Of a stretch of 64,000 nucleotides of DNA, positions 1-64,000 are shown one piece after another. The translations under genes and the position numbers were made by a program. The notes below the pieces were generated by a model that did no database searches, was not told where the DNA came from, and worked only from the letters and a program-made list of their open reading frames with translations. Origin of the DNA: Accumulibacter sp. (GTDB lineage: Bacteria > Pseudomonadota > Gammaproteobacteria > Burkholderiales > Rhodocyclaceae); the NCBI GenBank assembly GCA_024235695.1, contig JACKLX010000005.1, positions 177,708 through 241,707 on the forward strand. The letters are read 5' to 3'. Each line of letters begins with the position of its first letter. Within the stretch, counting starts at the first letter, position 1.

Positions 1-143
1 ATGGGACGACAGGCGACAACACCGCATTATAGGAGATGGCGGCGGCCGCGCTCGCTGCCGCCGGCCGACGGCAACCATTGCCGGCAGCGCACGCTCACCG
101 CGTTGCCGCCGCCCCGGTGAGGACCGGTGGCAGCTGGCGGCGC

Positions 144-149
144 TATAAT
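144..149 (+). promoter_or_regulatory. -10 hexamer upstream of manC
   Basis: A perfect TATAAT lies 53 bases before the manC start. No good -35 hexamer is visible at 16-18 bases upstream, so the promoter is only a candidate. The remaining bases 1-202 show no convincing gene. Confidence 0.35.
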
Positions 150-202
150 GCCGCCTCTCGACCCCCCTCGCGGCGAGGCTACGCCGACTGGAGACGCTGC
201 AA

Positions 203-1624
203 ATGAACGCCCCTGTCATTCGTCCGGTAATTCTCTGTGGCGGCGCCGGCACCCGCCTGTGGCCACTCTCACGGACGCATTACCCGAAGCAGTTCCTCCG
301 CCTGGTCGATGAGTTCTCGCTCTTGCAGAACACGCTGCGGCGGCTCGACGGTGTCGCCGGACTCGGCACGACGATCGCCGTGGCCAACGAGAATCACCGC
401 TTCCTGGTCGCCGAGCAGTTTCTCGAGATCGGCCTGAAAGCCGACATCCTGCTCGAACCGGCGGCGCGCAACACCGCTCCGGCGGTCGCCGCCGCGGCCG
501 TACACGCGCTCGGTGCGGGCGGCCAGCAAGCCGCACCGCTGCTTCTGGTACTGCCGTCGGATCACGTGATCGCCAATGTCGCGGCTTTCCAGGATGCCGT
601 CAGGGCCGCCATTCCGCACGCCGTCGCCGGCGCCCTGGTGACCTTTGGCGTGCTGCCCGACCGTGCCGAGACCGGTTACGGTTACATCCGGCGCGGCGAC
701 GCCGTCGCCGGTGGTTACGCCCTCGATCGTTTCGTCGAGAAACCCGACGCCGAAACGGCGCAGCGCTACCTCGATGCCGGCAGCTACTTCTGGAACAGCG
801 GCATGTTCCTGTTTCGCGCCGACAGCTACCTCGAGGAGCTCGATCGCCACGCGCCGGCAATCCGCGAGTGTGTCACCGCGGCGGTGGCCGGCGACCGCTG
901 CGACCTCGACTTCGTGCGCCTCGATCACGACGCTTTCGTCGCCAGCCCGTCGAAGTCGATCGACTACGCGGTGATGGAAAAGACCGAACACGGCGTGGTC
1001 ATCCCGCTCGATGCCGGCTGGAACGATATCGGCGCCTGGGACGCGCTGGCCGCTCTCGGCCTCGCCGACGTCGCCGGCAACACCCAGCGCGGCGACGTCC
1101 TGAGCATCGACACCCAGGACTCGATCCTGTTGTCCGAAGGGCGGCTGCTGGCCACCGTCGGCGTCAGCAAGCTGATCGTCGTCGTCACTCCCGACGCGGT
1201 GCTGGTGGCCGACAAGTCGAAGGCACAGGAAGTCAAGGCGCTGGTCGAGCAGCTGAAACGATCGGCGCGCCAGGAGACCGAATTCCGGCACATCGTGCAC
1301 CGCCCCTGGGGCAGCTACGAGGGCGTCGCGCACGGCCCGCGCTATCAGGTCAAGCGGATCCTGGTGAAAGCCGGTGCCAGTCTCAGTCTGCAGAAACACC
1401 ACCATCGCGCCGAACACTGGATCGTCGTCAAGGGCACGGCGTCGATCCAGCGCGGCGAAGAATCGCTGCTACTCTCGGAAAACCAGTCCACCTACATCCC
1501 GCTCGGCGTCGTCCATCGGCTGGAGAACCCGGGCCGCATCGACCTCGAAATGGTCGAGGTGCAGTCCGGCAGTTATCTTGGCGAAGACGACATCGTCCGC
1601 CTGCAGGACAGCTACGGCAGGTAA
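203..1624 (+). CDS. manC: mannose-1-phosphate guanylyltransferase / mannose-6-phosphate isomerase
   Basis: This is a bifunctional enzyme of the ManC/AlgA/CpsB type. It makes GDP-mannose from mannose-1-phosphate and GTP in the cytoplasm and can also interconvert mannose-6-phosphate and fructose-6-phosphate. The nucleotidyltransferase signature [12 protein letters not shown] is near residues 13-24 and occupies the N-terminal two thirds. A cupin-type isomerase domain follows from about residue 365 (RPWGSYEG, then a His-rich metal site [10 protein letters not shown]). The length of 473 residues is normal for the bifunctional family. It precedes two dTDP-sugar genes, so a role in surface polysaccharide synthesis is likely. 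No glycosyltransferase is present in the window to name the product. Confidence 0.93.
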
Positions 1625-1724
1625 GGACCACCGCCGGACAGCGATCGACGCTGGCCGGCCCCGGCGCCTCTTGCACGGCCCCGGCCCGCGCAACCACCCA
1701 CTGCAATTTCTGAAAGGTCTGCAC

Positions 1725-2792
1725 ATGATTCTGGTTACCGGCGGCGCCGGCTTCATCGGCGCCAATTTCGTTCTTGACTGGCTGCAGCAGAGTGACGAGA
1801 CGGTCATCAACCTCGACCGGCTGACCTACGCCGGAAATCGCGAGAACCTCGCGTCGCTTGCTGGCGACGACCGCCACATCTTCGTCCATGGTGATATCGG
1901 CGACAGCCAGCTGACCAGCCGCCTGCTGGCGCAGTACCAGCCGCGCGCGATCGTCAACTTCGCTGCCGAATCGCACGTGGACCGCTCGATCCACGGTCCG
2001 GAAGACTTCATCCAGACCAATATCGTCGGCACTTTCCACCTGCTCGAAGCGCTGCGCGGCTACTGGGGATCGCTCGCCGCTGACGCCCGGCAGGCTTGCC
2101 GTTTTCTGCACGTGTCGACCGACGAGGTCTATGGTTCGCTGACCCGGGACGAGCCGGCCTTCAGCGAGACCCACCCCTACCAGCCGAACAGCCCCTACTC
2201 GGCAAGCAAGGCCGCCAGCGACCACCTGGTACGCGCCTACCACCACACCTACGGGCTGCCGGTGTTGACCACCAACTGTTCGAACAACTACGGACCGTAC
2301 CATTTCCCGGAAAAGCTGATCCCGCTGATGATCGTCAACGCGCTGGCCGGCAAGGCGCTGCCGGTCTACGGCGACGGTCAGCAGATTCGTGACTGGCTGT
2401 ACGTCGCCGACCACTGCAGTGCGATCCGCCGGGTGCTCGACGCCGGCCGGCCCGGCGAGACCTACAACATCGGCGGCTGGAACGAAAAGCCCAACCTGGA
2501 GATCGTCCATACCGTCTGCAGCCTGCTCGACGAACTTCGCCCGCGCGCCGACGGCAAACCCTACAGCGAACAGATCAGCTACGTCGCCGACCGGCCAGGC
2601 CACGACCGCCGCTACGCCATCGACGCCCGCAAGATCGAGCGGGAACTCGGCTGGAAGCCGGCCGAGACCTTCGCCACCGGCATCCGCAAGACGGTACATT
2701 GGTACCTCGAGAATCAGCAATGGGTCGGCAATGTCCAGTCGGGAGCGTATCGCGACTGGGTCGAGAAAAACTACGGCGAACGTAGCCAATGA
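1725..2792 (+). CDS. rfbB: dTDP-glucose 4,6-dehydratase
   Basis: This extended short-chain dehydrogenase converts dTDP-glucose to dTDP-4-keto-6-deoxyglucose, the second step to dTDP-rhamnose. The NAD-binding motif TGGAGFIG is at residues 5-12, the STDEVYG active-site strand follows, and the catalytic YSASK tyrosine is near residue 158. The open frame extends far upstream, but the ATG at 1725 places the Rossmann motif at the usual distance and gives 355 residues, the family length. An AAAGG lies shortly upstream. Its stop overlaps the rfbD start by four bases (ATGA), which indicates translational coupling. About 100 bases separate it from manC. Confidence 0.95.
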
Positions 2793-3685
2793 AGATCCTG
2801 CTGTTCGGCAAGCGCGGCCAGGTCGGCTGGGAGCTGCAACGCAGCCTGGCGCCGCTGGGGCAGCTGGTGGCGCTCGATCGCGACCGGGACGGTGGCCTGT
2901 GCGGTGATTTCAGCGACCTTGCCGGTCTGGCGGCCTGCGTGCGCGAGGTCGCTCCCGAGTTGATCGTCAATGCCGCCGCTCACACCGCGGTAGACCGGGC
3001 CGAATCGGAACCCGAACTGGCGCGAACGATCAACGCCCTGGCGCCGGACGTGCTCGCCGACGAAGCCAACCGCCTGGGCGCCTGGCTGGTGCATTACTCG
3101 ACCGACTACGTCTTCGACGGCAGCGGCGCAACGCCTTGGCGCGAAGACGACGCCACCGGACCGCTGAGCGTCTACGGCCGCACCAAGCTTGCCGGCGAGC
3201 AGGCCGTTGCCCGCTGCCGCCGACATCTGATCTTTCGTACCAGCTGGGTCTACGCGGCGCGCGGCAACAACTTTGCCCGGACGATGCTGCGCCTGGCCGG
3301 CGAACGCGACCAGCTCAAGGTCATCGCCGATCAGATCGGCGCGCCGACCAGTGCCGAACTGCTGGCCGACGTCACCGCGCACGCCGTTCGCTGCGCGCGG
3401 CGGCAGCCGGCTCTCGCCGGCCTCTACCATCTGGTCGCTGGCGGCGAAACGAGTTGGCATGGCTACGCCCGGCACGTCATCGACTTCGCCCGCAACGCCG
3501 GGCAGGCGATCCGCGTCGCACCGGCCGCCGTCGAGGCGATCGCGAGCAGCGCCTATCCCCTGCCGGCGCCCCGCCCGCACAACTCGCGCCTGGACACCGG
3601 CAAGTTGCGGTCAGCCTTCGACCTGCACCTGCCGGACTGGCGGGTCGGTGTGGACCGGATGCTCGGCGAAGTGCTCGAACGCTGA
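2789..3685 (+). CDS. rfbD: dTDP-4-dehydrorhamnose reductase
   Basis: This NADPH-dependent reductase makes dTDP-L-rhamnose from dTDP-4-dehydro-L-rhamnose. A Rossmann glycine motif (GKRGQVG) opens the protein, STDYVFDG is near residue 104, and the catalytic YGRTK is near residue 128. At 298 residues it is full length. It overlaps rfbB by ATGA. The two other genes of the pathway, rfbA (thymidylyltransferase) and rfbC (epimerase), are not in this window, so they must lie elsewhere. Confidence 0.94.
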
Positions 3686-3780
3686 GGCGGATCGCCGAGC
3701 TGCCGGCCGTGCGCCGCCGCATGGCGGGCAATCGTGGGATGATGGCGGTCTTGGCACGCCGTTTCTGAAGGGGGTTCGAG

Positions 3781-4581
3781 TTGCTCTGGTGGTTGGCATA
3801 TATCGCGCTGGGTCTGTTCACCGGGTTCTTCGCCGGCATGCTCGGGATCGGCGGCGGCCTGGTCATGGTCCCTGCCCTGACCATGATGTTCGCCGTGCAG
3901 GCGGGCTTTCCTGCGACCGAGGTGCTGCATCTGGCACTCGGCACGTCGATGGCGGCAATCCTGTTTACCTCGCTGGCCAGCCTGCGCGCCCACCACCAGC
4001 ATGGCGCCGTGCTGTGGAAGGTGGTCGTCCAGATCACTCCGGGAATTCTCGCCGGTACGCTGATCGGCACGCTGTTCGCGGGCAGCGTTCCATCGAGGCC
4101 GCTGGCACTGTTCTTCATGGCCTTCGTCTGCCTGGTCGCGCTGCAGATGATCCTCGACCTGAAGCCGAGGCCCTCGCGCGACCTGCCCGGCGCGGTCGGC
4201 GTCTTTGGCGTCGGCACGGGCATCGGCGCGATTTCGGCCCTGGTGGCGATCGGCGGCGGCTCATTGACCGTACCTTTCCTGACCTGGTGCAACGTCCGCG
4301 TTCAGCATGCCATCGGCACCTCGGCCGCGGTCGGCTTCCCGATCGCCATCGGCGGTTCGCTCGGCTACATCTTCAACGGCTGGGGGCACCCCGGCCTGCC
4401 GTCAGGGAGCCTCGGTTTCGTCTACCTGCCGGCACTGCTCTGGCTGGTGCCGTCGAGCATGCTGATCGCGCCACTTGGCGCCAGGCTGGCGCACCGCTTG
4501 CCGGTCGCCACCCTGAAGCGTCTTTTTGCCGCCATCCTGATCCTGCTGGCGGCCAAGATGGCCTGGGGCCTGTTCGCCTGA
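3781..4581 (+). CDS. TauE/SafE family sulfite exporter-like permease
   Basis: This is an integral membrane protein of the TauE/SafE (DUF81) family, whose members move sulfite, sulfoacetate or other organic anions. It has about eight hydrophobic segments and the two family repeats, marked by GMLGIGGGLVMVP near residue 20 and SALVAIGGGSLTVPF near residue 155. The start is a TTG at 3781, chosen because AAGGGGG (3768-3774) sits six bases upstream and because the first helix begins at once. It has 266 residues, a normal length. It stands alone after rfbD and its stop faces the enoyl-CoA hydratase gene. The substrate cannot be told from sequence. Confidence 0.85.
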   Translation: MLWWLAYIALGLFTGFFAGMLGIGGGLVMVPALTMMFAVQAGFPATEVLHLALGTSMAAILFTSLASLRAHHQHGAVLWKVVVQITPGILAGTLIGTLFAGSVPSRPLALFFMAFVCLVALQMILDLKPRPSRDLPGAVGVFGVGTGIGAISALVAIGGGSLTVPFLTWCNVRVQHAIGTSAAVGFPIAIGGSLGYIFNGWGHPGLPSGSLGFVYLPALLWLVPSSMLIAPLGARLAHRLPVATLKRLFAAILILLAAKMAWGLFA

Positions 4582-4590
4582 GGGCGCCGG

Positions 4591-5370
4591 TCAGCGGCCG
4601 CTGAAGGTCGGTCGGCGCTTCTCGAGGAAGGCTGCCAGCCCTTCCCGATAGTCGTCGGTCGCGAGAAACGCGAACGAGGCCCGCAACTCGTCCTGACCGA
4701 GCGGAATGTCGTTTTGCAGACGGCGTACCCAGCGCTTGTGCGAGCTGGCGACCAGCGGTGCGCCGGCGCAGATTCGCCGGGCCGTGGCGCTGGCTTCGTC
4801 AACGACCTCGGCGTCGGCGACGACACGCGTCACGAGGCCCTTGGCGAGCGCTTCCGACGCACCCAGGATACGACCTTCGAGCAGCAATTCGAGCACTGTC
4901 GCCGGACCGGCGAGCCGCAGCAGCGCCGCCATCTCGGCGGGATACATCGAGAATCCGAGCTGGTTGATCGGCACGCCGAACCGCGACGACGCGCCGCAGA
5001 TCCGCAGATCGCACTGCGCGGCGATCTCCAGCCCGCCGCCGATGCACGCCCCCTGCACCAGTGCGATGGTCGGCAGGCGGCAGTCGAACAGCGCCTGCAG
5101 GGCAGCCCCCACCTGGCCATGGTAGGCCATCGCCCGATCCACCGTGTCGCGCCGGTGCAGGAACTCCTCGATGTCACCACCGGCAGCGAAAGCCTGCTCG
5201 CCTTCGCCGCGCACGATCACGCACCGCAACTGCGCGTCGGTCGACAGGTCGCCGACGATTTCCGCCAGGCGTTGCCACATCGCGAAGTCGATGGCGTTGA
5301 GTTTGCCTGGATTCGACAGCGTCACCGTTGCCACCGCCGCCGCCCGTGTGCAGGTGACGCGACCGCTCAC
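4591..5370 (-). CDS. enoyl-CoA hydratase/isomerase family protein
   Basis: This is a crotonase-fold protein of 259 residues. The oxyanion-hole segments are visible (AFAAGGDIEEF, then GACIGGGLEIAAQCD). The glutamate of GGGLEIA matches Glu144 of the rat mitochondrial hydratase. The second catalytic glutamate (Glu164, in FGQPEILLG) is replaced: this protein reads FGVPINQLG. Ordinary hydratase activity is therefore doubtful, and another crotonase reaction such as isomerisation or thioester cleavage is possible. It overlaps the upstream GntR gene by ATGA, so regulator and enzyme form one unit. That unit is transcribed away from the methylmalonyl-CoA mutase operon. Confidence 0.82.
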   Translation of the reverse strand: MSGRVTCTRAAAVATVTLSNPGKLNAIDFAMWQRLAEIVGDLSTDAQLRCVIVRGEGEQAFAAGGDIEEFLHRRDTVDRAMAYHGQVGAALQALFDCRLPTIALVQGACIGGGLEIAAQCDLRICGASSRFGVPINQLGFSMYPAEMAALLRLAGPATVLELLLEGRILGASEALAKGLVTRVVADAEVVDEASATARRICAGAPLVASSHKRWVRRLQNDIPLGQDELRASFAFLATDDYREGLAAFLEKRRPTFSGR

Positions 5371-6038
5371 GTCGCCAGCTCCTGCCCGGCGTGGCTCTTG
5401 GCCAGCGCCTGGCGTCCCGACATGATGTGATCGTGCATCGCCGCCTGCGCCCGCAGCGCGTCGCCCGCCTCGATCGCTGCCAGGATGACGGCATGTTCGG
5501 CGAGCGATTGCTGCAGACGGCCGTCGATGCTCAGCGAGAACAGGCGAGTCAGCTTGAGCACCTTGCGCAAGTCCTGGATCACCTGCCGCAAGCGGCGATT
5601 TCCCGACATCTCCTGGATCTGGAAGTGAAACGCCTGATTCGCCTCGAAGAAACGCTCGATCTCGTCATTGCCGGCAAAATGCTCGAGTTGGGCGTGAATC
5701 TCTGCCAGCCGGGCAAGGTCTGCCGGCGTTGCCCGGCGGGTTGCTTCGAGCGCACAACGCCCTTCGAGCATCGCCATCAAGGGGAAGATGTCGTCGAGAT
5801 CCTGCTCCGAGATCTCGGTCACAAAACAACCACGGCGTGGCCGCAGGGTCACCAGTCCCTCGGCGGCAAGCACCTTCAACGCCTCCCGCAGGGGCGTCCG
5901 GCTGATCCCGTAGGCGACGGTCAAGGCCTGTTCGTCGATCCGCGTTCCCGGCGGCAATTCGTGCGAGAAGATTCTCTGCCGCAGTCTCTCGGCGACCTCC
6001 TCGTAGAGGGCAGTCTGGGCTATCTGGCTCGGATCCAT
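5367..6038 (-). CDS. GntR family transcriptional regulator, FCD (FadR-like) subfamily
   Basis: This 223-residue repressor-type protein has an N-terminal winged helix (about residues 10-75, with YGISRTPLREALKVLAAEGLV) and a C-terminal FCD ligand-binding domain (about 85-210, all helical, with His residues typical of the metal site). FCD regulators usually sense organic acids or acyl-CoA compounds. It is divergent to the mutase operon, separated by 200 bases that hold an AT-rich dyad and a perfect 16-bp palindrome. It probably controls itself, the enoyl-CoA hydratase gene and perhaps the mutase operon. The ligand is unknown; a methylmalonyl or propionyl compound would fit the context. Confidence 0.88.
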   Translation of the reverse strand: MDPSQIAQTALYEEVAERLRQRIFSHELPPGTRIDEQALTVAYGISRTPLREALKVLAAEGLVTLRPRRGCFVTEISEQDLDDIFPLMAMLEGRCALEATRRATPADLARLAEIHAQLEHFAGNDEIERFFEANQAFHFQIQEMSGNRRLRQVIQDLRKVLKLTRLFSLSIDGRLQQSLAEHAVILAAIEAGDALRAQAAMHDHIMSGRQALAKSHAGQELAT

Positions 6039-6088
6039 CGATCTCTGTTTCGCCGCTTCGTTCAGGGTCTGCGCGAGACCTTGCGTTC

Positions 6089-6110
6089 ATAATTATGGAT
6101 ACAGTATTAT
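6089..6110. promoter_or_regulatory. AT-rich imperfect dyad, candidate GntR operator
   Basis: A 22-base AT-rich element begins ATAAT and ends ATTAT around a central GGATAC. It stands out from the GC-rich surroundings and has partial two-fold symmetry. It lies 51 bases upstream of the GntR start, where its promoter should be. The site is inferred from position and symmetry only. Confidence 0.4.
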
Positions 6111-6126
6111 TCGTCGGGCGGAGTGT

Positions 6127-6142
6127 CAAGCTTTAAAGCTTG
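6127..6142. promoter_or_regulatory. perfect 16-bp palindrome upstream of the mutase promoter
   Basis: CAAGCTTTAAAGCTTG is a perfect inverted repeat with no spacer. It sits about 30 bases upstream of the TATAAT of the mutase operon and inside the divergent gntR-mutase region, so it is a candidate operator for the GntR protein or another regulator. Confidence 0.4.
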
Positions 6143-6171
6143 CTGCAAGACAGCATGGCGCTCTTGGTCGG

Positions 6172-6177
6172 TATAAT
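6172..6177 (+). promoter_or_regulatory. -10 hexamer of the methylmalonyl-CoA mutase operon
   Basis: A perfect TATAAT lies 61 bases before the mutase start. A weak -35 candidate, AAGACA, is at 6147-6152 with 19-base spacing. This is the best promoter for the four-gene operon. Confidence 0.5.
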
Positions 6178-6238
6178 CCTTGCGTCGTCCGTGACGACAG
6201 CCCCAACCCATTCCACTGATTTCGTGAAAGGTTCCGTC

Positions 6239-8407
6239 ATGTCCAACGCGAACAACCCTGCCCTAGCCGATTCGGAAAATCTCGACGCCTGGAAGAAAGC
6301 TGCCGCCAAAGCCCTGCGCGGTGCCGAGCTCGAGACGCTGAACTGGGTAACGCCCGAAGGAGTGGTGGTCAAGCCGCTCTACACCCGCCAGGACCTCAAG
6401 GGCCTGCAATACACCGATACCCTGCCCGGCTTCGCCCCCTTCGTCCGCGGTCCGCAGGCGACGATGTACACCGGCCGGCCCTGGACGATCCGCCAGTACG
6501 CCGGCTTCTCCACCGCCGAGGCCTCCAACGCCTTCTATCGCAAGGCCCTGGCTGCCGGCGGTCAGGGTGTCTCGGTGGCCTTCGATCTGGCCACCCACCG
6601 CGGTTACGACTCCGATCATCCGCGGGTCACCGGCGACGTCGGCAAGGCCGGCGTGGCGATCGACTCGGTCGAAGACATGAAGATCCTGTTCGACGGCATC
6701 CCGCTCGAGAAGATTTCGGTGTCGATGACCATGAACGGCGCCGTGCTGCCGATCCTCGCCGGCTACATCGTCGCCGCCGAAGAGCAGGGCGTGCCGCAGG
6801 AACAGCTCTCGGGGACCATCCAGAACGACATCCTCAAGGAGTTCATGGTCCGCAACACCTACATCTACCCGCCAAAGCCGTCGATGCGGATCATCTCCGA
6901 CATCATCGGCTACACCGCACAGCACATGCCGAAGTTCAACTCGATCTCGATTTCGGGTTATCACATGCAGGAAGCCGGCGCCACGCAAGCGCTCGAACTG
7001 GCGTTCACCATTGCCGACGGTCGCGACTATGTGCGCACGGCGATCGCTTCCGGCCTCGACGTCGACGCCTTTGCCGGCCGGCTGTCGTTCTTCTTCGCGA
7101 TCGGCATGAACTTCTACCTCGAAGTGGCCAAGCTGCGCGCGGCGCGCCTGCTGTGGTGGCGAGCGATGCAGGAGTTCTCGCCGAAGAATGCCAAGTCGAG
7201 CATGCTGCGCACGCACTGCCAGACCTCGGGCTGGTCGCTGACCGAGCAGGATCCCTACAACAACGTCGTGCGCACGACCATCGAAGCGATGGCCGCGGTC
7301 TTCGGCGGCACCCAGTCGCTGCACACCAATGCGCTTGACGAAGCGATCGCCCTGCCGACCGAGTTCTCCTCACGCATCGCCCGCAACACCCAGCTGGTGA
7401 TCCAGGAAGAGACGCACATCACCAATGTCATCGACCCGTGGGCAGGCTCCTACATGATGGAGAAGCTGACGCAGGATCTGGCCGACGAAGCCTGGAAAAT
7501 CATCGAGGAAGTCGACAGCATGGGCGGCATGACGCACGCCGTCGAATCCGGCTGGGCGAAGATGAAGATCGAGGCCTGCGCAGCCGACAAGCAGGCGCGC
7601 ATCGACTCCGGCAAGGACGTGATCGTCGGCGTGAACAAGTACAAGCTGGCCAAGCAGGACGCGATCGAGATCCGTGACATCGACAACAACGCCGTCCGCG
7701 AATCGCAGATCGCCCGCCTCAAGACAGTCCGGGCAAGCCGTGATTCGGACAAGGTCGACGCGGCGCTGGCCGATCTGACGCGCTGCGCCGAAACGGGTGA
7801 AGGCAATCTCCTCGACTTCGCGGTCAAGGCGATGCGCCTGCGCGCTTCGGTCGGCGAGGTCTCCGATGCGATGGAAAAAATCTTCGGGCGTTTCCGCGCC
7901 ACCCAGCAGACCGTCTCCGGCGTCTATGGCGCCGTGGTCGATGGCATTTCGAGTTGGGAAACCCTGAAAGCCGAAATCGCCAGGTTCAACGAGGACGAGG
8001 GCCGCCGGCCGCGGATCATGGTCGCCAAGCTCGGTCAGGACGGTCACGACCGCGGCGCCAAGGTGGTCGCCACCGCTTTTGCCGACCTCGGTTTCGACAT
8101 CGACGTCGGACCGCTTTTCCAGACCCCCGAAGAAGCCGCGCGTCTGGCGATCGAGAACGACGTACACGCGGTCGGTGTCTCGTCGCTGGCCGCCGGCCAC
8201 AAGACGCTGTTGCCGGCGCTGGTCAAGGCGCTCAAGGATCAGGGTGCCGACGACATCATCGTCTTTGCTGGCGGGGTGATCCCGGCACAGGACTACGATT
8301 TCCTGTTCAAGTCCGGCGCCAAGGCCATTTTCGGGCCGGGAACGCGGATCGAGGACTCGGCGATGACCGTCCTCAAGGAAATCCGCAAGGCACGCGCCGC
8401 CGCCTGA
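6239..8407 (+). CDS. scpA: methylmalonyl-CoA mutase (single-chain, B12-dependent)
   Basis: This enzyme interconverts succinyl-CoA and methylmalonyl-CoA with adenosylcobalamin. It has 722 residues: a substrate-binding TIM barrel over roughly residues 40-560, then a C-terminal cobalamin domain with the DxHxxG motif in GQDGHDRG near residue 601, whose histidine is the lower cobalt ligand. Both parts are on one chain, as in the large or homodimeric form. The ATG at 6239 was chosen over an upstream in-frame ATG at 6140 because GAAAGG (6226-6231) precedes it and the promoter -10 lies inside the longer frame. It leads an operon with meaB, pccB and pccA that connects succinate and propionyl-CoA. Confidence 0.95.
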
Positions 8408-8432
8408 GCAGTTCCGCCAACAGCCATCAACC

Positions 8433-9446
8433 ATGGATATGATGAGCCACACATCCACATCCACCAGCGGCATGGCTCCTGCTGACCAGCATCTCGTCGA
8501 CGGCGTTCTCGCGCGTCGTCGGCGAGCGCTGGCCAAAGCCATCACGCTCGTCGAATCGACGCGCAGCGATCACCAGCGTCGTGCCCGGCAGGTGCTGACG
8601 GCGCTGCTGCCGCACACCGGCCAGACCATGCGGATCGGCATCTCCGGCGCCCCCGGTGCCGGCAAGTCGACCTTCATCGAATCGCTCGGCCTTTATCTGA
8701 TCGAAGCGGGCAAGCGGGTTGCGGTGCTCGCCGTAGACCCGTCCTCGTCTGTTTCCGGCGGTTCGATTCTCGGCGACAAGACGCGCATGGAGCTTCTTTG
8801 CCAGCGCGACGAGGCGTTCATCCGGCCCAGCCCGTCGTCCGGTTCATTGGGCGGCGTGGCCGACAAGACGCGCGAAGCGATGCTGCTTTGCGAAGCCGGC
8901 GGTTTTGACGTGATCATCGTCGAAACCGTCGGCGTCGGCCAATCGGAAACGACGGTCGCCGGCATGGTCGATGCGTTCGTCCTGCTGCAGCTGCCCAGCC
9001 AGGGCGACGATCTGCAGGCGATCAAGAAGGGGATTGTCGAAATCGCCGACCTGATCGTCTTCAACAAGGCCGATATCGACGAACGCGCCGCGGCCGCCGC
9101 GCGCAGCCAGATGCGTACGGCGCTGACCATGCTGCGCAGCGCCAGCCCCAACTGGCGGCCACCGGTACTTACCTGCAGCGCGCTGGGCAAGCGCGGCATC
9201 GCCGAGTTCTGGGCCGAAATCGAGCGCTACCAGGCGGCCATGACGGCCAGCGGCGAATTCGAGCAGAAGCGTCGGCGGCAAGCCGTGGACTGGATGTGGA
9301 GCCTGATCGATTCCGGCCTGCGGCGCTATTTCCGCGGCCACACCGCGGTCCGCGCGGCCTTGCCGGAGCTGTCCAATGACGTCGCCGAGGGACGGACGAC
9401 GCCGGGCGCGGCGGCTTCGCGGCTGCTCGGCTACCTGAAGCACTGA
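8433..9446 (+). CDS. meaB: methylmalonyl-CoA mutase-associated GTPase MeaB (ArgK)
   Basis: This G3E-family GTPase is a chaperone that protects methylmalonyl-CoA mutase and gates cofactor loading. The P-loop GAPGAGKST is at residues 71-79. Switch and base-recognition elements follow (ETVGVGQSE, FNKADID). At 337 residues it is full length. The start is uncertain by a few codons because several ATGs lie at 8433-8442. It begins 25 bases after the mutase stop, which fits its role as the mutase partner. Confidence 0.93.
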   Translation: MDMMSHTSTSTSGMAPADQHLVDGVLARRRRALAKAITLVESTRSDHQRRARQVLTALLPHTGQTMRIGISGAPGAGKSTFIESLGLYLIEAGKRVAVLAVDPSSSVSGGSILGDKTRMELLCQRDEAFIRPSPSSGSLGGVADKTREAMLLCEAGGFDVIIVETVGVGQSETTVAGMVDAFVLLQLPSQGDDLQAIKKGIVEIADLIVFNKADIDERAAAAARSQMRTALTMLRSASPNWRPPVLTCSALGKRGIAEFWAEIERYQAAMTASGEFEQKRRRQAVDWMWSLIDSGLRRYFRGHTAVRAALPELSNDVAEGRTTPGAAASRLLGYLKH

Positions 9447-9538
9447 TTGCCGGGGTTGGACCAGGATAGTCCGCCCTCGTGGAGTAGTTCCGTTGTTTGA
9501 GTAGTTCTGATTGACCCGACCGTTAGGGAGTAGACCTT

Positions 9539-11071
<1,533 letters not shown>

Positions 11072-11090
11072 TCGACGGGGAGAAATAGAG

Positions 11091-13088
11091 ATGTTCAAGA
11101 AAATACTGATCGCCAACCGCGGCGAAATCGCCTGTCGCGTGATGAAAACCGCCCAGAAGATGGGTATCAAGACGGTCGCGGTCTATTCCGAAGCCGACAA
11201 GGACGCCATGCACGTGCTGATGGCCGATGAGGGGGTGTGTATCGGCCCGCCACCATCCAAGGAGTCGTACCTGGTGATCGACAAGATCATCGACGCCTGC
11301 AAGCAGACCGGCGCCGAGGCCGTTCACCCCGGCTACGGCTTTCTCTCCGAGAACGAGGAGTTCTCGCGCCGCCTCGAAGATAACGGCATCGTCTTCATTG
11401 GCCCCAAGCACTATTCGGTGGCGGCGATGGGCGACAAGATCGCCTCCAAGAAGCTGGCGCTGGAAGCCAAGGTCAACACCATCCCCGGTTACAACGCCGC
11501 AATCGAGGATGCCGCCAAGGCCGTTGAAATCGCCAAGGACATCGGCTATCCGGTGATGATCAAGGCCTCCGCCGGCGGCGGCGGCAAGGGGCTGCGCGTC
11601 GCCTACAACGACAAGGAAGCGTCTGAAGGTTTCGACGCCTGCCGCAACGAGGCGCGCAACAGCTTCGGCGACGACCGGGTGTTCATCGAGAAGTTTGTCG
11701 AAGGCCCGCACCACATCGAGATCCAGATCATCGCCGACTCCTTCGGCAATACGGTCTACCTGCTCGAGCGTGAATGTTCGATTCAGCGACGGCACCAGAA
11801 GGTGATCGAGGAGGCACCGTCGCCGTTCATCGACGACAGCATCCGCAAGGCGATGGGCGAGCAGGCGGTGGCGCTGGCCAGGGCGGTCAAGTACCAGAGC
11901 GCCGGCACCGTCGAGTTCGTCGTCGGCTCGGACAAGTCGTTCTACTTCCTGGAAATGAACACTCGACTCCAGGTCGAACATCCGGTCACCGAAATGATCA
12001 CCGGCGTCGACCTCGTCGAATTGATGATCCGCGTCGCCGCCGGCGAAAAACTGCCTTTCGTTCAGGACGACATCAAGGCCAACGGCTGGGCGATCGAGTG
12101 CCGGATCAACGCCGAAGACCCCTTCCGCGGCTTCCTGCCGTCGGTCGGCCGGCTGGTCAAGTATCGGCCGCCGGAGACCACCGAAGGGCAGGTCAGGGTC
12201 GACACCGGCGTCTTCGAAGGCGGCGAGATCTCGATGTTCTACGACTCGATGATCGCCAAGCTGATCTGCCACGGCGCCACGCGCGACCAGGCCGTGCGCC
12301 GGATGCGCGACGCCCTGAACGCCTTCGTGATTCGTGGCGTCGCTTCCAACATCCCCTTCCAGGCGGCGTTGATGCAGAATCCGCGCTTTCTGTCGGGCAC
12401 CTTCACCACCTCTTTCGTCACCGACGAGTTTCCCAACGGCTTCGTCGCCGCCGACGTGGTGCACGACGATCCCGGCCTGCTCGCTGCCGTCGCCGCCTTC
12501 GGCCGCCGTCGTTACATCGACCGCGCGGTCCAGGTCAGCGGCCAGATGCCGGGCCATCAGCGCAAGGTCGGCAGCGAGTGGGTGGTGCAGATGGATGGCA
12601 AGGACTACCCGGTGGTCGTGACACCGATCCCGGGCGGTTACTCGGTCACCTACGGCACCGATCGTTACGATCTGGTTTCCGACTGGAAGTTCGGCGAACT
12701 GGTCTTCCACGGCACCTGCAACGGCGAGCCGCTGTGCCTGCAACTCGAGCGCATCGGCCTGCTCTATCGCGTCGTGCACTTCGGCAAACAGGTCAAGGCG
12801 ACGGTGATGACCGCCAATGCCGCCCGGATGCTGGCCCTGATGCCCAAGAAGGTGCCGCCGGACCTGTCGCGATTCCTGCTCTCGCCGATGCCCGGCCTGC
12901 TGCGCGAGGTGGCGGTCAAGGCTGGCGAACAGGTCAGTGCCGGCGAAAAGCTCGCCGTCATCGAGGCGATGAAGATGGAGAACGTTCTCAAGGCCGAGCG
13001 GGACTGCAAGGTCAAGAAAGTCGTTGCCGAGCCGGGCGAGAGCCTCTCGGTCGATCAGGTGATCATCGAGTTCGAGCAGCAGGACTGA
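11091..13088 (+). CDS. pccA: propionyl-CoA carboxylase alpha chain (biotin carboxylase + biotin carrier)
   Basis: This subunit carboxylates biotin with ATP and bicarbonate and carries the biotin. The N-terminal biotin carboxylase domain runs over residues 1-450, with an ATP-grasp glycine loop ASAGGGGKG and the signature EMNTRLQVEHPVTE. A middle domain (about 470-590) of the PccA type follows. The C-terminal carrier domain has EAMKMEN with the biotinylated lysine near residue 628. It has 665 residues, as expected for PccA. It begins 19 bases after pccB with GGGGAGAA as the ribosome site. The operon ends just after it at a strong hairpin. No methylmalonyl-CoA epimerase is encoded next to it. 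Confidence 0.95.
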   Translation: MFKKILIANRGEIACRVMKTAQKMGIKTVAVYSEADKDAMHVLMADEGVCIGPPPSKESYLVIDKIIDACKQTGAEAVHPGYGFLSENEEFSRRLEDNGIVFIGPKHYSVAAMGDKIASKKLALEAKVNTIPGYNAAIEDAAKAVEIAKDIGYPVMIKASAGGGGKGLRVAYNDKEASEGFDACRNEARNSFGDDRVFIEKFVEGPHHIEIQIIADSFGNTVYLLERECSIQRRHQKVIEEAPSPFIDDSIRKAMGEQAVALARAVKYQSAGTVEFVVGSDKSFYFLEMNTRLQVEHPVTEMITGVDLVELMIRVAAGEKLPFVQDDIKANGWAIECRINAEDPFRGFLPSVGRLVKYRPPETTEGQVRVDTGVFEGGEISMFYDSMIAKLICHGATRDQAVRRMRDALNAFVIRGVASNIPFQAALMQNPRFLSGTFTTSFVTDEFPNGFVAADVVHDDPGLLAAVAAFGRRRYIDRAVQVSGQMPGHQRKVGSEWVVQMDGKDYPVVVTPIPGGYSVTYGTDRYDLVSDWKFGELVFHGTCNGEPLCLQLERIGLLYRVVHFGKQVKATVMTANAARMLALMPKKVPPDLSRFLLSPMPGLLREVAVKAGEQVSAGEKLAVIEAMKMENVLKAERDCKVKKVVAEPGESLSVDQVIIEFEQQD

Positions 13089-13113
13089 GCTGGCGAAGCG
13101 CTCGCTGACCGTC

Positions 13114-13137
13114 GAAGCCCGCCGTCAGGCGGGCTTC
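13114..13137. terminator. bidirectional hairpin between convergent operons
   Basis: A perfect 10-bp stem, GAAGCCCGCC/GGCGGGCTTC, closes a GTCA tetraloop 25 bases after the pccA stop. The minus-strand membrane operon ends at 13204, so the hairpin serves both directions. The tract after it is only mildly T-rich. Confidence 0.75.
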
Positions 13138-13203
13138 CCGCTTGTTGCCGTGGAACGTCGCGATGGCCGGCGCGGCGACCCGACTGCAGCCGCCGACGCC
13201 CCG

Positions 13204-13650
13204 TCACTGGCGTTGATCGCCAGCTGCCAGAAAAGCCTTGATCAAGTGCTGCAGAACCGCCATCAGGGCGGCGCTGGTGATGCCGAACATCAGCACGCCG
13301 TTGGCCGCCTCGAGCGGACCCAGCAACTTCCACTTGCCACTCATCACGATATCGCCGTAGCCCAGGGTGGTGAAATTCACCGCCGAATGGTACACCGCCT
13401 CATGGAAGCTCTCGAACTCGCCGAGCACGACAAACAGTGCCCCCCAGAGCGCCATCTGCAGGAAGTTGCCGGCCATCATCACCACCATCACCACCAGCAG
13501 CGGGCGAACTCCGGCCAGCAGTCCGCCGCCCGACAGGCGCCGGGCCGACTGCCGGATGTAGTACTTGACGACCCAGAAGGTCACCGATACCTGCAGGACG
13601 AGGCACAGCAACATGGTCGCCAGTCCGATCGCCAGATCGATCAAGGTCAT
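13204..13650 (-). CDS. small two-helix potassium-channel-like protein
   Basis: This 148-residue membrane protein has the K+ selectivity-filter sequence TLGYGD at residues 95-100. The filter is flanked by hydrophobic segments at about 5-30, 50-75 and 105-130, as in the Ion_trans_2 fold. No nucleotide-binding or RCK domain is present. The segment before the filter (FHEAVYHSAVNFTT) matches the pore helix of this family. It is the last gene of a minus-strand membrane operon, 54 bases after the DUF2955 gene. A role in ion balance alongside the efflux genes is inferred. Ion selectivity has not been shown for this protein. Confidence 0.8.
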   Translation of the reverse strand: MTLIDLAIGLATMLLCLVLQVSVTFWVVKYYIRQSARRLSGGGLLAGVRPLLVVMVVMMAGNFLQMALWGALFVVLGEFESFHEAVYHSAVNFTTLGYGDIVMSGKWKLLGPLEAANGVLMFGITSAALMAVLQHLIKAFLAAGDQRQ

Positions 13651-13704
13651 CTCGTTCCCCGCTCAAGCACGGTCGAAAAAAAGCGCCCGCGAGCGCGAGG
13701 CGCG

Positions 13705-14703
13705 CTAACGTTCGAGAGCCCAGACCGTCGCCCAGGCGTAGAGGGAGACACCGACGAACAGCACGACACGCGTCGCCGATGCCTGCCACACGTCCTTGCC
13801 GCTGGCGCTGTCTTCGATGGCCGGCCCGAGCAGGATCAGCATGGTCAGCAGGGCATTGCTCCAGAACGACGGTCCGAAGGCGCTGGCCTTGAGCCCGAAA
13901 ATCCGCGCACCGCTCCACAGCGCCGCGCCGGACATCCATAACATCAAGGTCCAAAGGTTGGGCCAGAGCGACAGGCCGAACCAGACCAGCAGGGCCATCC
14001 AGGCGCCCATCATGGTCGACCCCACCAGTTCGCGGCCTGCCGAACGAGCCTTGGCGGACCCCGCCTGCTGGCCCAGGGCAACGGTCTTCATGATCGCCGC
14101 CAGGTAGAAAGACGGGTCGGTCAGCGCGAGGACGAATACCGGCATGACGATCAGTGTCGCCCGCAGGGCGATCCAGCTCGCCGCCTCGCGGCCGAGGCTT
14201 GGCGGCCCGGCCTTTGCCGCCGCCGCCAGCGGCGGGTCGGGAAAGAAGACCTGCGAGACGCGGCTGACCACGACTCCCACGAACACACCGATCCCCAAGG
14301 CCACCCCGATGACCGTGACCAGCGCCTGATCGGCGACGCCAGCGACCGGAATCATGGTGAAGGAGACCACCAGAATCATCGTCAGGGGATTGGCCGTGCG
14401 CAGGCCCGCGAAGAAAAGCCCGTACAGCACGGCGCCGGTCAGGACGATGCCGCCCAGCGCGTAGTACTCGAGCAGGGGCACCATCAGGACACCGGCCACC
14501 ACCAGCATCGCGAGCAACAGCGCCATCGCCGCGCCCTTGAGCAGCGACATCGGCGGACCGGGCTTGCAAAGCAGCATGACCGCCAGCAGACAGACGATGA
14601 AAGGCATCGGCAGCGGCAGACCGTAGGCGACCAGAACCGCCAGGCAGAGGCCGCTGGCCAGTCGCAGGACTGCCTTGTCCGCCGGGTCCATGGGCCAGCT
14701 CAA
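13705..14703 (-). CDS. DUF2955 domain inner-membrane protein (FUSC-like efflux component)
   Basis: The 332 residues are mostly hydrophobic, with about ten predicted helices arranged in two blocks around a short loop near residues 150-190. This matches DUF2955 proteins, which resemble the aromatic-acid exporter and fusaric-acid resistance membrane subunits. Its start overlaps the stop of the HlyD-type adaptor gene by ATGA, so pump subunit and adaptor are coupled. A TolC-type outer-membrane channel is absent from the neighbourhood and would have to come from elsewhere. The substrate is unknown. Confidence 0.78.
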   Translation of the reverse strand: MSWPMDPADKAVLRLASGLCLAVLVAYGLPLPMPFIVCLLAVMLLCKPGPPMSLLKGAAMALLLAMLVVAGVLMVPLLEYYALGGIVLTGAVLYGLFFAGLRTANPLTMILVVSFTMIPVAGVADQALVTVIGVALGIGVFVGVVVSRVSQVFFPDPPLAAAAKAGPPSLGREAASWIALRATLIVMPVFVLALTDPSFYLAAIMKTVALGQQAGSAKARSAGRELVGSTMMGAWMALLVWFGLSLWPNLWTLMLWMSGAALWSGARIFGLKASAFGPSFWSNALLTMLILLGPAIEDSASGKDVWQASATRVVLFVGVSLYAWATVWALER

Positions 14704-15845
14704 TAGAGATAGGTCAGCAGGCTCATCAGCCGGATATACGCCGCACCGAGCGCGTTCATCAGCGGATGATCGCCGGTATACACCAGCACCGAGGCCTGCC
14801 CGCCGACGCGCGCCTGTCGCAATCGCGCCCGCTGCGACACGTCGAACTCGACCGCCACCGGGAAGCGCTGCGCCTGACGCAGCCAGTCACGGCTGTTCTG
14901 GATCGTCGGCAGCGTTCCCGGCTGCGCCTGCTGGCCCGAGCTGACGCCGCTGCCGACGCTCCTGACATGGCCCTGCAATACCTCGCCCGGCATGACGTCG
15001 AGGACAATCGCCACCGGGTCACCGGGGTCGATGTTGCCGAGGTTGTTCTCGGTCATCTCGGCACTGATCCAGAGGTCGTGAATCGCGATCAGCGTCATCA
15101 CCGGCGCGCCAGCCTGCGCGTAGTGACCAACCTCGATACGCAGGTCGGTCACCCGGCCGCTGACCGGCGCAAGCACCTGCGTACGCGCCAGGTCGAGTTC
15201 GGCCTTCTCGATTGCGGCACGGGCGCTGAGCAACTGGGCGTTGTCGTCACCGCTTTCGCCGGCCGCCTCCTGCGCCCGCCGCAGATCGGCCTCGGCGGCC
15301 TTTTCGTGGCTGCGCGCCTGCACCCGGGTGGCCTGCGCGCCCTCGAGGCGGCGCACGGAAATCGCTCCGGGGTCTTCGGCGTAGAGCGTTTCCTGCCGGA
15401 TCGCATCCTTCTCCGCCTTGAGGTGATTGGCCTTCGCCGCCTGCAAGGAGGCCCGCGCCGCCTCGACCGTTGCGCTCGCAGCATTGACCGAACGGCGCAC
15501 CGATTCGTAGTCCGAGCGCGCCTTTTGCAGGGCGATCCGATACTGGCTCGGATCGATGTCGAACAGGGGCGCTCCCTGCTGCACCTCATCGTTGTTCCTG
15601 ACATGCACCTTCAGCACCTTGCCCGGCACCTCGGCAGCCAGCGGCACGACAAAGGCCTGGACCCTGGCCTGCGCCGTGTAGGGAGTGAGCCGGTCGGCGA
15701 CGAAATACCACAGCAGGCTGCCAACCAGCAGGCCCAGCACGAGCAGCGACGCGATTCGCGTCCCCTTGCCGGCGCTGGTCGGCGGCGGCGGTTCCGTGGC
15801 GACAGCGCCTGGCAGCTCGTGCGCTTGTTCGGCTTGCTCGGTCAT
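14700..15845 (-). CDS. HlyD/EmrA-family periplasmic adaptor protein
   Basis: This 381-residue membrane-fusion protein links an inner-membrane pump to an outer-membrane channel. One transmembrane helix lies near residues 30-48 after a polar N-terminus. A biotinyl-lipoyl half domain (VPLAAEVPGKVLKVHVRNNDEVQQG), a long alpha-helical hairpin (about 95-215, rich in Ala, Arg and Glu) and a beta-barrel segment (APVSGRVTDLRIEVGHYAQAG) follow. The order is that of EmrA/AaeA. It is translationally coupled to the DUF2955 gene, so the two probably form one efflux system. Confidence 0.88.
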   Translation of the reverse strand: MTEQAEQAHELPGAVATEPPPPTSAGKGTRIASLLVLGLLVGSLLWYFVADRLTPYTAQARVQAFVVPLAAEVPGKVLKVHVRNNDEVQQGAPLFDIDPSQYRIALQKARSDYESVRRSVNAASATVEAARASLQAAKANHLKAEKDAIRQETLYAEDPGAISVRRLEGAQATRVQARSHEKAAEADLRRAQEAAGESGDDNAQLLSARAAIEKAELDLARTQVLAPVSGRVTDLRIEVGHYAQAGAPVMTLIAIHDLWISAEMTENNLGNIDPGDPVAIVLDVMPGEVLQGHVRSVGSGVSSGQQAQPGTLPTIQNSRDWLRQAQRFPVAVEFDVSQRARLRQARVGGQASVLVYTGDHPLMNALGAAYIRLMSLLTYLY

Positions 15846-15907
15846 GGCTTCCCCGTCACCTCAATTGCCCGCTTGACAAAGCCGGATTCGGTCGCGGCGC
15901 AGCCGCG

Positions 15908-17032
15908 TCAGGCGGCCGGCGTCGACGGATCACCGGCCTGCCCGGCGTCGTCGCGTGCCACGACCCAGCCCATGAAGATCTGGTAACCCAGCGCCAGCAG
16001 GGTGGCGCCGACGAACATCCCGACAATGCCGCTGGCAGCCATGCCGCCGAGCGCACCGAACAGCACCACCGGCATCGGCGCGTCCACACCGCGGCCCAGC
16101 ATCAGCGGCTTGAGGACATTGTCGGCCGAACCGGCGACGATCAGCAGGACGCTGTAGCTGACGGCGGGCACCGTACCGTAGTCGCCGATGGTCCACATGT
16201 AGGCAATCGCCGGCAAGGTGATCAGCAGCGCCGGAACCTGTGCGAGCCCCAGCACCAGCATCACCAGCGACAACACCCCGGCCCACGGAATACCGGCGAC
16301 CAGCAAGGCCAGACCGACGACGATCGCCTGGATGACGGCAACACCGATGACGCCCATGGCGACGGCGCGAACGGTCGCCGTCGACAGCTTCGCCAGCTGC
16401 TCGCCGCGCACCGTGCCGGCGACCCGATCAAAAATCGCCCGCGCGCCGCGCTCGCCGGATTCGCCATAGGCCATGATCACGCCGGCAATGATGAACGAGA
16501 GAAGGAACTGCAGCAGGCCGCCGCCCATGCTGGCGACCATCCCCAGCGCCGCTTTCGCCAAGGTGCCTATCTTCGGCTGCATGCTTTGGATCAGCGCCGG
16601 CAGGTCCGAGTGTGCCAGCGACCAGACGGCATCGAGCCGCTTGCCGACCAGCGGCCACTCGGCAACCTTCGCCGGTGGCGCCGGGATCTGAAAGCTGTTG
16701 TTCCGGATGCTGCCGATCAGGTCATGAATCGAATCGGCCATCGAACTGCCCAGCAGGATGGTCGGCACGACGATCAGGGCGATTCCCGCCACGACCAGCA
16801 GGGTGGCAGCACGTCCCTGCCTGCCGCCGACCCTGGCCGCCACCGCCATCTGCAGCGGGTAGAGGGTGATCGCCAGAATCAGCGCCCACATCATCAGGCC
16901 GAGGAAAGGCGAGAAGATGCGGTAACACAACAGCACCAATGCCAGCACCAGGCCGGCCCGGATCAATACGTCCAGCAGTCCGTCGGACAGGCGCTTCTCG
17001 AGTTGGTGATCGGGCTCGTATGGCATGTTCAT
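15908..17032 (-). CDS. AI-2E family transporter
   Basis: This 374-residue polytopic protein belongs to the AI-2E (TqsA/PerM/YdiK) family. It has hydrophobic pairs at the N-terminus (about 25-75), a soluble stretch near 110-170, and five or so C-terminal helices (about 190-350). The ATG at 17032 was preferred over one at 17095 because GAAAGG lies just upstream. It is first in a minus-strand operon with the HlyD adaptor, DUF2955 and channel genes. Family members export small molecules or act as Na+/H+ antiporters; the substrate here is unknown. A second, only distantly similar AI-2E protein is at 30376. Confidence 0.85.
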   Translation of the reverse strand: MNMPYEPDHQLEKRLSDGLLDVLIRAGLVLALVLLCYRIFSPFLGLMMWALILAITLYPLQMAVAARVGGRQGRAATLLVVAGIALIVVPTILLGSSMADSIHDLIGSIRNNSFQIPAPPAKVAEWPLVGKRLDAVWSLAHSDLPALIQSMQPKIGTLAKAALGMVASMGGGLLQFLLSFIIAGVIMAYGESGERGARAIFDRVAGTVRGEQLAKLSTATVRAVAMGVIGVAVIQAIVVGLALLVAGIPWAGVLSLVMLVLGLAQVPALLITLPAIAYMWTIGDYGTVPAVSYSVLLIVAGSADNVLKPLMLGRGVDAPMPVVLFGALGGMAASGIVGMFVGATLLALGYQIFMGWVVARDDAGQAGDPSTPAA

Positions 17033-17337
17033 GGTGACCTTTCGTTCGTGGGGCAGCGGCATCCGGAGGATGCGGCCGAGCCGATATGAAGGCACGGTCC
17101 GCGTCGGTTCGAGACGTCAAACGCAGCAGCTCGGGCGGCAGTCCGACGGCCTTCCCACCAGCGAAATGACCGCTCGCTGGCCAATCCCCACCGCCCGGAC
17201 CCACCATTGATCTGGCTGACGATCGCTGTCTCCGGCGCCCGCGAGCTGTCGGCTGACTGCTCGGCCGACGACGATCATAACCCGGTTGGCGGCCACCGTG
17301 GCAAGCCGCCCTGCCGCGTGCACCCGGCACACCGGCA
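17033..17337. other. intergenic, no gene seen
   Basis: This stretch separates the AI-2E operon from the DUF2242 remnant. I see no frame with coding character, no clear promoter and no copy of the 16-bp dyad found further right. Confidence 0.5.
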
Positions 17338-17680
17338 CTATCGGTCGGTGACCGGCAGCGGCAGATCGCGCTGCCTCTGGGCAAAGAAGCGGTCGTAGAA
17401 GGGCCCGGCGGGAATCGTTTCGCTGGCCACCTTGACCAGCGAGCCCCCGGACGCTGCCAGCGGGATCGACAGCGCGCCGATCGCCGCGACAGCAAAGCCC
17501 GCCAGGTTCGGGTCCTTCTGGAGTGCGTAGCGATCCTGGACCGCGCTTACGCAGGCCGTCGCCAGTCGCTCCCCTATCCCCGGCGATGCGCTGAAAACGT
17601 CGAAGAAAGATCGGGACATGCGCCTCGCTGGTCGCCTCGATGCCGGCGTCGAAGAGGCGCACGGTCACCGACCACATCGA
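17338..17680 (-). pseudogene. truncated, frameshifted copy of the DUF2242 lipoprotein gene
   Basis: The last 75 or so codons (frame ending at 17338) read GERLATACVSAVQDRYAL...SGGSLVKVASETIPAGPFYDRFF. They match the C-terminus of the intact DUF2242 protein at 42383-43102 at roughly 85% of bases by eye. Just upstream, in another frame, RLFDAGIEATSEAH resembles RLFDANVEETCEAA of the intact protein. About 50 codons between the two parts and the whole lipoprotein signal are missing. It is therefore a decayed paralogue with a deletion and a frameshift. A short ATG frame of 93 codons remains but is unlikely to make a useful protein. Confidence 0.75.
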
Positions 17681-17873
17681 CGGCTTCCAGAATAGCGCCC
17701 AATTTGCACTCGCAACCCGCTTTGCTGCCGCCGAACGTCCATGAACAAGGAACGGCAGAAAAACAAGCTGTCACGGTATCGAAGATCACTTGACCACTGC
17801 AACCTTGGCGCAATGCTTCGCGGCGTCAAGGCCCTGCATCACGGTGCGACCTCGCTGCCGTCACCCGGACACC

Positions 17874-18365
17874 CTAGTGCCCGCGGCCCTGCTTGCCCTG
17901 ATGGCCCTGTTTGCCGTGACCGTCGTTCTTCGGCTTGCCGCGATACTCGTCCCGATCTTCTCCTCCCTGGCGGCGGTAGTCTCCTCGATAGTCATCGCGA
18001 TACTCGTCGCGATTTTCCTCACGACGATAATCATGCCGTCGGTGGTACTGCGGTACGTACTCGCGCTGGTACCAGCTGTTCTGCACAAAGTAGACCGACT
18101 CACCGCAGGCGCCGTAGGCGCCGCAGTGTTTGCGCCAGTTCTTGGCGTGCCCAGGCGGCACGTTCAGGTAGATCGGCTGCCGGTAGGCCGGTATGCGCTC
18201 GATGATGATCGGCTGCTGGTAGATCAGTTGCGGCGGCGCATAGCCGCCAATGTCGAGGCGGCCATAGAAGCCCGGTTGACCGATGCTTGCCGAAACGACC
18301 ACGTCGGCGGCAAGCGCCGGAGCGGCAGCAGCGGCCAGCACGGCGGCGAATAGGAAACGTTTCAT
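17874..18365 (-). CDS. secreted protein with Arg/Asp/Tyr-rich tail, family unknown
   Basis: The 163-residue protein has a clear Sec signal peptide (MKRFLFAAVLAAAAAPALAAD, cleavage likely after ALA). A central segment is rich in Pro, Ile and Tyr (QLIYQQPIIIERIPAYRQP), followed by a Cys-containing stretch (HCGAYGACGESVYFVQ). The tail has imperfect repeats of RDEYR/RDDYRGDYR and ends in a Lys/Gly/His-rich sequence. The core resembles small exported proteins common in betaproteobacteria, but I do not recognise a named family. It follows the small lipoprotein gene on the same strand after a hairpin, so it may have its own promoter or be read through. Confidence 0.7.
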   Translation of the reverse strand: MKRFLFAAVLAAAAAPALAADVVVSASIGQPGFYGRLDIGGYAPPQLIYQQPIIIERIPAYRQPIYLNVPPGHAKNWRKHCGAYGACGESVYFVQNSWYQREYVPQYHRRHDYRREENRDEYRDDYRGDYRRQGGEDRDEYRGKPKNDGHGKQGHQGKQGRGH

Positions 18366-18411
18366 GTGGGACCTCTTGCGGTAAGTGTTCCTGCCAGATG
18401 CGCCCGACGGC

Positions 18412-18439
18412 GCGCCTCCGCAGCTCGCCGCGGAGGCGC
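18412..18439 (-). terminator. hairpin after the small lipoprotein gene
   Basis: GCGCCTCCGC and GCGGAGGCGC form a perfect 10-bp stem with an 8-base loop, 11 bases beyond the lipoprotein stop at 18450. No T-run follows, so it may be a weak or attenuating terminator. Confidence 0.5.
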
Positions 18440-18449
18440 CTTGCCGAGG

Positions 18450-18650
18450 CTATTTCTTGTCGCCCTTGGCCGCGTCCTGGGCGCTCTCGCCAGCTTTTTC
18501 GATCTGCTGTCCGACCTTCTCGACCGCTTTGTCCATCTCCTTGCCGGCCTTCTCGGCCGGGCCTTCCTGTTTCTGGCAGGCGGACAAGGTCACCGGCAGG
18601 ATACCGATGCTGAGCAGCAAGGCTGTGCTGACGGCTTTTCCGAGTTTCAT
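18450..18650 (-). CDS. small Lys/Glu-rich lipoprotein, copy 1
   Basis: This is a 66-residue lipoprotein. The signal peptide ends in the lipobox LSAC, so the mature protein begins at CQKQEGPAEKAGKE and is almost entirely a charged amphipathic helix with repeated EKAG/EKVG units. Two close relatives are at 21923 and 27612. The ATG at 18650 was chosen because AGGAGA lies just upstream and the signal peptide starts there. The 11-residue-like spacing of xEKAGxxxxx recalls LEA-type and YtxH-type stress proteins; this is a resemblance, not an assignment. It lies downstream of a crp-like gene and an osmB remnant on the same strand. Confidence 0.8.
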   Translation of the reverse strand: MKLGKAVSTALLLSIGILPVTLSACQKQEGPAEKAGKEMDKAVEKVGQQIEKAGESAQDAAKGDKK

Positions 18651-18780
18651 TTTCGCGATCTCCTGGCGGACCACCTGGCCATGACGGCGGCAACCAACCG
18701 GTCACAGCCGCGGCGGGGCAAGGGCAATGAACAGGCGATGTGCACCCGGCTGGCAGGGCAGGCGCATTGCCGGTCGATCG

Positions 18781-18990
18781 TCATTTGCTGACTTCGTGGC
18801 CGACAACACCGCCGACGACTGCACCGCCGACTGTTCCGAGCGCACTGCCGCCCGTAAGGACAGCACCTCCAACGGCACCGACGCCAGCGCCGACAGCGGT
18901 GTTCTTTTCCTGCGTCGACATGCCCGAACAAGCACCGAGGCCGAACAGTACTGCTGCGGCAAGCGCACCAAGCGTAACCCTCCCTGCTCC
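18781..18990 (-). pseudogene. osmB-like gene lacking a start codon
   Basis: In the frame ending with the TGA at 18783-18781, the sequence encodes VTLGALAAAVLFGLGACSGM followed by STQEKNTAVGAGVGAVGGAV and a tail ending GGVVGHEVSK. This is the complete lipobox and glycine zipper of the two OsmB-like proteins at 21578 and 27257. The expected MKTIR start is gone: upstream codons read GAGR and run straight into the end of the crp-like gene (stop at 19011-19013) with no ATG, GTG or TTG in frame. A deletion seems to have joined the two genes. Expression by an unusual start or by coupling cannot be excluded. Confidence 0.7.
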
Positions 18991-19010
18991 CGGGCGGCCG
19001 GCTTGCTTCG

Positions 19011-19718
19011 CTAGCCCATCCCGCGGGCGTAAGTGGCGTTATCGGCCTCGTAGCACCCGCAGGAAGCAGCTTCCAGGCCATGACGGTCGAGAATCGTGAT
19101 GTTCCCGCGGCTGTAGCTGATCAGTTTGCGATTTTGCAGTGAAGTGGCGGCCTTGGTCACACCGACCCGACGCACTCCCAGCATGGAAGCCAGGAATTCG
19201 TGCGTGCCATGAAATGCGTCCGAGTGCGCCCGGTCCTGCGTCATCAAGAGGCAACGCGCGAGACGCTCTTCGACGACATGAAAGCGGGTGCAGGCGGTTG
19301 ATTGCGCCAGTTGACCCATCATCACGTGCAGGTAACGCTTGAGCAAGCCGTGCAGCGCCGGGCTGAGTGCGAGTTCACGGCGAAACGGCGCCGCGTCCAT
19401 TCGCAGGGCAAGACCGTCCCCCTGGACCAGGGCGCTGAGTGGCGAAACATCGACCCCAAGGATAAGCGAGATCCCGAGCATGCCTTCGTCGCCGACCAGG
19501 CCCACCTCCAGGCTGCCACAACCGTCGATCGGCGTTAGCAGGGAGATGTAGCTGGTGGTGGGAAAGAAGACGTGACGAATGCGCTCGCCGGGTTCGGCCA
19601 GGACCTCGGCAAAGGTCAGTTCGACCAGCTCGCAGGCGGCCAGTAGACGCCGTCGGCCTTTGTGCGGCAGGGCCTCGATCAGACGATTGGCTGCAGAGGA
19701 AGACTTGGTGATTGACAC
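19011..19718 (-). CDS. Crp/Fnr-type transcriptional regulator, copy 1 (divergent)
   Basis: This 235-residue protein has an N-terminal cyclic-nucleotide-binding-like beta roll (about 15-125) and a C-terminal helix-turn-helix ([22 protein letters not shown]). The GTG at 19718 is the likely start, with GAGGGG just upstream. The open frame runs further up to 19931 but without coding character. At the position of E. coli CRP Arg180 it keeps Arg, but Val replaces Glu181 and Lys stands at 185. The cAMP phosphate-binding Arg-Ser pair is not recognisable. It is clearly related to, but much diverged from, the pair at 19945 and 26025. A candidate operator half-match lies upstream at 19863. Confidence 0.85.
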
Positions 19719-19862
19719 GTCGCCCCTCGCGATGAAAAGAAGAAACCGGCAACCGCAAGGGCAGTGCTCCAATCGCGGTGTCGGACGCGGACGATCAGTA
19801 AACAGCGTCGTCCGGAAAGATGCTTCAGAGCACCAAGTGTGGATTGAAGCTTGACGACTGTC

Positions 19863-19878
19863 TGGACGGTGGCGCACA
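19863..19878. promoter_or_regulatory. Crp-like dyad site 1
   Basis: TGGACGGTGGCGCACA matches 11 of the 14 fixed positions of TGTnCGCTAGCGnACA. It lies 145 bases upstream of the crp copy 1 start. No good -10 is seen at the standard spacing, so it is the weakest of the series with a gene assigned. Confidence 0.4.
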
Positions 19879-19944
19879 TAGGGGCGCTGCCATGTGCCTG
19901 TGGCACGCTGCGGTAGCAGTGGCGACGGCACCCGATGCGCCGAC

Positions 19945-20682
19945 TTAGCGAGTGATCGCCTCCGGGAGCAGGCGATCGAACTCCTTCCTGACGACCGCGT
20001 AGCACTCGCAGCAGCGCGCCTCCAGACCGGCCCGGTCGACTACGGTGATGCGCCCGCGCTGATAGGCGATCAAGCCGGCGCGCTGCAAGTTGCCGGCGGC
20101 CTCGGTAACCCCCTCGCGGCGTACGCCGAGCATGTTGGCGATCAGTTCCTGCGTCATCACCAGTTCGTTCGAGAGCAGGCGGTCTAGGGAGAGCAGCAGC
20201 CAGCGGCACAGTTGCTGGTCGAGCGAATGATGGCGGTTGCACACCGCCGTCTGCGCCATCTGCGTCAGCAGAGCCTGGGTGTAGCGCAGCAACAGGCGCT
20301 GCATCGGGCCGGCACGATAAAACTCATCCTTGAGCACCTGGCCCGGCAAGCGGTAGGCGTGGCCGGCGCTTTGCACAACGGCGCGGCTCGACGTGCTTTC
20401 GCCGCCCATGAACAGCGACACGCCGACAATCCCCTCGTTACCGACCACGGCGATCTCAGCCGACGAGCCGTCCTCCATGACATAGAGCAGGGACACGATG
20501 GCGCTAGTGGGGAAGTAGACATGGCGCATCTGAATGCCGGATTCGTAGAGCACTTCGGCGAGCGGCATTGGGACCAGTTCCAGACTGGGAAGGAGGCGCG
20601 CGTATTCGTCCGCCGGCAGCGCGGCGAGCAGGTGGTTCTGGCGCGGGTCATGCGTGGCAGACACCTGGCGGAGCGAGGGCAT
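19945..20682 (-). CDS. Crp/Fnr-type transcriptional regulator, copy 2
   Basis: This 245-residue regulator has a beta-roll sensor domain (about 20-130), a dimerisation helix (about 125-150) and a winged helix with [24 protein letters not shown]. Arg and Glu stand at the positions of CRP Arg180 and Glu181, while CRP Arg185 is replaced by Glu. A Crp-family TGT half-site with a changed core would fit. There is no iron-sulfur cysteine pattern of Fnr and no recognisable cAMP pocket. The ATG at 20682 was chosen by alignment with copy 3 (26025-26765), which is about 92% identical by eye. It is divergent to a 99-residue unknown gene and both share the dyad at 20782, which suggests autoregulation. Confidence 0.9.
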
Positions 20683-20757
20683 GGCGGTTGACCCGGTGAT
20701 CAGCAGCGATCGGACGAGTTCGCCGACGCGCTGGGATTCAAGCTTGCAAGTATGTTG

Positions 20758-20763
20758 ACTATA
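20758..20763 (-). promoter_or_regulatory. -10 hexamer of crp copy 2
   Basis: On the minus strand this reads TATAGT, 75 bases before the gene. The centre of dyad site 2 is 26.5 bp upstream of its first base, and the site covers the -35 position. The same 26.5-bp spacing is found at crp copy 3. Confidence 0.55.
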
Positions 20764-20781
20764 CACGCGCCGTACCGGCCA

Positions 20782-20797
20782 TGTGCAGCAGCGCACA
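20782..20797. promoter_or_regulatory. Crp-like dyad site 2, between crp copy 2 and a 99-residue gene
   Basis: TGTGCAGCAGCGCACA keeps both outer TGT/ACA arms and the AGCG core. On the plus strand a CAGGCT begins 29.5 bp from its centre (20819); on the minus strand TATAGT begins 26.5 bp away. It can therefore serve both divergent genes. Confidence 0.6.
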
Positions 20798-20916
20798 GAC
20801 GCAGCCGGGCGTTCGGCGCAGGCTCTACACGCTCATGGCGAGACGCTGTGGATCGGACCTCACCCGTGTCGCCGCCGCCGCTCGCTTCCAATCGTCAAAC
20901 AGTCACCGGAATCCGC

Positions 20917-21216
20917 ATGGACAACCATCAATTCACGACCCAAGTGGCTCTGGAGTTTCATCGGCGCGTGGCGGCGATCATCGCTGCTGTCCAGGCCGGA
21001 ATGGGAGACAACGGCGTGCATGAGCTGCTCGGCTACGCCACCGACTTCGCAGTCGGCGAGGCCCGCGGACGGCAGACCCTGGTGCTGAAGAGCCGCCACC
21101 ATTCGAGCTGTGTGCACCTTCAATGGGAAACCATCCTCGGCGATGGCCCCGCTGATCGGCAACTCGTGGACGACGCCATTCAGAGCGCGATCAACGACCT
21201 CGTCCGACGGTCATGA
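20917..21216 (+). CDS. 99-residue conserved protein of unknown function, copy 1
   Basis: I do not recognise the family. The protein is soluble, with no signal peptide or membrane helix. An N-terminal amphipathic helix contains EFHRRVAAIIAAVQAG, followed by a mixed segment (LLGYATDFAVGEARGRQTLVLKSR) and a C-terminal helix (DRQLVDDAIQSAINDLV). A paralogue at 40549-40848 shares the FHRR-AAII-AVQAG, LLGY-TD, ILGD and AINDL/AINEL motifs at about 50% identity. Both copies start at a Crp-like dyad and both are divergent from a crp-like gene or remnant. The context suggests an accessory factor of the regulon. The start was set by alignment of the two copies. Confidence 0.75.
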   Translation: MDNHQFTTQVALEFHRRVAAIIAAVQAGMGDNGVHELLGYATDFAVGEARGRQTLVLKSRHHSSCVHLQWETILGDGPADRQLVDDAIQSAINDLVRRS

Positions 21217-21253
21217 CTTTCAGGTACCGGCTATTGCCGCCGACCAACCGCTG

Positions 21254-21269
21254 TGCGCGCCAGCGTACA
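21254..21269. promoter_or_regulatory. Crp-like dyad site 3
   Basis: TGCGCGCCAGCGTACA matches 12 of 14 fixed consensus positions. It lies 38 bases after the 99-residue gene and 116 bases before site 4. The rest of the 361-base gap 21217-21577 holds site 4 and the osmB leader. Confidence 0.45.
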
Positions 21270-21369
21270 GCGAGCGTCCTGAATTCGCTGGCCGATTGCC
21301 GGCCTGGCCGATCGCCGCAATGTCTGTGCGGCGTGGCAGCAGCCAGCACCCTCCTCGATTGTGCGCCTG

Positions 21370-21385
21370 TGTTCGCTGGCAGACA
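21370..21385. promoter_or_regulatory. Crp-like dyad site 4, osmB-like copy 2 promoter
   Basis: TGTTCGCTGGCAGACA is identical to site 7 at 27018 in front of the other intact osmB-like gene. The hexamer TAGCCT begins at 21407, exactly 29.5 bp from the dyad centre, as in class II Crp-activated promoters. Transcription from there would give a leader of about 160 bases. Confidence 0.65.
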
Positions 21386-21511
21386 GACCGCCAGAGCGGT
21401 TCTGTGTAGCCTGAATTGATCCGGCGCGGCAACTGTGCGGCGACTGCGCCGCGCTGACGCGCGACGCTGGCAAGAAGCGTGCGCGTCGCGAAACGAAATG
21501 TTTGTGCGCCT

Positions 21512-21533
21512 GTCGCAAGCCGTAGTGGGCCAG
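21512..21533 (+). other. conserved leader block in osmB-like mRNA
   Basis: This 22-base block begins GTCGCAAGCCG and ends GGCCAG. It recurs with 20 of 22 bases at 27191-27212 in the leader of the paralogous gene. In both cases it ends exactly 44 bases before the start codon, while surrounding leader sequence is dissimilar. Its role is unknown. Confidence 0.45.
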
Positions 21534-21577
21534 ACGAGACGTGCCAGAAGGACCATTTTTCACGAAGAGGCAAGGCC

Positions 21578-21799
21578 ATGAAAACGATTCGGAGAGTTGC
21601 CTTGAGCGCACTCGTCGCAGCCCTTCTGTTCGGCCTTGGTGGCTGTGCGGACATGTCGGCGCAGGACAAGAGTACCAGCATCGACGCCGGCGCCGGCGCC
21701 CTCGGAGTATCCACTCTGCCGGACGGCAGCACCGTCGGGACCGTCGGCGGCGCCGCTGTCGGCGGCGTGATCGGCGACGACAGCGGCAAGAAGAAGTGA
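21578..21799 (+). CDS. OsmB-like glycine-zipper lipoprotein, copy 2
   Basis: This 73-residue lipoprotein has a signal peptide ending in the lipobox GGC near residue 23. It then has a glycine-rich segment (GTVGGAAVGGVIG) that pairs membrane helices. E. coli OsmB, an osmotically induced outer-membrane lipoprotein, has the same pattern. In this copy the first zipper is degraded: IDAGAGALGVSTLPDGSTVG replaces the IGAGAGAVGGAVLTGGSAIG of the copy at 27257, and the tail is GDDSGKKK instead of GHEVSK. GAGG precedes the ATG. It is followed by a small lipoprotein gene 123 bases on, the same order as at 27257-27806. Confidence 0.82.
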   Translation: MKTIRRVALSALVAALLFGLGGCADMSAQDKSTSIDAGAGALGVSTLPDGSTVGTVGGAAVGGVIGDDSGKKK

Positions 21800-21922
21800 C
21801 GCGCCTTGCCCCTGGCAGGTGCCTGACGCCGGCTCGTCACCCTCGTTACCCTGATCCCGCCGTCCACGCGACTCGTGGTCACTGACACAGCGGGGCGATC
21901 GAATTACCAGGAGGTATCAGAG

Positions 21923-22129
21923 ATGAAACTCGGTGGATCAATCAACGCAGCCTTGCTCGTCAGCGCGCTGCTGTTGGCTCTATCCGCTTGCCAGAAGCAC
22001 GAAGGCGAAGGCCCGGCAGAGCACGCAGGAAAGGCTATCGACAAGGTGGTAGAAAAGGCTGGGCAGCAGGTCGAGAAGGCCGGTGAAGCCATCCAGGACG
22101 CTGCCAAAGGCGACCAGGACAAGAAGTAG
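21923..22129 (+). CDS. small Lys/Glu-rich lipoprotein, copy 2
   Basis: This 68-residue paralogue of the proteins at 18450 and 27612 has a lipobox LSAC. The mature chain is a charged helix with VVEKAGQQVEKAGEAIQDAAKG. An excellent ribosome site (AGGAGG) precedes the ATG by eight bases. It sits downstream of the osmB-like gene and ends in a hairpin at 22144, so the pair may be one transcript. Its function is unknown; the repeated helix suggests a LEA-like or envelope-spacer role, which is an inference. Confidence 0.82.
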   Translation: MKLGGSINAALLVSALLLALSACQKHEGEGPAEHAGKAIDKVVEKAGQQVEKAGEAIQDAAKGDQDKK

Positions 22130-22143
22130 GATGTCGGAAACGC

Positions 22144-22162
22144 GCGCGACCTGTCGTCGCGC
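22144..22162 (+). terminator. hairpin after small lipoprotein copy 2
   Basis: GCGCGAC and GTCGCGC form a 7-bp GC stem with a 5-base loop, 14 bases past the stop. A longer version of the same hairpin follows copy 3 at 27819, so the terminator was duplicated with the gene. Confidence 0.5.
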
Positions 22163-22273
22163 CACCGAAACGATCGCAAGGTCCGTGTTTCGGGTTGGCG
22201 TGAGCGCTCGGCGGACGAGGTCCACCAGCCGCCGTTGCACAGAAAGCGACATCGCGCCGTCGCGGTACCGGCC

Positions 22274-24841
22274 ATGAACAATTCCCCGACCTCGGTGCTT
22301 CCGGTCGATGACGATCCCGCCGAAGTTCGACTTGTCCAGGCAGCGCTCGCCGCCACTGGCGACAACCCCTTTAGGCTTGAATGGGTGAACCGACTCGCCG
22401 ATGCGCTGGAACGGCTGGGCAGGCACGGTTTCGATGTGGTCTTGCTTGGCCTGACCCTGCCCGACGGCCAGAGGCTTGCGACGTTCCATCCGCTCGTCGA
22501 GGCCGCGCCGAATGCACTGATTCTGATCCCCTCCCCGGCAAGCGACGAGGAATCCGCGCACCTGGCCTTGCCGGGCGGCGTCGATGAACATGTTGCCGCC
22601 CACAGCCCGCCAGCCTCGTACGACGCCATCGAGCGCGGGGCAAGCCAGAGCGCGCTGTGCAACGGCGAGACGTTCTTCCGCGCCATCAGCGATGCCTCGC
22701 CTCTGGGCATCTTCGTCGCCGACGCCCAGGGTCGTTGCGTCTATAGCAATGCCGCTCATCACAAGATATCAGGGCGAAGCCTTGAGCAGACACTGGGCAC
22801 GAACTGGAGCCGGTCGATCCACCCGGAGGATCGCCAGCGCGTTGTTGCCGCGTGGCACGCCGCCGCGCGCGCTCAGGAGCCATTCCAGGCGGAGGTCCGC
22901 TGCCTGCGGGAAGACGGGAGCGTCGTATGGGCGCGCTTGAACGCGGCCCCCCTGGGTGACCTGGGGGCGACGCAAGCTCAGGTGCAGACGGTTGAAGACA
23001 TCAGCGTGCGCAAGTCGATGGAATCCGTGTTGCAAGCGGCGGAAGAGGCCCTGTTCGAGGAAAGGGAGCGAGCCCGGGTGACGCTCAACTCGATTGGTGA
23101 CGCGGTGCTGACCACTGACCTTCTGGGCAACGTCAGCTATCTGAATCTGGTAGCCGAGGCGATGACCGGCTGGTCTCGAGAGGAGGCACTGGGCCGGCCG
23201 CTTTCCGAGGTATTCAGGATCATCGACGGCACGACACGCCAGGCCGCTGCGAATCCCGTCCAACGCGTCATCGACGAGGACAGGAGCCTGGGCTTGATCG
23301 CCGATTGTCTCCTGGTGCGCCGTGACGGGGCCGAGTACGCCATCGAGGATTCGGCCGCGCCCATCCACAACCGATATGGCCGGGTGGTCGGCGCGGTGAT
23401 CGTTTTCCACGACGTCAGCAAATCGCGGGCGATGACGCTGAAAATGGCCCATCTGGCCCAGCACGACGTTCTCACCGGCCTGGCAAACCGGTCGTTGTTG
23501 ACAGAACGGCTTGCGCACGCCATCGCTCTGGCCCGGCGGCACGCCAAGCAGGTCGCGCTGCTGTTCCTGGACCTCGATCATTTCAAGGACATCAACGATT
23601 CTCTGGGGCATGTGGCAGGCGACCAATTGCTGCAGTCGCTCGCGAGCCGCCTGGCGGCGTGTGTGCGCACCACCGACACGGTATGCCGCCAGGGCGGTGA
23701 CGAGTTCGTGATCCTGCTGGCGGACATCGAGCAACCCCAGGATGCCGCCCATGTTGCGGAGAAGTTGCACGCGGCTTGCGCTGCGCCGCAACTCGTCGGC
23801 GGGCACGAACTCCATGTGACCTTGAGCGTCGGCATCAGCGTCTATCCGGATGACGGCGGCGACGCGGATACCATGATGCGCAACGCGGACACCGCGATGT
23901 ATCACGCCAAGGCAAGTGGGCGCAACAGCTACCAGTTCTTCACGGCCGACATGAACACCCGCGCGGTGCGCCGACTGTTGGTCGAAAGCAGCCTGCGCCG
24001 CGCCCTGAAGCAGGACGAGTTCGTGCTCCATTACCAGCCACAGATAGATCTTGCTGCAGGCACCATGACCGGTGCCGAGGCCCTTGTCCGCTGGCGGGAT
24101 CCCGATCGTGGGCTGGTCTACCCGGGCGACTTCCTGGCGATTGCGGAAGAGTGTGGTCTCATCGTCCCGATTGGCCGCTGGGTGCTGCGCGAAGCCTGCA
24201 GGCAAGTCCAGGCCTGGCTGGATGCGGGCCTGCAGGTGGTTCCGGTGGCAGTCAACATTTCGGCGGTCGAGTTCAGACGCCGGGATTTTCTTGAAGGCGT
24301 TGCCCTGAGCCTGAAGGAGACCGGTTTGGCCGCCCGCTATCTCGAGCTGGAACTGACGGAAAGTACTCTCATGCACGACGCCGAGTCCTCGGCATCGGTG
24401 CTTGACGCTCTCAAGACCATGGGAATAAGGCTGGCCATCGACGACTTCGGTACCGGCTACTCGAGTCTGGGCTATCTGAAGCGCTTCCCGATTGGCACCC
24501 TGAAGATCGACCAATCCTTCGTGCGCGACATCGCCACCGGCGCGGACGACGCCACCATCGTCAGCACCGTCATCGGCATGGCGAGAAACCTCAGGCAGCG
24601 GGTCATTGCCGAGGGCGTCGAAACCCGCGAGCAACTCGCCTTCCTGCAGACTCAGCGCTGCGACGAGGGGCAAGGCTTTCAGTTCAGTCACCCCTTGTCC
24701 GCCGAGGATTTCGCGCGCCTACTGCGCGGGGGAAATGACTTGCCGCCATGGTGTCGGCCGGCGGGGTGGAAGCGAGGCTGCGTATTCCACAGCAAGCCGG
24801 GCTGGGATTCGACGCGAACACGGACGGCGATTCCACCGTAA
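22274..24841 (+). CDS. receiver-PAS-PAS-GGDEF-EAL cyclic-di-GMP protein
   Basis: This 855-residue protein makes and/or breaks cyclic di-GMP. An N-terminal receiver-like domain (about 1-120) has lost its phospho-acceptor: Gly59 stands where Asp is expected in LLxLTLPDG, and the conserved Lys is also gone. Two PAS domains follow (about 135-255 and 270-395). The GGDEF motif is intact at residues 474-478 and the EAL motif (EAL at 602-604) is accompanied by NISAVEF, ELTES, DDFGTGYSS and KIDQSFV, so the phosphodiesterase half looks active. The end is atypical: after the EAL domain a Trp/Arg-rich tail of about 35 residues runs to the stop. No helix for membrane insertion is seen. It has no dyad close to its start. 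Confidence 0.92.
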   Translation: MNNSPTSVLPVDDDPAEVRLVQAALAATGDNPFRLEWVNRLADALERLGRHGFDVVLLGLTLPDGQRLATFHPLVEAAPNALILIPSPASDEESAHLALPGGVDEHVAAHSPPASYDAIERGASQSALCNGETFFRAISDASPLGIFVADAQGRCVYSNAAHHKISGRSLEQTLGTNWSRSIHPEDRQRVVAAWHAAARAQEPFQAEVRCLREDGSVVWARLNAAPLGDLGATQAQVQTVEDISVRKSMESVLQAAEEALFEERERARVTLNSIGDAVLTTDLLGNVSYLNLVAEAMTGWSREEALGRPLSEVFRIIDGTTRQAAANPVQRVIDEDRSLGLIADCLLVRRDGAEYAIEDSAAPIHNRYGRVVGAVIVFHDVSKSRAMTLKMAHLAQHDVLTGLANRSLLTERLAHAIALARRHAKQVALLFLDLDHFKDINDSLGHVAGDQLLQSLASRLAACVRTTDTVCRQGGDEFVILLADIEQPQDAAHVAEKLHAACAAPQLVGGHELHVTLSVGISVYPDDGGDADTMMRNADTAMYHAKASGRNSYQFFTADMNTRAVRRLLVESSLRRALKQDEFVLHYQPQIDLAAGTMTGAEALVRWRDPDRGLVYPGDFLAIAEECGLIVPIGRWVLREACRQVQAWLDAGLQVVPVAVNISAVEFRRRDFLEGVALSLKETGLAARYLELELTESTLMHDAESSASVLDALKTMGIRLAIDDFGTGYSSLGYLKRFPIGTLKIDQSFVRDIATGADDATIVSTVIGMARNLRQRVIAEGVETREQLAFLQTQRCDEGQGFQFSHPLSAEDFARLLRGGNDLPPWCRPAGWKRGCVFHSKPGWDSTRTRTAIPP

Positions 24842-24923
24842 ACCGGACACTGACGGCTGGTGCTGCTTCGTCGCCACATGGCCGTCGATCGGATTGCGTC
24901 GGGCAGACCCGCGTAGGCGCCGA

Positions 24924-24939
24924 TGTTTGCTAGCGCACA
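24924..24939. promoter_or_regulatory. Crp-like dyad site 5, csbD promoter
   Basis: TGTTTGCTAGCGCACA matches 13 of 14 fixed positions and contains the palindromic GCTAGC. It lies 132 bases before csbD. TAGGCT begins 30.5 bp from its centre and GATAGT 25.5 bp from it; either could be the -10. Confidence 0.6.
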
Positions 24940-25071
24940 GAACTCGATCCCCGTTTGATAGTAGGCTCTCGACATCGACACCGGACATGGCTTGTTTGAT
25001 GACCGGTGTCGCAGGACGAACCGAAGCTGGCTCGGCCATCAGAAGTATCAACCGTTAGTCAGGAGTTAACG

Positions 25072-25275
25072 ATGAACAAAGATCAAGTCAAGGGCGCAGC
25101 AAAGGACCTCGGCGGCAAAGTGCAGGAAAAGGTCGGCAAACTGGTAGGCAGCAAGGAGCAGCAGGCAAAGGGACTGAAACACCAGGCTGAAGGCAAAGTG
25201 CAGAAACACGTCGGCGACGTGAAAGAGAACCTCAAACACGCCAGGGACGCCGTCAAGGACATCTTGAAACCGTAA
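25072..25275 (+). CDS. CsbD family stress-response protein
   Basis: This 67-residue, highly charged helical protein of the CsbD family begins MNKDQVKGAAKDLGGKVQEK and repeats the K-Q-x-x-G pattern (SKEQQAKGLKHQAEGKVQ). CsbD proteins are abundant under general or osmotic stress in many bacteria, but their biochemical role is not known. AGGAG lies seven bases before the ATG. It is preceded by dyad site 5, which places it in the proposed Crp-like regulon. A short hairpin-free gap follows. Confidence 0.92.
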   Translation: MNKDQVKGAAKDLGGKVQEKVGKLVGSKEQQAKGLKHQAEGKVQKHVGDVKENLKHARDAVKDILKP

Positions 25276-25721
25276 CCCCAATCGGCATACCTGGCCATCG
25301 GTTTCACCAAGCAGACGCCAATGGCGGCTGCTTCGTTTCCTGTGCTCATGCGCGCGGTGCGCGGTGTCGAGGCGAGGCTGCCAGGCGAAATCATTGACCA
25401 TGACAACGGTATCTGCCGCGTCGGCCTCAGAGGCGGTGAAGCCTGCTTCAGTGTGCGGTGAGGTACGGACGCTTGTCCTCGCCTGCTGATGACCGGTATC
25501 AAGGACATGGCGACGGTTGCGGAAGTCAGCCAGGTTGCTGGCGATGGTCGCCGCGAGGACCAGAAGGAGACCATCGCCATTAAGGAGCCGCCGCAGCAAC
25601 AGGTGGCAGACAAGCCACGTCGCCCCGCGGAAGGCGGCCCGGGCGTGCAGCACGGATGTGCGCGAACGCCGCACCGCTACGATGTACCGTTACCAGGAAG
25701 ATCGCAATGTCATTATGAACG
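25276..25721. other. 446-base gap with no convincing gene
   Basis: An ATG frame of 46 codons at 25321 and one of 80 codons at 25489 exist but lack ribosome sites, and I cannot support them. Degenerate matches to the dyad are at 25452 (TGTGCGGTGAGGTACG) and 25657; neither is strong. The region ends at the DUF3309 remnant. Confidence 0.4.
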
Positions 25722-25865
25722 ATGCTATTGATCGTTGCCGCCCTGCTCCTGCTCGGCGTGATTTCCGCCTGACGACACAGCCGGGAATGGGGTTACGGCC
25801 CCAGCGGTGGTATTGGCCTGGTGGTGCTGATCCTGCTCGTTCTGTTGCTGATGGGCAAACTATAG
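25722..25865 (+). pseudogene. DUF3309 small membrane protein with in-frame TGA
   Basis: The frame reads MLLIVAALLLLGVISA, then a TGA at 25770-25772, then RHSREWGYGPSGGIGLVVLI and a hydrophobic tail ending LLMGKL with a TAG at 25863. DUF3309 proteins have a Trp at the position of the stop (family pattern TWP-SxxWGYGPSGG), so a single G-to-A change (TGG to TGA) has interrupted the gene. Everything after the stop keeps frame and family sequence, so the change looks recent. An assembly or sequencing error, or readthrough, would also explain it. Confidence 0.75.
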
Positions 25866-26024
25866 CGCGCCGCCTTGCCGGCGAATGACCGGAAGACCAG
25901 CCAGGACACCCGCGTTTCGGTGTTGGCGGCGCAAGGCTGAAGGGGGAGGAAGGCTGCAGACCAGCGCTGCCACGCGGCGCGGTCGCGCCCCGGGACCGAT
26001 TGCGACGGCACCCGCTCCTTCGGC

Positions 26025-26765
26025 TTAGCGGGTGACCGCGTCCGGGAGCAGGCGATCGAACTCCTTCTTGACCACCGCGTAGCACTCGCAGCAGCGCGCC
26101 TCCAGACCGGCCCGGTCGATTACGGTGATATGCCCGCCGCGCTGATACGTGATCAGGCCGGCGCGTTGCAAGTTGCCGGCAGCCTCGGTAACGCCCTCGC
26201 GGCGTACGCCGAGCATGTTGGCGATCAGTTCCTGCGTCATCACCAGTTCGTTCGAGAGCAGGCGGTCTAGGGAGAGCAGCAGCCAGCGGCACAGTTGCTG
26301 GTCGAGCGAATGATGGCGGTTGCACACCGCCGTCTGCGCCATCTGCGTCAGCAGAGCCTGGGTGTAGCGCAGCAACAGGCGCTGCATCGGGCCGGCGCGA
26401 TAGAACTCATCCTTAAGCACCGGGCCCGGCAAGCGGTAGGCGCGGCCGGCGCTCTGCACAACAGCCCGGCTCGGCGTGGTTTCGCCGCCCATGAACAGCG
26501 ACACGCCGACGATCCCCTCGTTGCCGACGACGGCGATTTCAGCCGACGAGCCGTCCTCCATGACATAGAGCAGAGACACGATCGAGGTGGTAGGGGAATA
26601 GACATGGCGCATCGGAACGCCGGACTCGTAGAGCGCCTCGGCGAGCGGCATCGGCACCCCCTCCAGACTGGGAAGGAGGCGCGCGTATTCGTCCGCCGGC
26701 AGCGCGGCGAGCAGGTGGTTCTGGCGCGGGTCATGCGTCGCGGACACCCGGGGGAGCGAGGGCAT
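26025..26765 (-). CDS. Crp/Fnr-type transcriptional regulator, copy 3
   Basis: This 246-residue regulator is nearly identical to copy 2 (about 20 differences, one inserted residue). It has the same sensor domain and the same recognition helix, [13 protein letters not shown]. At the DNA level a block of about 200 bases (26194-26398 against 20113-20318) looks almost unchanged, which points to recent duplication or gene conversion. Upstream are a perfect TATAAT (26846-26841, minus strand) and dyad site 6. As with copy 2, the gene appears to control itself. The osmB-like and small lipoprotein genes follow divergently to the right. Confidence 0.9.
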   Translation of the reverse strand: MPSLPRVSATHDPRQNHLLAALPADEYARLLPSLEGVPMPLAEALYESGVPMRHVYSPTTSIVSLLYVMEDGSSAEIAVVGNEGIVGVSLFMGGETTPSRAVVQSAGRAYRLPGPVLKDEFYRAGPMQRLLLRYTQALLTQMAQTAVCNRHHSLDQQLCRWLLLSLDRLLSNELVMTQELIANMLGVRREGVTEAAGNLQRAGLITYQRGGHITVIDRAGLEARCCECYAVVKKEFDRLLPDAVTR

Positions 26766-26840
26766 GGCGGTTCGCCTCGCAATCAGCAGTGATCGGACGA
26801 CCTCGCCGACGCACTCGCATCAATGCGTCGACGTGTATTT

Positions 26841-26846
26841 ATTATA
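26841..26846 (-). promoter_or_regulatory. -10 hexamer of crp copy 3
   Basis: The minus strand reads TATAAT, 75 bases upstream of the gene, with dyad site 6 centred 26.5 bp further upstream. The region 26766-27256 (491 bases) holds only this promoter, sites 6 and 7 and the osmB leader; no gene is seen in it. Confidence 0.65.
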
Positions 26847-26864
26847 TGTGCCCCGTATTGGCCA

Positions 26865-26880
26865 TGTGCCGTAGCGTACC
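26865..26880. promoter_or_regulatory. Crp-like dyad site 6, crp copy 3
   Basis: TGTGCCGTAGCGTACC matches 11 of 14 fixed positions and sits at the same distance from its -10 as site 2 does at crp copy 2. It covers the -35 position of the crp copy 3 promoter. Confidence 0.55.
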
Positions 26881-27017
26881 GACGTAAATAGGTGTTCGGC
26901 GAAGCCACCGCACACGCCTTCGGCGAGGCGCGCGGATGGGGCATCCCGCCAGCGTTGGGACGACGCTCGAAAGCTGTGTGGCGTGGGAATGACCGGCACC
27001 CTGCTCGATTGCTCCTG

Positions 27018-27033
27018 TGTTCGCTGGCAGACA
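27018..27033. promoter_or_regulatory. Crp-like dyad site 7, osmB-like copy 3 promoter
   Basis: TGTTCGCTGGCAGACA is identical to site 4. TATTCT begins at 27055, 29.5 bp from the dyad centre. The flanking bases CCTG before and GACCGC after are also shared with site 4. Confidence 0.65.
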
Positions 27034-27190
27034 GACCGCGAACGCAGTTCTGGGTATTCTCGGACAAGTGATTCCCGCTCGAACATCTGCTGTATCTGCA
27101 CCGTGGCAATGCCCGGTTGAAAGCAGTGCGGTCCTGGCGAAAAGAACCACGAGATCATTACCTGGATCGGGCGAAGATGTGCTTCGTCAA

Positions 27191-27212
27191 GTCGCAAGCC
27201 GGAGTCGGCCAG
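27191..27212 (+). other. conserved leader block in osmB-like mRNA, second copy
   Basis: Begins GTCGCAAGCCG and ends GGCCAG, differing from 21512-21533 at two bases. It ends 44 bases before the start codon, the same distance as in the first copy. Confidence 0.45.
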
Positions 27213-27256
27213 GCATGACCTCCCCGAAACGCAACATTCAACAAAGAGGTAAGCCC

Positions 27257-27472
27257 ATGAAAACGATTCAGAGATTTACGTTCAGTGCCCTCGCCACAAC
27301 CGTTCTGTTCAGCCTCGGTGCTTGTGCCGGCATGTCGGAGCAGGGCAAGAATACCGCCATCGGCGCCGGCGCCGGGGCCGTCGGCGGAGCCGTCCTAACG
27401 GGCGGCAGCGCCATCGGAACCGTCGGCGGCGCGGCTGTCGGCGGCGTCATCGGTCACGAAGTCAGCAAGTGA
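27257..27472 (+). CDS. osmB: OsmB-like glycine-zipper lipoprotein, copy 3
   Basis: This 71-residue lipoprotein is the best-preserved OsmB relative of the three. After a signal peptide with lipobox GAC come KNTAIGAGAGAVGGAVLTGG and SAIGTVGGAAVGGVIGHEVSK, which closely follow the mature region of E. coli OsmB. OsmB is an osmotically inducible outer-membrane lipoprotein of uncertain function. AAGAGG precedes the ATG. It is controlled, by inference, through dyad site 7. A long hairpin at 27479 separates it from the small lipoprotein gene. Confidence 0.87.
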   Translation: MKTIQRFTFSALATTVLFSLGACAGMSEQGKNTAIGAGAGAVGGAVLTGGSAIGTVGGAAVGGVIGHEVSK

Positions 27473-27478
27473 CGCGAA

Positions 27479-27516
27479 GCGCGAGGCACCTGGCCTTCCC
27501 GGCGGGTGCCTCGCGC
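27479..27516 (+). terminator. 12-bp stem hairpin after osmB-like copy 3
   Basis: GCGCGAGGCACC and GGTGCCTCGCGC pair perfectly with a 14-base loop, starting seven bases past the stop codon. No T-run follows, but the stem is very strong. Confidence 0.6.
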
Positions 27517-27611
27517 CCGCTCGTCGCCCTGATCCCGCAGTCGACGCGACCCTCAATTTGCTGGCAAATCATGCAAATGGGGTGGGGTAACTGCGTTTTC
27601 TAGGATCAGAG

Positions 27612-27806
27612 ATGAAACTAAGCGGATCAATCAGCGCAGCCTTGCTCATGAGCGCGCTGCTCATCGCACTACCCGGTTGCCAGAAGCAGGAAGGACCGGC
27701 AGAGAAAGCGGGCAAGGAAATCGACAAGACGGTAGAGAAGGCGGGACAGCAGGTCGAGAAGGCCGGTGATGCCATCCAGGACGCTGCCAAGGGCGACAAG
27801 AAATAG
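27612..27806 (+). CDS. small Lys/Glu-rich lipoprotein, copy 3
   Basis: This 64-residue protein has lipobox PGC and a mature helix GPAEKAGKEIDKTVEKAGQ with a tail ending AIQDAAKGDKK. It is closest to copy 1 at 18450 in its mature part. The ATG at 27612 follows AGGATCAGAG. With copies 1 and 2 it forms a family that always sits near an osmB-like gene. Its role is unknown. Confidence 0.82.
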   Translation: MKLSGSISAALLMSALLIALPGCQKQEGPAEKAGKEIDKTVEKAGQQVEKAGDAIQDAAKGDKK

Positions 27807-27818
27807 GATGTTGCAACC

Positions 27819-27841
27819 GCGCGCGACCGGTTGTCGCGCGC
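27819..27841 (+). terminator. hairpin after small lipoprotein copy 3
   Basis: GCGCGCGAC and GTCGCGCGC form a 9-bp stem with a 5-base loop, 12 bases past the stop. It is the longer relative of the hairpin at 22144. The 255 bases from here to 28096 show no gene. Confidence 0.6.
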
Positions 27842-28096
27842 AACCGAACTTAGAGAATCCGCGCCGCGAACCTCTCTTGCGTCGCGTGCGAGGACCACAA
27901 GCTTATCGCCCCTGAAGCCAACGGGACTCTTCTTCGCTGCCCTCGGTCAGCACGCTGGCCGGGTTGGGCGCTTGTGAAGCAGGGAGCCAGTCTTGAGTCG
28001 GATTGCTTTCATGCGCGCCAGGCGCTCCTTCGCGGATTGGCGTTCGCGTCCGGCCACGATGGCGGATGGTGGACGCTCCGGCGAATTCCGCGATCT

Positions 28097-28171
28097 CTAG
28101 CGAAGGCCAAAAAACGACAAGATCACCATCACGATGACGACCAGGCCGACGATGTAAATGATGCTGTTCAT
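28097..28171 (-). CDS. 24-residue membrane peptide
   Basis: The minus strand encodes MNSIIYIVGLVVIVMVILSF followed by FGLR and a TAG. It is one transmembrane helix with a short basic end. GGGAGAA lies seven bases before the ATG. The upstream promoter is well placed: TAAGGT (28246-28241, minus) begins 29.5 bp from the centre of dyad site 8. Tiny hydrophobic proteins of this sequence type recur in proteobacterial genomes, to my recollection, but have no known function. It could act on a membrane partner, as other single-helix stress peptides do; this is inference. Confidence 0.7.
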   Translation of the reverse strand: MNSIIYIVGLVVIVMVILSFFGLR

Positions 28172-28267
28172 GTGATTTCTCCCGGTAGGGGTTGAGTGAC
28201 CCAATCGGCTGAATCGGGCGAGTGCAGGTCACTGGTTCCTACCTTACTCGTCTCAGGCCGAGCGTTC

Positions 28268-28283
28268 TGTACGTTTGCGTACA
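28268..28283. promoter_or_regulatory. Crp-like dyad site 8, 24-residue peptide promoter
   Basis: TGTACGTTTGCGTACA is a perfect palindrome in its outer six bases per arm and matches 12 of 14 fixed positions. On the minus strand TAAGGT begins 29.5 bp from its centre and leads to the 24-residue peptide gene. The 341-base gap 28172-28512 holds this site, site 9 and a weak canonical CRP match. Confidence 0.65.
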
Positions 28284-28313
28284 CAACAAGCAGATGCACT
28301 GCATCGCCGGCCG

Positions 28314-28329
28314 CGTGATGTGCGTCACG
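28314..28329. promoter_or_regulatory. weak match to the classical CRP box
   Basis: CGTGATGTGCGTCACG has the GTGA-N6-TCAC inner halves of the E. coli CRP site, lacking only the outer T and A. It lies between sites 8 and 9. It may be chance. Confidence 0.25.
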
Positions 28330-28366
28330 GTGCCGCTCACTGCCGGCCCTCTGTTCCCTGGTTTTC

Positions 28367-28382
28367 TGTGTGCCAGCGAACA
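28367..28382. promoter_or_regulatory. Crp-like dyad site 9
   Basis: TGTGTGCCAGCGAACA matches 12 of 14 fixed positions. It lies 130 bases before the secreted protein gene at 28513. No convincing -10 stands at the usual spacing in either direction. Confidence 0.5.
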
Positions 28383-28512
28383 GACGACAGGCGTTGCTTG
28401 GTCACAACATGCACGCAATCGGTTTTTGCCAAACAGCCTGGCAGCGCCATGCGGCGTAACACTCGTCCTGGCGTGCACATCAGGGCCTCGGCCCGTCAAT
28501 CGGAGTTTCAGC

Positions 28513-28935
28513 ATGAAGAACAAATTTCTTGTCCACAGCCTGCTCGCCATTGCGATGACCTGTGCGTCGTTCGTGACCAATGCCAGCCCTGATGGCGGAC
28601 CCGTCTTCCACGAGGCCGGTGGTTTGGCCTATGCATCGGGCGGCGTGGGCGAGGAGTCGCGCCAGCTGCTCAGCGCCCGCGCCAGCGAGTTCAACCTGAA
28701 GCTGGTATTTGCCATGACATCCGGGGCTTACACGAGCGGCGTGCGGGTTGCCATCGCTGACGCGAAGGGCAAGACGCTCCTGGAGGCCACCTCCGATGGA
28801 CCATGGTTCCTGGCGAAATTGCCGGTGGGCCAATACCGGGTGGTCGCGAGTTACGCAGGCAAGGCGCGTGAACAGTCCGTGGCACTGGACGCGATAGGGT
28901 TGCGGACGGTCGATTTCCGTTGGAGCGACGAATAA
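28513..28935 (+). CDS. secreted protein with carboxypeptidase-regulatory-like beta domain
   Basis: This 140-residue protein has a Sec signal peptide (cleavage likely near TNASPDG). The segment GGVGEESRQLLSARASEFNL is followed by a beta-sandwich-like stretch (VRVAIADAKGKTLLEATSDGPWFLAKLPVGQYRV). The latter resembles the carboxypeptidase regulatory-like or transthyretin-like fold found in many exported proteins. The ATG at 28513 was chosen because the signal peptide begins there and GGAG precedes it. Its function is unknown; a periplasmic binding or scaffold role is possible. Dyad site 9 lies upstream. Confidence 0.75.
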   Translation: MKNKFLVHSLLAIAMTCASFVTNASPDGGPVFHEAGGLAYASGGVGEESRQLLSARASEFNLKLVFAMTSGAYTSGVRVAIADAKGKTLLEATSDGPWFLAKLPVGQYRVVASYAGKAREQSVALDAIGLRTVDFRWSDE

Positions 28936-29549
28936 GGGCGCACGCAAGGTCGCTGCAAGACAACAGGAACTGCTTCTGCCAGATTGGTTTACGCGGCTTG
29001 AGGTTGGTCGTCAATCATGGCGTCCAACGGTGCAAACGGCCATCGGCGGCCATTTGTCTTCCATCTGCTACCGGCGCAGGCACATCGCGGCCATCGTCGG
29101 CGGCGCTCCACTTCGGCCTGCGTACGCTAGCGCACAGACTGCGCCGGGTCATGCGCCTAGGCTAGTCATGTCATCGGGCGTTTCCAAGCAATCCGTCCAC
29201 CGCTGAGTGCGGTCGCCACACCGTCTCCTTGTCCGTCGGTCGTCGCACGCGGGGTTTGCTGGGGAATACCGGGTGTGATGGACGATGCCTGATTGGCAAT
29301 TTCGCCGTTCGGGTCACGAGTACAAGGAGCTTGCAAAGCTCAAATGGGACCAGCAACCGTATAGACGCCCACTTGATCCGATCGATGCGGTGGCGACCGG
29401 TCGTCCGGGTGAAGGTCATCAACGGCGTCATACGGTCGCACGGCAGAGATGCGCGCGAACGGGTGTGAAGATGCGGCAGCGATCGTTGGGCCCTGCCGCC
29501 CGGTACTGAAAACGGTGGGGCCCGACAGCAGCAGATACAGGAGGCAATC
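28936..29549. other. 614-base gap with a strong dyad site but no clear gene
   Basis: Dyad site 10 and its TAGGCT (29158) point to transcription from about 29170, nearly 380 bases before the GlsB gene. An ATG frame of 74 codons at 29285 lacks a ribosome site and a recognisable product. The stretch may be a long leader, hold a small RNA, or carry a gene I cannot see. Confidence 0.4.
29121..29136. promoter_or_regulatory. Crp-like dyad site 10, nearly perfect consensus
   Basis: CGTACGCTAGCGCACA differs from TGTnCGCTAGCGnACA only at the first base. TAGGCT begins at 29158 on the plus strand, 29.5 bp from the centre, so it faces the GlsB and BON genes. Confidence 0.65.
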
Positions 29550-29804
29550 ATGTCCTTACTCGCATGGATCGTACTTGGACTCATCGCCGGCTTCATCGCC
29601 AGCAAGATGGTTAGCGGAACCGGGCAGGGTGCCGTCATGGACATCCTTCTCGGAGTTGTCGGCGCAGTCATCGGCGGCTGGCTCTTCAATACCTTCGGGA
29701 TGGCCGGTGTCGGCGGCTTCAATCTCTACAGCCTGTTTGTCGCCGTCGTCGGCGCAATCGTGCTGCTGGTGGCGTACCACGCCGTTTCGCGCGGCGTTCG
29801 CTAG
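29550..29804 (+). CDS. GlsB/YeaQ/YmgE family stress membrane protein
   Basis: This 84-residue protein has three transmembrane helices (about 2-20, 30-50 and 58-78). The family pattern is present: GLIAGFIASKMVSGTGQG, then LGVVGAVIGGWLF. The family is also called transglycosylase-associated, after its neighbours in other genomes, and is linked to general and acid stress. AGGAGG lies seven bases before the ATG. It is followed by the BON lipoprotein gene about 100 bases on. Confidence 0.92.
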   Translation: MSLLAWIVLGLIAGFIASKMVSGTGQGAVMDILLGVVGAVIGGWLFNTFGMAGVGGFNLYSLFVAVVGAIVLLVAYHAVSRGVR

Positions 29805-29906
29805 GGCGAAGTGCCCAGCGTGAACCGGCACCGATGTCGGCGTGTCGATGGCAGGCCGGAATCGGGAAGTCCTCTTCCTCTTTATCCTCAATCTGGAGAA
29901 TCAATC

Positions 29907-30221
29907 ATGAAAACACTTGGCAAGTATCTTTCCGCACTGTTCCTGGCGGTAACCTTGATTTCTGCCGCGGGTTGCGCGTCAACCTCGAAGCAGGAGGGGA
30001 CCGGCGAGTATGTGGACGACAGTGTCATCACCACCAAGGTGAAGGCCGCCATATTCAACGAGCCGAGCCTGAAGTCCGCCGAAATCAACGTCGAGACCTT
30101 CAAGGGCGCGGTGCAACTGAGCGGCTTCGTGAGTTCGCAGGCGGCGATCAACAAAGCGGTTGCCGTGGCACGCACCGTCGGCGGCGTCACATCCGTCAAG
30201 AACGACATGCGGGTCAAGTGA
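29907..30221 (+). CDS. BON domain lipoprotein
   Basis: This 104-residue lipoprotein has lipobox AGC near residue 23 and one BON domain (about 38-104: DDSVITTKVKAAIFNEPSLK, with a conserved GxVxLSGFV turn and VGGVTSVKNDM). BON domains bind phospholipid surfaces; E. coli OsmY, a periplasmic osmotic-stress protein, has two. The ATG at 29907 follows CTGGAGAA and gives a normal signal peptide. Its position between GlsB and an AI-2E permease fits an envelope-stress role. Confidence 0.92.
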   Translation: MKTLGKYLSALFLAVTLISAAGCASTSKQEGTGEYVDDSVITTKVKAAIFNEPSLKSAEINVETFKGAVQLSGFVSSQAAINKAVAVARTVGGVTSVKNDMRVK

Positions 30222-30375
30222 GTGATGACGCCTGGCGGCCACCGCTGGCTAACGCAAAGCAGCGCTGGTCGTGAACCGCCTGCCTCAACGGCAGGCGCTC
30301 CCACGGCCAGGCCTAGGCGCGAATAGCGTGGGACCACCCGCCCATCCGCCCGCAACAGCAAGCGGCGAAGTTGCG

Positions 30376-31572
30376 ATGTCTTCACAACTGCCTGCCCCGC
30401 CATCCACGGAGAGTCGCGATACACGGACCCAGGCCGGCGAGACGGCGGCAGCGTCCGACGCCGACGTGCCCACGGTTCGTGTCGCCGTCGCCCCGCAGAA
30501 CCTGGCGTTGGTCGTCATCGCCACGATAGCCGTGGTCTTCGCGCTGGAATGGGCACAGCTTCTGGTCATCACCCTGTTGCTCGGGATTCTCTTTGCCTAC
30601 ACCTTGAATCCCCTGGTCGTCTGGCTGGAACAGATCAGGATGCCGCGCCTGCTGGGAACCACCGTCGTGATGGTCGCCGTCGTCTGCTCGCTGACCCTCG
30701 CGGCCTACTCCTTGCGTGGGCAGTTCCAGACCATCCTCGATCAGGTACCTGAGGCGGTGAGCAAGTTGTCGACAGGCCTCGCCAGCGTGCGCAAGGGCCA
30801 CACGAGCACCATGCAGAAGGTGCAAACGGCGGCGAGCGAGATCGAGAAGGCGACCAGCCAGGCGGCAGGCATCGACTCAACGCCCAAACGGCCGGCGACG
30901 CGCGTCATCATCGATACGCCCGGCTTCAAGCTCGGCGACTTCCTTTGGGCGAACACCGTCGGAGCCGTGGGATTGATCGGCCAGGCGGCGATGGTGCTCT
31001 TCCTGACCTTTTTTCTGCTGCTGTCAGGCGACACCTACAAGCGGAAGCTGGTGCACCTGACGGGGCCGACGCTTTCGCACAGGAAGATCACCGTTCGCAT
31101 CCTCGATGACATCAACGAATCCATCCAGCGATACATGTTCATGCTGCTGGCGACCAACGCGCTGGTGGCAGTGCTGACCTGGATCGCACTGCGCTGGATC
31201 GGCCTCGAGAACGCCGGCGCCTGGGCTCTGGCCGCCGGTCTGCTGCATGTCATCCCCTATTTCGGTCCTGCGGTTACCGCCACCGCCATCGGCACGGCCG
31301 CATTCCTGCAGTTCGACGCGCTTTCGATGGCGCTGCTGCCCGCGGGCGCTTCCCTGGCGGTCGCCACCTTCGTCGGGACCTTCGTCACCACCTGGATGAC
31401 CGGCCGGATCGCCAGGATGAACACGGCAGCAGTATTCGTTTCGCTGCTTTTCTGGGCGTGGCTGTGGGGCATCTGGGGCATGCTGCTGAGCATCCCGATC
31501 ACGGTCATCGTGAAAGTGGTGGCGCAACATGTGGAGCAACTCGAGCCGATGGCCGAACTGTTGGGCGAGTAG
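30376..31572 (+). CDS. AI-2E family transporter, second
   Basis: This 398-residue polytopic protein of the AI-2E family has helices at about 35-75 and 85-110, a long soluble region (about 115-215), and four or five helices from 215 to the end (VGLIGQAAMVLFLTFFLLL, then an ALAAGLLHVIPYFGP loop typical of the family). The ATG at 30376 is preferred to 30271 because the longer frame has a Pro-rich, non-coding-like start, although the ribosome site is weak. It stands between the BON protein and the cyclic glucan synthase, 61 bases before the latter. The substrate is unknown. Confidence 0.85.
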   Translation: MSSQLPAPPSTESRDTRTQAGETAAASDADVPTVRVAVAPQNLALVVIATIAVVFALEWAQLLVITLLLGILFAYTLNPLVVWLEQIRMPRLLGTTVVMVAVVCSLTLAAYSLRGQFQTILDQVPEAVSKLSTGLASVRKGHTSTMQKVQTAASEIEKATSQAAGIDSTPKRPATRVIIDTPGFKLGDFLWANTVGAVGLIGQAAMVLFLTFFLLLSGDTYKRKLVHLTGPTLSHRKITVRILDDINESIQRYMFMLLATNALVAVLTWIALRWIGLENAGAWALAAGLLHVIPYFGPAVTATAIGTAAFLQFDALSMALLPAGASLAVATFVGTFVTTWMTGRIARMNTAAVFVSLLFWAWLWGIWGMLLSIPITVIVKVVAQHVEQLEPMAELLGE

Positions 31573-31633
31573 GCAGCACACATCCCGCCCTGCCCTGCAT
31601 TGTGATCTTGTTTTCAGATAAGGACCCCTTGAC

Positions 31634-34600
31634 TTGAACGCCGACACCAAGCGCAGCGGCTATTTGCGGCCATTGAACACCCGGCTTCACGGTACCGGAA
31701 GGCTTGGCAGCTTACCCGAAGCAGAACCCCCGTTGCGATCCGAGTTGTTCAGCGCCGATCAAATGGCGCTGCATGGCGAAGCGCTCGCGGCCTCGCACAA
31801 GCTGATCCCCGGGCAGGCACCGGACCGGCTCCTGGCTCGGCTGGCAGACAACGAACGCACCCTGGTTGGCGTGTGCGAGCTGTTGACGACGGCAGCCACC
31901 GAGAGCCGCCGGGTGATGCCGGCCGGGGAATGGCTGCTCGACAACTTCTATCTCATCGAAGAGCAGATCCGCACGGCCAAGCGGCACTTGCCCAAGGGCT
32001 ACAGCCGTGAACTCCCGCGCCTGGCGCACGGGCCGTCGGCCGGACGTCCACGAGTGTATGACATCGCGCTGGAAACCGTTGCGCATGGCGATGGTCGCGT
32101 CGATACGGATAGTCTCTGCGGCTTCGTGACGGCCTACCAGCGGGTTAGCCCGATGAAGCTTGGCGAGTTGTGGGCGATCCCGATCATGCTGCGGCTGGCA
32201 GTGATCGAGAATCTGCGTCGCGTCGGCGTGCGGATCGCCGCCAGTTGGGCCGAGCGAAACCTGGCCGCCACCTGGGCAGACCGGATGGCGGAGACCGCCG
32301 TCAGCGATCCGAAGAGTTTGATCCTGGTGATCGCCGACATGGCGTGCTCGGATCCTCCGATGGTCGGCGGCTTCGTCGCAGAACTTGCGCGGCGCTTGCA
32401 GGGCCGCGGCCCCACTCTGGCGCTGCCCTTGACCTGGATCGAGCAGCGCCTGTCGGAGTCGGGTCTGACAATCGAGCACCTCGTGCAATCCGAGAACCAG
32501 CAGCAGGCCGCCGATCAGGTCTCGATCAGCAACAGCATCGGCAGTCTGCGGATTCTCGGTGCGACGGACTGGCGCACCTTCGTCGAGACCCAGAGCGTCG
32601 TCGACAACACGCTGCGTCAAGACCCGGGCGGCGTCTATGGCCGCATGGATTTTGCCACCCGCGATCGATACCGCCATGCGATCGAGAGGATAGCGAAGAA
32701 GGGGGGCCTTTCCGAAGGCGAGATAGCCCGCAAGGCGGTCGAGATGGCACGCCTTGGCGCAGTGGCGATCGACGCCGATGGCGGCCCTGAGGATCGCGCC
32801 GGGCACGTCGGCTACTACCTGATCGACAAGGGTTTGCCGCGGCTCGAGCGGATCGCGCAAGTTCGCCTTTCCGGCACCGAGGCCTTGTGCAGGACGGCAG
32901 CCCGCTTCCCTTTGCTGGCGTACCTGGGAGGCATCGCGCTGATCACGGTGATTGTCTCCGGAGGCCTGCTGGCGCAGGCGTTTGCCGCCGGAACGCCGGA
33001 CTGGCTGCTGCTGCCGATCGGCGTCCTCTCGCTGCTGGCTGCCAGTCAACTGGCTGGAGCGCTGGTGAACTGGTTGGCAACGCTGCTGATGACCCCGCAT
33101 TCTCTACCCAGAATGGATTTCGCTGAAGGCATCCCGGCGCAGGCACGCACGCTGGTAGTGGTCCCGACCATGCTTACCAGCCCCTCGGGAGTTGAGGATC
33201 TGATCGAGGCGCTGGAAGTGAGGTTTCTGGCGAATCGCGATCAACGCCTGCACTTTGGCCTGTTGACCGATTTCCGCGACGCTCGCCAGGAATCGCTGCC
33301 GGAGGACGAATCGCTGCTGCAACTGGCGCGGACAAGGATAGGCGAGCTGAACGAGAAGTACGGCAGTGAGCGGGCCGAAATCAGGGACGACCTCTTCTTC
33401 CTCTTTCATCGCCCGCGGCGATGGAACCCCAAGGACCGGCTGTGGATGGGCCATGAGCGCAAGCGCGGCAAGCTGGCCGACTTGAACGCGCTGCTACGCG
33501 GTAGCGCGAAGGACGGCTTTGCGCTCGTCGTCGGCGATCGCACGGTTCTCTCAGCCGTCAAGTACGTGATTACGCTGGACACCGATACGCAGCTGCCGCG
33601 CGATGCAGCGCGGCTATTCGTCGGCGCCATGGCGCACCCGTTGAATCGCCCCGGCTACGATGAAGCGAAGCGGCGCATCACCGACGGCTACGGCATCCTG
33701 CAGCCGCGCGTGGCGATCAGCCTGCCGGGGACGAACCGCTCACGCTATGCGCGCCTGTACGGAGGCGAGCCAGGCATCGACCCGTACACGCGCGCCGTCT
33801 CGGATGTCTACCAGGACGTGTTCGGCGAAGGCTCGTTCATCGGCAAGGGAATCTACGACGTCGATGCATTCGAGCAAGCGCTTGGCGGGCGCTTCCCCGA
33901 GAATCGCATCCTTAGCCACGATCTCCTGGAAGGATGCTACGCACGCTCGGGCCTGTTGAGCGATGTGCATCTGTACGAGGATCACCCGGCCCGCTATAGC
34001 GCAGACGTGCGCCGTCGCTACCGCTGGATCCGCGGCGATTGGCAGCTGGCGGGGTGGCTGCGCAGGCGCGTTCCAGCCGCGGCGGCCGGCGCGGACAACA
34101 CGCGGCAGAAGAATCCGCTGTCGATGCTGTCGCAGTGGAAGCTCTTCGACAACCTGCGACGAAGTCTGGTCCCCGCAGCGCTGACACTGCTGTTGCTGTC
34201 GGGATGGACGCTCCTTTCGCCAGCGTGGTTGTGGACCGTGGCGGTGATCGGCATCGTGCTCCTTCCCTCCTTGTGCGCCGCCATCCTCGACTTCTTGCGC
34301 AAGCCGGAGGAGGTGCACCCGAGACAGCACCTCGCAAGCATCGCACGCTCGGCCTACCGGCACTTCACGCAGATCGTGTTCGAACTCGCCTGTCTGCCGT
34401 ACGAGGCGTATTTCAGTGTCGATGCCGTTGCCCGCACCGCCTGGCGGATGCTGGTGACACGCGCACGATTGCTCGAATGGAATCCTTCGGGGGAGGCGGA
34501 TCGCGAGTCCGGCGAGGGCGACCGTGGCACGCTCGCCGGTAGTTTTCGAACGATGTGGTTCGCCCCTGCCATGGCCGCCGTGACGGCGATCCACCTGGTG

Positions 34601-37600
34601 ACATCGCGGCCGGCGGTGCTGGCGGTGGCCGGGCCGATCCTGCTCCTGTGGTTCGCCTCGCCGCTCATTGCCTGGTGGATCAGCCGTCCGCTGGCTCCTC
34701 GCGATGCCACCCTGACCGTCGAGCAGACGCTCTTTCTGCGCGCGCTGTCGCGCCGCACCTGGGCGTTCTTCGACAACTTCGTCGGCCCGGACGGCCATTG
34801 GCTGCCACCGGACAACCTGCAGGAGTATCGCATCGCTGCGGTGGCGCATCGTACATCGCCGACCAACATCGGGCTGGCGCTGCTGGCGAATCTGTCGGCC
34901 TACGACTTCGGTTACATCGTCGCCGGAAAAGTCCTCGAGCGCACGGCGAACACCCTGAACACGATGGCCGGACTGGAACGGTACCGGGGGCACTTCTATA
35001 ACTGGTACGACACGCAGACGCTGCAGCCGCTGCCGCCGCTGTACATCTCGACGGTGGACAGCGGCAACCTCGCCGGCCATCTGCTGACCCTGCGTGCGGG
35101 TCTGCTTGCCCTCGCCGACGACAAGATACTGCCGGGGCGGCTGTTCGAAGGCTTGGGCGACACCCTCAGGATTCTTCTCGGCGAGGCGGACGACGCCGCC
35201 GTGGACCAGGCGACGGCATTTCGCAACGAACAGGAGTCGGCGTCGGCGGCCCCTCCGGACAGCCTCGCGGCAGCGCGCGCACGCCTCGAGCGCCTGGCGA
35301 CCTGCGCTGCCGAACTTGCCGCGCAGGTCACGGAAAGTCCGCATGGCGGGGACGACACGGTCCGCGAGCGCGACAGAAAAGGTCGGGACGAGGGCTGGGC
35401 GCAGGCACTTTCGCGCCAATGCCGTGAGGCACTGGACGAGTTGCGCTTCCTCGCCCCGTGGCAATTCATACCGTCGGCACCGGGTGAGAAAGCGTCGTTC
35501 GCGAATATTGTGGCCATACCGACGCTGCGCGAACTGGCCATGGCAGGGTGTGCCCAGGCCGTCGACAGGATGGCGGCGATCGAGCGCCTGGCACTGCAAT
35601 GCCTTCAACTCGCGCGCATGGAGTATGACTTCCTGTACGACAAGCAACGCCATCTGTTGAGCATTGGCTACAACGTCGCCGAGCGGCGCCTGGACTCGGG
35701 CTACTACGACCTGCTGGCCTCGGAAGCGCGCTTGTGCAATTTCGTGGCGATTGCGCAGGGGCAACTGCCGCAGGAGAGCTGGTTCGCCCTGGGGCGCCTG
35801 CTCACCGACACCGACGGAGAACCGGTGCTGCTATCCTGGAGCGGTTCGATGTTCGAGTACCTGATGCCGCTGCTGGTGATGCCGACCTACGACAACACGC
35901 TGCTCGACCAGACCTGCAAGGGGGCGGTCGCCAGGCAGATCGCGTATGGACAGCAGCGTGGCGTGCCCTGGGGCATGTCGGAATCCGGCTACAACACGGT
36001 CGACGTACATCTCAATTACCAGTACCGCGCCTTCGGCGTACCCGGCCTGGGACTCAAACGCGGACTGGCCGACGATCTGGTCATTGCGCCCTATGCCTCG
36101 GCCCTCGCGCTGATGGTGGCACCGAAGCAGGCGTGCCTGAATCTGCAGCGACTCGCGGCCGAGGGGTTCATGGGCCGCTTTGGCTTCTTCGAAGCGATCG
36201 ACTACACGCCGGCACGACAGCGACGCGGGCAATCGCACGTGCTGGTGCGCTCCTACATGGCACATCATCAGGGCATGAGCCTGCTGGCGCTGGCCTATCT
36301 GGTGCTGCAGCGTCCGATGCAGCGGCGATTCGAATCGGAACCGCTGTTCCAGGCGATCATGTTGCTGCTTCAGGAGCGCATTCCCAGAACCACGGCCTTG
36401 TTTACGCACACGGCTCAACTCGCGGCGGTGCGCTCGCCATCGGTCGCCGCGGAAACGCCGATTCGGGTGTTCCGCCGCCCCGACACACCGGTCCCGGAGG
36501 TGCAGTTGTTGTCGAACGGCCGCTATCACGTGATGGTCACCCATGCCGGCGGCGGCTATAGCCGCTGGAAGGACCTCGCCGTCACGCGCTGGCGCGAAGA
36601 TCGCACCTGCGATCACTGGGGTACCTTCTGCTACGTTCGCGATGCGCAGAGCGCGGCGTTCTGGTCGACTGCCTATCAGCCAACGCGCAAGCACCCGGAA
36701 CACTACGAAGCGATCTTTTCCGAGGGGCGAGCCGAGTTCCGCCGCCGCGATTCCGTGACTGCCGGCGATGGCGCTGGCGACGGCCAATTCGAGACGCACA
36801 CCGAGATCATCGTCTCGCCGGAGGATGACATCGAGTTGCGCCGGGTGCGGATCACCAACCGATCGCGACAACGCCGGGTGATCGACGTCACGAGCTACGC
36901 CGAAGTGGTGATCGCGCCGCCGGCCGCGGACGCCCTGCATCCGGCCTTCAGCAATCTGTTCGTGCAAACCGAGATTCTGCGGGAACGCTGCGCCATCCTG
37001 TGTACGCGCCGGCCCCGCTCGCTCGGCGAGCAAGCGCCCTGGATGTTCCACCTGATGACAGCGCACGGTGCCGACATCGGCGAGCTGTCCTACGAGACGG
37101 ATCGCCTGCGTTTCATCGGCCGTGGCAGAAGCGCCGCTGCGCCGCTGGCGATGAGCGACCCGGCAGCGCTTTCCTGCGGCGAGGGTTCGGTGCTCGATCC
37201 GATCGTCGCCATCCGCTGTTCGCTGGCGCTTGATCCGGAGCAGATGGCCACCATCGACATGGTGTCGGGCATCGGCAACAGCCGTGACATGGCCTTGAGC
37301 CTGATCGAGAAATACCAGGACCGGCACCTCTCGGACCGCGTCTTCGATCTGACCTGGACGCACAGCCAGGTGGTGCTGCGGCAACTCAACGCCAGCGAGG
37401 CCGACGCGCAACTCTATGCGCGCCTGGCCAGCTCAATCATCTACGCCAACGGGTCGCTGCGCGCGGACGCCGCTGTGCTCACCACCAATCGCCGCGGGCA
37501 GTCGGGGTTGTGGGGTTACGGCATCTCCGGCGATCTGCCGATCGTGCTGCTGCAGATCGGCGATGCGGCCAATATCGATCTCGTGCGTCAGCTCGTACAG

Positions 37601-40384
37601 GCGCACGCCTACTGGCGCCTGAAGGGACTGGCGGTGGACCTGGTGATATGGAACGAGGATCACGCGGGCTATCGGCAGCGATTGCAGGAACAGATCATGG
37701 GATTCATCGCCTCGGGCATCGCGGCGAGCCTGATCGACCGGCCGGGCGGCATCTTCGTGCGGCCTGCAGAGCAGATATCCAGTGAAGATCGCGTGCTGGT
37801 CCAGTCGGTCGCGCGCGCCGTCATCTCGGACGGCCGGGGAACACTGGCAGAGCAACTCGACTACCATCGGCTGGCGGAGCCGCGCGTGCCACGGCTGACG
37901 GCGAGTCGCACCCATCGAAGCGAGGAACCCCCCGACACGACGCGCGCCGACGAGACCCCGCGCCGCAACCTCGAGCTGTTCAACGGGTTGGGAGGATTCA
38001 CTCCGGATGGGCGAGAATACGTCATCACCCTGGCGCCCGGCGAGGTGACGCCGGCGCCGTGGGTCAACGTCCTGGCGAATCCGACCTTCGGGACAATCGT
38101 CTCGGAGAACGGCGTCGGCTACACCTGGGGTGAAAACGCGCACGAATTCCGCCTGACGCCCTGGCACAACGACCCGGTGTGCGACGCCAGCGGCGAAGCC
38201 CTGTACCTGCGCGACGAAGAGACCGGCCACTTCTGGTCGCCCACGCCGCTGCCCGTGCGTGCCGCGGCGCCCTATGTGAGCCGGCATGGATTCGGCTACA
38301 GCGTCTTCGAGCACCGCTCGGGCGGTATTCGCTCCGAGCTGTGGATCTACGTGGCGATCGACGCTGCCGTCAAGTTCTCGGTACTGAAAGTGCGCAACGA
38401 ATCGGGCCGGCCGCGCAAGCTCTCCGCCACCGGCTATGTCGATTGGGTGCTGGGAGATCTGCCCGCGAAAACGGCCATGCACGTCACCACCGAAATCGAT
38501 CCGCGCAGCGGCGCCTTGTTTGCCAGAAACGCGTATAGCGCTGAATTCGCCGATCGGCTTGCCTTCTTCGACGTCGATGATCCGAGGCGCAGCCTGAGCG
38601 GCGACCGCACCGAGTTCCTCGGGCGCAACGGTACGCTGAAAGATCCGGCCGCCATGCGACGCGCGTACCTGTCCGGCAGGGTGGGCCCTGGCCTCGATCC
38701 CTGCGGCGCGATCCAGGTCGGCTTCGAACTGGCCGACGCCGACGAGATCGAGATCGTCTTCCGGCTCGGCGTCGGCCACAACGCCGATGACGCCGGCACG
38801 CTCGTGCAACGCTTCCGCGGTTCATTGGCCGCGCGCAGCGCACTCGAAGCGGTGTGGCAGTACTGGAACCACACGCTCGGCGCGGTGCAGGTGGAAACAC
38901 CGGACCAGACGATCAATGTCCTGACCAACGGCTGGCTGCTCTACCAGACACTGGCGTGCCGGGTCTGGGGACGCAGTGGCTACTACCAATCCGGCGGCGC
39001 GTTCGGCTTCCGCGACCAGTTGCAGGACGTGATGGCGCTGATCCACTGTGAGCCCCGACTGGTGCGCGAACATCTGCTGCTGTGCGCGAGCCGTCAGTTC
39101 CAGGAGGGAGATGTCCAGCACTGGTGGCATCCACCGTCGGGCCGCGGCGTGCGCACGCATTGTTCGGACGACTACCTGTGGCTACCGCTGGCGGTGTGCC
39201 GCTACGTGACCAGCAGCGGCGACACCGGCGTGCTCGATGAACAGCTACATTTCCTGGAAGGCCGGCCGGTTAACCCGCAGGACGACTCCTACTACGACCT
39301 GCCCGGACGCTCGGCCGAGGCGGCCAGCCTGTATGAGCACTGTCTGCGCGCCATCCTGCACGGTCTGCGCTTCGGTGAGCACGGCCTGCCGCTGATCGGC
39401 TCGGGCGACTGGAATGACGGCATGAATCTGGTGGGAATCGGCGGCAAGGGCGAGAGCGTCTGGCTGGGCTTCTTCCTTTGTGAAGTTCTCGGGCATTTCG
39501 GCGACCTGGCGCGTCTGCGGGGCGACGCCGCCTTCGCCGAGCGCTGCGCGGCGGAGGGCACTCGGCTGCGCCGCGATCTCGAGCGCCATGGCTGGGATGG
39601 CGAATGGTACCGTCGCGGCTACTTCGACGACGGCACGCCGCTCGGTTCGGCAAGCAGCGCCGAGTGCCAGCTGGATTCAATCTCGCAGAGTTGGTCGGTG
39701 CTCTCCCGGGCGGGCGACGCCATGCGCTCGCGCATGGCCATGCAGGCGGTGGACGAGCGGCTGGTGCGCCGCGAGCACGCGCTCGTCCAGCTTCTCGATC
39801 CGCCCTTCGACAAATCGAATCTCGATCCCGGCTACATTCGCGGCTACGTGCCGGGCGTACGGGAGAACGGCGGGCAATACACGCACGGGGCGATCTGGGC
39901 GGCCATGGCATTCGCCGCCCTGGGCGACGCTCGGCGCGCATGGGAACTCACGGCGATGATCAACCCGGTGAACCATGGAAAATCAGCGCGTGGTATCGCC
40001 ATCTACAAGGTCGAACCCTACGTCATGGCGGCCGACGTCTATGCGCGCGCGCCGCACACCGGCCGTGGCGGATGGAGCTGGTACTCCGGCTCGGCCGGCT
40101 GGATGTATCGGCTCATCGTCGAATCCCTCGTCGGTCTCAGGCTCGAAGGGGACAGGCTGCATGTCGCTCCGTGCCTGCCCGCGAGCTGGCAGGCATTGAA
40201 GATTCACTACCGATACCGGGAGACCGTTTATCACATCGCCGTCTCGCAGGAACGCGTCGGCGAGCACGGTGCGCGCCTTCAGATGACCGTCACGGTCGAC
40301 GGCGAAGAACGAAGCGACCTGATGATCCCTCTGACAGACGATCATCGCGAACACCTGGTCGAGGTCGTCTTGCGTGCCGATTAA
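31634..40384 (+). CDS. ndvB: cyclic beta-1,2-glucan synthase (GT84 + GH94)
   Basis: This 2916-residue membrane enzyme polymerises UDP-glucose into beta-1,2-glucan and cyclises it, giving osmoregulated periplasmic glucans. Order of parts: an N-terminal cytoplasmic region (1-410), paired helices near 420-485, a family-84 glycosyltransferase domain with LDTDTQLPRDAARLF near 649, further helices near 850-900 and 975-1020, a glucoamylase-like domain (YQYRAFGVPGLGL near 1460), and a C-terminal GH94 phosphorylase domain with GSGDWNDGMN near 2590 that sets chain length. All expected domains are present. The start is TTG at 31634, with AAGGA ahead. It follows the stress genes on the same strand. Confidence 0.93.
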   Translation: MNADTKRSGYLRPLNTRLHGTGRLGSLPEAEPPLRSELFSADQMALHGEALAASHKLIPGQAPDRLLARLADNERTLVGVCELLTTAATESRRVMPAGEWLLDNFYLIEEQIRTAKRHLPKGYSRELPRLAHGPSAGRPRVYDIALETVAHGDGRVDTDSLCGFVTAYQRVSPMKLGELWAIPIMLRLAVIENLRRVGVRIAASWAERNLAATWADRMAETAVSDPKSLILVIADMACSDPPMVGGFVAELARRLQGRGPTLALPLTWIEQRLSESGLTIEHLVQSENQQQAADQVSISNSIGSLRILGATDWRTFVETQSVVDNTLRQDPGGVYGRMDFATRDRYRHAIERIAKKGGLSEGEIARKAVEMARLGAVAIDADGGPEDRAGHVGYYLIDKGLPRLERIAQVRLSGTEALCRTAARFPLLAYLGGIALITVIVSGGLLAQAFAAGTPDWLLLPIGVLSLLAASQLAGALVNWLATLLMTPHSLPRMDFAEGIPAQARTLVVVPTMLTSPSGVEDLIEALEVRFLANRDQRLHFGLLTDFRDARQESLPEDESLLQLARTRIGELNEKYGSERAEIRDDLFFLFHRPRRWNPKDRLWMGHERKRGKLADLNALLRGSAKDGFALVVGDRTVLSAVKYVITLDTDTQLPRDAARLFVGAMAHPLNRPGYDEAKRRITDGYGILQPRVAISLPGTNRSRYARLYGGEPGIDPYTRAVSDVYQDVFGEGSFIGKGIYDVDAFEQALGGRFPENRILSHDLLEGCYARSGLLSDVHLYEDHPARYSADVRRRYRWIRGDWQLAGWLRRRVPAAAAGADNTRQKNPLSMLSQWKLFDNLRRSLVPAALTLLLLSGWTLLSPAWLWTVAVIGIVLLPSLCAAILDFLRKPEEVHPRQHLASIARSAYRHFTQIVFELACLPYEAYFSVDAVARTAWRMLVTRARLLEWNPSGEADRESGEGDRGTLAGSFRTMWFAPAMAAVTAIHLVTSRPAVLAVAGPILLLWFASPLIAWWISRPLAPRDATLTVEQTLFLRALSRRTWAFFDNFVGPDGHWLPPDNLQEYRIAAVAHRTSPTNIGLALLANLSAYDFGYIVAGKVLERTANTLNTMAGLERYRGHFYNWYDTQTLQPLPPLYISTVDSGNLAGHLLTLRAGLLALADDKILPGRLFEGLGDTLRILLGEADDAAVDQATAFRNEQESASAAPPDSLAAARARLERLATCAAELAAQVTESPHGGDDTVRERDRKGRDEGWAQALSRQCREALDELRFLAPWQFIPSAPGEKASFANIVAIPTLRELAMAGCAQAVDRMAAIERLALQCLQLARMEYDFLYDKQRHLLSIGYNVAERRLDSGYYDLLASEARLCNFVAIAQGQLPQESWFALGRLLTDTDGEPVLLSWSGSMFEYLMPLLVMPTYDNTLLDQTCKGAVARQIAYGQQRGVPWGMSESGYNTVDVHLNYQYRAFGVPGLGLKRGLADDLVIAPYASALALMVAPKQACLNLQRLAAEGFMGRFGFFEAIDYTPARQRRGQSHVLVRSYMAHHQGMSLLALAYLVLQRPMQRRFESEPLFQAIMLLLQERIPRTTALFTHTAQLAAVRSPSVAAETPIRVFRRPDTPVPEVQLLSNGRYHVMVTHAGGGYSRWKDLAVTRWREDRTCDHWGTFCYVRDAQSAAFWSTAYQPTRKHPEHYEAIFSEGRAEFRRRDSVTAGDGAGDGQFETHTEIIVSPEDDIELRRVRITNRSRQRRVIDVTSYAEVVIAPPAADALHPAFSNLFVQTEILRERCAILCTRRPRSLGEQAPWMFHLMTAHGADIGELSYETDRLRFIGRGRSAAAPLAMSDPAALSCGEGSVLDPIVAIRCSLALDPEQMATIDMVSGIGNSRDMALSLIEKYQDRHLSDRVFDLTWTHSQVVLRQLNASEADAQLYARLASSIIYANGSLRADAAVLTTNRRGQSGLWGYGISGDLPIVLLQIGDAANIDLVRQLVQAHAYWRLKGLAVDLVIWNEDHAGYRQRLQEQIMGFIASGIAASLIDRPGGIFVRPAEQISSEDRVLVQSVARAVISDGRGTLAEQLDYHRLAEPRVPRLTASRTHRSEEPPDTTRADETPRRNLELFNGLGGFTPDGREYVITLAPGEVTPAPWVNVLANPTFGTIVSENGVGYTWGENAHEFRLTPWHNDPVCDASGEALYLRDEETGHFWSPTPLPVRAAAPYVSRHGFGYSVFEHRSGGIRSELWIYVAIDAAVKFSVLKVRNESGRPRKLSATGYVDWVLGDLPAKTAMHVTTEIDPRSGALFARNAYSAEFADRLAFFDVDDPRRSLSGDRTEFLGRNGTLKDPAAMRRAYLSGRVGPGLDPCGAIQVGFELADADEIEIVFRLGVGHNADDAGTLVQRFRGSLAARSALEAVWQYWNHTLGAVQVETPDQTINVLTNGWLLYQTLACRVWGRSGYYQSGGAFGFRDQLQDVMALIHCEPRLVREHLLLCASRQFQEGDVQHWWHPPSGRGVRTHCSDDYLWLPLAVCRYVTSSGDTGVLDEQLHFLEGRPVNPQDDSYYDLPGRSAEAASLYEHCLRAILHGLRFGEHGLPLIGSGDWNDGMNLVGIGGKGESVWLGFFLCEVLGHFGDLARLRGDAAFAERCAAEGTRLRRDLERHGWDGEWYRRGYFDDGTPLGSASSAECQLDSISQSWSVLSRAGDAMRSRMAMQAVDERLVRREHALVQLLDPPFDKSNLDPGYIRGYVPGVRENGGQYTHGAIWAAMAFAALGDARRAWELTAMINPVNHGKSARGIAIYKVEPYVMAADVYARAPHTGRGGWSWYSGSAGWMYRLIVESLVGLRLEGDRLHVAPCLPASWQALKIHYRYRETVYHIAVSQERVGEHGARLQMTVTVDGEERSDLMIPLTDDHREHLVEVVLRAD

Positions 40385-40428
40385 GCTCGTGCTCCTCGCC
40401 TTGCACGCCTGCGGATCGGGCAACTTCT

Positions 40429-40444
40429 TGACCGCTAGCAAACA
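40429..40444. promoter_or_regulatory. Crp-like dyad site 11, orphan
   Basis: TGACCGCTAGCAAACA matches 12 of 14 fixed positions and contains GCTAGC. It lies between two convergent gene ends (ndvB and the 99-residue gene copy 2), with no -10 at the usual spacing on either strand. It may be a relic of a rearrangement. Confidence 0.45.
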
Positions 40445-40548
40445 CCATCGCCCTGGCATCTCTGATGCTGATGAATGGAACTGCAAGGAGCTCTCTCGGG
40501 CACCGCGATAACAAGATCGACTACGGCGCAGCGATCGCCTGCAGGGGA

Positions 40549-40848
40549 TCAGGACAACTCATTGATTGCGCTCGCGACGGCCTCGTCCACCCGTTGTCGA
40601 TCGCGCGGAGCGTCGCCGAGAATGGTGTCCAACTGCAGCCGGATGTAGGCCGACCGGTTGCGGGTTTTCAGGATCAGGGTCTGCAGGCCACGTTTCTGAC
40701 CGGATCCGTAATCGGTGACGTAGCCGAGCAGATCATGCGCACCGCTTTGCCAGCTTCCGGCCTGGACGGCATCGATGATCGCGGCCATGCGTCGGTGGAA
40801 CTCCTGTGCCATTTCGACCGTGAATTGCGTGAATTGCGGCTTGTCCAT
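40549..40848 (-). CDS. 99-residue conserved protein of unknown function, copy 2
   Basis: This is a paralogue of the protein at 20917 at about 50% identity. Shared motifs are EFHRRMAAIIDAVQAG, LLGYVTDYG, TLILKTR, DTILGDAP and ASAINEL. It is soluble, with helices at both ends. The ATG at 40848 follows CAGGA and aligns with the start of copy 1. Upstream are dyad site 12 and, divergently, the remnant of a crp-like gene, so the arrangement mirrors copy 1 beside crp copy 2. No known family is recognised. Confidence 0.75.
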   Translation of the reverse strand: MDKPQFTQFTVEMAQEFHRRMAAIIDAVQAGSWQSGAHDLLGYVTDYGSGQKRGLQTLILKTRNRSAYIRLQLDTILGDAPRDRQRVDEAVASAINELS

Positions 40849-41085
40849 GAGTGTTCCTGTGGCGGGTTGATCGTTGAGGGTCGCGTCGCCAATGGTGCGC
40901 GGAGGCGGCGAACGTCCGGGCAGCCGGCGACCATCGTGTGTCCCCGTTGCGGCGCAGATTGCAGCGGCTGCTCGCTCGAGAGGAAGCCCAGGCCGCTGTT
41001 TCCTCCAGCAGCGCGTCTGCCCGACCCGCGATCCCGGCGCCGACCTGCTAGCGAGTGCATTCTGCGCCGGCCTTCTTGCGGCATC

Positions 41086-41101
41086 TGTACGCTGTCGCAC
41101 A
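41086..41101. promoter_or_regulatory. Crp-like dyad site 12, 99-residue gene copy 2
   Basis: TGTACGCTGTCGCACA matches 12 of 14 fixed positions. On the minus strand CAGAAT (41064-41059) begins 29.5 bp from its centre, directed at the 99-residue gene. The crp remnant lies on the other side. The rest of 40849-41200 holds no gene. Confidence 0.6.
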
Positions 41102-41200
41102 TTGGCGAATCGGGCTGCGGCGATATTTCTCTTTTTGCGGTGGCGGCCAACTGGCCATTGGCAACGATCGCTTCAATCGTTCGCTGCTGCCTGATGATCG

Positions 41201-41486
41201 ATGGCGCGCACACCGACGCTCGACGCTCATGATCTCGCCAGAACCACCTGCTCGCGGCGCTGCCGGCGAAGGAGTACGCGCGGCTCGTCCTCCACCTCGG
41301 CGGGAGGTCGTCTTGATCGAGTAGCGGCGCGGCCGGATCGGCAGTCCCGACCGTGCCAGCCCGGAGGTAGCTACCCGCGAGTACCAGGCGGTGGTGAAGA
41401 ACGAGTTCGACCGCCGGCGACCCGGGGCCCGCGCTCCGCAAGGCAGCGTTCTCGAGAGTCTACCCGGCACGCAGATCGTGTCCTGA
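41201..41486 (+). pseudogene. remnant of a crp-like regulator gene
   Basis: Three frames in succession resemble the ends of crp copies 2 and 3. First is a start like MARTPTLDAHDLA. After a frameshift comes [20 protein letters not shown] (from 41239), matching [20 protein letters not shown]. After a deletion of about 165 codons comes DRASPEVATREYQAVVKNEF (near 41350-41400), matching [20 protein letters not shown], with a stop at 41484. The sensor core and the helix-turn-helix are gone, so no working regulator can result. It lies divergent to the 99-residue gene around dyad site 12. Confidence 0.75.
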
Positions 41487-41600
41487 CGTCCGCCAGCGAT
41501 CACTGCCGGCGAATTATTTTCTGCCGAGCGGATTCCCGTCCGCGATCGCCCTATACTGAAATCGCACCTGCGTTCGCCGGTGCTCACGAGGAGTACGATC

Positions 41601-41726
41601 ATGGGCAAGATAAGGCAAGGCAACAAGGAAGCGAAGAAGCAAGCGGCTTTGACCCCGAAGGAAAAGAAGACCGCCAAGCAGGCCGAGAAACTCGCGGCTG
41701 GCGTCGCACCATTGATTCAGCGGTAA
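41601..41726 (+). CDS. 41-residue Lys-rich protein, unknown
   Basis: The frame encodes MGKIRQGNKEAKKQAALTPK, then a second basic stretch and the tail VAPLIQR. It is strongly basic, soluble and probably helical. GAGGAG lies seven bases before the ATG, and TATACT (41552-41557) is a plausible -10 about 45 bases upstream. No family is recognised. Its base use and good ribosome site support it as a real small gene; nucleic-acid binding is possible from charge only. Confidence 0.6.
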   Translation: MGKIRQGNKEAKKQAALTPKEKKTAKQAEKLAAGVAPLIQR

Positions 41727-42382
41727 GCCTGTAGTCGCACAATGGCGTGCGACGGGGCTGTCGGTGTGGTGCGGGAGTACTGGCCAGGCAGCCAGCGACC
41801 AAACCTCCGGCAGTCTTTTTTTGCCTTCACGGTTCCCCGTGACTGTCCCGTTCGCGGCTGAGTTGGCACGCGATCAGCCAGACACCCGCCAGCGGCGGCA
41901 CCGCTCAAGGGAGGATGGCGCTGGCAGCGAGGAAACCGCGCCCTGTTCTCCCGGCTGTGCACCAACCACGGCGGCAACGGCAGCAGCAACTTCGCAGCGC
42001 CTGACCTGAGCGAACGGCTGCTGATCGCTTCCGAACTCGGCTTTGCGCTCGGCGAGGCCTTCGGCAGCAAGCTGGACACGCCGACAGCCGACCGTCTCGC
42101 CGCGCCTGCCAATCGCCGGCTGTCCGCTGCGGCAGCCATCCCGGAACCGGCAGCCGCGCTTACCGGCCGGCGGATGGCCGGCCCCGGATTCGGTCGATGC
42201 GGCAGCCGCTTGACGCCCGCGTACGTCGCACCACCTCCCTGTGCACGGGCCACGGCGGCGATGTGCACGCCTTGTCGTGCCACCCGCCGAGCGGCCGGTT
42301 ACGCGACGTGGCGCCAGAATGGCGCGCTGGCGCGGTGATTTGCCCGCTACCGTGGTGGCAAGGCGGCCTGTCCTGTCGCGCG
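41727..42382. other. 656-base gap, no assignable gene
   Basis: A plus-strand stretch near 42000-42070 has high third-position GC and reads LSERLLIASELGFALGEAFG, but it has no clear start and merges into low-complexity Ala/Arg sequence. A T-run of seven lies at 41816-41822. I cannot name a gene, and the stretch may hold decayed coding sequence. Confidence 0.35.
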
Positions 42383-43102
42383 CTAGCGATCGCTGCCAAC
42401 CGGCAGCGGCAGGTTGCGCTGCACCAGCGCGAAGAAGCGGTCGTAGAAGGGCCCGGCGGGAATCGTTTCGCTGGCCACCTTGACCAGCGAGTCGCCGGAT
42501 GCTGTCAGCGGGATCGACAGCGAGCCGATCGCCGCGACGCCAAAGCTCGCCGAGTTCGGGTTCTTCTTGAGTGCGTAACGATCCTGGACCGCGTTCACGT
42601 AGGCCGTCGCCAGCCGCTCGCCTGTCCCCACCGGCGCGCAGACGACATTGAAAACGATCTGGACGTGCACCTCGCCCTCGGGCTGGAAGCTCTTGCTGGC
42701 ACTGACGAAATCGCTGCGTTCGGTGGTCAGCCGATAGCCCTGACTGAGCAGCGCCCGGCGAGCCGCCTCGCAGGTCTCCTCGACATTGGCGTCGAAAAGA
42801 CGCGAGAAGGTTTCGTTGGCCTCGAAGCCCTCGTTCTGGTAGACAGCGACGCGATCCGGCTTGCCCGCGCACCCGGCGAGCAGACCGATGGCCAGCAGCA
42901 GCCCGGCAAGAACGCCGCCAGCCGAGCGCGACAGCCCGTGCGCCGGCAGGTCACGACGCCAGCGGCGGCGGATCGATTGCGAGCGGCGAATGACCGCGAC
43001 GGCCGCATCGCCGGCGCGGTTCGTGACCGCTGGCGCCAGCGCAGCCGGCTGACCGGAACGAAAGAAGGCCTGGGCAGGCATCGACAGCAGCTTCAATGGC
43101 AA
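42383..43102 (-). CDS. DUF2242 domain lipoprotein
   Basis: This 239-residue protein has a lipobox LLAGC near residue 78, after an unusually long, Arg-rich N-terminal stretch. The true start may be internal, but no better ATG or GTG is visible close to the signal. The mature part is a DUF2242 domain (ANVEETCEAARRALLSQGYR, then VSASKSFQPEGEVHVQIVFN and VKVASETIPAGPFYDRFFAL). The function is unknown. A truncated copy lies 25 kb away at 17338, also on the minus strand, with the same C-terminal sequence. It is separate from the island genes and shows no dyad upstream. Confidence 0.8.
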   Translation of the reverse strand: MPLKLLSMPAQAFFRSGQPAALAPAVTNRAGDAAVAVIRRSQSIRRRWRRDLPAHGLSRSAGGVLAGLLLAIGLLAGCAGKPDRVAVYQNEGFEANETFSRLFDANVEETCEAARRALLSQGYRLTTERSDFVSASKSFQPEGEVHVQIVFNVVCAPVGTGERLATAYVNAVQDRYALKKNPNSASFGVAAIGSLSIPLTASGDSLVKVASETIPAGPFYDRFFALVQRNLPLPVGSDR

Positions 43103-43204
43103 GTACGCCAGTATAGGAGGCTCGGCAAGAGACGGTCAAACGAGCAGGCACGATGGACCTGGCAGGGACTTCCGGCGCTTCGCTTGCCGGCCGCACGCCG
43201 CCGC

Positions 43205-43987
43205 CTAGCGCTGGCCGAGGATTTTCCGCAGATAGGCATCGCCGTTCTCCGGTCGCCGGTAGTGCAGGTAGGACATCAAGCCAAAGCGATTGGGGTCGGC
43301 GAAGTAGATGAAGGCGTTGATCTCTTCCGGCCGCTCGAAGCCTTGCGTCCCGCTGGCCGCAATCAACTGCTCGCGAACGTCATCCGGCAGGCTCGCCAGT
43401 TGCGCCACGTAAGCCAGGTACTCGAGGTCAAGTCGCCGCAACCCTCGCCCGGCCAGCGCCCGGTCGGTGACCGCATGCACCACTTCGTGCACGATGAAAC
43501 TGCGATAGACGTCGGCGGTCATCGGACACTGAAAAGGGGGATCGTGCGCACACGCTGCGAGAAATCGCGCCAGGGAAAGGACGCGGATCTCCAGGCGCTC
43601 GGGGTCGTATTGCCCGAGCGATGCGACGCCGTGCAGTGAGGAAAGCTCGTCGACGACCCTGACGTGCACGGGGAATTCGACAATGACCCCGCGGGAACGC
43701 AGGAACTCGACGCCATTGTCGATCGCTTCGCAGGCCAGGCGCAGGTCGCCGGTGGTCGCGCTACTGGCCACCAGGTCCACGCGGCCAATGCCGCAGTGCC
43801 CGATTTCAACAGCGCCAGCGGCGCCGGCAACGAACAGACACGCGGCCAACGACACCAGTCCGCCGCTCCACCATGCGCCCCTCGCCGCTCGCCGGGCGAC
43901 CGCGACCGCGACCGCGGCAGTTGGTCGGTCGGTGCCCCGGCAAGAGCCGGCTGGCCAGGCTGCGCGCCACGGTCGCGCGAACGCCAT
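43205..43987 (-). CDS. DUF6639-type exported protein with HExxH motif
   Basis: This 260-residue protein has an N-terminal signal or anchor helix (about 35-57: GGLVSLAACLFVAGAAGA). The rest is soluble and contains FIVHEVVHAVTD, an HExxH zinc-peptidase-like motif. Further on come a Tyr-rich helix (LDLEYLAYVAQLASL) and a C-terminal FADPNRFGLMSYLHYRRPEN block. The ATG at 43987 was chosen because the longer frame overlaps the GST gene and has no coding character before it. Metallopeptidase activity is plausible from the motif but the family is not characterised, as far as I know. It lies between DUF2242 and GST genes on the same strand. Confidence 0.7.
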   Translation of the reverse strand: MAFARPWRAAWPAGSCRGTDRPTAAVAVAVARRAARGAWWSGGLVSLAACLFVAGAAGAVEIGHCGIGRVDLVASSATTGDLRLACEAIDNGVEFLRSRGVIVEFPVHVRVVDELSSLHGVASLGQYDPERLEIRVLSLARFLAACAHDPPFQCPMTADVYRSFIVHEVVHAVTDRALAGRGLRRLDLEYLAYVAQLASLPDDVREQLIAASGTQGFERPEEINAFIYFADPNRFGLMSYLHYRRPENGDAYLRKILGQR

Positions 43988-44009
43988 CGCGTCTTCGGGC
44001 ACGGCCGTC

Positions 44010-44696
44010 TCAGCAAGCTTTCCGGTACGGTTCCTCGAAATCGAGGAAGTCGTGTTCGGCAAGCGCACCGCGGGTCCATGCCACCACCGCGGGCAATTCC
44101 TGCACCTGCTTGATATAGGCGGCGACCGCCGGCGGTACCGGCACCGCGTAGGTGACGAAGCGCTTGACGACCGGTGCAAAGAAAGCGTCGGCGATGCTGA
44201 AACGGCCGAACAACAGCGGCCCACCATGGGCCCGCAACAGCTCGCTCCACATTTCGACCAGGCGATCGACGTCCGCCTTCACTTCTGCGTGCTCGCGCAG
44301 GATGCGCTGGCCCACCTCGGGCAATGACGCTTCGATGTTCATTCCGAAATGACTGCGCAGGGCGGTGAAGCCGGCGTGCATCTCGGCACAGACGCTGCGC
44401 GCGCGGGCGCGCGCCTGCCGGTCGCCGGGCCACAAATGCCGGTCGGGAAACCGCTCGGCCAGGTACTCGGCGATCGCCAGCGTGTCCCACACCGCGAAGC
44501 CATCGTCGACCAGCACCGGCACGCGGCCAGCCGGGCTGTGGCGGGCGACTTCGGTCTTGAACTTCGAATCGGGAGTGAAGGCGTCGAAACGGATCTTCAC
44601 CTCTTCGAAGGCGATCGTCGCCTGTTCGAGCAGGACCCACGGCCGCATCGACCAGGAAGAGTAGTTCTTGTTACCGATGTAGAGCTGCATGGTCAT
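44010..44696 (-). CDS. glutathione S-transferase family protein
   Basis: This 228-residue GST has an N-terminal thioredoxin-like domain (about 1-80) that starts YIGNKNYSSWSMRPWVLLEQ, with the Ser motif expected for glutathione binding, and VPVLVDDGFAVWDTLAIAEYL as the beta3-beta4/cis-Pro segment. The helical C-terminal domain (about 90-220) has FSIADAFFAPVVKRF. The start at 44696 is preferred because AAAGG lies about eight bases upstream; an in-frame ATG at 44690 is the alternative. It is a conjugating or reductase enzyme of unknown substrate. Confidence 0.88.
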   Translation of the reverse strand: MTMQLYIGNKNYSSWSMRPWVLLEQATIAFEEVKIRFDAFTPDSKFKTEVARHSPAGRVPVLVDDGFAVWDTLAIAEYLAERFPDRHLWPGDRQARARARSVCAEMHAGFTALRSHFGMNIEASLPEVGQRILREHAEVKADVDRLVEMWSELLRAHGGPLLFGRFSIADAFFAPVVKRFVTYAVPVPPAVAAYIKQVQELPAVVAWTRGALAEHDFLDFEEPYRKAC

Positions 44697-44852
44697 GGCA
44701 AGGGCCTTTCGCGGCAAGTGTGTGGACATTGGCAACGACCAGCGGCGGTCGACTGCCGGCGGGCCTGATCCGGGCGCGGCGATCGTCAGACGCCGCCGCA
44801 GTCGGGTGCCGCGAGCGTAGCACTTGACAGCCGCCACCATTCCGGAATCTCC

Positions 44853-46250
44853 TCAATGATGAAAACCCGCTGCCTCGCCAGCGCTCATCGGAGCGCCTGG
44901 CGGGTGTCTGGCGAAATGCTCGATCGCGCGCCGGATGTCGTCCACCAGCAGCGTCCCCAGGTCGCGGCTGACGCCGTGGCGGACGAGGATGCGCTGGATC
45001 GCCAGGTCCTGGCGATTGGCTGGCAGTGAGTACGCCGGCACCTGCCAGCCGCGACTGCGCAAGCGGTCGGCCAGGTCGTAAAGGCTGAAGCCCGGATCGA
45101 CGCCATCCTTCATCTGCCAGCACACCGCCGGGATTCCGGCTTGCGCCTCGCCGCCGTAGATGATCTCGAAAGGACCGAGCCTTGCGATCTCGCCGGCAAG
45201 GTAGGCGGCGGTCCGGTAGCAGGCGCCGTGAATCTTGCCGTAGCCCTCCTTGCCGAGACGGAGGAAGTTGTAGTACTGGCAGACGATCTGCCCGCCGGGG
45301 CGCGAGAAGTTCAAGGCGATGTCGCGCATGTTGCCACCCAGGTAATTGACCCAGAAGATCAACTCGTCGGGCAGATCGGCCGCCTCGCGCCAGACGATCC
45401 AGCCGACGCCGAGCGGCGACAGGCCAAACTTGTGGCCCGAGGTATTGATCGACCTGACGCGTGCAATGCGGAAGTCCCAGATGAGATCGGGAGCGCAGAA
45501 AGGCGCCAGAAAGCCGCCACTGGCGGCGTCGACGTGCATCGGAATATCGAGGCCGCTGTCTTTCTGCAAGCGGTCGAGCGCGTCGGCGACCGCCTTGACC
45601 GGCTCGTACTGGCAGGTGAAGGTCACCCCCAGCGTCGGCACGACGCCAATGGTGTTCTCGTCGCAACGCTTGAGCACCTCTTCGGGAGTCATCAGCAGGC
45701 GCCCGTGCTCGAGCGGAATCTCGCGCAGCTCGATGTCCCAGTAGCGGGCGAACTTGTGCCAGCAGATCTGCACCGGCCCGGTAATCAGGTTCGGCTTGTC
45801 GATCGGCTTGCCGGCAGCCTTGCGTCCGGCCTCCCAGCGGCGTTTCATGGCCATGCCGCCGAGCATCGCCGCCTCGCTCGAACCGGTCGTCGAACATCCG
45901 ATGGTGTTTACCGCCGTCGGCGAATTCCAGAGATCGGCCAGCATGTGCACGCAGCGCGCCTCGATTTCGGCCGTTTGCGGGTACTCGTCCTTGTCGACCA
46001 TGTTCTTGTCCATGCACTCGTCCATCAACCGATGAACCTCGGGCTCGGCCCAGGTCTGACAGAAGGTCGCCAGGTTCTGGCGCGCGTTGCCGTCGAGCAT
46101 CAGTTCGTCATGCACCACCGAATAGGCATGGCGGGGATCGTGTTCGACCAGTGGGAACCTGTACTTCGGCATGCTCACCGACAGGTCGGCCGAGGCGTAA
46201 ACCTCATCTTCGAGCTTGTGCCGTACGGTATCTTTCTCATGTAAGGGCAT
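44853..46250 (-). CDS. gadB: glutamate decarboxylase
   Basis: This PLP enzyme converts glutamate to GABA and CO2 while consuming a proton, so it is part of acid resistance in many bacteria. The 465 residues match GadA/GadB length. The PLP lysine is in [14 protein letters not shown] at residue 274, with the preceding aspartate in HVDAASGGF. The ATG at 46250 gives the standard N-terminus. No gadC glutamate/GABA antiporter is present beside it, so the GABA may feed a shunt rather than an acid-resistance pump. It is upstream of the GST gene on the same strand but separated by 156 bases. Confidence 0.93.
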
Positions 46251-46355
46251 GCTTTGCTGCCTTTCGTGACGGAAAAAATGTCGTGTCCAGTGAGCGGGGC
46301 GGCGGTGCCGTCGCGGTTGCCGCCGCTTCGCCCGCATTCCTTCGCCGGCCTTCGG

Positions 46356-49136
46356 TCAGTGCGCCTCGTCCCAGTTTGCACCGACGCCGATGTCGACCAG
46401 CAGTGGTACGCGCAGGGTCGCCACCTCGCCCATCAGGCGTGGCAACTCGCCGCGGACCCGCGACAACTCGTCGTCAGGCACTTCGAGAACCAGTTCGTCG
46501 TGCACCTGCATCAGCAGCCGCGTCTGCAGACGCCCGGCGTCGAGCCAGCCCTGTACGGCGATCATCGCCGACTTGATCAGGTCGGCTGCCGACCCCTGCA
46601 TCGGCGCGTTGATCGCCGCCCGCTCGGCTCCCTGGCGACGCGCCGCCTGGCTCGAGCGGATTTCGGGAAGCCACAGCCGCCGGCCGAAAACGGTTTCGAC
46701 GTAGCCCGCGGTCCTGGCCGTCTCGCGGATCCTGGCCATGTAGCTGGCAACACCGGGGTAACGCGCGAAATAGCGCTCGATGTAGGCTTGCGCGGCGCCG
46801 CGTTCGAGATCCAGCTGACGGGCAAGGCCGAAGGCGCTCATGCCGTAGATCAGTCCGAAGTTGATCACCTTCGCGACGCGCCGCTGATCGGGGCCGACCT
46901 CGCCCGAGCTGACGCCGAAGATCTCGGCGGCCGTTGCCCGGTGCACGTCGTCGCCCTTGGCGAACGCCTCGAGCAGACGCGGGTCCTCGGAGAGATGCGC
47001 CATGATCCGCAGCTCGATCTGAGAATAGTCGGCGGAGACCAGCGAACTGCCGGGCGGGGCGATGAACGCGGCGCGAATCCGCCGCCCCTCGGCGGTTCGC
47101 ACCGGGATGTTCTGCAGATTGGGGTCGCTCGACGCAAGCCGGCCGGTGACCGCCACCGCCTGGGCGTAGCTGGTGTGCACGCGTCCGGTCTGCGCGTTGA
47201 CCATTTTCGGCAGCTTGTCGGTGTAGGTGCTCTTGAGTTTCGAGAGCTGCCGCGATTGCAGCAGGATTTTCGGCAGCGGATAATCCAGCGCCAGCTCCGA
47301 CAGCACTTCCTCGTCGGTCGACGGTGTTCCCGACGGCGTCTTCTTCCTGACCGGCATGGCGAGCGTGCCGAACAGGATCTCGGCCAGCTGCTTGGGCGAG
47401 TTGACGTTGAACGGTTGGCCGGCAGCAGCGTAGGCCTGCGCTTCCAGTTCGAGCAGGCGCTTGCCGATTTCCTCGCTTTGGCCGGCGAGCTGCTGCGTGT
47501 CGATCAGCACGCCGGTGCGCTCCATCCTGAACAGGATCTCGCGCACCGGCATCTCGATGGCCTGATAGACGTGCTTCAGGCCGGCGTCGGCGGCGATCTG
47601 CGGATAGAGCTTGTCATGCAGGCGCAGGCAGAGATCGGCATCTTCGGCAGCGTACTCGGCCGCCTGCTCGATGGCCACCTGCGCGAAGCTGATCTGGTTG
47701 GCGCCCTTGCCGCAAAGCGCTTCGTAGGGGATCGTTGCCAGGCCGAGGTGGCGCGTCGCCAGGCGGCCGAGATCATGGCCACGGGCACCATCCTTGCCCG
47801 ACTCGAGGACGTAGGATTGCAGCAGCGTATCGTGCCGGACACCAGCCAGGGCGATGCCATGGTTGGCGAAAACGTGCTGATCGTACTTGAGATGCTGGCC
47901 GATCTTGGCGTGCCGGGGCGATTCAAGCCAGGGCTTCAGGCGCGCCAGCATTTCCTCGCACGGCAACTGTGCCGGGTCGCCGGGATGATCGTGAGCAAGT
48001 GGCAGATACGCCGCTTCGCCGACGGCAACCGCCAGCGAGACGCCGACGATGCGCGCCGCAAAGGGATCGAGAGAGGTCGTTTCGCTATCGACAGCGGTCA
48101 GCGGACTGGCGTCGATCTTCGCCAGCCAACGCTCGAACGACTCGCGGTCGAGAATCGTTTCGTAGGCCGCACGGTGCTCGCCATCGGGCAGCAGCCCCGG
48201 CGGCGCGGCACCGGCACCGGCGCCGGCCGGCTTTGCGTCGACAGCGGGCGGCGGCGCAGCGGCCGCGCCGCCCGCCGATTGCTCGCCCTGCGCTTCCCTG
48301 AGCCACGAGCGCATCTCATAGTGCGTGAATAGCTCGCGCAGACGCTCGCGATCACGCGGACGCGGCGCCAGGTCGGCCAGCGCCAGCGGCAGATCGAGGT
48401 CGCAGCGAACGCTGAGCAGGCGGCGTGCCAGCGGCAGAAAGTCGAGTGCGCGACGCAGGTTGTCACCGACGGCGCCACCGACGTCGGCGGCAGCGGCGAT
48501 GACGCCGTCAAGCGAGCCGTATGCCCGCAGCCACTTGACGGCGGTCTTGGCGCCCACCTTGTCCACCCCGGGCACGTTGTCGACGCTGTCGCCGACCAGC
48601 GCCAGGTAATCGACGATGCGCTCGGGCGGCACGCCAAACTTGGCGAGCACGCCGGCTTCGTCGAGCACCTCGTTGCTCATGGTGTTGACCAGCTGAACGT
48701 GCGGCCCGACCAGTTGCGCCAGGTCCTTGTCACCGGTGGACACGACGACGTCGACGCCTTGCGCCGCCGCCTGCCGCGCCAGTGTGCCGATCACGTCGTC
48801 GGCCTCGACACCGTCGACGCTCAGCAGCGGCCAGCCAAGGGCGGCGATGGCCGCATGCAGGGGCTCGATCTGGCACGCCATGTCGTCAGGCATCGACGGC
48901 CGGTTGGCCTTGTATTGCGGATACCAGTCGTCGCGAAAGGTCTTGCCCCTGGCGTCGAAAACGCAGCCCTTGTAGACCACCCCTGCCGACTGGTAGTCGC
49001 TTTCCAGTCGGCGCAGCATGTTCAGCACGCCATGGATCGCGCCGGTCGGTTCGTTGCGCGTCGTCCGCAGATCGGGCATCGCGTGGAAGGCGCGGTAGAG
49101 ATAGGACGATCCGTCGACCAGTAACAAGGTGGGCAT
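46356..49136 (-). CDS. polA: DNA polymerase I
   Basis: This 926-residue polymerase works in repair and Okazaki fragment processing. It has three domains. The N-terminal 5'-3' exonuclease (1-290) begins MPTLLLVDGSSYLYRAFHAM. A 3'-5' exonuclease (about 340-520) keeps the acidic pair in VDSETTSLD, so proofreading is likely. The C-terminal family-A polymerase has SADYSQIELRIMAHLSEDPR and MQVHDELVLEVP. The open frame extends to 49814, but the start at 49136 is fixed by the conserved N-terminus. Confidence 0.97.
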   Translation of the reverse strand: MPTLLLVDGSSYLYRAFHAMPDLRTTRNEPTGAIHGVLNMLRRLESDYQSAGVVYKGCVFDARGKTFRDDWYPQYKANRPSMPDDMACQIEPLHAAIAALGWPLLSVDGVEADDVIGTLARQAAAQGVDVVVSTGDKDLAQLVGPHVQLVNTMSNEVLDEAGVLAKFGVPPERIVDYLALVGDSVDNVPGVDKVGAKTAVKWLRAYGSLDGVIAAAADVGGAVGDNLRRALDFLPLARRLLSVRCDLDLPLALADLAPRPRDRERLRELFTHYEMRSWLREAQGEQSAGGAAAAPPPAVDAKPAGAGAGAAPPGLLPDGEHRAAYETILDRESFERWLAKIDASPLTAVDSETTSLDPFAARIVGVSLAVAVGEAAYLPLAHDHPGDPAQLPCEEMLARLKPWLESPRHAKIGQHLKYDQHVFANHGIALAGVRHDTLLQSYVLESGKDGARGHDLGRLATRHLGLATIPYEALCGKGANQISFAQVAIEQAAEYAAEDADLCLRLHDKLYPQIAADAGLKHVYQAIEMPVREILFRMERTGVLIDTQQLAGQSEEIGKRLLELEAQAYAAAGQPFNVNSPKQLAEILFGTLAMPVRKKTPSGTPSTDEEVLSELALDYPLPKILLQSRQLSKLKSTYTDKLPKMVNAQTGRVHTSYAQAVAVTGRLASSDPNLQNIPVRTAEGRRIRAAFIAPPGSSLVSADYSQIELRIMAHLSEDPRLLEAFAKGDDVHRATAAEIFGVSSGEVGPDQRRVAKVINFGLIYGMSAFGLARQLDLERGAAQAYIERYFARYPGVASYMARIRETARTAGYVETVFGRRLWLPEIRSSQAARRQGAERAAINAPMQGSAADLIKSAMIAVQGWLDAGRLQTRLLMQVHDELVLEVPDDELSRVRGELPRLMGEVATLRVPLLVDIGVGANWDEAH

Positions 49137-49379
49137 GAGCGGGCCGTTGAAGAGGCGACAAGCATGGACGGGAAGAACTCGGCGCCGTCGGGCGATGCTT
49201 GCTGCACATCGCTGCGGACCAAAGAGCTCTGGCGATTGCCGGGCATTATCGCAGACTTCGTCGACGCCACCGAACGCATCCGGGCGCCTCTCGCGGCGCC
49301 GCGCGCTGCCGAATCTTGTACTGAGCGCAACTTTGCCCGATGATGCGTACCGTTCGATCAACCATTCGGAAATCTCCCC

Positions 49380-49721
49380 ATGCGCCGCACCCACGCCATT
49401 CTGGCCGTCCTGGCTCTTGTCGCCGCACCGGCGCTCGCACAGGAGCGGACCGATCTGCAACCGCTGCCGGCTATTCCGCCACCGCCGCCGGAGATGGCGC
49501 CGTTTGACGAGAGCCTCGAACCGGTGGTGACGATCAAGAAGCGCGAAGGCGATACGATCGAAGAACACCGCATCAACGGCAAGCTCTACAAGATCGTCGT
49601 GACGCCCGAACACGGCGTCCCCTACACCCTGATCGACCGCGAAGGCGACGGCAACTTCACGCAAAGCAGCATGGGTTCGCCCACACTCAGCGTGCCGATG
49701 TGGGTAATCGGAACCTTCTGA
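49380..49721 (+). CDS. DUF2782 domain exported protein
   Basis: This 113-residue protein has a Sec signal peptide (cleavage after ALA near residue 20) and a Pro-rich linker (PLPAIPPPPPEMAPF). A DUF2782 domain follows (EPVVTIKKREGDTIEEHRIN, then a tail ending MWVIGTF). The family is common in betaproteobacteria next to polA and thrB, as here. The function is unknown. It starts 243 bases from the divergent polA. Confidence 0.88.
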   Translation: MRRTHAILAVLALVAAPALAQERTDLQPLPAIPPPPPEMAPFDESLEPVVTIKKREGDTIEEHRINGKLYKIVVTPEHGVPYTLIDREGDGNFTQSSMGSPTLSVPMWVIGTF

Positions 49722-49739
49722 AGCGCTGAGGCGCCGATC

Positions 49740-49756
49740 GCCGCCTGCCGGGCGGC
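49740..49756 (+). terminator. short GC hairpin after DUF2782
   Basis: GCCGCC and GGCGGC pair over a 5-base loop, 18 bases past the DUF2782 stop. No T-run follows, so the call is weak. Confidence 0.4.
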
Positions 49757-49835
49757 TCACGCCGCGTTCGCGCGCCGTTCCGCCGGCGCCTTTCCCGCCT
49801 CGTTCGCGAACCATATCCCGCCTGGTCTGACGTTC

Positions 49836-50801
49836 ATGTCGGTTTTCACGCTACTTACCCCCGAGCAGGTGGCTGCCTGGCTGGCGAGCTACGCACTGGG
49901 CGAGCTGCAAACGCTGACCGGCATCGACGAAGGCGTGCAGAACTCGAATTTCTTTCTGCGCAGCACGCACGGCGACTACGTGCTGACCCTTTTCGAACAG
50001 GTCCCGGGCGACCAGGTCCCACGCTACGTGCAGCTGATGACGCATCTCGCACAGCACGGCCTGCCGTGCCCGGCACCGGTAGCCAACCGCCGTGGCGAGT
50101 CTGTCTCCAGCCTCGACGGCAAGCCGGCGGTGATCGTCAGCCGGTTGCCGGGCCACTCCGAGAAGTCGCCGAATCTGGCGCAATGTGCGGCGATCGGTGC
50201 GCTGCTGGCGCGCTTGCACGCCGCCGCGCGATCGTGGCCAAGGCCGCTGCCGCATCAGCGCGACAGCGCCTGGTGCGCGCGGGTGGCGGCGGAGATTGCC
50301 CCTTTGCTCGACGCCGACGATCGGCGTCTGCTGCACGACGAAGTTCGCCATCAGCAGACCCACCGGCCCGACGGCCTGCCGCGCGGCGTCATTCACGCCG
50401 ACCTGTTTCGCGACAACGTGCTGTTTTCCGGTAATGAGGTCAGCGGCGTTCTCGATTTCTATTTTGCCGGCGTCGACGACCTGCTCTTCGATCTGGCGGT
50501 AACGGTCAACGACTGGTGCGCGCAGCCGGACGCATCACTCGACGGCAAGCGCTGCGCCGCGCTGCTGACTGCCTACCATGCCGACCGCGCGCTGCTCGCC
50601 GCCGAGCGCGCCGCCTGGCCGACGATGTTGCGCGCCGCCGCCTTGCGGTTCTGGATCTCGCGGCTGCAGGATCGCCATCTGCCACGGCCGGGAAAGCTCG
50701 TCGCGCAACGCGATCCCGACGCCTTCCGGGCGATCCTGCTGGCACGCATGGCGACCGCCAGCGATTGCCCCTGGCTTGCTCCAGACACTGGCGCAAGCTA
50801 G
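49836..50801 (+). CDS. thrB: homoserine kinase (ThrB, aminoglycoside-phosphotransferase fold)
   Basis: This 321-residue kinase phosphorylates homoserine on the way to threonine. It is the type with the protein-kinase-like fold used by beta- and some gammaproteobacteria, not the GHMP type. The catalytic loop is GVIHADLFRDNVLF near residue 185, and the metal-binding DFG-like segment is VLDFYFAGVDDLLFDLAV. It begins MSVFTLLTPEQVAAWLASY, the usual start. It stands after DUF2782, the standard neighbourhood. The 234 bases to the next gene show nothing recognisable. Confidence 0.93.
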   Translation: MSVFTLLTPEQVAAWLASYALGELQTLTGIDEGVQNSNFFLRSTHGDYVLTLFEQVPGDQVPRYVQLMTHLAQHGLPCPAPVANRRGESVSSLDGKPAVIVSRLPGHSEKSPNLAQCAAIGALLARLHAAARSWPRPLPHQRDSAWCARVAAEIAPLLDADDRRLLHDEVRHQQTHRPDGLPRGVIHADLFRDNVLFSGNEVSGVLDFYFAGVDDLLFDLAVTVNDWCAQPDASLDGKRCAALLTAYHADRALLAAERAAWPTMLRAAALRFWISRLQDRHLPRPGKLVAQRDPDAFRAILLARMATASDCPWLAPDTGAS

Positions 50802-51035
50802 CATCTGGCGTTTCGGCGCGACACGGCGAGCGCCTTCGGCAAATCGTTGCCGGGCTGGCTGGCCTCGTTCAACGATTTTTCCACAACTCACGACATCCGC
50901 AACGCCATCGGGCGTATGCTGCTGTCCCGCCGCCGGACCTACGCCCCGGGACAGGTGGCACAGCCGGCTGCCCTTGCCTCGCCCGCGTCCGGCAGCTAGC
51001 ATCTATCATTCACCCGTTTCGAGACGAGCAGCGCC

Positions 51036-51773
51036 ATGCAGACTTTCCCGATACCCGCGCCCTTGTTCAACGGCAGCAGCCGCCGGGTCGACGCCGGCAG
51101 CGCGCTGGACTGGCTCAAACAGGGCTGGGCGATGTTCGTCGTCAATCCCGGCGTCTGGATCGCCATGATGGTGATCCTGATCGTCATCTACCTGGGTCTG
51201 CAGATCGTCCCGATGATCGGCCAGCTGGCCGCCCACCTGCTGACCCCGTTACTCGCCGGCGGCATGCTGATCGGCTGTCAGAAAGTCGCTGACCAACAGC
51301 GGCTCGAAATTGCCGATCTCTTCGCCGGCTTCCAGCGCAGTACCGGCGCGCTGGCGACGCTCGGCGTCCTCTACATGCTCGGCATGCTGGTGATCGTCCT
51401 GCTGATCGTCGTCTTCGCCGGCGGCGGCGTGGCTGGCGGCATGATGATGCAGGAATCGATCGGTGCCGGGATCGCCGTCGGCGGGATGTTGCTGGCGCTG
51501 TTGATCGGACTGCTGCTGTCGGTGCCGCTGATGATGGCCATCTGGTTCGCGCCGGCACTGGTCGTGTTCAACGGCATGCCGCCGGTAGACGCACTGAAGG
51601 CCAGCTTCAACGCCTGCCTGAAGAACGTCGTGGTATTCCTGGTCTATGGGCTGATCGTCATGGTCCTTGCCTTTTTCGCCGCTCTGCCCGTCGGCCTCGG
51701 CTTCCTGGTCCTCGGACCGGTCCTGGCGGGCTCCGTGTACGCCTCCTACAAAGACATTTTCCTGGCCACCTGA
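51036..51773 (+). CDS. BPSS1780-type membrane protein, first
   Basis: This 245-residue protein has about six transmembrane segments and a short polar N-terminus (VDAGSALDWLKQGWAMFVVN) of the BPSS1780/DUF2189-like kind. Glycine-rich hydrophobic repeats dominate (FAGGGVAGGMMMQESIGAGI). The function is unknown. The next gene, 13 bases on, encodes a protein of the same type, so the two are probably cotranscribed and may form a complex. Confidence 0.78.
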   Translation: MQTFPIPAPLFNGSSRRVDAGSALDWLKQGWAMFVVNPGVWIAMMVILIVIYLGLQIVPMIGQLAAHLLTPLLAGGMLIGCQKVADQQRLEIADLFAGFQRSTGALATLGVLYMLGMLVIVLLIVVFAGGGVAGGMMMQESIGAGIAVGGMLLALLIGLLLSVPLMMAIWFAPALVVFNGMPPVDALKASFNACLKNVVVFLVYGLIVMVLAFFAALPVGLGFLVLGPVLAGSVYASYKDIFLAT

Positions 51774-51786
51774 GCGTCGTCACACC

Positions 51787-52566
51787 ATGCAAGCACTGAC
51801 CCTTCCCGCAGCGCACGGCTGGCGCTGGCTGACCGACGGCTTTCGGCTTTTTCGCAAGAATCACCTGCTGCTGACTTTCCTGGTGGTCAGCTACTGGATG
51901 CTGATGGCGTTGGTGAACGTCATCCCGCTGGTCGGCACGATCGCCACGACGCTGTGCATCCCGGCGTTTTCGGTCAGCCTGATGAACGCCTGCCGAAACA
52001 TCGATCGCGGTTTGCCGCTCGGCCCGCAACTGCTGTTCTCGGGCTTCGAGAGAAATCTCCGCTCGTTGATCACCCTCGGTGCCATCTACCTGGCGGTAAC
52101 GGTCGCCATACTCGCCGTCTCGGCGATCGCCGACGACGGCGCGCTGATGCAGTTGATGCTCGCCGGCGAGAAGCCCGACGAGCAAGCGGTGAGCAGCGGC
52201 AGTCTGCTGTTGGCGACGCAGATCGCGCTGTTGCTGCTGTGTCCGCTGATCATGGCCTACTGGTATGCACCGGTGCTCGCCGGCTGGCATGGCCTGTCGC
52301 CGGGCAAGGCGCTGTTCTTCAGCTTCGTCGCCTGCCTCCGCAACTGGCGCGCCTTCCTGGTCTACTCGCTGGCGGTGATGCTCGCCGTCACGGTGCTGCC
52401 GGCGGTGCTGCTCGGCGTGCTGGCGACCCTGCTGCCGGACGGCGCCGGCTTGCTGACCGTCCTGGTCACCGTGGCGATCATTCTGGTGCTCGCACCAACG
52501 CTGTTCGCCAGCTTCTACGTCAGCTACCGCGACGTCTTCGTGACCAGCGAGTCGGTCGATGCCTGA
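51787..52566 (+). CDS. BPSS1780-type membrane protein, second
   Basis: This 259-residue paralogue of the preceding protein shares the start pattern (HGWRWLTDGFRLFRKNHLLL), a central hydrophilic loop and six or so helices. The ATG at 51787 is preferred to the longer frame because the first 40 codons overlap the upstream gene without family similarity. It overlaps the nadD start by eight bases. The function is unknown. Confidence 0.78.
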   Translation: MQALTLPAAHGWRWLTDGFRLFRKNHLLLTFLVVSYWMLMALVNVIPLVGTIATTLCIPAFSVSLMNACRNIDRGLPLGPQLLFSGFERNLRSLITLGAIYLAVTVAILAVSAIADDGALMQLMLAGEKPDEQAVSSGSLLLATQIALLLLCPLIMAYWYAPVLAGWHGLSPGKALFFSFVACLRNWRAFLVYSLAVMLAVTVLPAVLLGVLATLLPDGAGLLTVLVTVAIILVLAPTLFASFYVSYRDVFVTSESVDA

Positions 52567-53233
52567 GCCGCCGGTCGGCAAGCCGCTGGGCGTTTTTGGC
52601 GGCACCTTCGACCCTGTTCATTTCGGCCACCTGCGCCTCGCCGAGGAAGCGACCTTCAGCCTCGACCTTGCCGGCGTGCGCTGGATTCCGGCCGGCCAGC
52701 CGCTGCTGCGCCAGGCACCGCAGGTCAGCGCCCGCCAGCGCCTGGCGATGGTCCGCCTGGCGACGGCCGAAAATCCGGCCTTTGAAGTCGACCACACCGA
52801 AGTCGACAACGCACGCGCCAGCTACACCGTGCTAACGCTCGAACGGCTGCGTCAGCCCGACCAGCTTGGCCAGCAGCGGTCACTGGTCTTGCTGCTCGGC
52901 GCCGACGCATTCACCGGCCTGGCGAGCTGGCATCGCTGGCAATCGCTGCTTGATCTGGCACACATCGCCGTCGCCCATCGTCCGGGCTTTCCGGTCGACC
53001 CGGGCCAGCTGCCGGCGGCGCTGGCCAGTTGCTATGCCGAGCGCCACAGCAGCGATCCAGCGGCGCTCGGGCAATCGACCGCCGGCCGTATCGTCAGCTT
53101 CGCGATGACCCAGCTGGCGATTTCGGCGACGCAGATTCGCGAGCTGCTGGCCAGCGGCTGCAGCCCCCGTTATTTGCTGCCCGACGAAGTTATCGCTTAT
53201 ATTCGAGACCATCACCTTTACCCGGAGCACTGA
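52559..53233 (+). CDS. nadD: nicotinate-nucleotide adenylyltransferase
   Basis: This 224-residue enzyme joins ATP and nicotinate mononucleotide to make deamido-NAD. The nucleotidyltransferase signature GGTFDPVHFGHL is at residues 14-25, and the C-terminal ISATQIRELLASG block matches the ISSTxIR motif. It starts inside the last codons of the membrane protein gene. It heads the conserved run nadD-rsfS-rlmH-maf. Confidence 0.95.
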   Translation: MPEPPVGKPLGVFGGTFDPVHFGHLRLAEEATFSLDLAGVRWIPAGQPLLRQAPQVSARQRLAMVRLATAENPAFEVDHTEVDNARASYTVLTLERLRQPDQLGQQRSLVLLLGADAFTGLASWHRWQSLLDLAHIAVAHRPGFPVDPGQLPAALASCYAERHSSDPAALGQSTAGRIVSFAMTQLAISATQIRELLASGCSPRYLLPDEVIAYIRDHHLYPEH

Positions 53234-53240
53234 CTCGCCA

Positions 53241-53624
53241 ATGAAACTACCGCAGCTCGAAAAGCTCGTCGTCGACGCGCTGGAAGACATCAAGGGCCGT
53301 GATATCGAGGTCATCAACACCAGCCGGCTGACGTCGCTTTTCGACAGTATCGTTGTCGCCTGTGGCGACTCCAACCGCCAGGTCAGGTCGCTGGCCCGCA
53401 ACGTTCAGGACAAGGCGCGCGAAGCGGGGGTGGACATCATCTCCTGCGAAGGCGAGGAAACCGGTGACTGGGTGCTGGTGGACCTTGGCGACATCGTCGT
53501 GCACGTCATGCAGCCGGCGGTGCGCAGCTACTACCGGCTGGAAGAACTGTGGGGAGGAAAGGGCCCGGCACGCGTCCGCCGGACGCTCGCCGAAGCGCAT
53601 GAGGCCGCCACAGGCGGGGGATGA
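53241..53624 (+). CDS. rsfS: ribosome silencing factor RsfS
   Basis: This 127-residue protein binds ribosomal protein L14 and blocks subunit joining when nutrients are short. The conserved block DWVLVDLGDIVVHVMQPAVR is near residue 75, and the N-terminal LVVDALEDIKGRDIEVINTS is typical. It begins seven bases after nadD and overlaps rlmH by ATGA. Confidence 0.95.
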   Translation: MKLPQLEKLVVDALEDIKGRDIEVINTSRLTSLFDSIVVACGDSNRQVRSLARNVQDKAREAGVDIISCEGEETGDWVLVDLGDIVVHVMQPAVRSYYRLEELWGGKGPARVRRTLAEAHEAATGGG

Positions 53625-54091
53625 AACTGGCCATTCTCGCCGTCGGCCACAAACCGCCCGCCTGGGTGGCTCAGGGCTGCGCCGAGTACATCAAGCGGAT
53701 GCCGCGCGAACTGCCGCTGGCAATCGTCGAGGTCAAGCCGGAGAGCCGCGGCTCGAAGACCCGCGAACAACTGCTGGCCGCCGAAAAGACCCGCCTGCGG
53801 GCGGCGCTGCAAGGCTATGGGCGAGTCGTCGTGCTCGACGAGCGTGGCGACGATCTGCCGACCCGGCAACTGGCCCAGCGCCTTGCAGGCTGGATGCGCG
53901 CCGGTGCGGCAACGGCCTTCGTCATTGGCGGCGCCGATGGCATCGACGACGAACTGAAGCGGCAGGCCGACGAAACGATCCGCCTCTCCAGCCTGACGCT
54001 GCCGCACGCACTGGCGCGCTTGCTGCTGTGCGAACAACTCTATCGCGCGATCAGCGTCGTTCGCCAGCATCCTTACCACCGGGAGGGCTGA
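53621..54091 (+). CDS. rlmH: 23S rRNA pseudouridine-1915 N3-methyltransferase RlmH
   Basis: This 156-residue SPOUT methyltransferase has the knot motifs FVIGGADGIDDE near residue 105 and LTLPHALARLLLCEQLYRA at the C-terminus. It acts on assembled 70S ribosomes in helix 69. It is coupled to rsfS and its stop overlaps the maf start (TGATG). Confidence 0.96.
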   Translation: MKLAILAVGHKPPAWVAQGCAEYIKRMPRELPLAIVEVKPESRGSKTREQLLAAEKTRLRAALQGYGRVVVLDERGDDLPTRQLAQRLAGWMRAGAATAFVIGGADGIDDELKRQADETIRLSSLTLPHALARLLLCEQLYRAISVVRQHPYHREG

Positions 54092-54714
54092 TGTCGATCG
54101 CCATGCCGTACCCACGCGTGCATCTCGCGTCGCGCAGCCCGCGCCGACGCGAGCTGCTGACCCAGATCGGCGTCACTTTCGACACCATCGCCTTTCGCAG
54201 CACGCAACGCGGCGACCCCGAACTTGACGAAACGCCGCTGCCCGACGAAAGGGCGATCGACTACGTCGAGCGCATCGCCCGCAACAAGGCCGAACTGGGT
54301 TGCCGGATCGTCGACTGGCGCCGGCTGCTGCGGCAACCGGTGCTGGCCGCCGACACGACCATCGAACTGGCTGGCGAGCTGATCGGCAAACCGGCCGACC
54401 CCGACGACGCCCGACGAATCCTTCGCCGCCTTTCCGGCGCCACGCATCGCGTGCTCAGCGCCGTCACCGTCGGCTTCGAAGGGCGTATCGAATTGGCGCT
54501 GTCGATCAGCGAGGTGCGCTTTCGGCAGCTCGACGATGGCGAGATCGAGCGTTATGTGGCCAGCGGCGAACCAATGGACAAGGCAGGCGCCTACGGCATC
54601 CAGGGTCGCGCCGCGATGTTCGTCGAACACCTCGCCGGCAGCTATTCCGGGGTGATGGGTCTGCCGCTGTGCGAAACGGCGCAGTTGCTGAGCCGCTTCG
54701 GCTGCCCGCTGTAA
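54091..54714 (+). CDS. maf: Maf family nucleotide pyrophosphatase
   Basis: This 207-residue nucleoside triphosphate pyrophosphatase has the N-terminal loop LASRSPRRRELL near residue 12. The catalytic aspartate is in VLAADTTIELAGELIGKP near residue 88, and MDKAGAYGIQG follows near 168. Family members of this type act on dTTP, UTP or their modified forms, which limits their entry into nucleic acid. The start at 54091 is fixed by overlap with rlmH. Confidence 0.93.
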   Translation: MSIAMPYPRVHLASRSPRRRELLTQIGVTFDTIAFRSTQRGDPELDETPLPDERAIDYVERIARNKAELGCRIVDWRRLLRQPVLAADTTIELAGELIGKPADPDDARRILRRLSGATHRVLSAVTVGFEGRIELALSISEVRFRQLDDGEIERYVASGEPMDKAGAYGIQGRAAMFVEHLAGSYSGVMGLPLCETAQLLSRFGCPL

Positions 54715-54787
54715 GGTCGGCCAGGCACACCGCCGGCCCGCCAGGATCCCGGCCACCGCCCCAGAACTCGCGAAGGAACACCACCCG

Positions 54788-55449
<662 letters not shown>

Positions 55450-55450
<1 letters not shown>

Positions 55451-56829
55451 TGCCCGACCGGCGAGGGCGCCCGCAGTCCCTGCGCCGACGCCTGCTGCGC
55501 ACCGTCGGCATTGCCGCGATGCTGGCGCTGGCGGCGAGCGGCGCGCTCAGTTATCGGCAGGCGCAACACGAGGCGGAGGAACTGATGGACGGTCACCTGG
55601 CGCAATCGGCCAGACTGCTGCTGGCGCTCGCCAGCGACCGGCAGGATCACCTCGCCGATCTGGCAAGACCCCTGGCGACACTCGCCGCCGCCGAGGCGAG
55701 TGGTTACGAAGCACCGCTGGAGTTCCAGATCGGGCGCGGCGACGGCTCCTTGCTGCTGCGCTCACAGGACGCGCCAAACGCCTCCCTGTTGGCGACCCCC
55801 GGCTACACGGTGATCGAACACGACGGCCACCCCTGGCGCTTGCTGACCGTGGCGTCGAGCGCCGCCGACTACCGGGTGCAGGTCGGCCAGTCGATCAGGC
55901 TGCGCGACCGCGCGGCGCTGGAACTGGCCAGCCAGGCGGTTCTCCCGATGGCGCTGATTTCGCCGATGCTCCTGCTGCTGATCTACCTCGCGGTGCGCCG
56001 CGCACTGAAACCCCTCGACGACCTGGCCGGCGATGTCGCGGCACGATCGCCGGCAAACCTCGAGGCCTTGCCGGGCCACCGCGCACCGCTCGAAGCGCAG
56101 CCGCTGATCAGCGCGCTCAATCGCCTGCTGATCAAGCTGCGTGAGACGCTGGACAGGGAGCGCCGGTTCACCGCCGACGCCGCGCACGAGTTGCGCACGC
56201 CGCTGGCGGCGGTCAGGGTGCAGGCGCAGGTCGCGCAACTGACGGTCGACACCGACGACCGCCGACGCGCGCTGGCGCAGGTCCTGGCCGGCAGCGACCG
56301 GGCCACCCGGGTCGTCGAACAGCTGCTGCGCCTGGCGCGCCTCGACCCGCTCGCCGACGTGGCCCGTGCCGCCGACGTCGACCTCGCCGAAATCGCGCGG
56401 CAAGTGTTCGCCGAACGACCGCCGGATGGGGAAGGCCGGCAGATCCGCCTGCGCGCCGCCGACCGTCCGCTGCAGGTCAGCGGCGACGCCGAGTTGCTGC
56501 GCATCGTGCTCGGCAACCTGCTCGACAACGGCATGCGTCATACGCCGCCGGGCAGCACGATCACCGTTTTCGCGCGGCGCGATCGGCACCAGGTTGCGCT
56601 CGGCGTTGCCGACGACGGCCCCGGCGTCGCGCCCGACGAACTGCCGCGGCTGGCCGAGCGCTTCTATCGTGGCCGCGCCGCAAGGTCCGAAGGAAGTGGC
56701 CTCGGACTGGCGATCAGTCAGCGGATCGCCGAATTGCACGGCACCTGCCTGGAGTTCGAGAACCTGCCCGGCGGCGGTTTCGAAGCCCGCCTGCGCTGGC
56801 CGGGATGGCGGCGATCGCCGGCCGGCTGA
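55450..56829 (+). CDS. two-component sensor histidine kinase
   Basis: This 459-residue inner-membrane kinase has helices near 20-40 and 160-180 that bracket a periplasmic sensor of about 115 residues. A HAMP-like linker is followed by the dimerisation and phosphoacceptor domain, with the histidine in AADAAHELRTPL-type sequence (here FTADAAHELRTPLAAVR near 240). The ATPase has LGNLLDNGMRH, DDGPGV and GSGLGLAIS. It belongs to the QseC/TctE-like group. The signal is unknown and no obvious target lies beside it. Confidence 0.92.
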
Positions 56830-56850
56830 CCGCCAGCCAGGGCCAGCGTG

Positions 56851-57975
56851 TCAATGCTTGCGGACGACCAGACTGCCGATCGAATAGCCGGCGCCAAAGG
56901 AACAGATCAGCCCGAAGTCGCCGGCGGCGAGGTCGGCGCTGTGGCGGTGGAACGCGATGATCGAGCCAGCCGACGCGGTATTGGCGAATTCGTCGAGGAT
57001 CACCGGCGCCTCGTCGGCGGTCGCTTCGCGTCCCAACAGGCGGCGACCGATCAACTGGTTCATCGCCAGATTGGCCTGGTGCAGCCAGAAACGGCGCACT
57101 TGCGCCGGCGTCAGGCCGAGGCTGGCGAGATGGTCGGTGATGTGCGCGGCGGCCATCGGGCAGACCTCCTTGAAGACCTTGCGACCCTCCTGGACGAACA
57201 ACTGATCACGATCGTCCGGGTCGCGATCTTCGCAGCGCGAGAGGAAGCCGGCGTTGTTGCGGATGTTGTTCGAGAAACGGGTCGCCAGCTTGCTGCCGAG
57301 AACCTCCCAGGCGTTGGCCGAGCGGGCGGTTTCGAGCTTCTCGACGACGATCGCTGTGCACACGTCACCGAAAATGAAGTGGCAGTCGCGATCCTTCCAG
57401 GCAAGGTGCGCCGAGCAGATTTCCGGGTTGACCACCAGCACGCTGCGCGCGCTCTCGCAGCGCACCGCATTGACCGCCAGCTCGAGCGCGAAGGTTGCCG
57501 ACGAGCAGGCGACGTTCATGTCGAAAGCGTAGCCCTGGCCGATCCCCAGCGCCTGCTGGATCTCGACGGCGATCGCCGGATACGGGCGTTGCATGTTCGA
57601 CGCCGCGCAGATCACCGCATCGATCTCGCCGGCGTGGCGACCGGCAGCCGCCAGCGCCTCGCCGCCGGCGGCGACGGCCATCTCGGCCTGCAGCGACAGC
57701 TGCTCGTTGCTCCGCGACGCAAGCTTCGGGCGCATCCGGTGCGGGTCGAGGATGCCGGCCTTGTCGATGACGTAGCGGCGGCCGATGCCGGATGCCCTTT
57801 CGATGAACTCGACATTCGATTCCTCGAGCGCGACAAGCTCGCCAGCAGCGATGCGTGCCGCGTTGGCCTGGTTGAACTGGCCGACATAACTGTTGTACGA
57901 GGCGACCAGTTCGGCGTTGCTGATGGTGTGCGGCGCGGCACGGACACTGCTGGCACTGATCACGACGCGATGCAT
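56851..57975 (-). CDS. beta-ketoacyl-ACP synthase III-like enzyme
   Basis: This 374-residue thiolase-fold condensing enzyme is longer than housekeeping FabH (about 320). Its triad is present: Cys in NVACSSATF, His in WLHQANLAMN and Asn in EFANTASAGS. An extra N-terminal segment (about 15-75: SNAELVASYNSYVGQFNQAN) is typical of the DarB/CerJ-like subfamily, which acts in secondary-metabolite or lipid condensations. No other fatty-acid or polyketide gene is next to it. The ATG at 57975 was chosen as the family start. It lies between the sensor kinase and ubiB. Confidence 0.87.
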   Translation of the reverse strand: MHRVVISASSVRAAPHTISNAELVASYNSYVGQFNQANAARIAAGELVALEESNVEFIERASGIGRRYVIDKAGILDPHRMRPKLASRSNEQLSLQAEMAVAAGGEALAAAGRHAGEIDAVICAASNMQRPYPAIAVEIQQALGIGQGYAFDMNVACSSATFALELAVNAVRCESARSVLVVNPEICSAHLAWKDRDCHFIFGDVCTAIVVEKLETARSANAWEVLGSKLATRFSNNIRNNAGFLSRCEDRDPDDRDQLFVQEGRKVFKEVCPMAAAHITDHLASLGLTPAQVRRFWLHQANLAMNQLIGRRLLGREATADEAPVILDEFANTASAGSIIAFHRHSADLAAGDFGLICSFGAGYSIGSLVVRKH

Positions 57976-57994
57976 GCGGACTTTCTCCGAAAGA

Positions 57995-59527
57995 CTACAG
58001 GTAGTGGCTGAGCAGCAGTGCTGCCAGCAGGGCGGCGATGATCGCCAGCCAACGCGCCTGCCGACGCTGCGTGCGCGCCAGTTCGGCGAGCAGCGGCGCC
58101 AGATCGGAACGTTTCGGCTGCGCCAGCGCCTGGTGCACCAGCCGTGGCAGTTGCGGCAGCATCCGCGCCCAGTTCGGCGCCTCCTGCTGCACGCCGCGAT
58201 GGAAGGCACGGCGGCCGACCTGTTCGCTCATCCAGCGTTCGAGGAAGGGCTTGGCGGTCTTCCAGAGATCGAGGTTGGGGTCGAGTTGACGACCGAGGCC
58301 TTCGATGTTGAGCAGCGTCTTCTGCAGCATCACCAACTGCGGCTGGATTTCGACGTTGAAGCGGCGCGAGGTCTGGAACAGGCGCAGCAGCACCCGCCCG
58401 AACGAGATCTCGTGCAGCGGCCGGTCGAAGATCGGCTCGCAGACCGCCCGCACCGCCGCCTCGAACTCGTCGGCGCGGGTATCGGCCGGCGCCCAGCCGG
58501 CCTCGATGTGTGCGGTCGCGACGCGCTTGTAGTCGCGCTGGAAGAAAGCCAGGAAGTTCTGCGCCAGATAGTTCTTGTCGGTGTCGGTCAGCGTCCCGAC
58601 GATGCCGAAGTCGAGCGCGATGTAGCTGCCGTGGTGCGCCGGGTCGGTGGCGATGAAGATGTTTCCGGGGTGCATGTCGGCGTGAAAGAAGCCGTCACGG
58701 AAAACCTGCGTGAAGAAAATCTCGACGCCGGCGCGCGACAGCGCCGGCAGGTCGACACCGGCGACGATCAGCGCCCCGGTCTGGCTGATCGGGATGCCGC
58801 GCATGCGCTCCATGACCATCACCGTGGTCGTGCACTGATCCCAATACACCTCGGGAACCAGCAGCAGCCGCGAGCCGTGGAAATTGCGCCGCAATTGCGA
58901 GCAGTTGGCGGCCTCGCGCATCAGGTCGAGTTCGTCGTAGAGATACTTGGCGAACTCGGCGACGACTTCGCGCGGCTTCAGCCGCTTGCCGTCCGACCAG
59001 ACTTTCTCGAGCAGCCCGGCGAGGGTATCGAGCAGCGCCAGATCGTTGGCGATGACCGCGCGCATTTCGGGGCGAAGGACCTTGACCGCGACCTCGTGAC
59101 CGCCGTCTTCGGGCCGCAGGCGGGCAAAGTGCACCTGCGCGATCGAGGCGCTGGCCACCGGCGTCGCGTCGAACTCGGCGAATACCTCGCTGGCCGGCCG
59201 ACCGTAGGCCTTTTCGATCTGCGCCAGCGCCAGCGCCGGCGAGAACGGTGGCACGCGATCCTGCAGCTTGGCGAGTTCGTCGGCGATGTCGGGACGCAGC
59301 AGGTCGCGGCGGGTGGACAGTACCTGCCCGAACTTGACGAATATCGGTCCCAGCGATTCGAGCGCCAGACGCAGGCGAACCGCCGAGGGACTGTCGAAGC
59401 GCCGCCAGAAGTGCAGGGCGCGCGACAGTGCCGCCAGCCGGCCGCTCGGCTCGTGTTCGAGGATCATCTCGTCAAGGCCGTAGCGGCTCGCGATGCTGAG
59501 GATTTTGACGAGGCGGAAGAGTCGCAC
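57995..59527 (-). CDS. ubiB: ubiquinone biosynthesis kinase-like protein UbiB
   Basis: This ABC1/ADCK-family ATPase is needed for ubiquinone synthesis. It has the KxGQ motif in [14 protein letters not shown], the alanine-rich loop [10 protein letters not shown], the catalytic [10 protein letters not shown] and LDFGIVG. One or two C-terminal helices ([16 protein letters not shown]) anchor it. The GTG at 59527 gives the usual start [10 protein letters not shown], and 510 residues match the family; no strong ribosome site is visible. It lies 19 bases from the KAS III gene on the same strand and is divergent to argS. Confidence 0.93.
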
Positions 59528-59651
59528 GGCGGGCGGCACGCGGATCAGCGGGAAAACCGTGAGTTTACACAGAAACGAACTCGACCGCGCCGCCGATCGC
59601 TGGCCGGCGGCACAGCGGCGTCGTACATTCGCCGGCGACCCGCCGGCATCG

Positions 59652-59657
59652 TATAAT
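59652..59657 (+). promoter_or_regulatory. -10 hexamer of argS
   Basis: A perfect TATAAT lies 37 bases before the argS ATG in the 167-base divergent region with ubiB. No good -35 is visible. Confidence 0.5.
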
Positions 59658-59694
59658 CGATGGCTCGACAGAATCCACCACGCGATGCCGCCCG

Positions 59695-61467
59695 ATGAGT
59701 CACGACCTGAAATCCCACCTTGCCGACCTGATGCGTAGCGCCCTGCGCAGCGTCGCGCCGGCCGAGGCCGACAGCGAAATCGCGATCGAACGACCCAAGC
59801 AGGCTGCCCACGGTGACTTCTCGTGCAATCTGGCGATGCAGCTGGCGCGCTCGCTGAAGCGCAATCCGCGGCAACTGGCACAACTGCTGCTGGCCGAGTT
59901 GCCGACCTCGCCGCTAGTCGACCGCGCCGAGGTCGCCGGTGCCGGTTTCATCAACTTCCGCCTGCGGCCGGCGGCCAAGCTCGAAGTCGTGCGCGACGTC
60001 CTCGAACAGGCCAACGCATTCGGTTGCTCGACGGCTGGCGGCAAGCAAAAAGTGGTGGTCGAGTTCGTTTCGGCCAACCCGACCGGGCCCCTGCACGTCG
60101 GTCACGGCCGCGGCGCCGCCTATGGCGGCAGCCTGTGCAAGCTGCTGGCATTCGCCGGCTGGGACGTCACCAGCGAGTTCTACGTCAACGACGCCGGCCG
60201 CCAGATGGACATCCTCGCCTTGTCGACCTGGCTGCGCTATGTGCAACTGGCCGGCGGCGACGCTGGCCAGCTGCCTTTCCCGAGCAACGCCTACCAGGGC
60301 AGCTATGTCCGTGAAATGGCCAGGCAGCTGCTGACGGCACACGGCGACCGTTTCGTCCATCAGGCGACCCGCGTGACCGACGGAGTGCCGCCACTGCCCG
60401 ACGCCGAGCGCACCGACGGCGAAGCGACGCAACAGCGCGAGGCGCACCTCGACGCGCTGATTGGCAACGCCAAGCAGCTGCTCGCCGGCGACTGGGCCTA
60501 CGTGCACGACCATGTCCTCACCGAGCAACTGGCCGACTGCCGCGGCGACCTCGAGGAGTCGGGCGTCTGTTTCGACGTCTGGTTTTCCGAGCGCTCGCTG
60601 TTCGCCACCGGGCTGGTCGCGCGCTGCGTCGAACGGCTCGAGAAGGGTGGTCATCTGTACCGTCAGGATGGCGCCCGCTGGTTCAGGTCGACCGCATTCG
60701 GCGACGAGAAGGATCGCGTCGTGCAACGCGAGAATGGCCAGTACACCTACTTCGCGTCGGATATCGCCTATCACCTCAACAAGTACGAGCGCGGCTTTCA
60801 GCGGATCATCAACGTCTGGGGTGCCGATCATCACGGCTACATCGCGCGGGTCAAGGGCGCGGTCAGCGCGCTCGGCCTCGACGCCGAGCGGCTGGAAGTG
60901 GCACTGGTGCAGTTCGCGGTGCTCTATCGCGCCGGCCGCAAAGCACAGATGTCGACCCGCTCGGGCGAGTTCGTGACCTTGCGCACGCTGCGCGACGAGG
61001 TCGGCAACGACGCCTGCCGCTTCTTCTACGTCCTGCGCAAGTCCGACCAGCACCTCGATTTCGACCTCGATCTGGCGAAGAGCCAGTCGAATGAAAACCC
61101 GGTCTACTACATCCAGTACGCGCACGCGCGCGTCTGCTCGCTGCTGTCCCTGTGGGCCGGCGACCCGGAAACGCTCGCGGCAGCCGACCTTTCGCGGCTC
61201 GACAACGCGCACGAGCTGGGCCTGGCGGCGCGCCTGGGCGAGTTCCCCGAGGTCGTCGAAGCCGCTGCCGACGACTTGGCGCCACACCTGATCGCTTTCT
61301 ACCTCAAGGATCTGGCCGCCGAATTCCACAGCTATTACAACGCCGAGCGGATGCTGGTCGACGACCCCGCATTGCGGGCGGCGCGCGTCGCGCTGGCCGC
61401 GGCGGTCCGCCAGGTGATCCGCAATGCGATGGCGATTCTTGGCGTAAGCTGCCCGGAGTCGATGTGA
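59695..61467 (+). CDS. argS: arginyl-tRNA synthetase
   Basis: This 590-residue class I synthetase has an Add-1 N-terminal domain (1-115), the HIGH motif as HVGHGRGA near residue 136, a KMSKS-like element reduced to MSTRSGEF near 420 (usual for ArgS), and the DALR anticodon-binding domain at the C-terminus. It charges tRNA-Arg and needs bound tRNA for activation. It leads a short run with the SPOR-domain and dsbA genes. Confidence 0.97.
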
Positions 61468-61487
61468 TTCGAGTACAGAGGACCGTT

Positions 61488-62192
61488 ATGAGTCGTGACA
61501 TGAAACCCCGCAAGACGCCGCCCCGGACGAAGTCGGGCGGCGGCACGCTGCTCGGCCTGTTCATTGGTCTGGTGGTCGGCGTCGTCGTCGTCGCCGGCGT
61601 CGTCTGGTACGTGAACAAGGTGCCCCTGCCCTTCACCACCACCGGGCAACAGCCGAAACTGCCGGCGCCGGTTTCGGACGCGCCGACGCCACCGGCGAAT
61701 CCGGCCATGCCCGAACTCGCGCCAGCGCCGGTGGCGCTGCCCGGCAAGCCCGGCGACTCGACCGCCCCCGAAAAGCCGCGCTTCGACTTCTACAAGATCC
61801 TGCCGGGCAACGCCGAGGCGATTCCCGATCCGACCCAGGCCCAGCCGGCGCCGGGCCAGGCGGCGCTCGCTCCTGCGACCGAACGCAAGGCGGCCGAAAG
61901 CCTGCCGGCCGAAGTCAAGCCCGCCGAGACCACCAGGGCCGACCGGGAACCGACACTCAAGCAGCCGATCTACCTGCAGGCCGGTTCGTTCCAGAGCGTC
62001 GGCGAAGCGGACAACCAGAAGGCACGACTGGCGTTACTTGGCGCAGAAGCACGAATCCAGCAGGTGATGCTGCAGGACAAGGTGTGGTACCGCGTGCGCT
62101 TGGGCCCGTACCAGCGAATGGACGATGTGAACGCCTTGCGCGCCGAACTGGCCAGACAGGGTATCGATGTCAACGTGGTCAAGAAAGACTAG
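61488..62192 (+). CDS. SPOR domain protein (FtsN/DamX-like)
   Basis: This 234-residue protein has a short basic cytoplasmic tail, one transmembrane helix (about 22-45: LGLFIGLVVGVVVVAGVVWY) and a Pro/Ala-rich periplasmic linker (about 55-150). The C-terminal SPOR domain (about 158-234: QPIYLQAGSFQSVGEADNQK, then VWYRVRLGPYQ) binds denuded septal peptidoglycan. It starts 20 bases after argS with AGAGGA as the ribosome site. A role in cell division is inferred from domain order, which matches FtsN. Confidence 0.9.
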   Translation: MSRDMKPRKTPPRTKSGGGTLLGLFIGLVVGVVVVAGVVWYVNKVPLPFTTTGQQPKLPAPVSDAPTPPANPAMPELAPAPVALPGKPGDSTAPEKPRFDFYKILPGNAEAIPDPTQAQPAPGQAALAPATERKAAESLPAEVKPAETTRADREPTLKQPIYLQAGSFQSVGEADNQKARLALLGAEARIQQVMLQDKVWYRVRLGPYQRMDDVNALRAELARQGIDVNVVKKD

Positions 62193-62224
62193 CGACAAGA
62201 CGCGCTCAACCAAGGAGAAAAGCA

Positions 62225-62872
62225 ATGCAAGGACGCATGAGTGGATGGCTGCTGGCAATTGCCCTGGCCGCGCTGGCGATGGCTCTGCCGGCCCGCGCCG
62301 AACTGACCGTGGGTCGCGACTACGTGGCCATTGTCCCGGCCCAGGTCACCGACAACCCGGCCAAGCTGGAAGTGCTCGAGTTCTTCTCCTACGGCTGTCC
62401 GCATTGCAGCGACTTCCACCCGACGGTGAGCAAGTGGGCAGCGGCCCTGCCCGCTGACGTGGTGTTCAAACGGGTGCCGATCTCTTTCGGGCGTCCGCAG
62501 TGGGCCAGCCTGGCCAGGCTGTACTACGCACTGGAAGCGATCGGCGAACTGAACAGGCTCGACGGCGCCGTATTTGTCGCCCTGCATCAGGAGGGCAAGA
62601 AGCTTTACGACGACAAGAGCATCATCGCCTGGGTGGGCACGCAAGGCGTCGATACGAAGAAGTTCACCGATGCCTACAACTCCTTCGGGGTCATCAGCCA
62701 GGCCAGGCGTGGTGACCAGATGGCGCAGGCGTACAAGATCCAGGGCGTTCCGGCGCTTGCCGTCGACGGCAAGTACCTGGTCACCGGCAAGGAGGTCAAG
62801 GCCTTTTCCGAGCTGGTCGTGCTGGCCGACCAGGTGATCGACAAGGCGCGCAGCGATCGCGGCAAGAAGTAG
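62225..62872 (+). CDS. dsbA: thiol:disulfide interchange protein DsbA
   Basis: This 215-residue periplasmic oxidase has a signal peptide (MSGWLLAIALAALAMALPARA), the active site CPHC in FFSYGCPHCSDF near residue 59, the inserted helical domain, and the cis-Pro loop GVPALAVDGKY near 180. It forms disulfides in exported proteins. AAGGAG precedes the ATG. The order argS-SPOR-dsbA-SDR is a common betaproteobacterial arrangement. Confidence 0.95.
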   Translation: MQGRMSGWLLAIALAALAMALPARAELTVGRDYVAIVPAQVTDNPAKLEVLEFFSYGCPHCSDFHPTVSKWAAALPADVVFKRVPISFGRPQWASLARLYYALEAIGELNRLDGAVFVALHQEGKKLYDDKSIIAWVGTQGVDTKKFTDAYNSFGVISQARRGDQMAQAYKIQGVPALAVDGKYLVTGKEVKAFSELVVLADQVIDKARSDRGKK

Positions 62873-62964
62873 GGCTGACCAAGACAACAGGCCCGGCTGA
62901 GGCGCTGCCTTCGCCAGCGGCGCGGCAGCAGCCGCAAGCCCTTGGCAAACCGCCTGGAGACCGC

Positions 62965-63732
62965 GTGCAGCCCGTCCGCAAGTTGTTCCTCACCGGCGCC
63001 TCGTCGGGCATCGGCCAGGCGCTGGCCGAGCACTACGCCGCGCAGGGCGCGCTGCTCGGGCTGGTGGCGCGGCGAGCGATGCCCTTGCAGGCACTGGCCA
63101 CACGCTGGCCAGGACAGATCAGCTGCTACCCGCTGGACGTCACCGACGCGGCCGCCTTGCGCGCTGCCGCCGACGATTTCATCGGCCGCCTCGGCGTTCC
63201 CGACATCGTCATCGCCAACGCCGGCGTCTCGGTCGGCACGCTGACCGAACATCCGGAGGATCTCGCGGTCATCCGGCAGGTGATGGACACCAACCTCTAC
63301 GGCATGGCGGCGACCTTCTCGCCGTTCATCGGCGGCATGCGCCGCGCCGGCCGCGGCCGGCTGGTCGGCATCGCCTCGGTCGCCGGCATCCGCGGCCTGC
63401 CGGGATCGGCAGCGTACAGCGCCTCGAAGGCCGCGGCGATCAGCTATCTCGAGAGCCTGCGCGTCGAACTGCGCGCTTCCGGCATCAGCGTTCTGACCAT
63501 CTGTCCGGGTTACATCGCGACGCCGATGACCGAGCGCAATCCTTTCCCGATGCCCTTCCTGATACCCGCCGACGTCGCTGCGGTCCGCTTCGCGCAAGCG
63601 ATCGCGCGTCGCCGAAGCTACGTCGTGATTCCCTGGCAGATGGGCATCGTCGGCAAACTGCTGCGCCTGCTGCCGAACGCCGTCTACGATCGGCTGCTCG
63701 CCGGCGCGCCGCGCAAACCACGACGACCATAG
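62965..63732 (+). CDS. short-chain dehydrogenase/reductase family protein
   Basis: This 255-residue Rossmann enzyme has TGASSGIG at residues 9-16, NAG near 88 and the catalytic Ser (GIASVAG) plus YSASK near 152. The start is GTG at 62965, with CTGGAGA upstream, because the cofactor motif begins there. After the core it has a PMTERNPFPMPFLIPADVAA segment and a C-terminal helix pair. The substrate is unknown; such proteins next to dsbA are common in this group. The next 109 bases are non-coding. Confidence 0.9.
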   Translation: MQPVRKLFLTGASSGIGQALAEHYAAQGALLGLVARRAMPLQALATRWPGQISCYPLDVTDAAALRAAADDFIGRLGVPDIVIANAGVSVGTLTEHPEDLAVIRQVMDTNLYGMAATFSPFIGGMRRAGRGRLVGIASVAGIRGLPGSAAYSASKAAAISYLESLRVELRASGISVLTICPGYIATPMTERNPFPMPFLIPADVAAVRFAQAIARRRSYVVIPWQMGIVGKLLRLLPNAVYDRLLAGAPRKPRRP

Positions 63733-63841
63733 ACCGCAGCGGCTGGCGAGCGCCGACCAGCATCCTTGTCCGGCAGGCGCCAGCGCAGTACCCTGCAGGC
63801 TTGCTGGCGACGCCTCGGACGACCAGCCAGGAGAAGTGCCG

Positions 63842-64000
63842 ATGCAGCTTGCCCAGATCCTTGTGCGCGACCCCGCGAACATCGCAGCGGCGCTGGCGCC
63901 GCTGCGCGAGATCAGCGCCGACCTGATCCTCGCCTTCGGTGCCGGCGACCTGCTGCGCGCCCTGGCGCCGCACTTGCCGGCGGCCTTTCCCGAAGCCCGC
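63842..64000 (+). CDS. FIST N-domain protein, 5' part only
   Basis: Only the first 53 codons are in the window. The start MQLAQILVRDPANIAAALAP, then DLILAFGAGDLLRALAPHLP, resembles the N-domain of FIST proteins. These are sensory modules thought to bind small ligands such as amino acids and often pair with histidine kinases. AGGAG lies about eight bases before the ATG. The rest of the gene is beyond the window, so the call is provisional. Confidence 0.6.
   Translation, partial: MQLAQILVRDPANIAAALAPLREISADLILAFGAGDLLRALAPHLPAAFPEAR

Follow-up and report, generated by a model that had tools for sequence, protein, structure and literature searches.

One cluster in a genome of Accumulibacter contains three Crp/Fnr genes and the decayed remnant of another, the only four found by a protein search of that genome, and a short dyad recurs between the genes around them. 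Is this dyad the operator of the neighbouring regulators, and do they control the envelope and stress-type genes beside it? The window, by which we mean the whole stretch of DNA analysed, comprises 64 kb (positions 177708–241707 of contig C5 in genome G000; genome of 3.83 Mb, 83.7% complete). The repetition of the sites is confirmed. They are very probably the predicted operator of the Crp/Fnr subfamily encoded in the same cluster, as in beta- and gammaproteobacteria alike the palindrome TCTGTNCGCTAGCGNACAGA is conserved before the regulator genes and the genes beside them, and the sequence comparisons support the reading of a local Crp-like regulon.

The Repeated Sites

The original prediction listed about twelve intergenic sites of 16 bp with G2, C11, A14 and C15 invariant. 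All twelve 16-mers were found where they had been placed, with 1–3 mismatches to TGTNCGCTAGCGNACA, outside the called genes of the window and with the four bases invariant throughout. At up to three mismatches the window holds 15 matches to TGTNCGCTAGCGNACA, where shuffled sequences average 3.66 and reach at most 10. The dyad is thus real, but 16 bp is too short for it. T at position −1 and A at position 18, neither used in the selection, each reach 83% conservation among the 50 best matches of the related loci, and because conservation extends beyond the 16-mer we take the predicted operator as a palindrome of about 20 bp.

A weight matrix from other genera, whose training left out the window and the Accumulibacter loci L005–L008, recovers eleven of the twelve sites with 15.15–24.85 bits; the highest score elsewhere in the window is 12.73. 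The site at 40429 obtained 4.58 bits with this matrix and is without a −10-like box at the usual distance, and for both reasons it was removed from the set. Not all of the sites are independent, as two pairs belong to duplicated upstream regions: 21368 and 27016 are identical copies within those of osmB, and 20780 and 26863 lie within those of crp. In the whole genome, nine of 18 sites at up to two mismatches fall within the 20-kb cluster (40429 among the nine), and the reversed pattern, used as control, gives eight matches. The features are collected in Table 1.

Table 1. Predicted operators, −10-like boxes and genes of the cluster, in window coordinates (offset, bases from site centre to hexamer start).
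Feature	Position	Strand	Remarks
Operator before crp copy 1	19861..19880	-	21.5 bits; no good −10 box; site at the equivalent place in L005, L007, L008
Operator between crp copy 2 (-) and 99-residue gene (+)	20780..20799	.	16.8 bits
TATAGT −10-like box, crp copy 2	20758..20763	-	offset 26; site centre would be −38.5
Second operator, ~316 bp upstream of OsmB-like gene 1	21252..21271	+	15.15 bits; no clear −10 box
Operator, OsmB-like gene 1	21368..21387	+	20.4 bits; TAGCCT box 21407-21412, offset 29, site at −41.5
Operator, csbD	24922..24941	+	21.1 bits; TAGGCT box 24962-24967, offset 30
Operator, crp copy 3	26863..26882	-	15.7 bits; TATAAT box 26841-26846, offset 26, site at −38.5
Operator, OsmB-like gene 2	27016..27035	+	20.4 bits; TATTCT box 27055-27060, offset 29
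Operator, 24-residue membrane peptide gene	28266..28285	-	22.8 bits; TAAGGT box 28241-28246 (-), offset 29
Operator 138 bp upstream of carboxypeptidase-regulatory-like gene	28365..28384	+	24.9 bits; weak −10 box
Operator before same-strand run glsB, BON, AI-2E transporter, cyclic glucan synthase	29119..29138	+	24.5 bits; TAGGCT box 29158-29163, offset 29
Operator between second 99-residue gene (-) and decayed crp remnant (+)	41084..41103	.	23.7 bits; CAGAAT box 41059-41064 (-), offset 29
crp copy 1	19011..19718	-	recognition helix RRVGVTK (Val181/Lys185)
crp copy 2	19945..20682	-	RREGVTE; start taken as the ATG matching copy 3
crp copy 3	26025..26765	-	RREGVTE
Decayed crp remnant	41233..41486	+	pieces in two frames, stops; 23.7-bit operator still upstream
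99-residue gene, first copy	20917..21216	+
99-residue gene, second copy	40549..40848	-
OsmB-like lipoprotein gene 1	21578..21799	+	paralogue of gene 2; own Pfam match sub-threshold only
OsmB-like lipoprotein gene 2	27257..27472	+	Pfam Glycine zipper 2TM; OsmB model 93 bits, cut-off 98
csbD	25072..25275	+	PF05532, 51.1 bits, cut-off 40
24-residue membrane peptide gene	28097..28171	-
Secreted carboxypeptidase-regulatory-like protein gene	28513..28935	+	Pfam match below curated cut-off
glsB-type gene	29550..29804	+	Transgly_assoc
BON-domain lipoprotein gene	29907..30221	+
GH94 cyclic beta-glucan synthase-like gene	31745..40384	+	end of same-strand run; without own operator

For the 99-residue family, neither a Pfam match nor a relative in viral contigs was found. 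Several smaller frames also lie in the cluster. A third OsmB-like frame (18781-18981, minus strand) has no start codon and lies less than 30 bp from the stop of crp copy 1. Its equivalent in L007 has an operator of its own within 275 bp of upstream DNA, and for that reason we propose that the frame in the window may have lost its promoter and operator by deletion. A DUF3309-like frame (25722-25865, plus strand) is broken by a TGA, and intact DUF3309 genes are found beside the regulator in other loci. A small lipoprotein-like peptide with the motif CQK..EGPAE.AGK is present in three copies (18450-18650, 21923-22129 and 27612-27806); an OsmB-like frame precedes every copy, and none has its own operator.

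Conservation and Targets in Related Loci

Related loci were gathered by homology to Crp copy 3, and the best 80 of 587 confirmed homologue loci were compared (1.33 Mb); the top four are from Accumulibacter, with 86–88% identity. The gene caller and a crude −10 matrix were custom-made. As the loci share ancestry, several training loci having kilobases in common, the counts below overstate independence. In these best 80 loci the 16-mer has 156 matches at up to two mismatches (60 loci) and 50 at up to one, against 1–27 and 0–1, respectively, for eleven palindromes with permuted cores. Sites of at least 16 bits number 294 and occur in 76 of the 80. Equal frequency inside genes would have spoken against a regulon and was not seen: 251 lie outside called genes and 43 mostly inside, despite genes occupying 82% of the bases.

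The cluster contains duplicated crp, OsmB-like and 99-residue genes, and the identity of 21368 with 27016 falls inside duplicated upstream DNA. One might therefore suppose that the repeats regulate nothing and are a by-product that arose when genes of one cluster were duplicated, or that came with a repeated element. We consider this hardly credible. In the alignment of the OsmB upstream regions the operator sits in the longest identical block (26 columns) and the flanks differ, while the same palindrome precedes unrelated genes in many genera, mostly between genes and often at a fixed distance to a −10-like box. The cross-genus data contradict the by-product explanation.

Enrichment upstream of stress genes, for which a weight-matrix scan had been advised, was observed. 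Within the best 80 loci, a site is present up to 450 bp upstream of 13 of 17 OsmB-like, 11 of 17 CsbD, 9 of 18 BON, 4 of 4 99-residue and 3 of 4 carboxypeptidase-regulatory-like genes, versus 313 of 1393 genes overall; no significant enrichment was seen in these loci for GlsB (1/3), the small lipoprotein (3/18), AI-2E (0/6) or cyclic glucan synthase (1/16). GGDEF-EAL genes, tried as preferred targets, are not enriched in the same loci (12 of 41 with a site, p 0.19); they do recur beside operators (16 proteins in 15 of the best 80 loci). Further recurrent neighbours there are DUF4398, PRC-barrel, desaturase, OmpA, Ysc84, phasin, DUF883 and DUF3309 proteins.

The Accumulibacter relatives, which are outside the training set, retain sites at csbD, OsmB-like, 99-residue, carboxypeptidase-regulatory-like and membrane-peptide genes. 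The distance from site to csbD is 141 bp in L007 and 140 in the window. For the 99-residue gene it is 128, 123 and 124 bp in L006–L008 (window 127; another start is called in L005), and for the carboxypeptidase-like gene 140 in L006–L008. The crp distance is 107 bp in L005, L008 and the window (other starts are called in L006 and L007), and that of the copy-1-type crp is 149, 149 and 152 bp in L005, L007 and L008 (window 152). The second site upstream of OsmB-like gene 1 likewise has a counterpart in L007, of 15.86 bits and 315 bp upstream. Of the targets originally named, the osmB-like, csbD, peptide and 99-residue genes thus keep their sites in relatives, while the assignment of glsB/BON is weaker, given a distance of about 420 bp from the upstream site to glsB.

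Self-control of the regulators had also been suggested, and sites before the regulator genes are indeed common. Among the best 80 loci, at least 16 bits are reached within 350 bp upstream of 47 of 65 Glu181/Glu185 regulators (18 have no such site), all 19 Val181/Lys185 regulators and 7 of 12 other Val181 types; the value for other genes is 17.7% of 1275, many of them targets themselves. In the window, sites had been linked with copies 2 and 3, which both have them, and copy 1 (Val181/Lys185) has one too.

Promoter Geometry

In E. coli, CRP and FNR class II promoters have the activator site centred at −41.5. The best −10-like hexamer was located for 402 site–gene pairs from the best 80 of the 587 loci, and the offset was 29 in 111 pairs, 30 in 29 and 26 in 16, any other offset being found at most 10 times. 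An offset of 29 places the site at −41.5, and the predicted −10 positions therefore agree with a class II arrangement. Within the same loci the peak at 29 comprises 113 of 302 non-crp pairs (offsets 15–44), and the crp pairs are broader, with 15 at 29, 11 at 26 and 9 at 30 out of 100. In the window, a box with a score above 4 is found at offset 29–30 for six of the eleven sites and only at 26 for two (Table 1); at 19861, 21252 and 28365 a good box was found at neither.

From the weak boxes with sites at −41.5 at the targets and the strong, overlapped boxes at crp, we infer activation of the former and autorepression of the latter. A dimer of the regulator would bind the 20-bp site. At the envelope and stress-type genes the bound dimer would touch RNA polymerase in class II fashion and activate the OsmB-like and CsbD genes, the 99-residue family, the small membrane peptide and probably the genes from glsB-BON onward. 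At crp copies 2 and 3 the near-consensus −10 box is 3 bp closer, and this shifted box suggests autorepression: the regulator, once bound, would lie over the −35 region and, as we propose, thereby limit its own synthesis. We infer the "stress" role from the gene families.

Distribution across Genomes

A survey of 274 genomes of the window's class, its own included, found the regulator in 31 at a cut-off of E ≤ 1e-40. The 20-mer at up to three mismatches has 130 matches in these 31 genomes, against 35 for the reversed control, and 103 in the 243 without the regulator, against 143. At least four sites are present in 18 of the 31 versus 2 of the 243. Distances were evaluated for 27 of the 31 genomes, with G000, G026, G106 and G266 omitted (the last three have zero matches), and 70 of 124 sites are no more than 25 kb away from a regulator gene against 2.5 expected. 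The regulon is on this ground mostly local, though not always; for instance, four of nine sites in G230 are on other contigs or more than 100 kb from the regulator. Some genomes with the regulator are not above the reversed control (sites/control: G017 2/3, G026 0/2, G106 0/0, G266 0/1) and some are near it (G174 2/3, G209 3/3, G213 1/2). In the window's own genome, the matrix scan covered the window and 20 stretches partly picked around matches at up to two mismatches (391.8 kb), and outside the cluster this sample has one site of at least 16 bits (L102:10038, 17.75 bits).

The outline TGT-N10-ACA is common to E. coli CRP sites and is shared by the sites of the cluster, which could favour a canonical CRP, FNR or DNR-type regulator as their owner. 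Such ownership is extremely improbable. The consensus patterns are TGTGAN6TCACA for CRP and TTGATN4ATCAA for FNR, and the window contains no match to either at up to one mismatch. A DNR/NNR-type pattern has one exact match and 11 at up to one mismatch in the 64 kb, the corresponding numbers for 18–42 kb being 0 and 3. Moreover, presence of the motif tracks this subfamily across the 274 genomes.

Residue 181 and a Candidate Changed Operator

Glu185 had been regarded as the key to the changed operator core. Loss or change of the operator instead accompanies a change at residue 181. Four of the best 80 loci (L067, L074, L075 and L083) are without a site of at least 16 bits, and in their regulators Glu at CRP position 181 is replaced, three times by Ser and once by Pro. 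None of seven Ser181/Glu185 regulators in the best 80 loci has an upstream site, against the 47 of 65 with Glu181/Glu185 (Fisher 3e-4). A search by symmetry only, upstream of the Ser181 crp genes, gave no alternative operator; the variant TCGGTACG was found only by comparison of whole loci. The pattern TCGGTACGN4CGTACCGA occurs 13 times in 156 kb of eight Ser181 loci (reversed 0; six of the eight loci) and three times in 909 kb of 57 Glu181 loci (reversed 1), counts that are exploratory, the pattern having been first spotted by eye in the loci counted. The converse holds for the Glu-type 20-mer, with 2 matches in the Ser181 and 94 in the Glu181 loci. Of 17 matches to the Ser181 16-mer in the discovery loci, six are inside called genes.

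Seven further Ser181 loci contain 26 matches to GGTACGN4CGTACC at up to one mismatch (reversed 3), eight of them in called genes, and in four of these loci such a site lies 138–142 bp before a CsbD-type gene. We give this recheck less weight because five of the seven share 6–21 kb with the discovery locus L075; the two loci without L075 DNA (L128 and L129) have four matches versus two reversed. No such operator was found in the Ala181 locus L132. L134, from Mycetohabitans, encodes a Glu181 protein (57.8% identical) and has one matrix site. On this exploratory comparison the operator change would go with the residue at CRP position 181 and not 185. The covariation is a hint, and the most direct pointer, that the Crp proteins read the sites.

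The complete set of upstream sites for Val181/Lys185 regulators, compared with the lower fractions for the other Val181 and the Glu181/Glu185 types (see above), could mean that only copy-1-type regulators read this operator and that the Glu181 copies read something else. In G154, moreover, only one match reaches E ≤ 1e-40; its identity is 43%, for which reason we take it as copy-1-like, and that genome has four motif matches (control 0), one with two mismatches 151 bp before its regulator gene. Against this stands G230, where the single match at E ≤ 1e-40 is 68% identical and nine motif matches face one reversed. Sites also precede Glu181-type crp copies in four Accumulibacter loci, and in the exploratory comparison Glu181 and Ser181 loci have different operators. 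Taken together, reading by the copy-1 type only appears improbable, and reading by the subfamily as a whole is preferred.

Regulator Proteins and Their Signal

All three copies have a Crp-type helix-turn-helix (PF13545, 4.1e-15 to 9.4e-15), and a cyclic-nucleotide-binding-like N-terminal domain is present, as in the Crp/Fnr superfamily. CRP proteins of the cAMP type possess a phosphate-binding Glu/Arg-Ser cassette. In a profile alignment with GlxR this cassette is absent, the Glu of GlxR GELS being opposite a gap and PRTSS not being retained, which makes cAMP unlikely as the signal. FNR has an N-terminal cysteine cluster for its iron-sulphur centre; copy 3 has no cysteine before C148 and hence none of this kind. 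The invariant cysteines are C148, C226 and C228. No close solved relative was found from which the effector could be deduced by homology (best phmmer E 7e-5).

A more comprehensive picture is possible rather than probable. The cluster may be a self-contained, partly mobile stress island, in which multicopy orphan Crp/Fnr regulators would respond to a non-cAMP signal, perhaps via C148, C226 and C228, and drive local sigma-S-like envelope genes from class II promoters. They would have their own operator code, with T or G at position 1 paired with Glu or Ser at 181, respectively, and the module would have moved onto conjugative elements such as pKLC102.

Occurrence on Plasmids

The plasmid sample comprises 16 of 68 records with a match. 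Seven plasmid loci, each with at most 2.2 kb of alignable DNA with any training locus, contain 20 sites of at least 14 bits in six of the seven, and permuted controls average 0.03–0.23 per locus; one of these loci, L114, is also among the eight Ser181 loci. In the plasmid locus L112, which has a Glu181 regulator, no site was found. pKLC102, a conjugative element of Pseudomonas aeruginosa, is one of the plasmid loci, and its GH94 gene lies two small genes from the regulator.

A GH94 gene or a very long gene of the "glucoamylase family" was also seen near the regulator on Acidovorax, Burkholderia and Paraburkholderia plasmids. The Burkholderia plasmids L127, L130 and L131 have much the same gene set around Ser181 regulators, drawn from CsbD, DUF3309, DUF3096, PRC-barrel, glycine zipper, desaturase and cation:proton antiporter genes.

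Relation to Known Systems

The kind of system is known; the operator and the regulon appear new. No description of either for this subfamily was found in the literature searched (titles, abstracts and few subscription papers), and Matsui et al. 2013, on Crp/Fnr target motifs, may already contain the motif. The plasmid records examined annotate such regulators only as "Crp/Fnr family". The operator, the promoter geometry and the candidate pairing of residue and base make the regulon directly testable. The regulators also offer a possible second route, besides sigma-S, to switching envelope genes of the OsmB, CsbD and BON types, in Accumulibacter relatives as well; for these relatives we know of no pure-culture genetics.

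Bcam1349 of B. cenocepacia and DPR-1/DPR-2 of Cycloclasticus are Crp/Fnr proteins reported to bind c-di-GMP, with exopolysaccharide, cellulose, fimbriae and PAH genes as reported targets (PMC3584217, PMC8547461). They too are Crp/Fnr regulators of related bacteria, the comparison being one by description, and the passages concerned of PMC3584217 and PMC8547461 give no operator consensus. The 57.8% identical Mycetohabitans homologue adjoins exopolysaccharide and sigma-54 regulator genes, which resembles the account of Bcam1349. A link of the present cluster with c-di-GMP is limited to the GGDEF-EAL genes near operators, without enrichment. With the solved structures of MtbCRP, GlxR, A. fischeri FNR and NtcA the regulators share 17–20% identity, and ligand sites are not in common as far as the GlxR alignment goes.

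With E. coli CRP and FNR at class II promoters the regulators have in common the Crp/Fnr fold, the outline of a 16-bp dyad and a −10-like box from 29.5 bp off the site centre. They differ in the core, which here is CGCTAGCG with conserved outer T and A, and in having neither FNR-type N-terminal cysteines nor an aligned Glu for binding the cAMP phosphate. In E. coli, OsmB, OsmY/BON, CsbD (YjbJ) and GlsB-type genes depend on sigma-S (RpoS). The cluster is like the sigma-S regulon in the gene families OsmB, OsmY/BON, CsbD and GlsB-type; here, in contrast, a predicted Crp/Fnr operator near −41.5 precedes several such genes.
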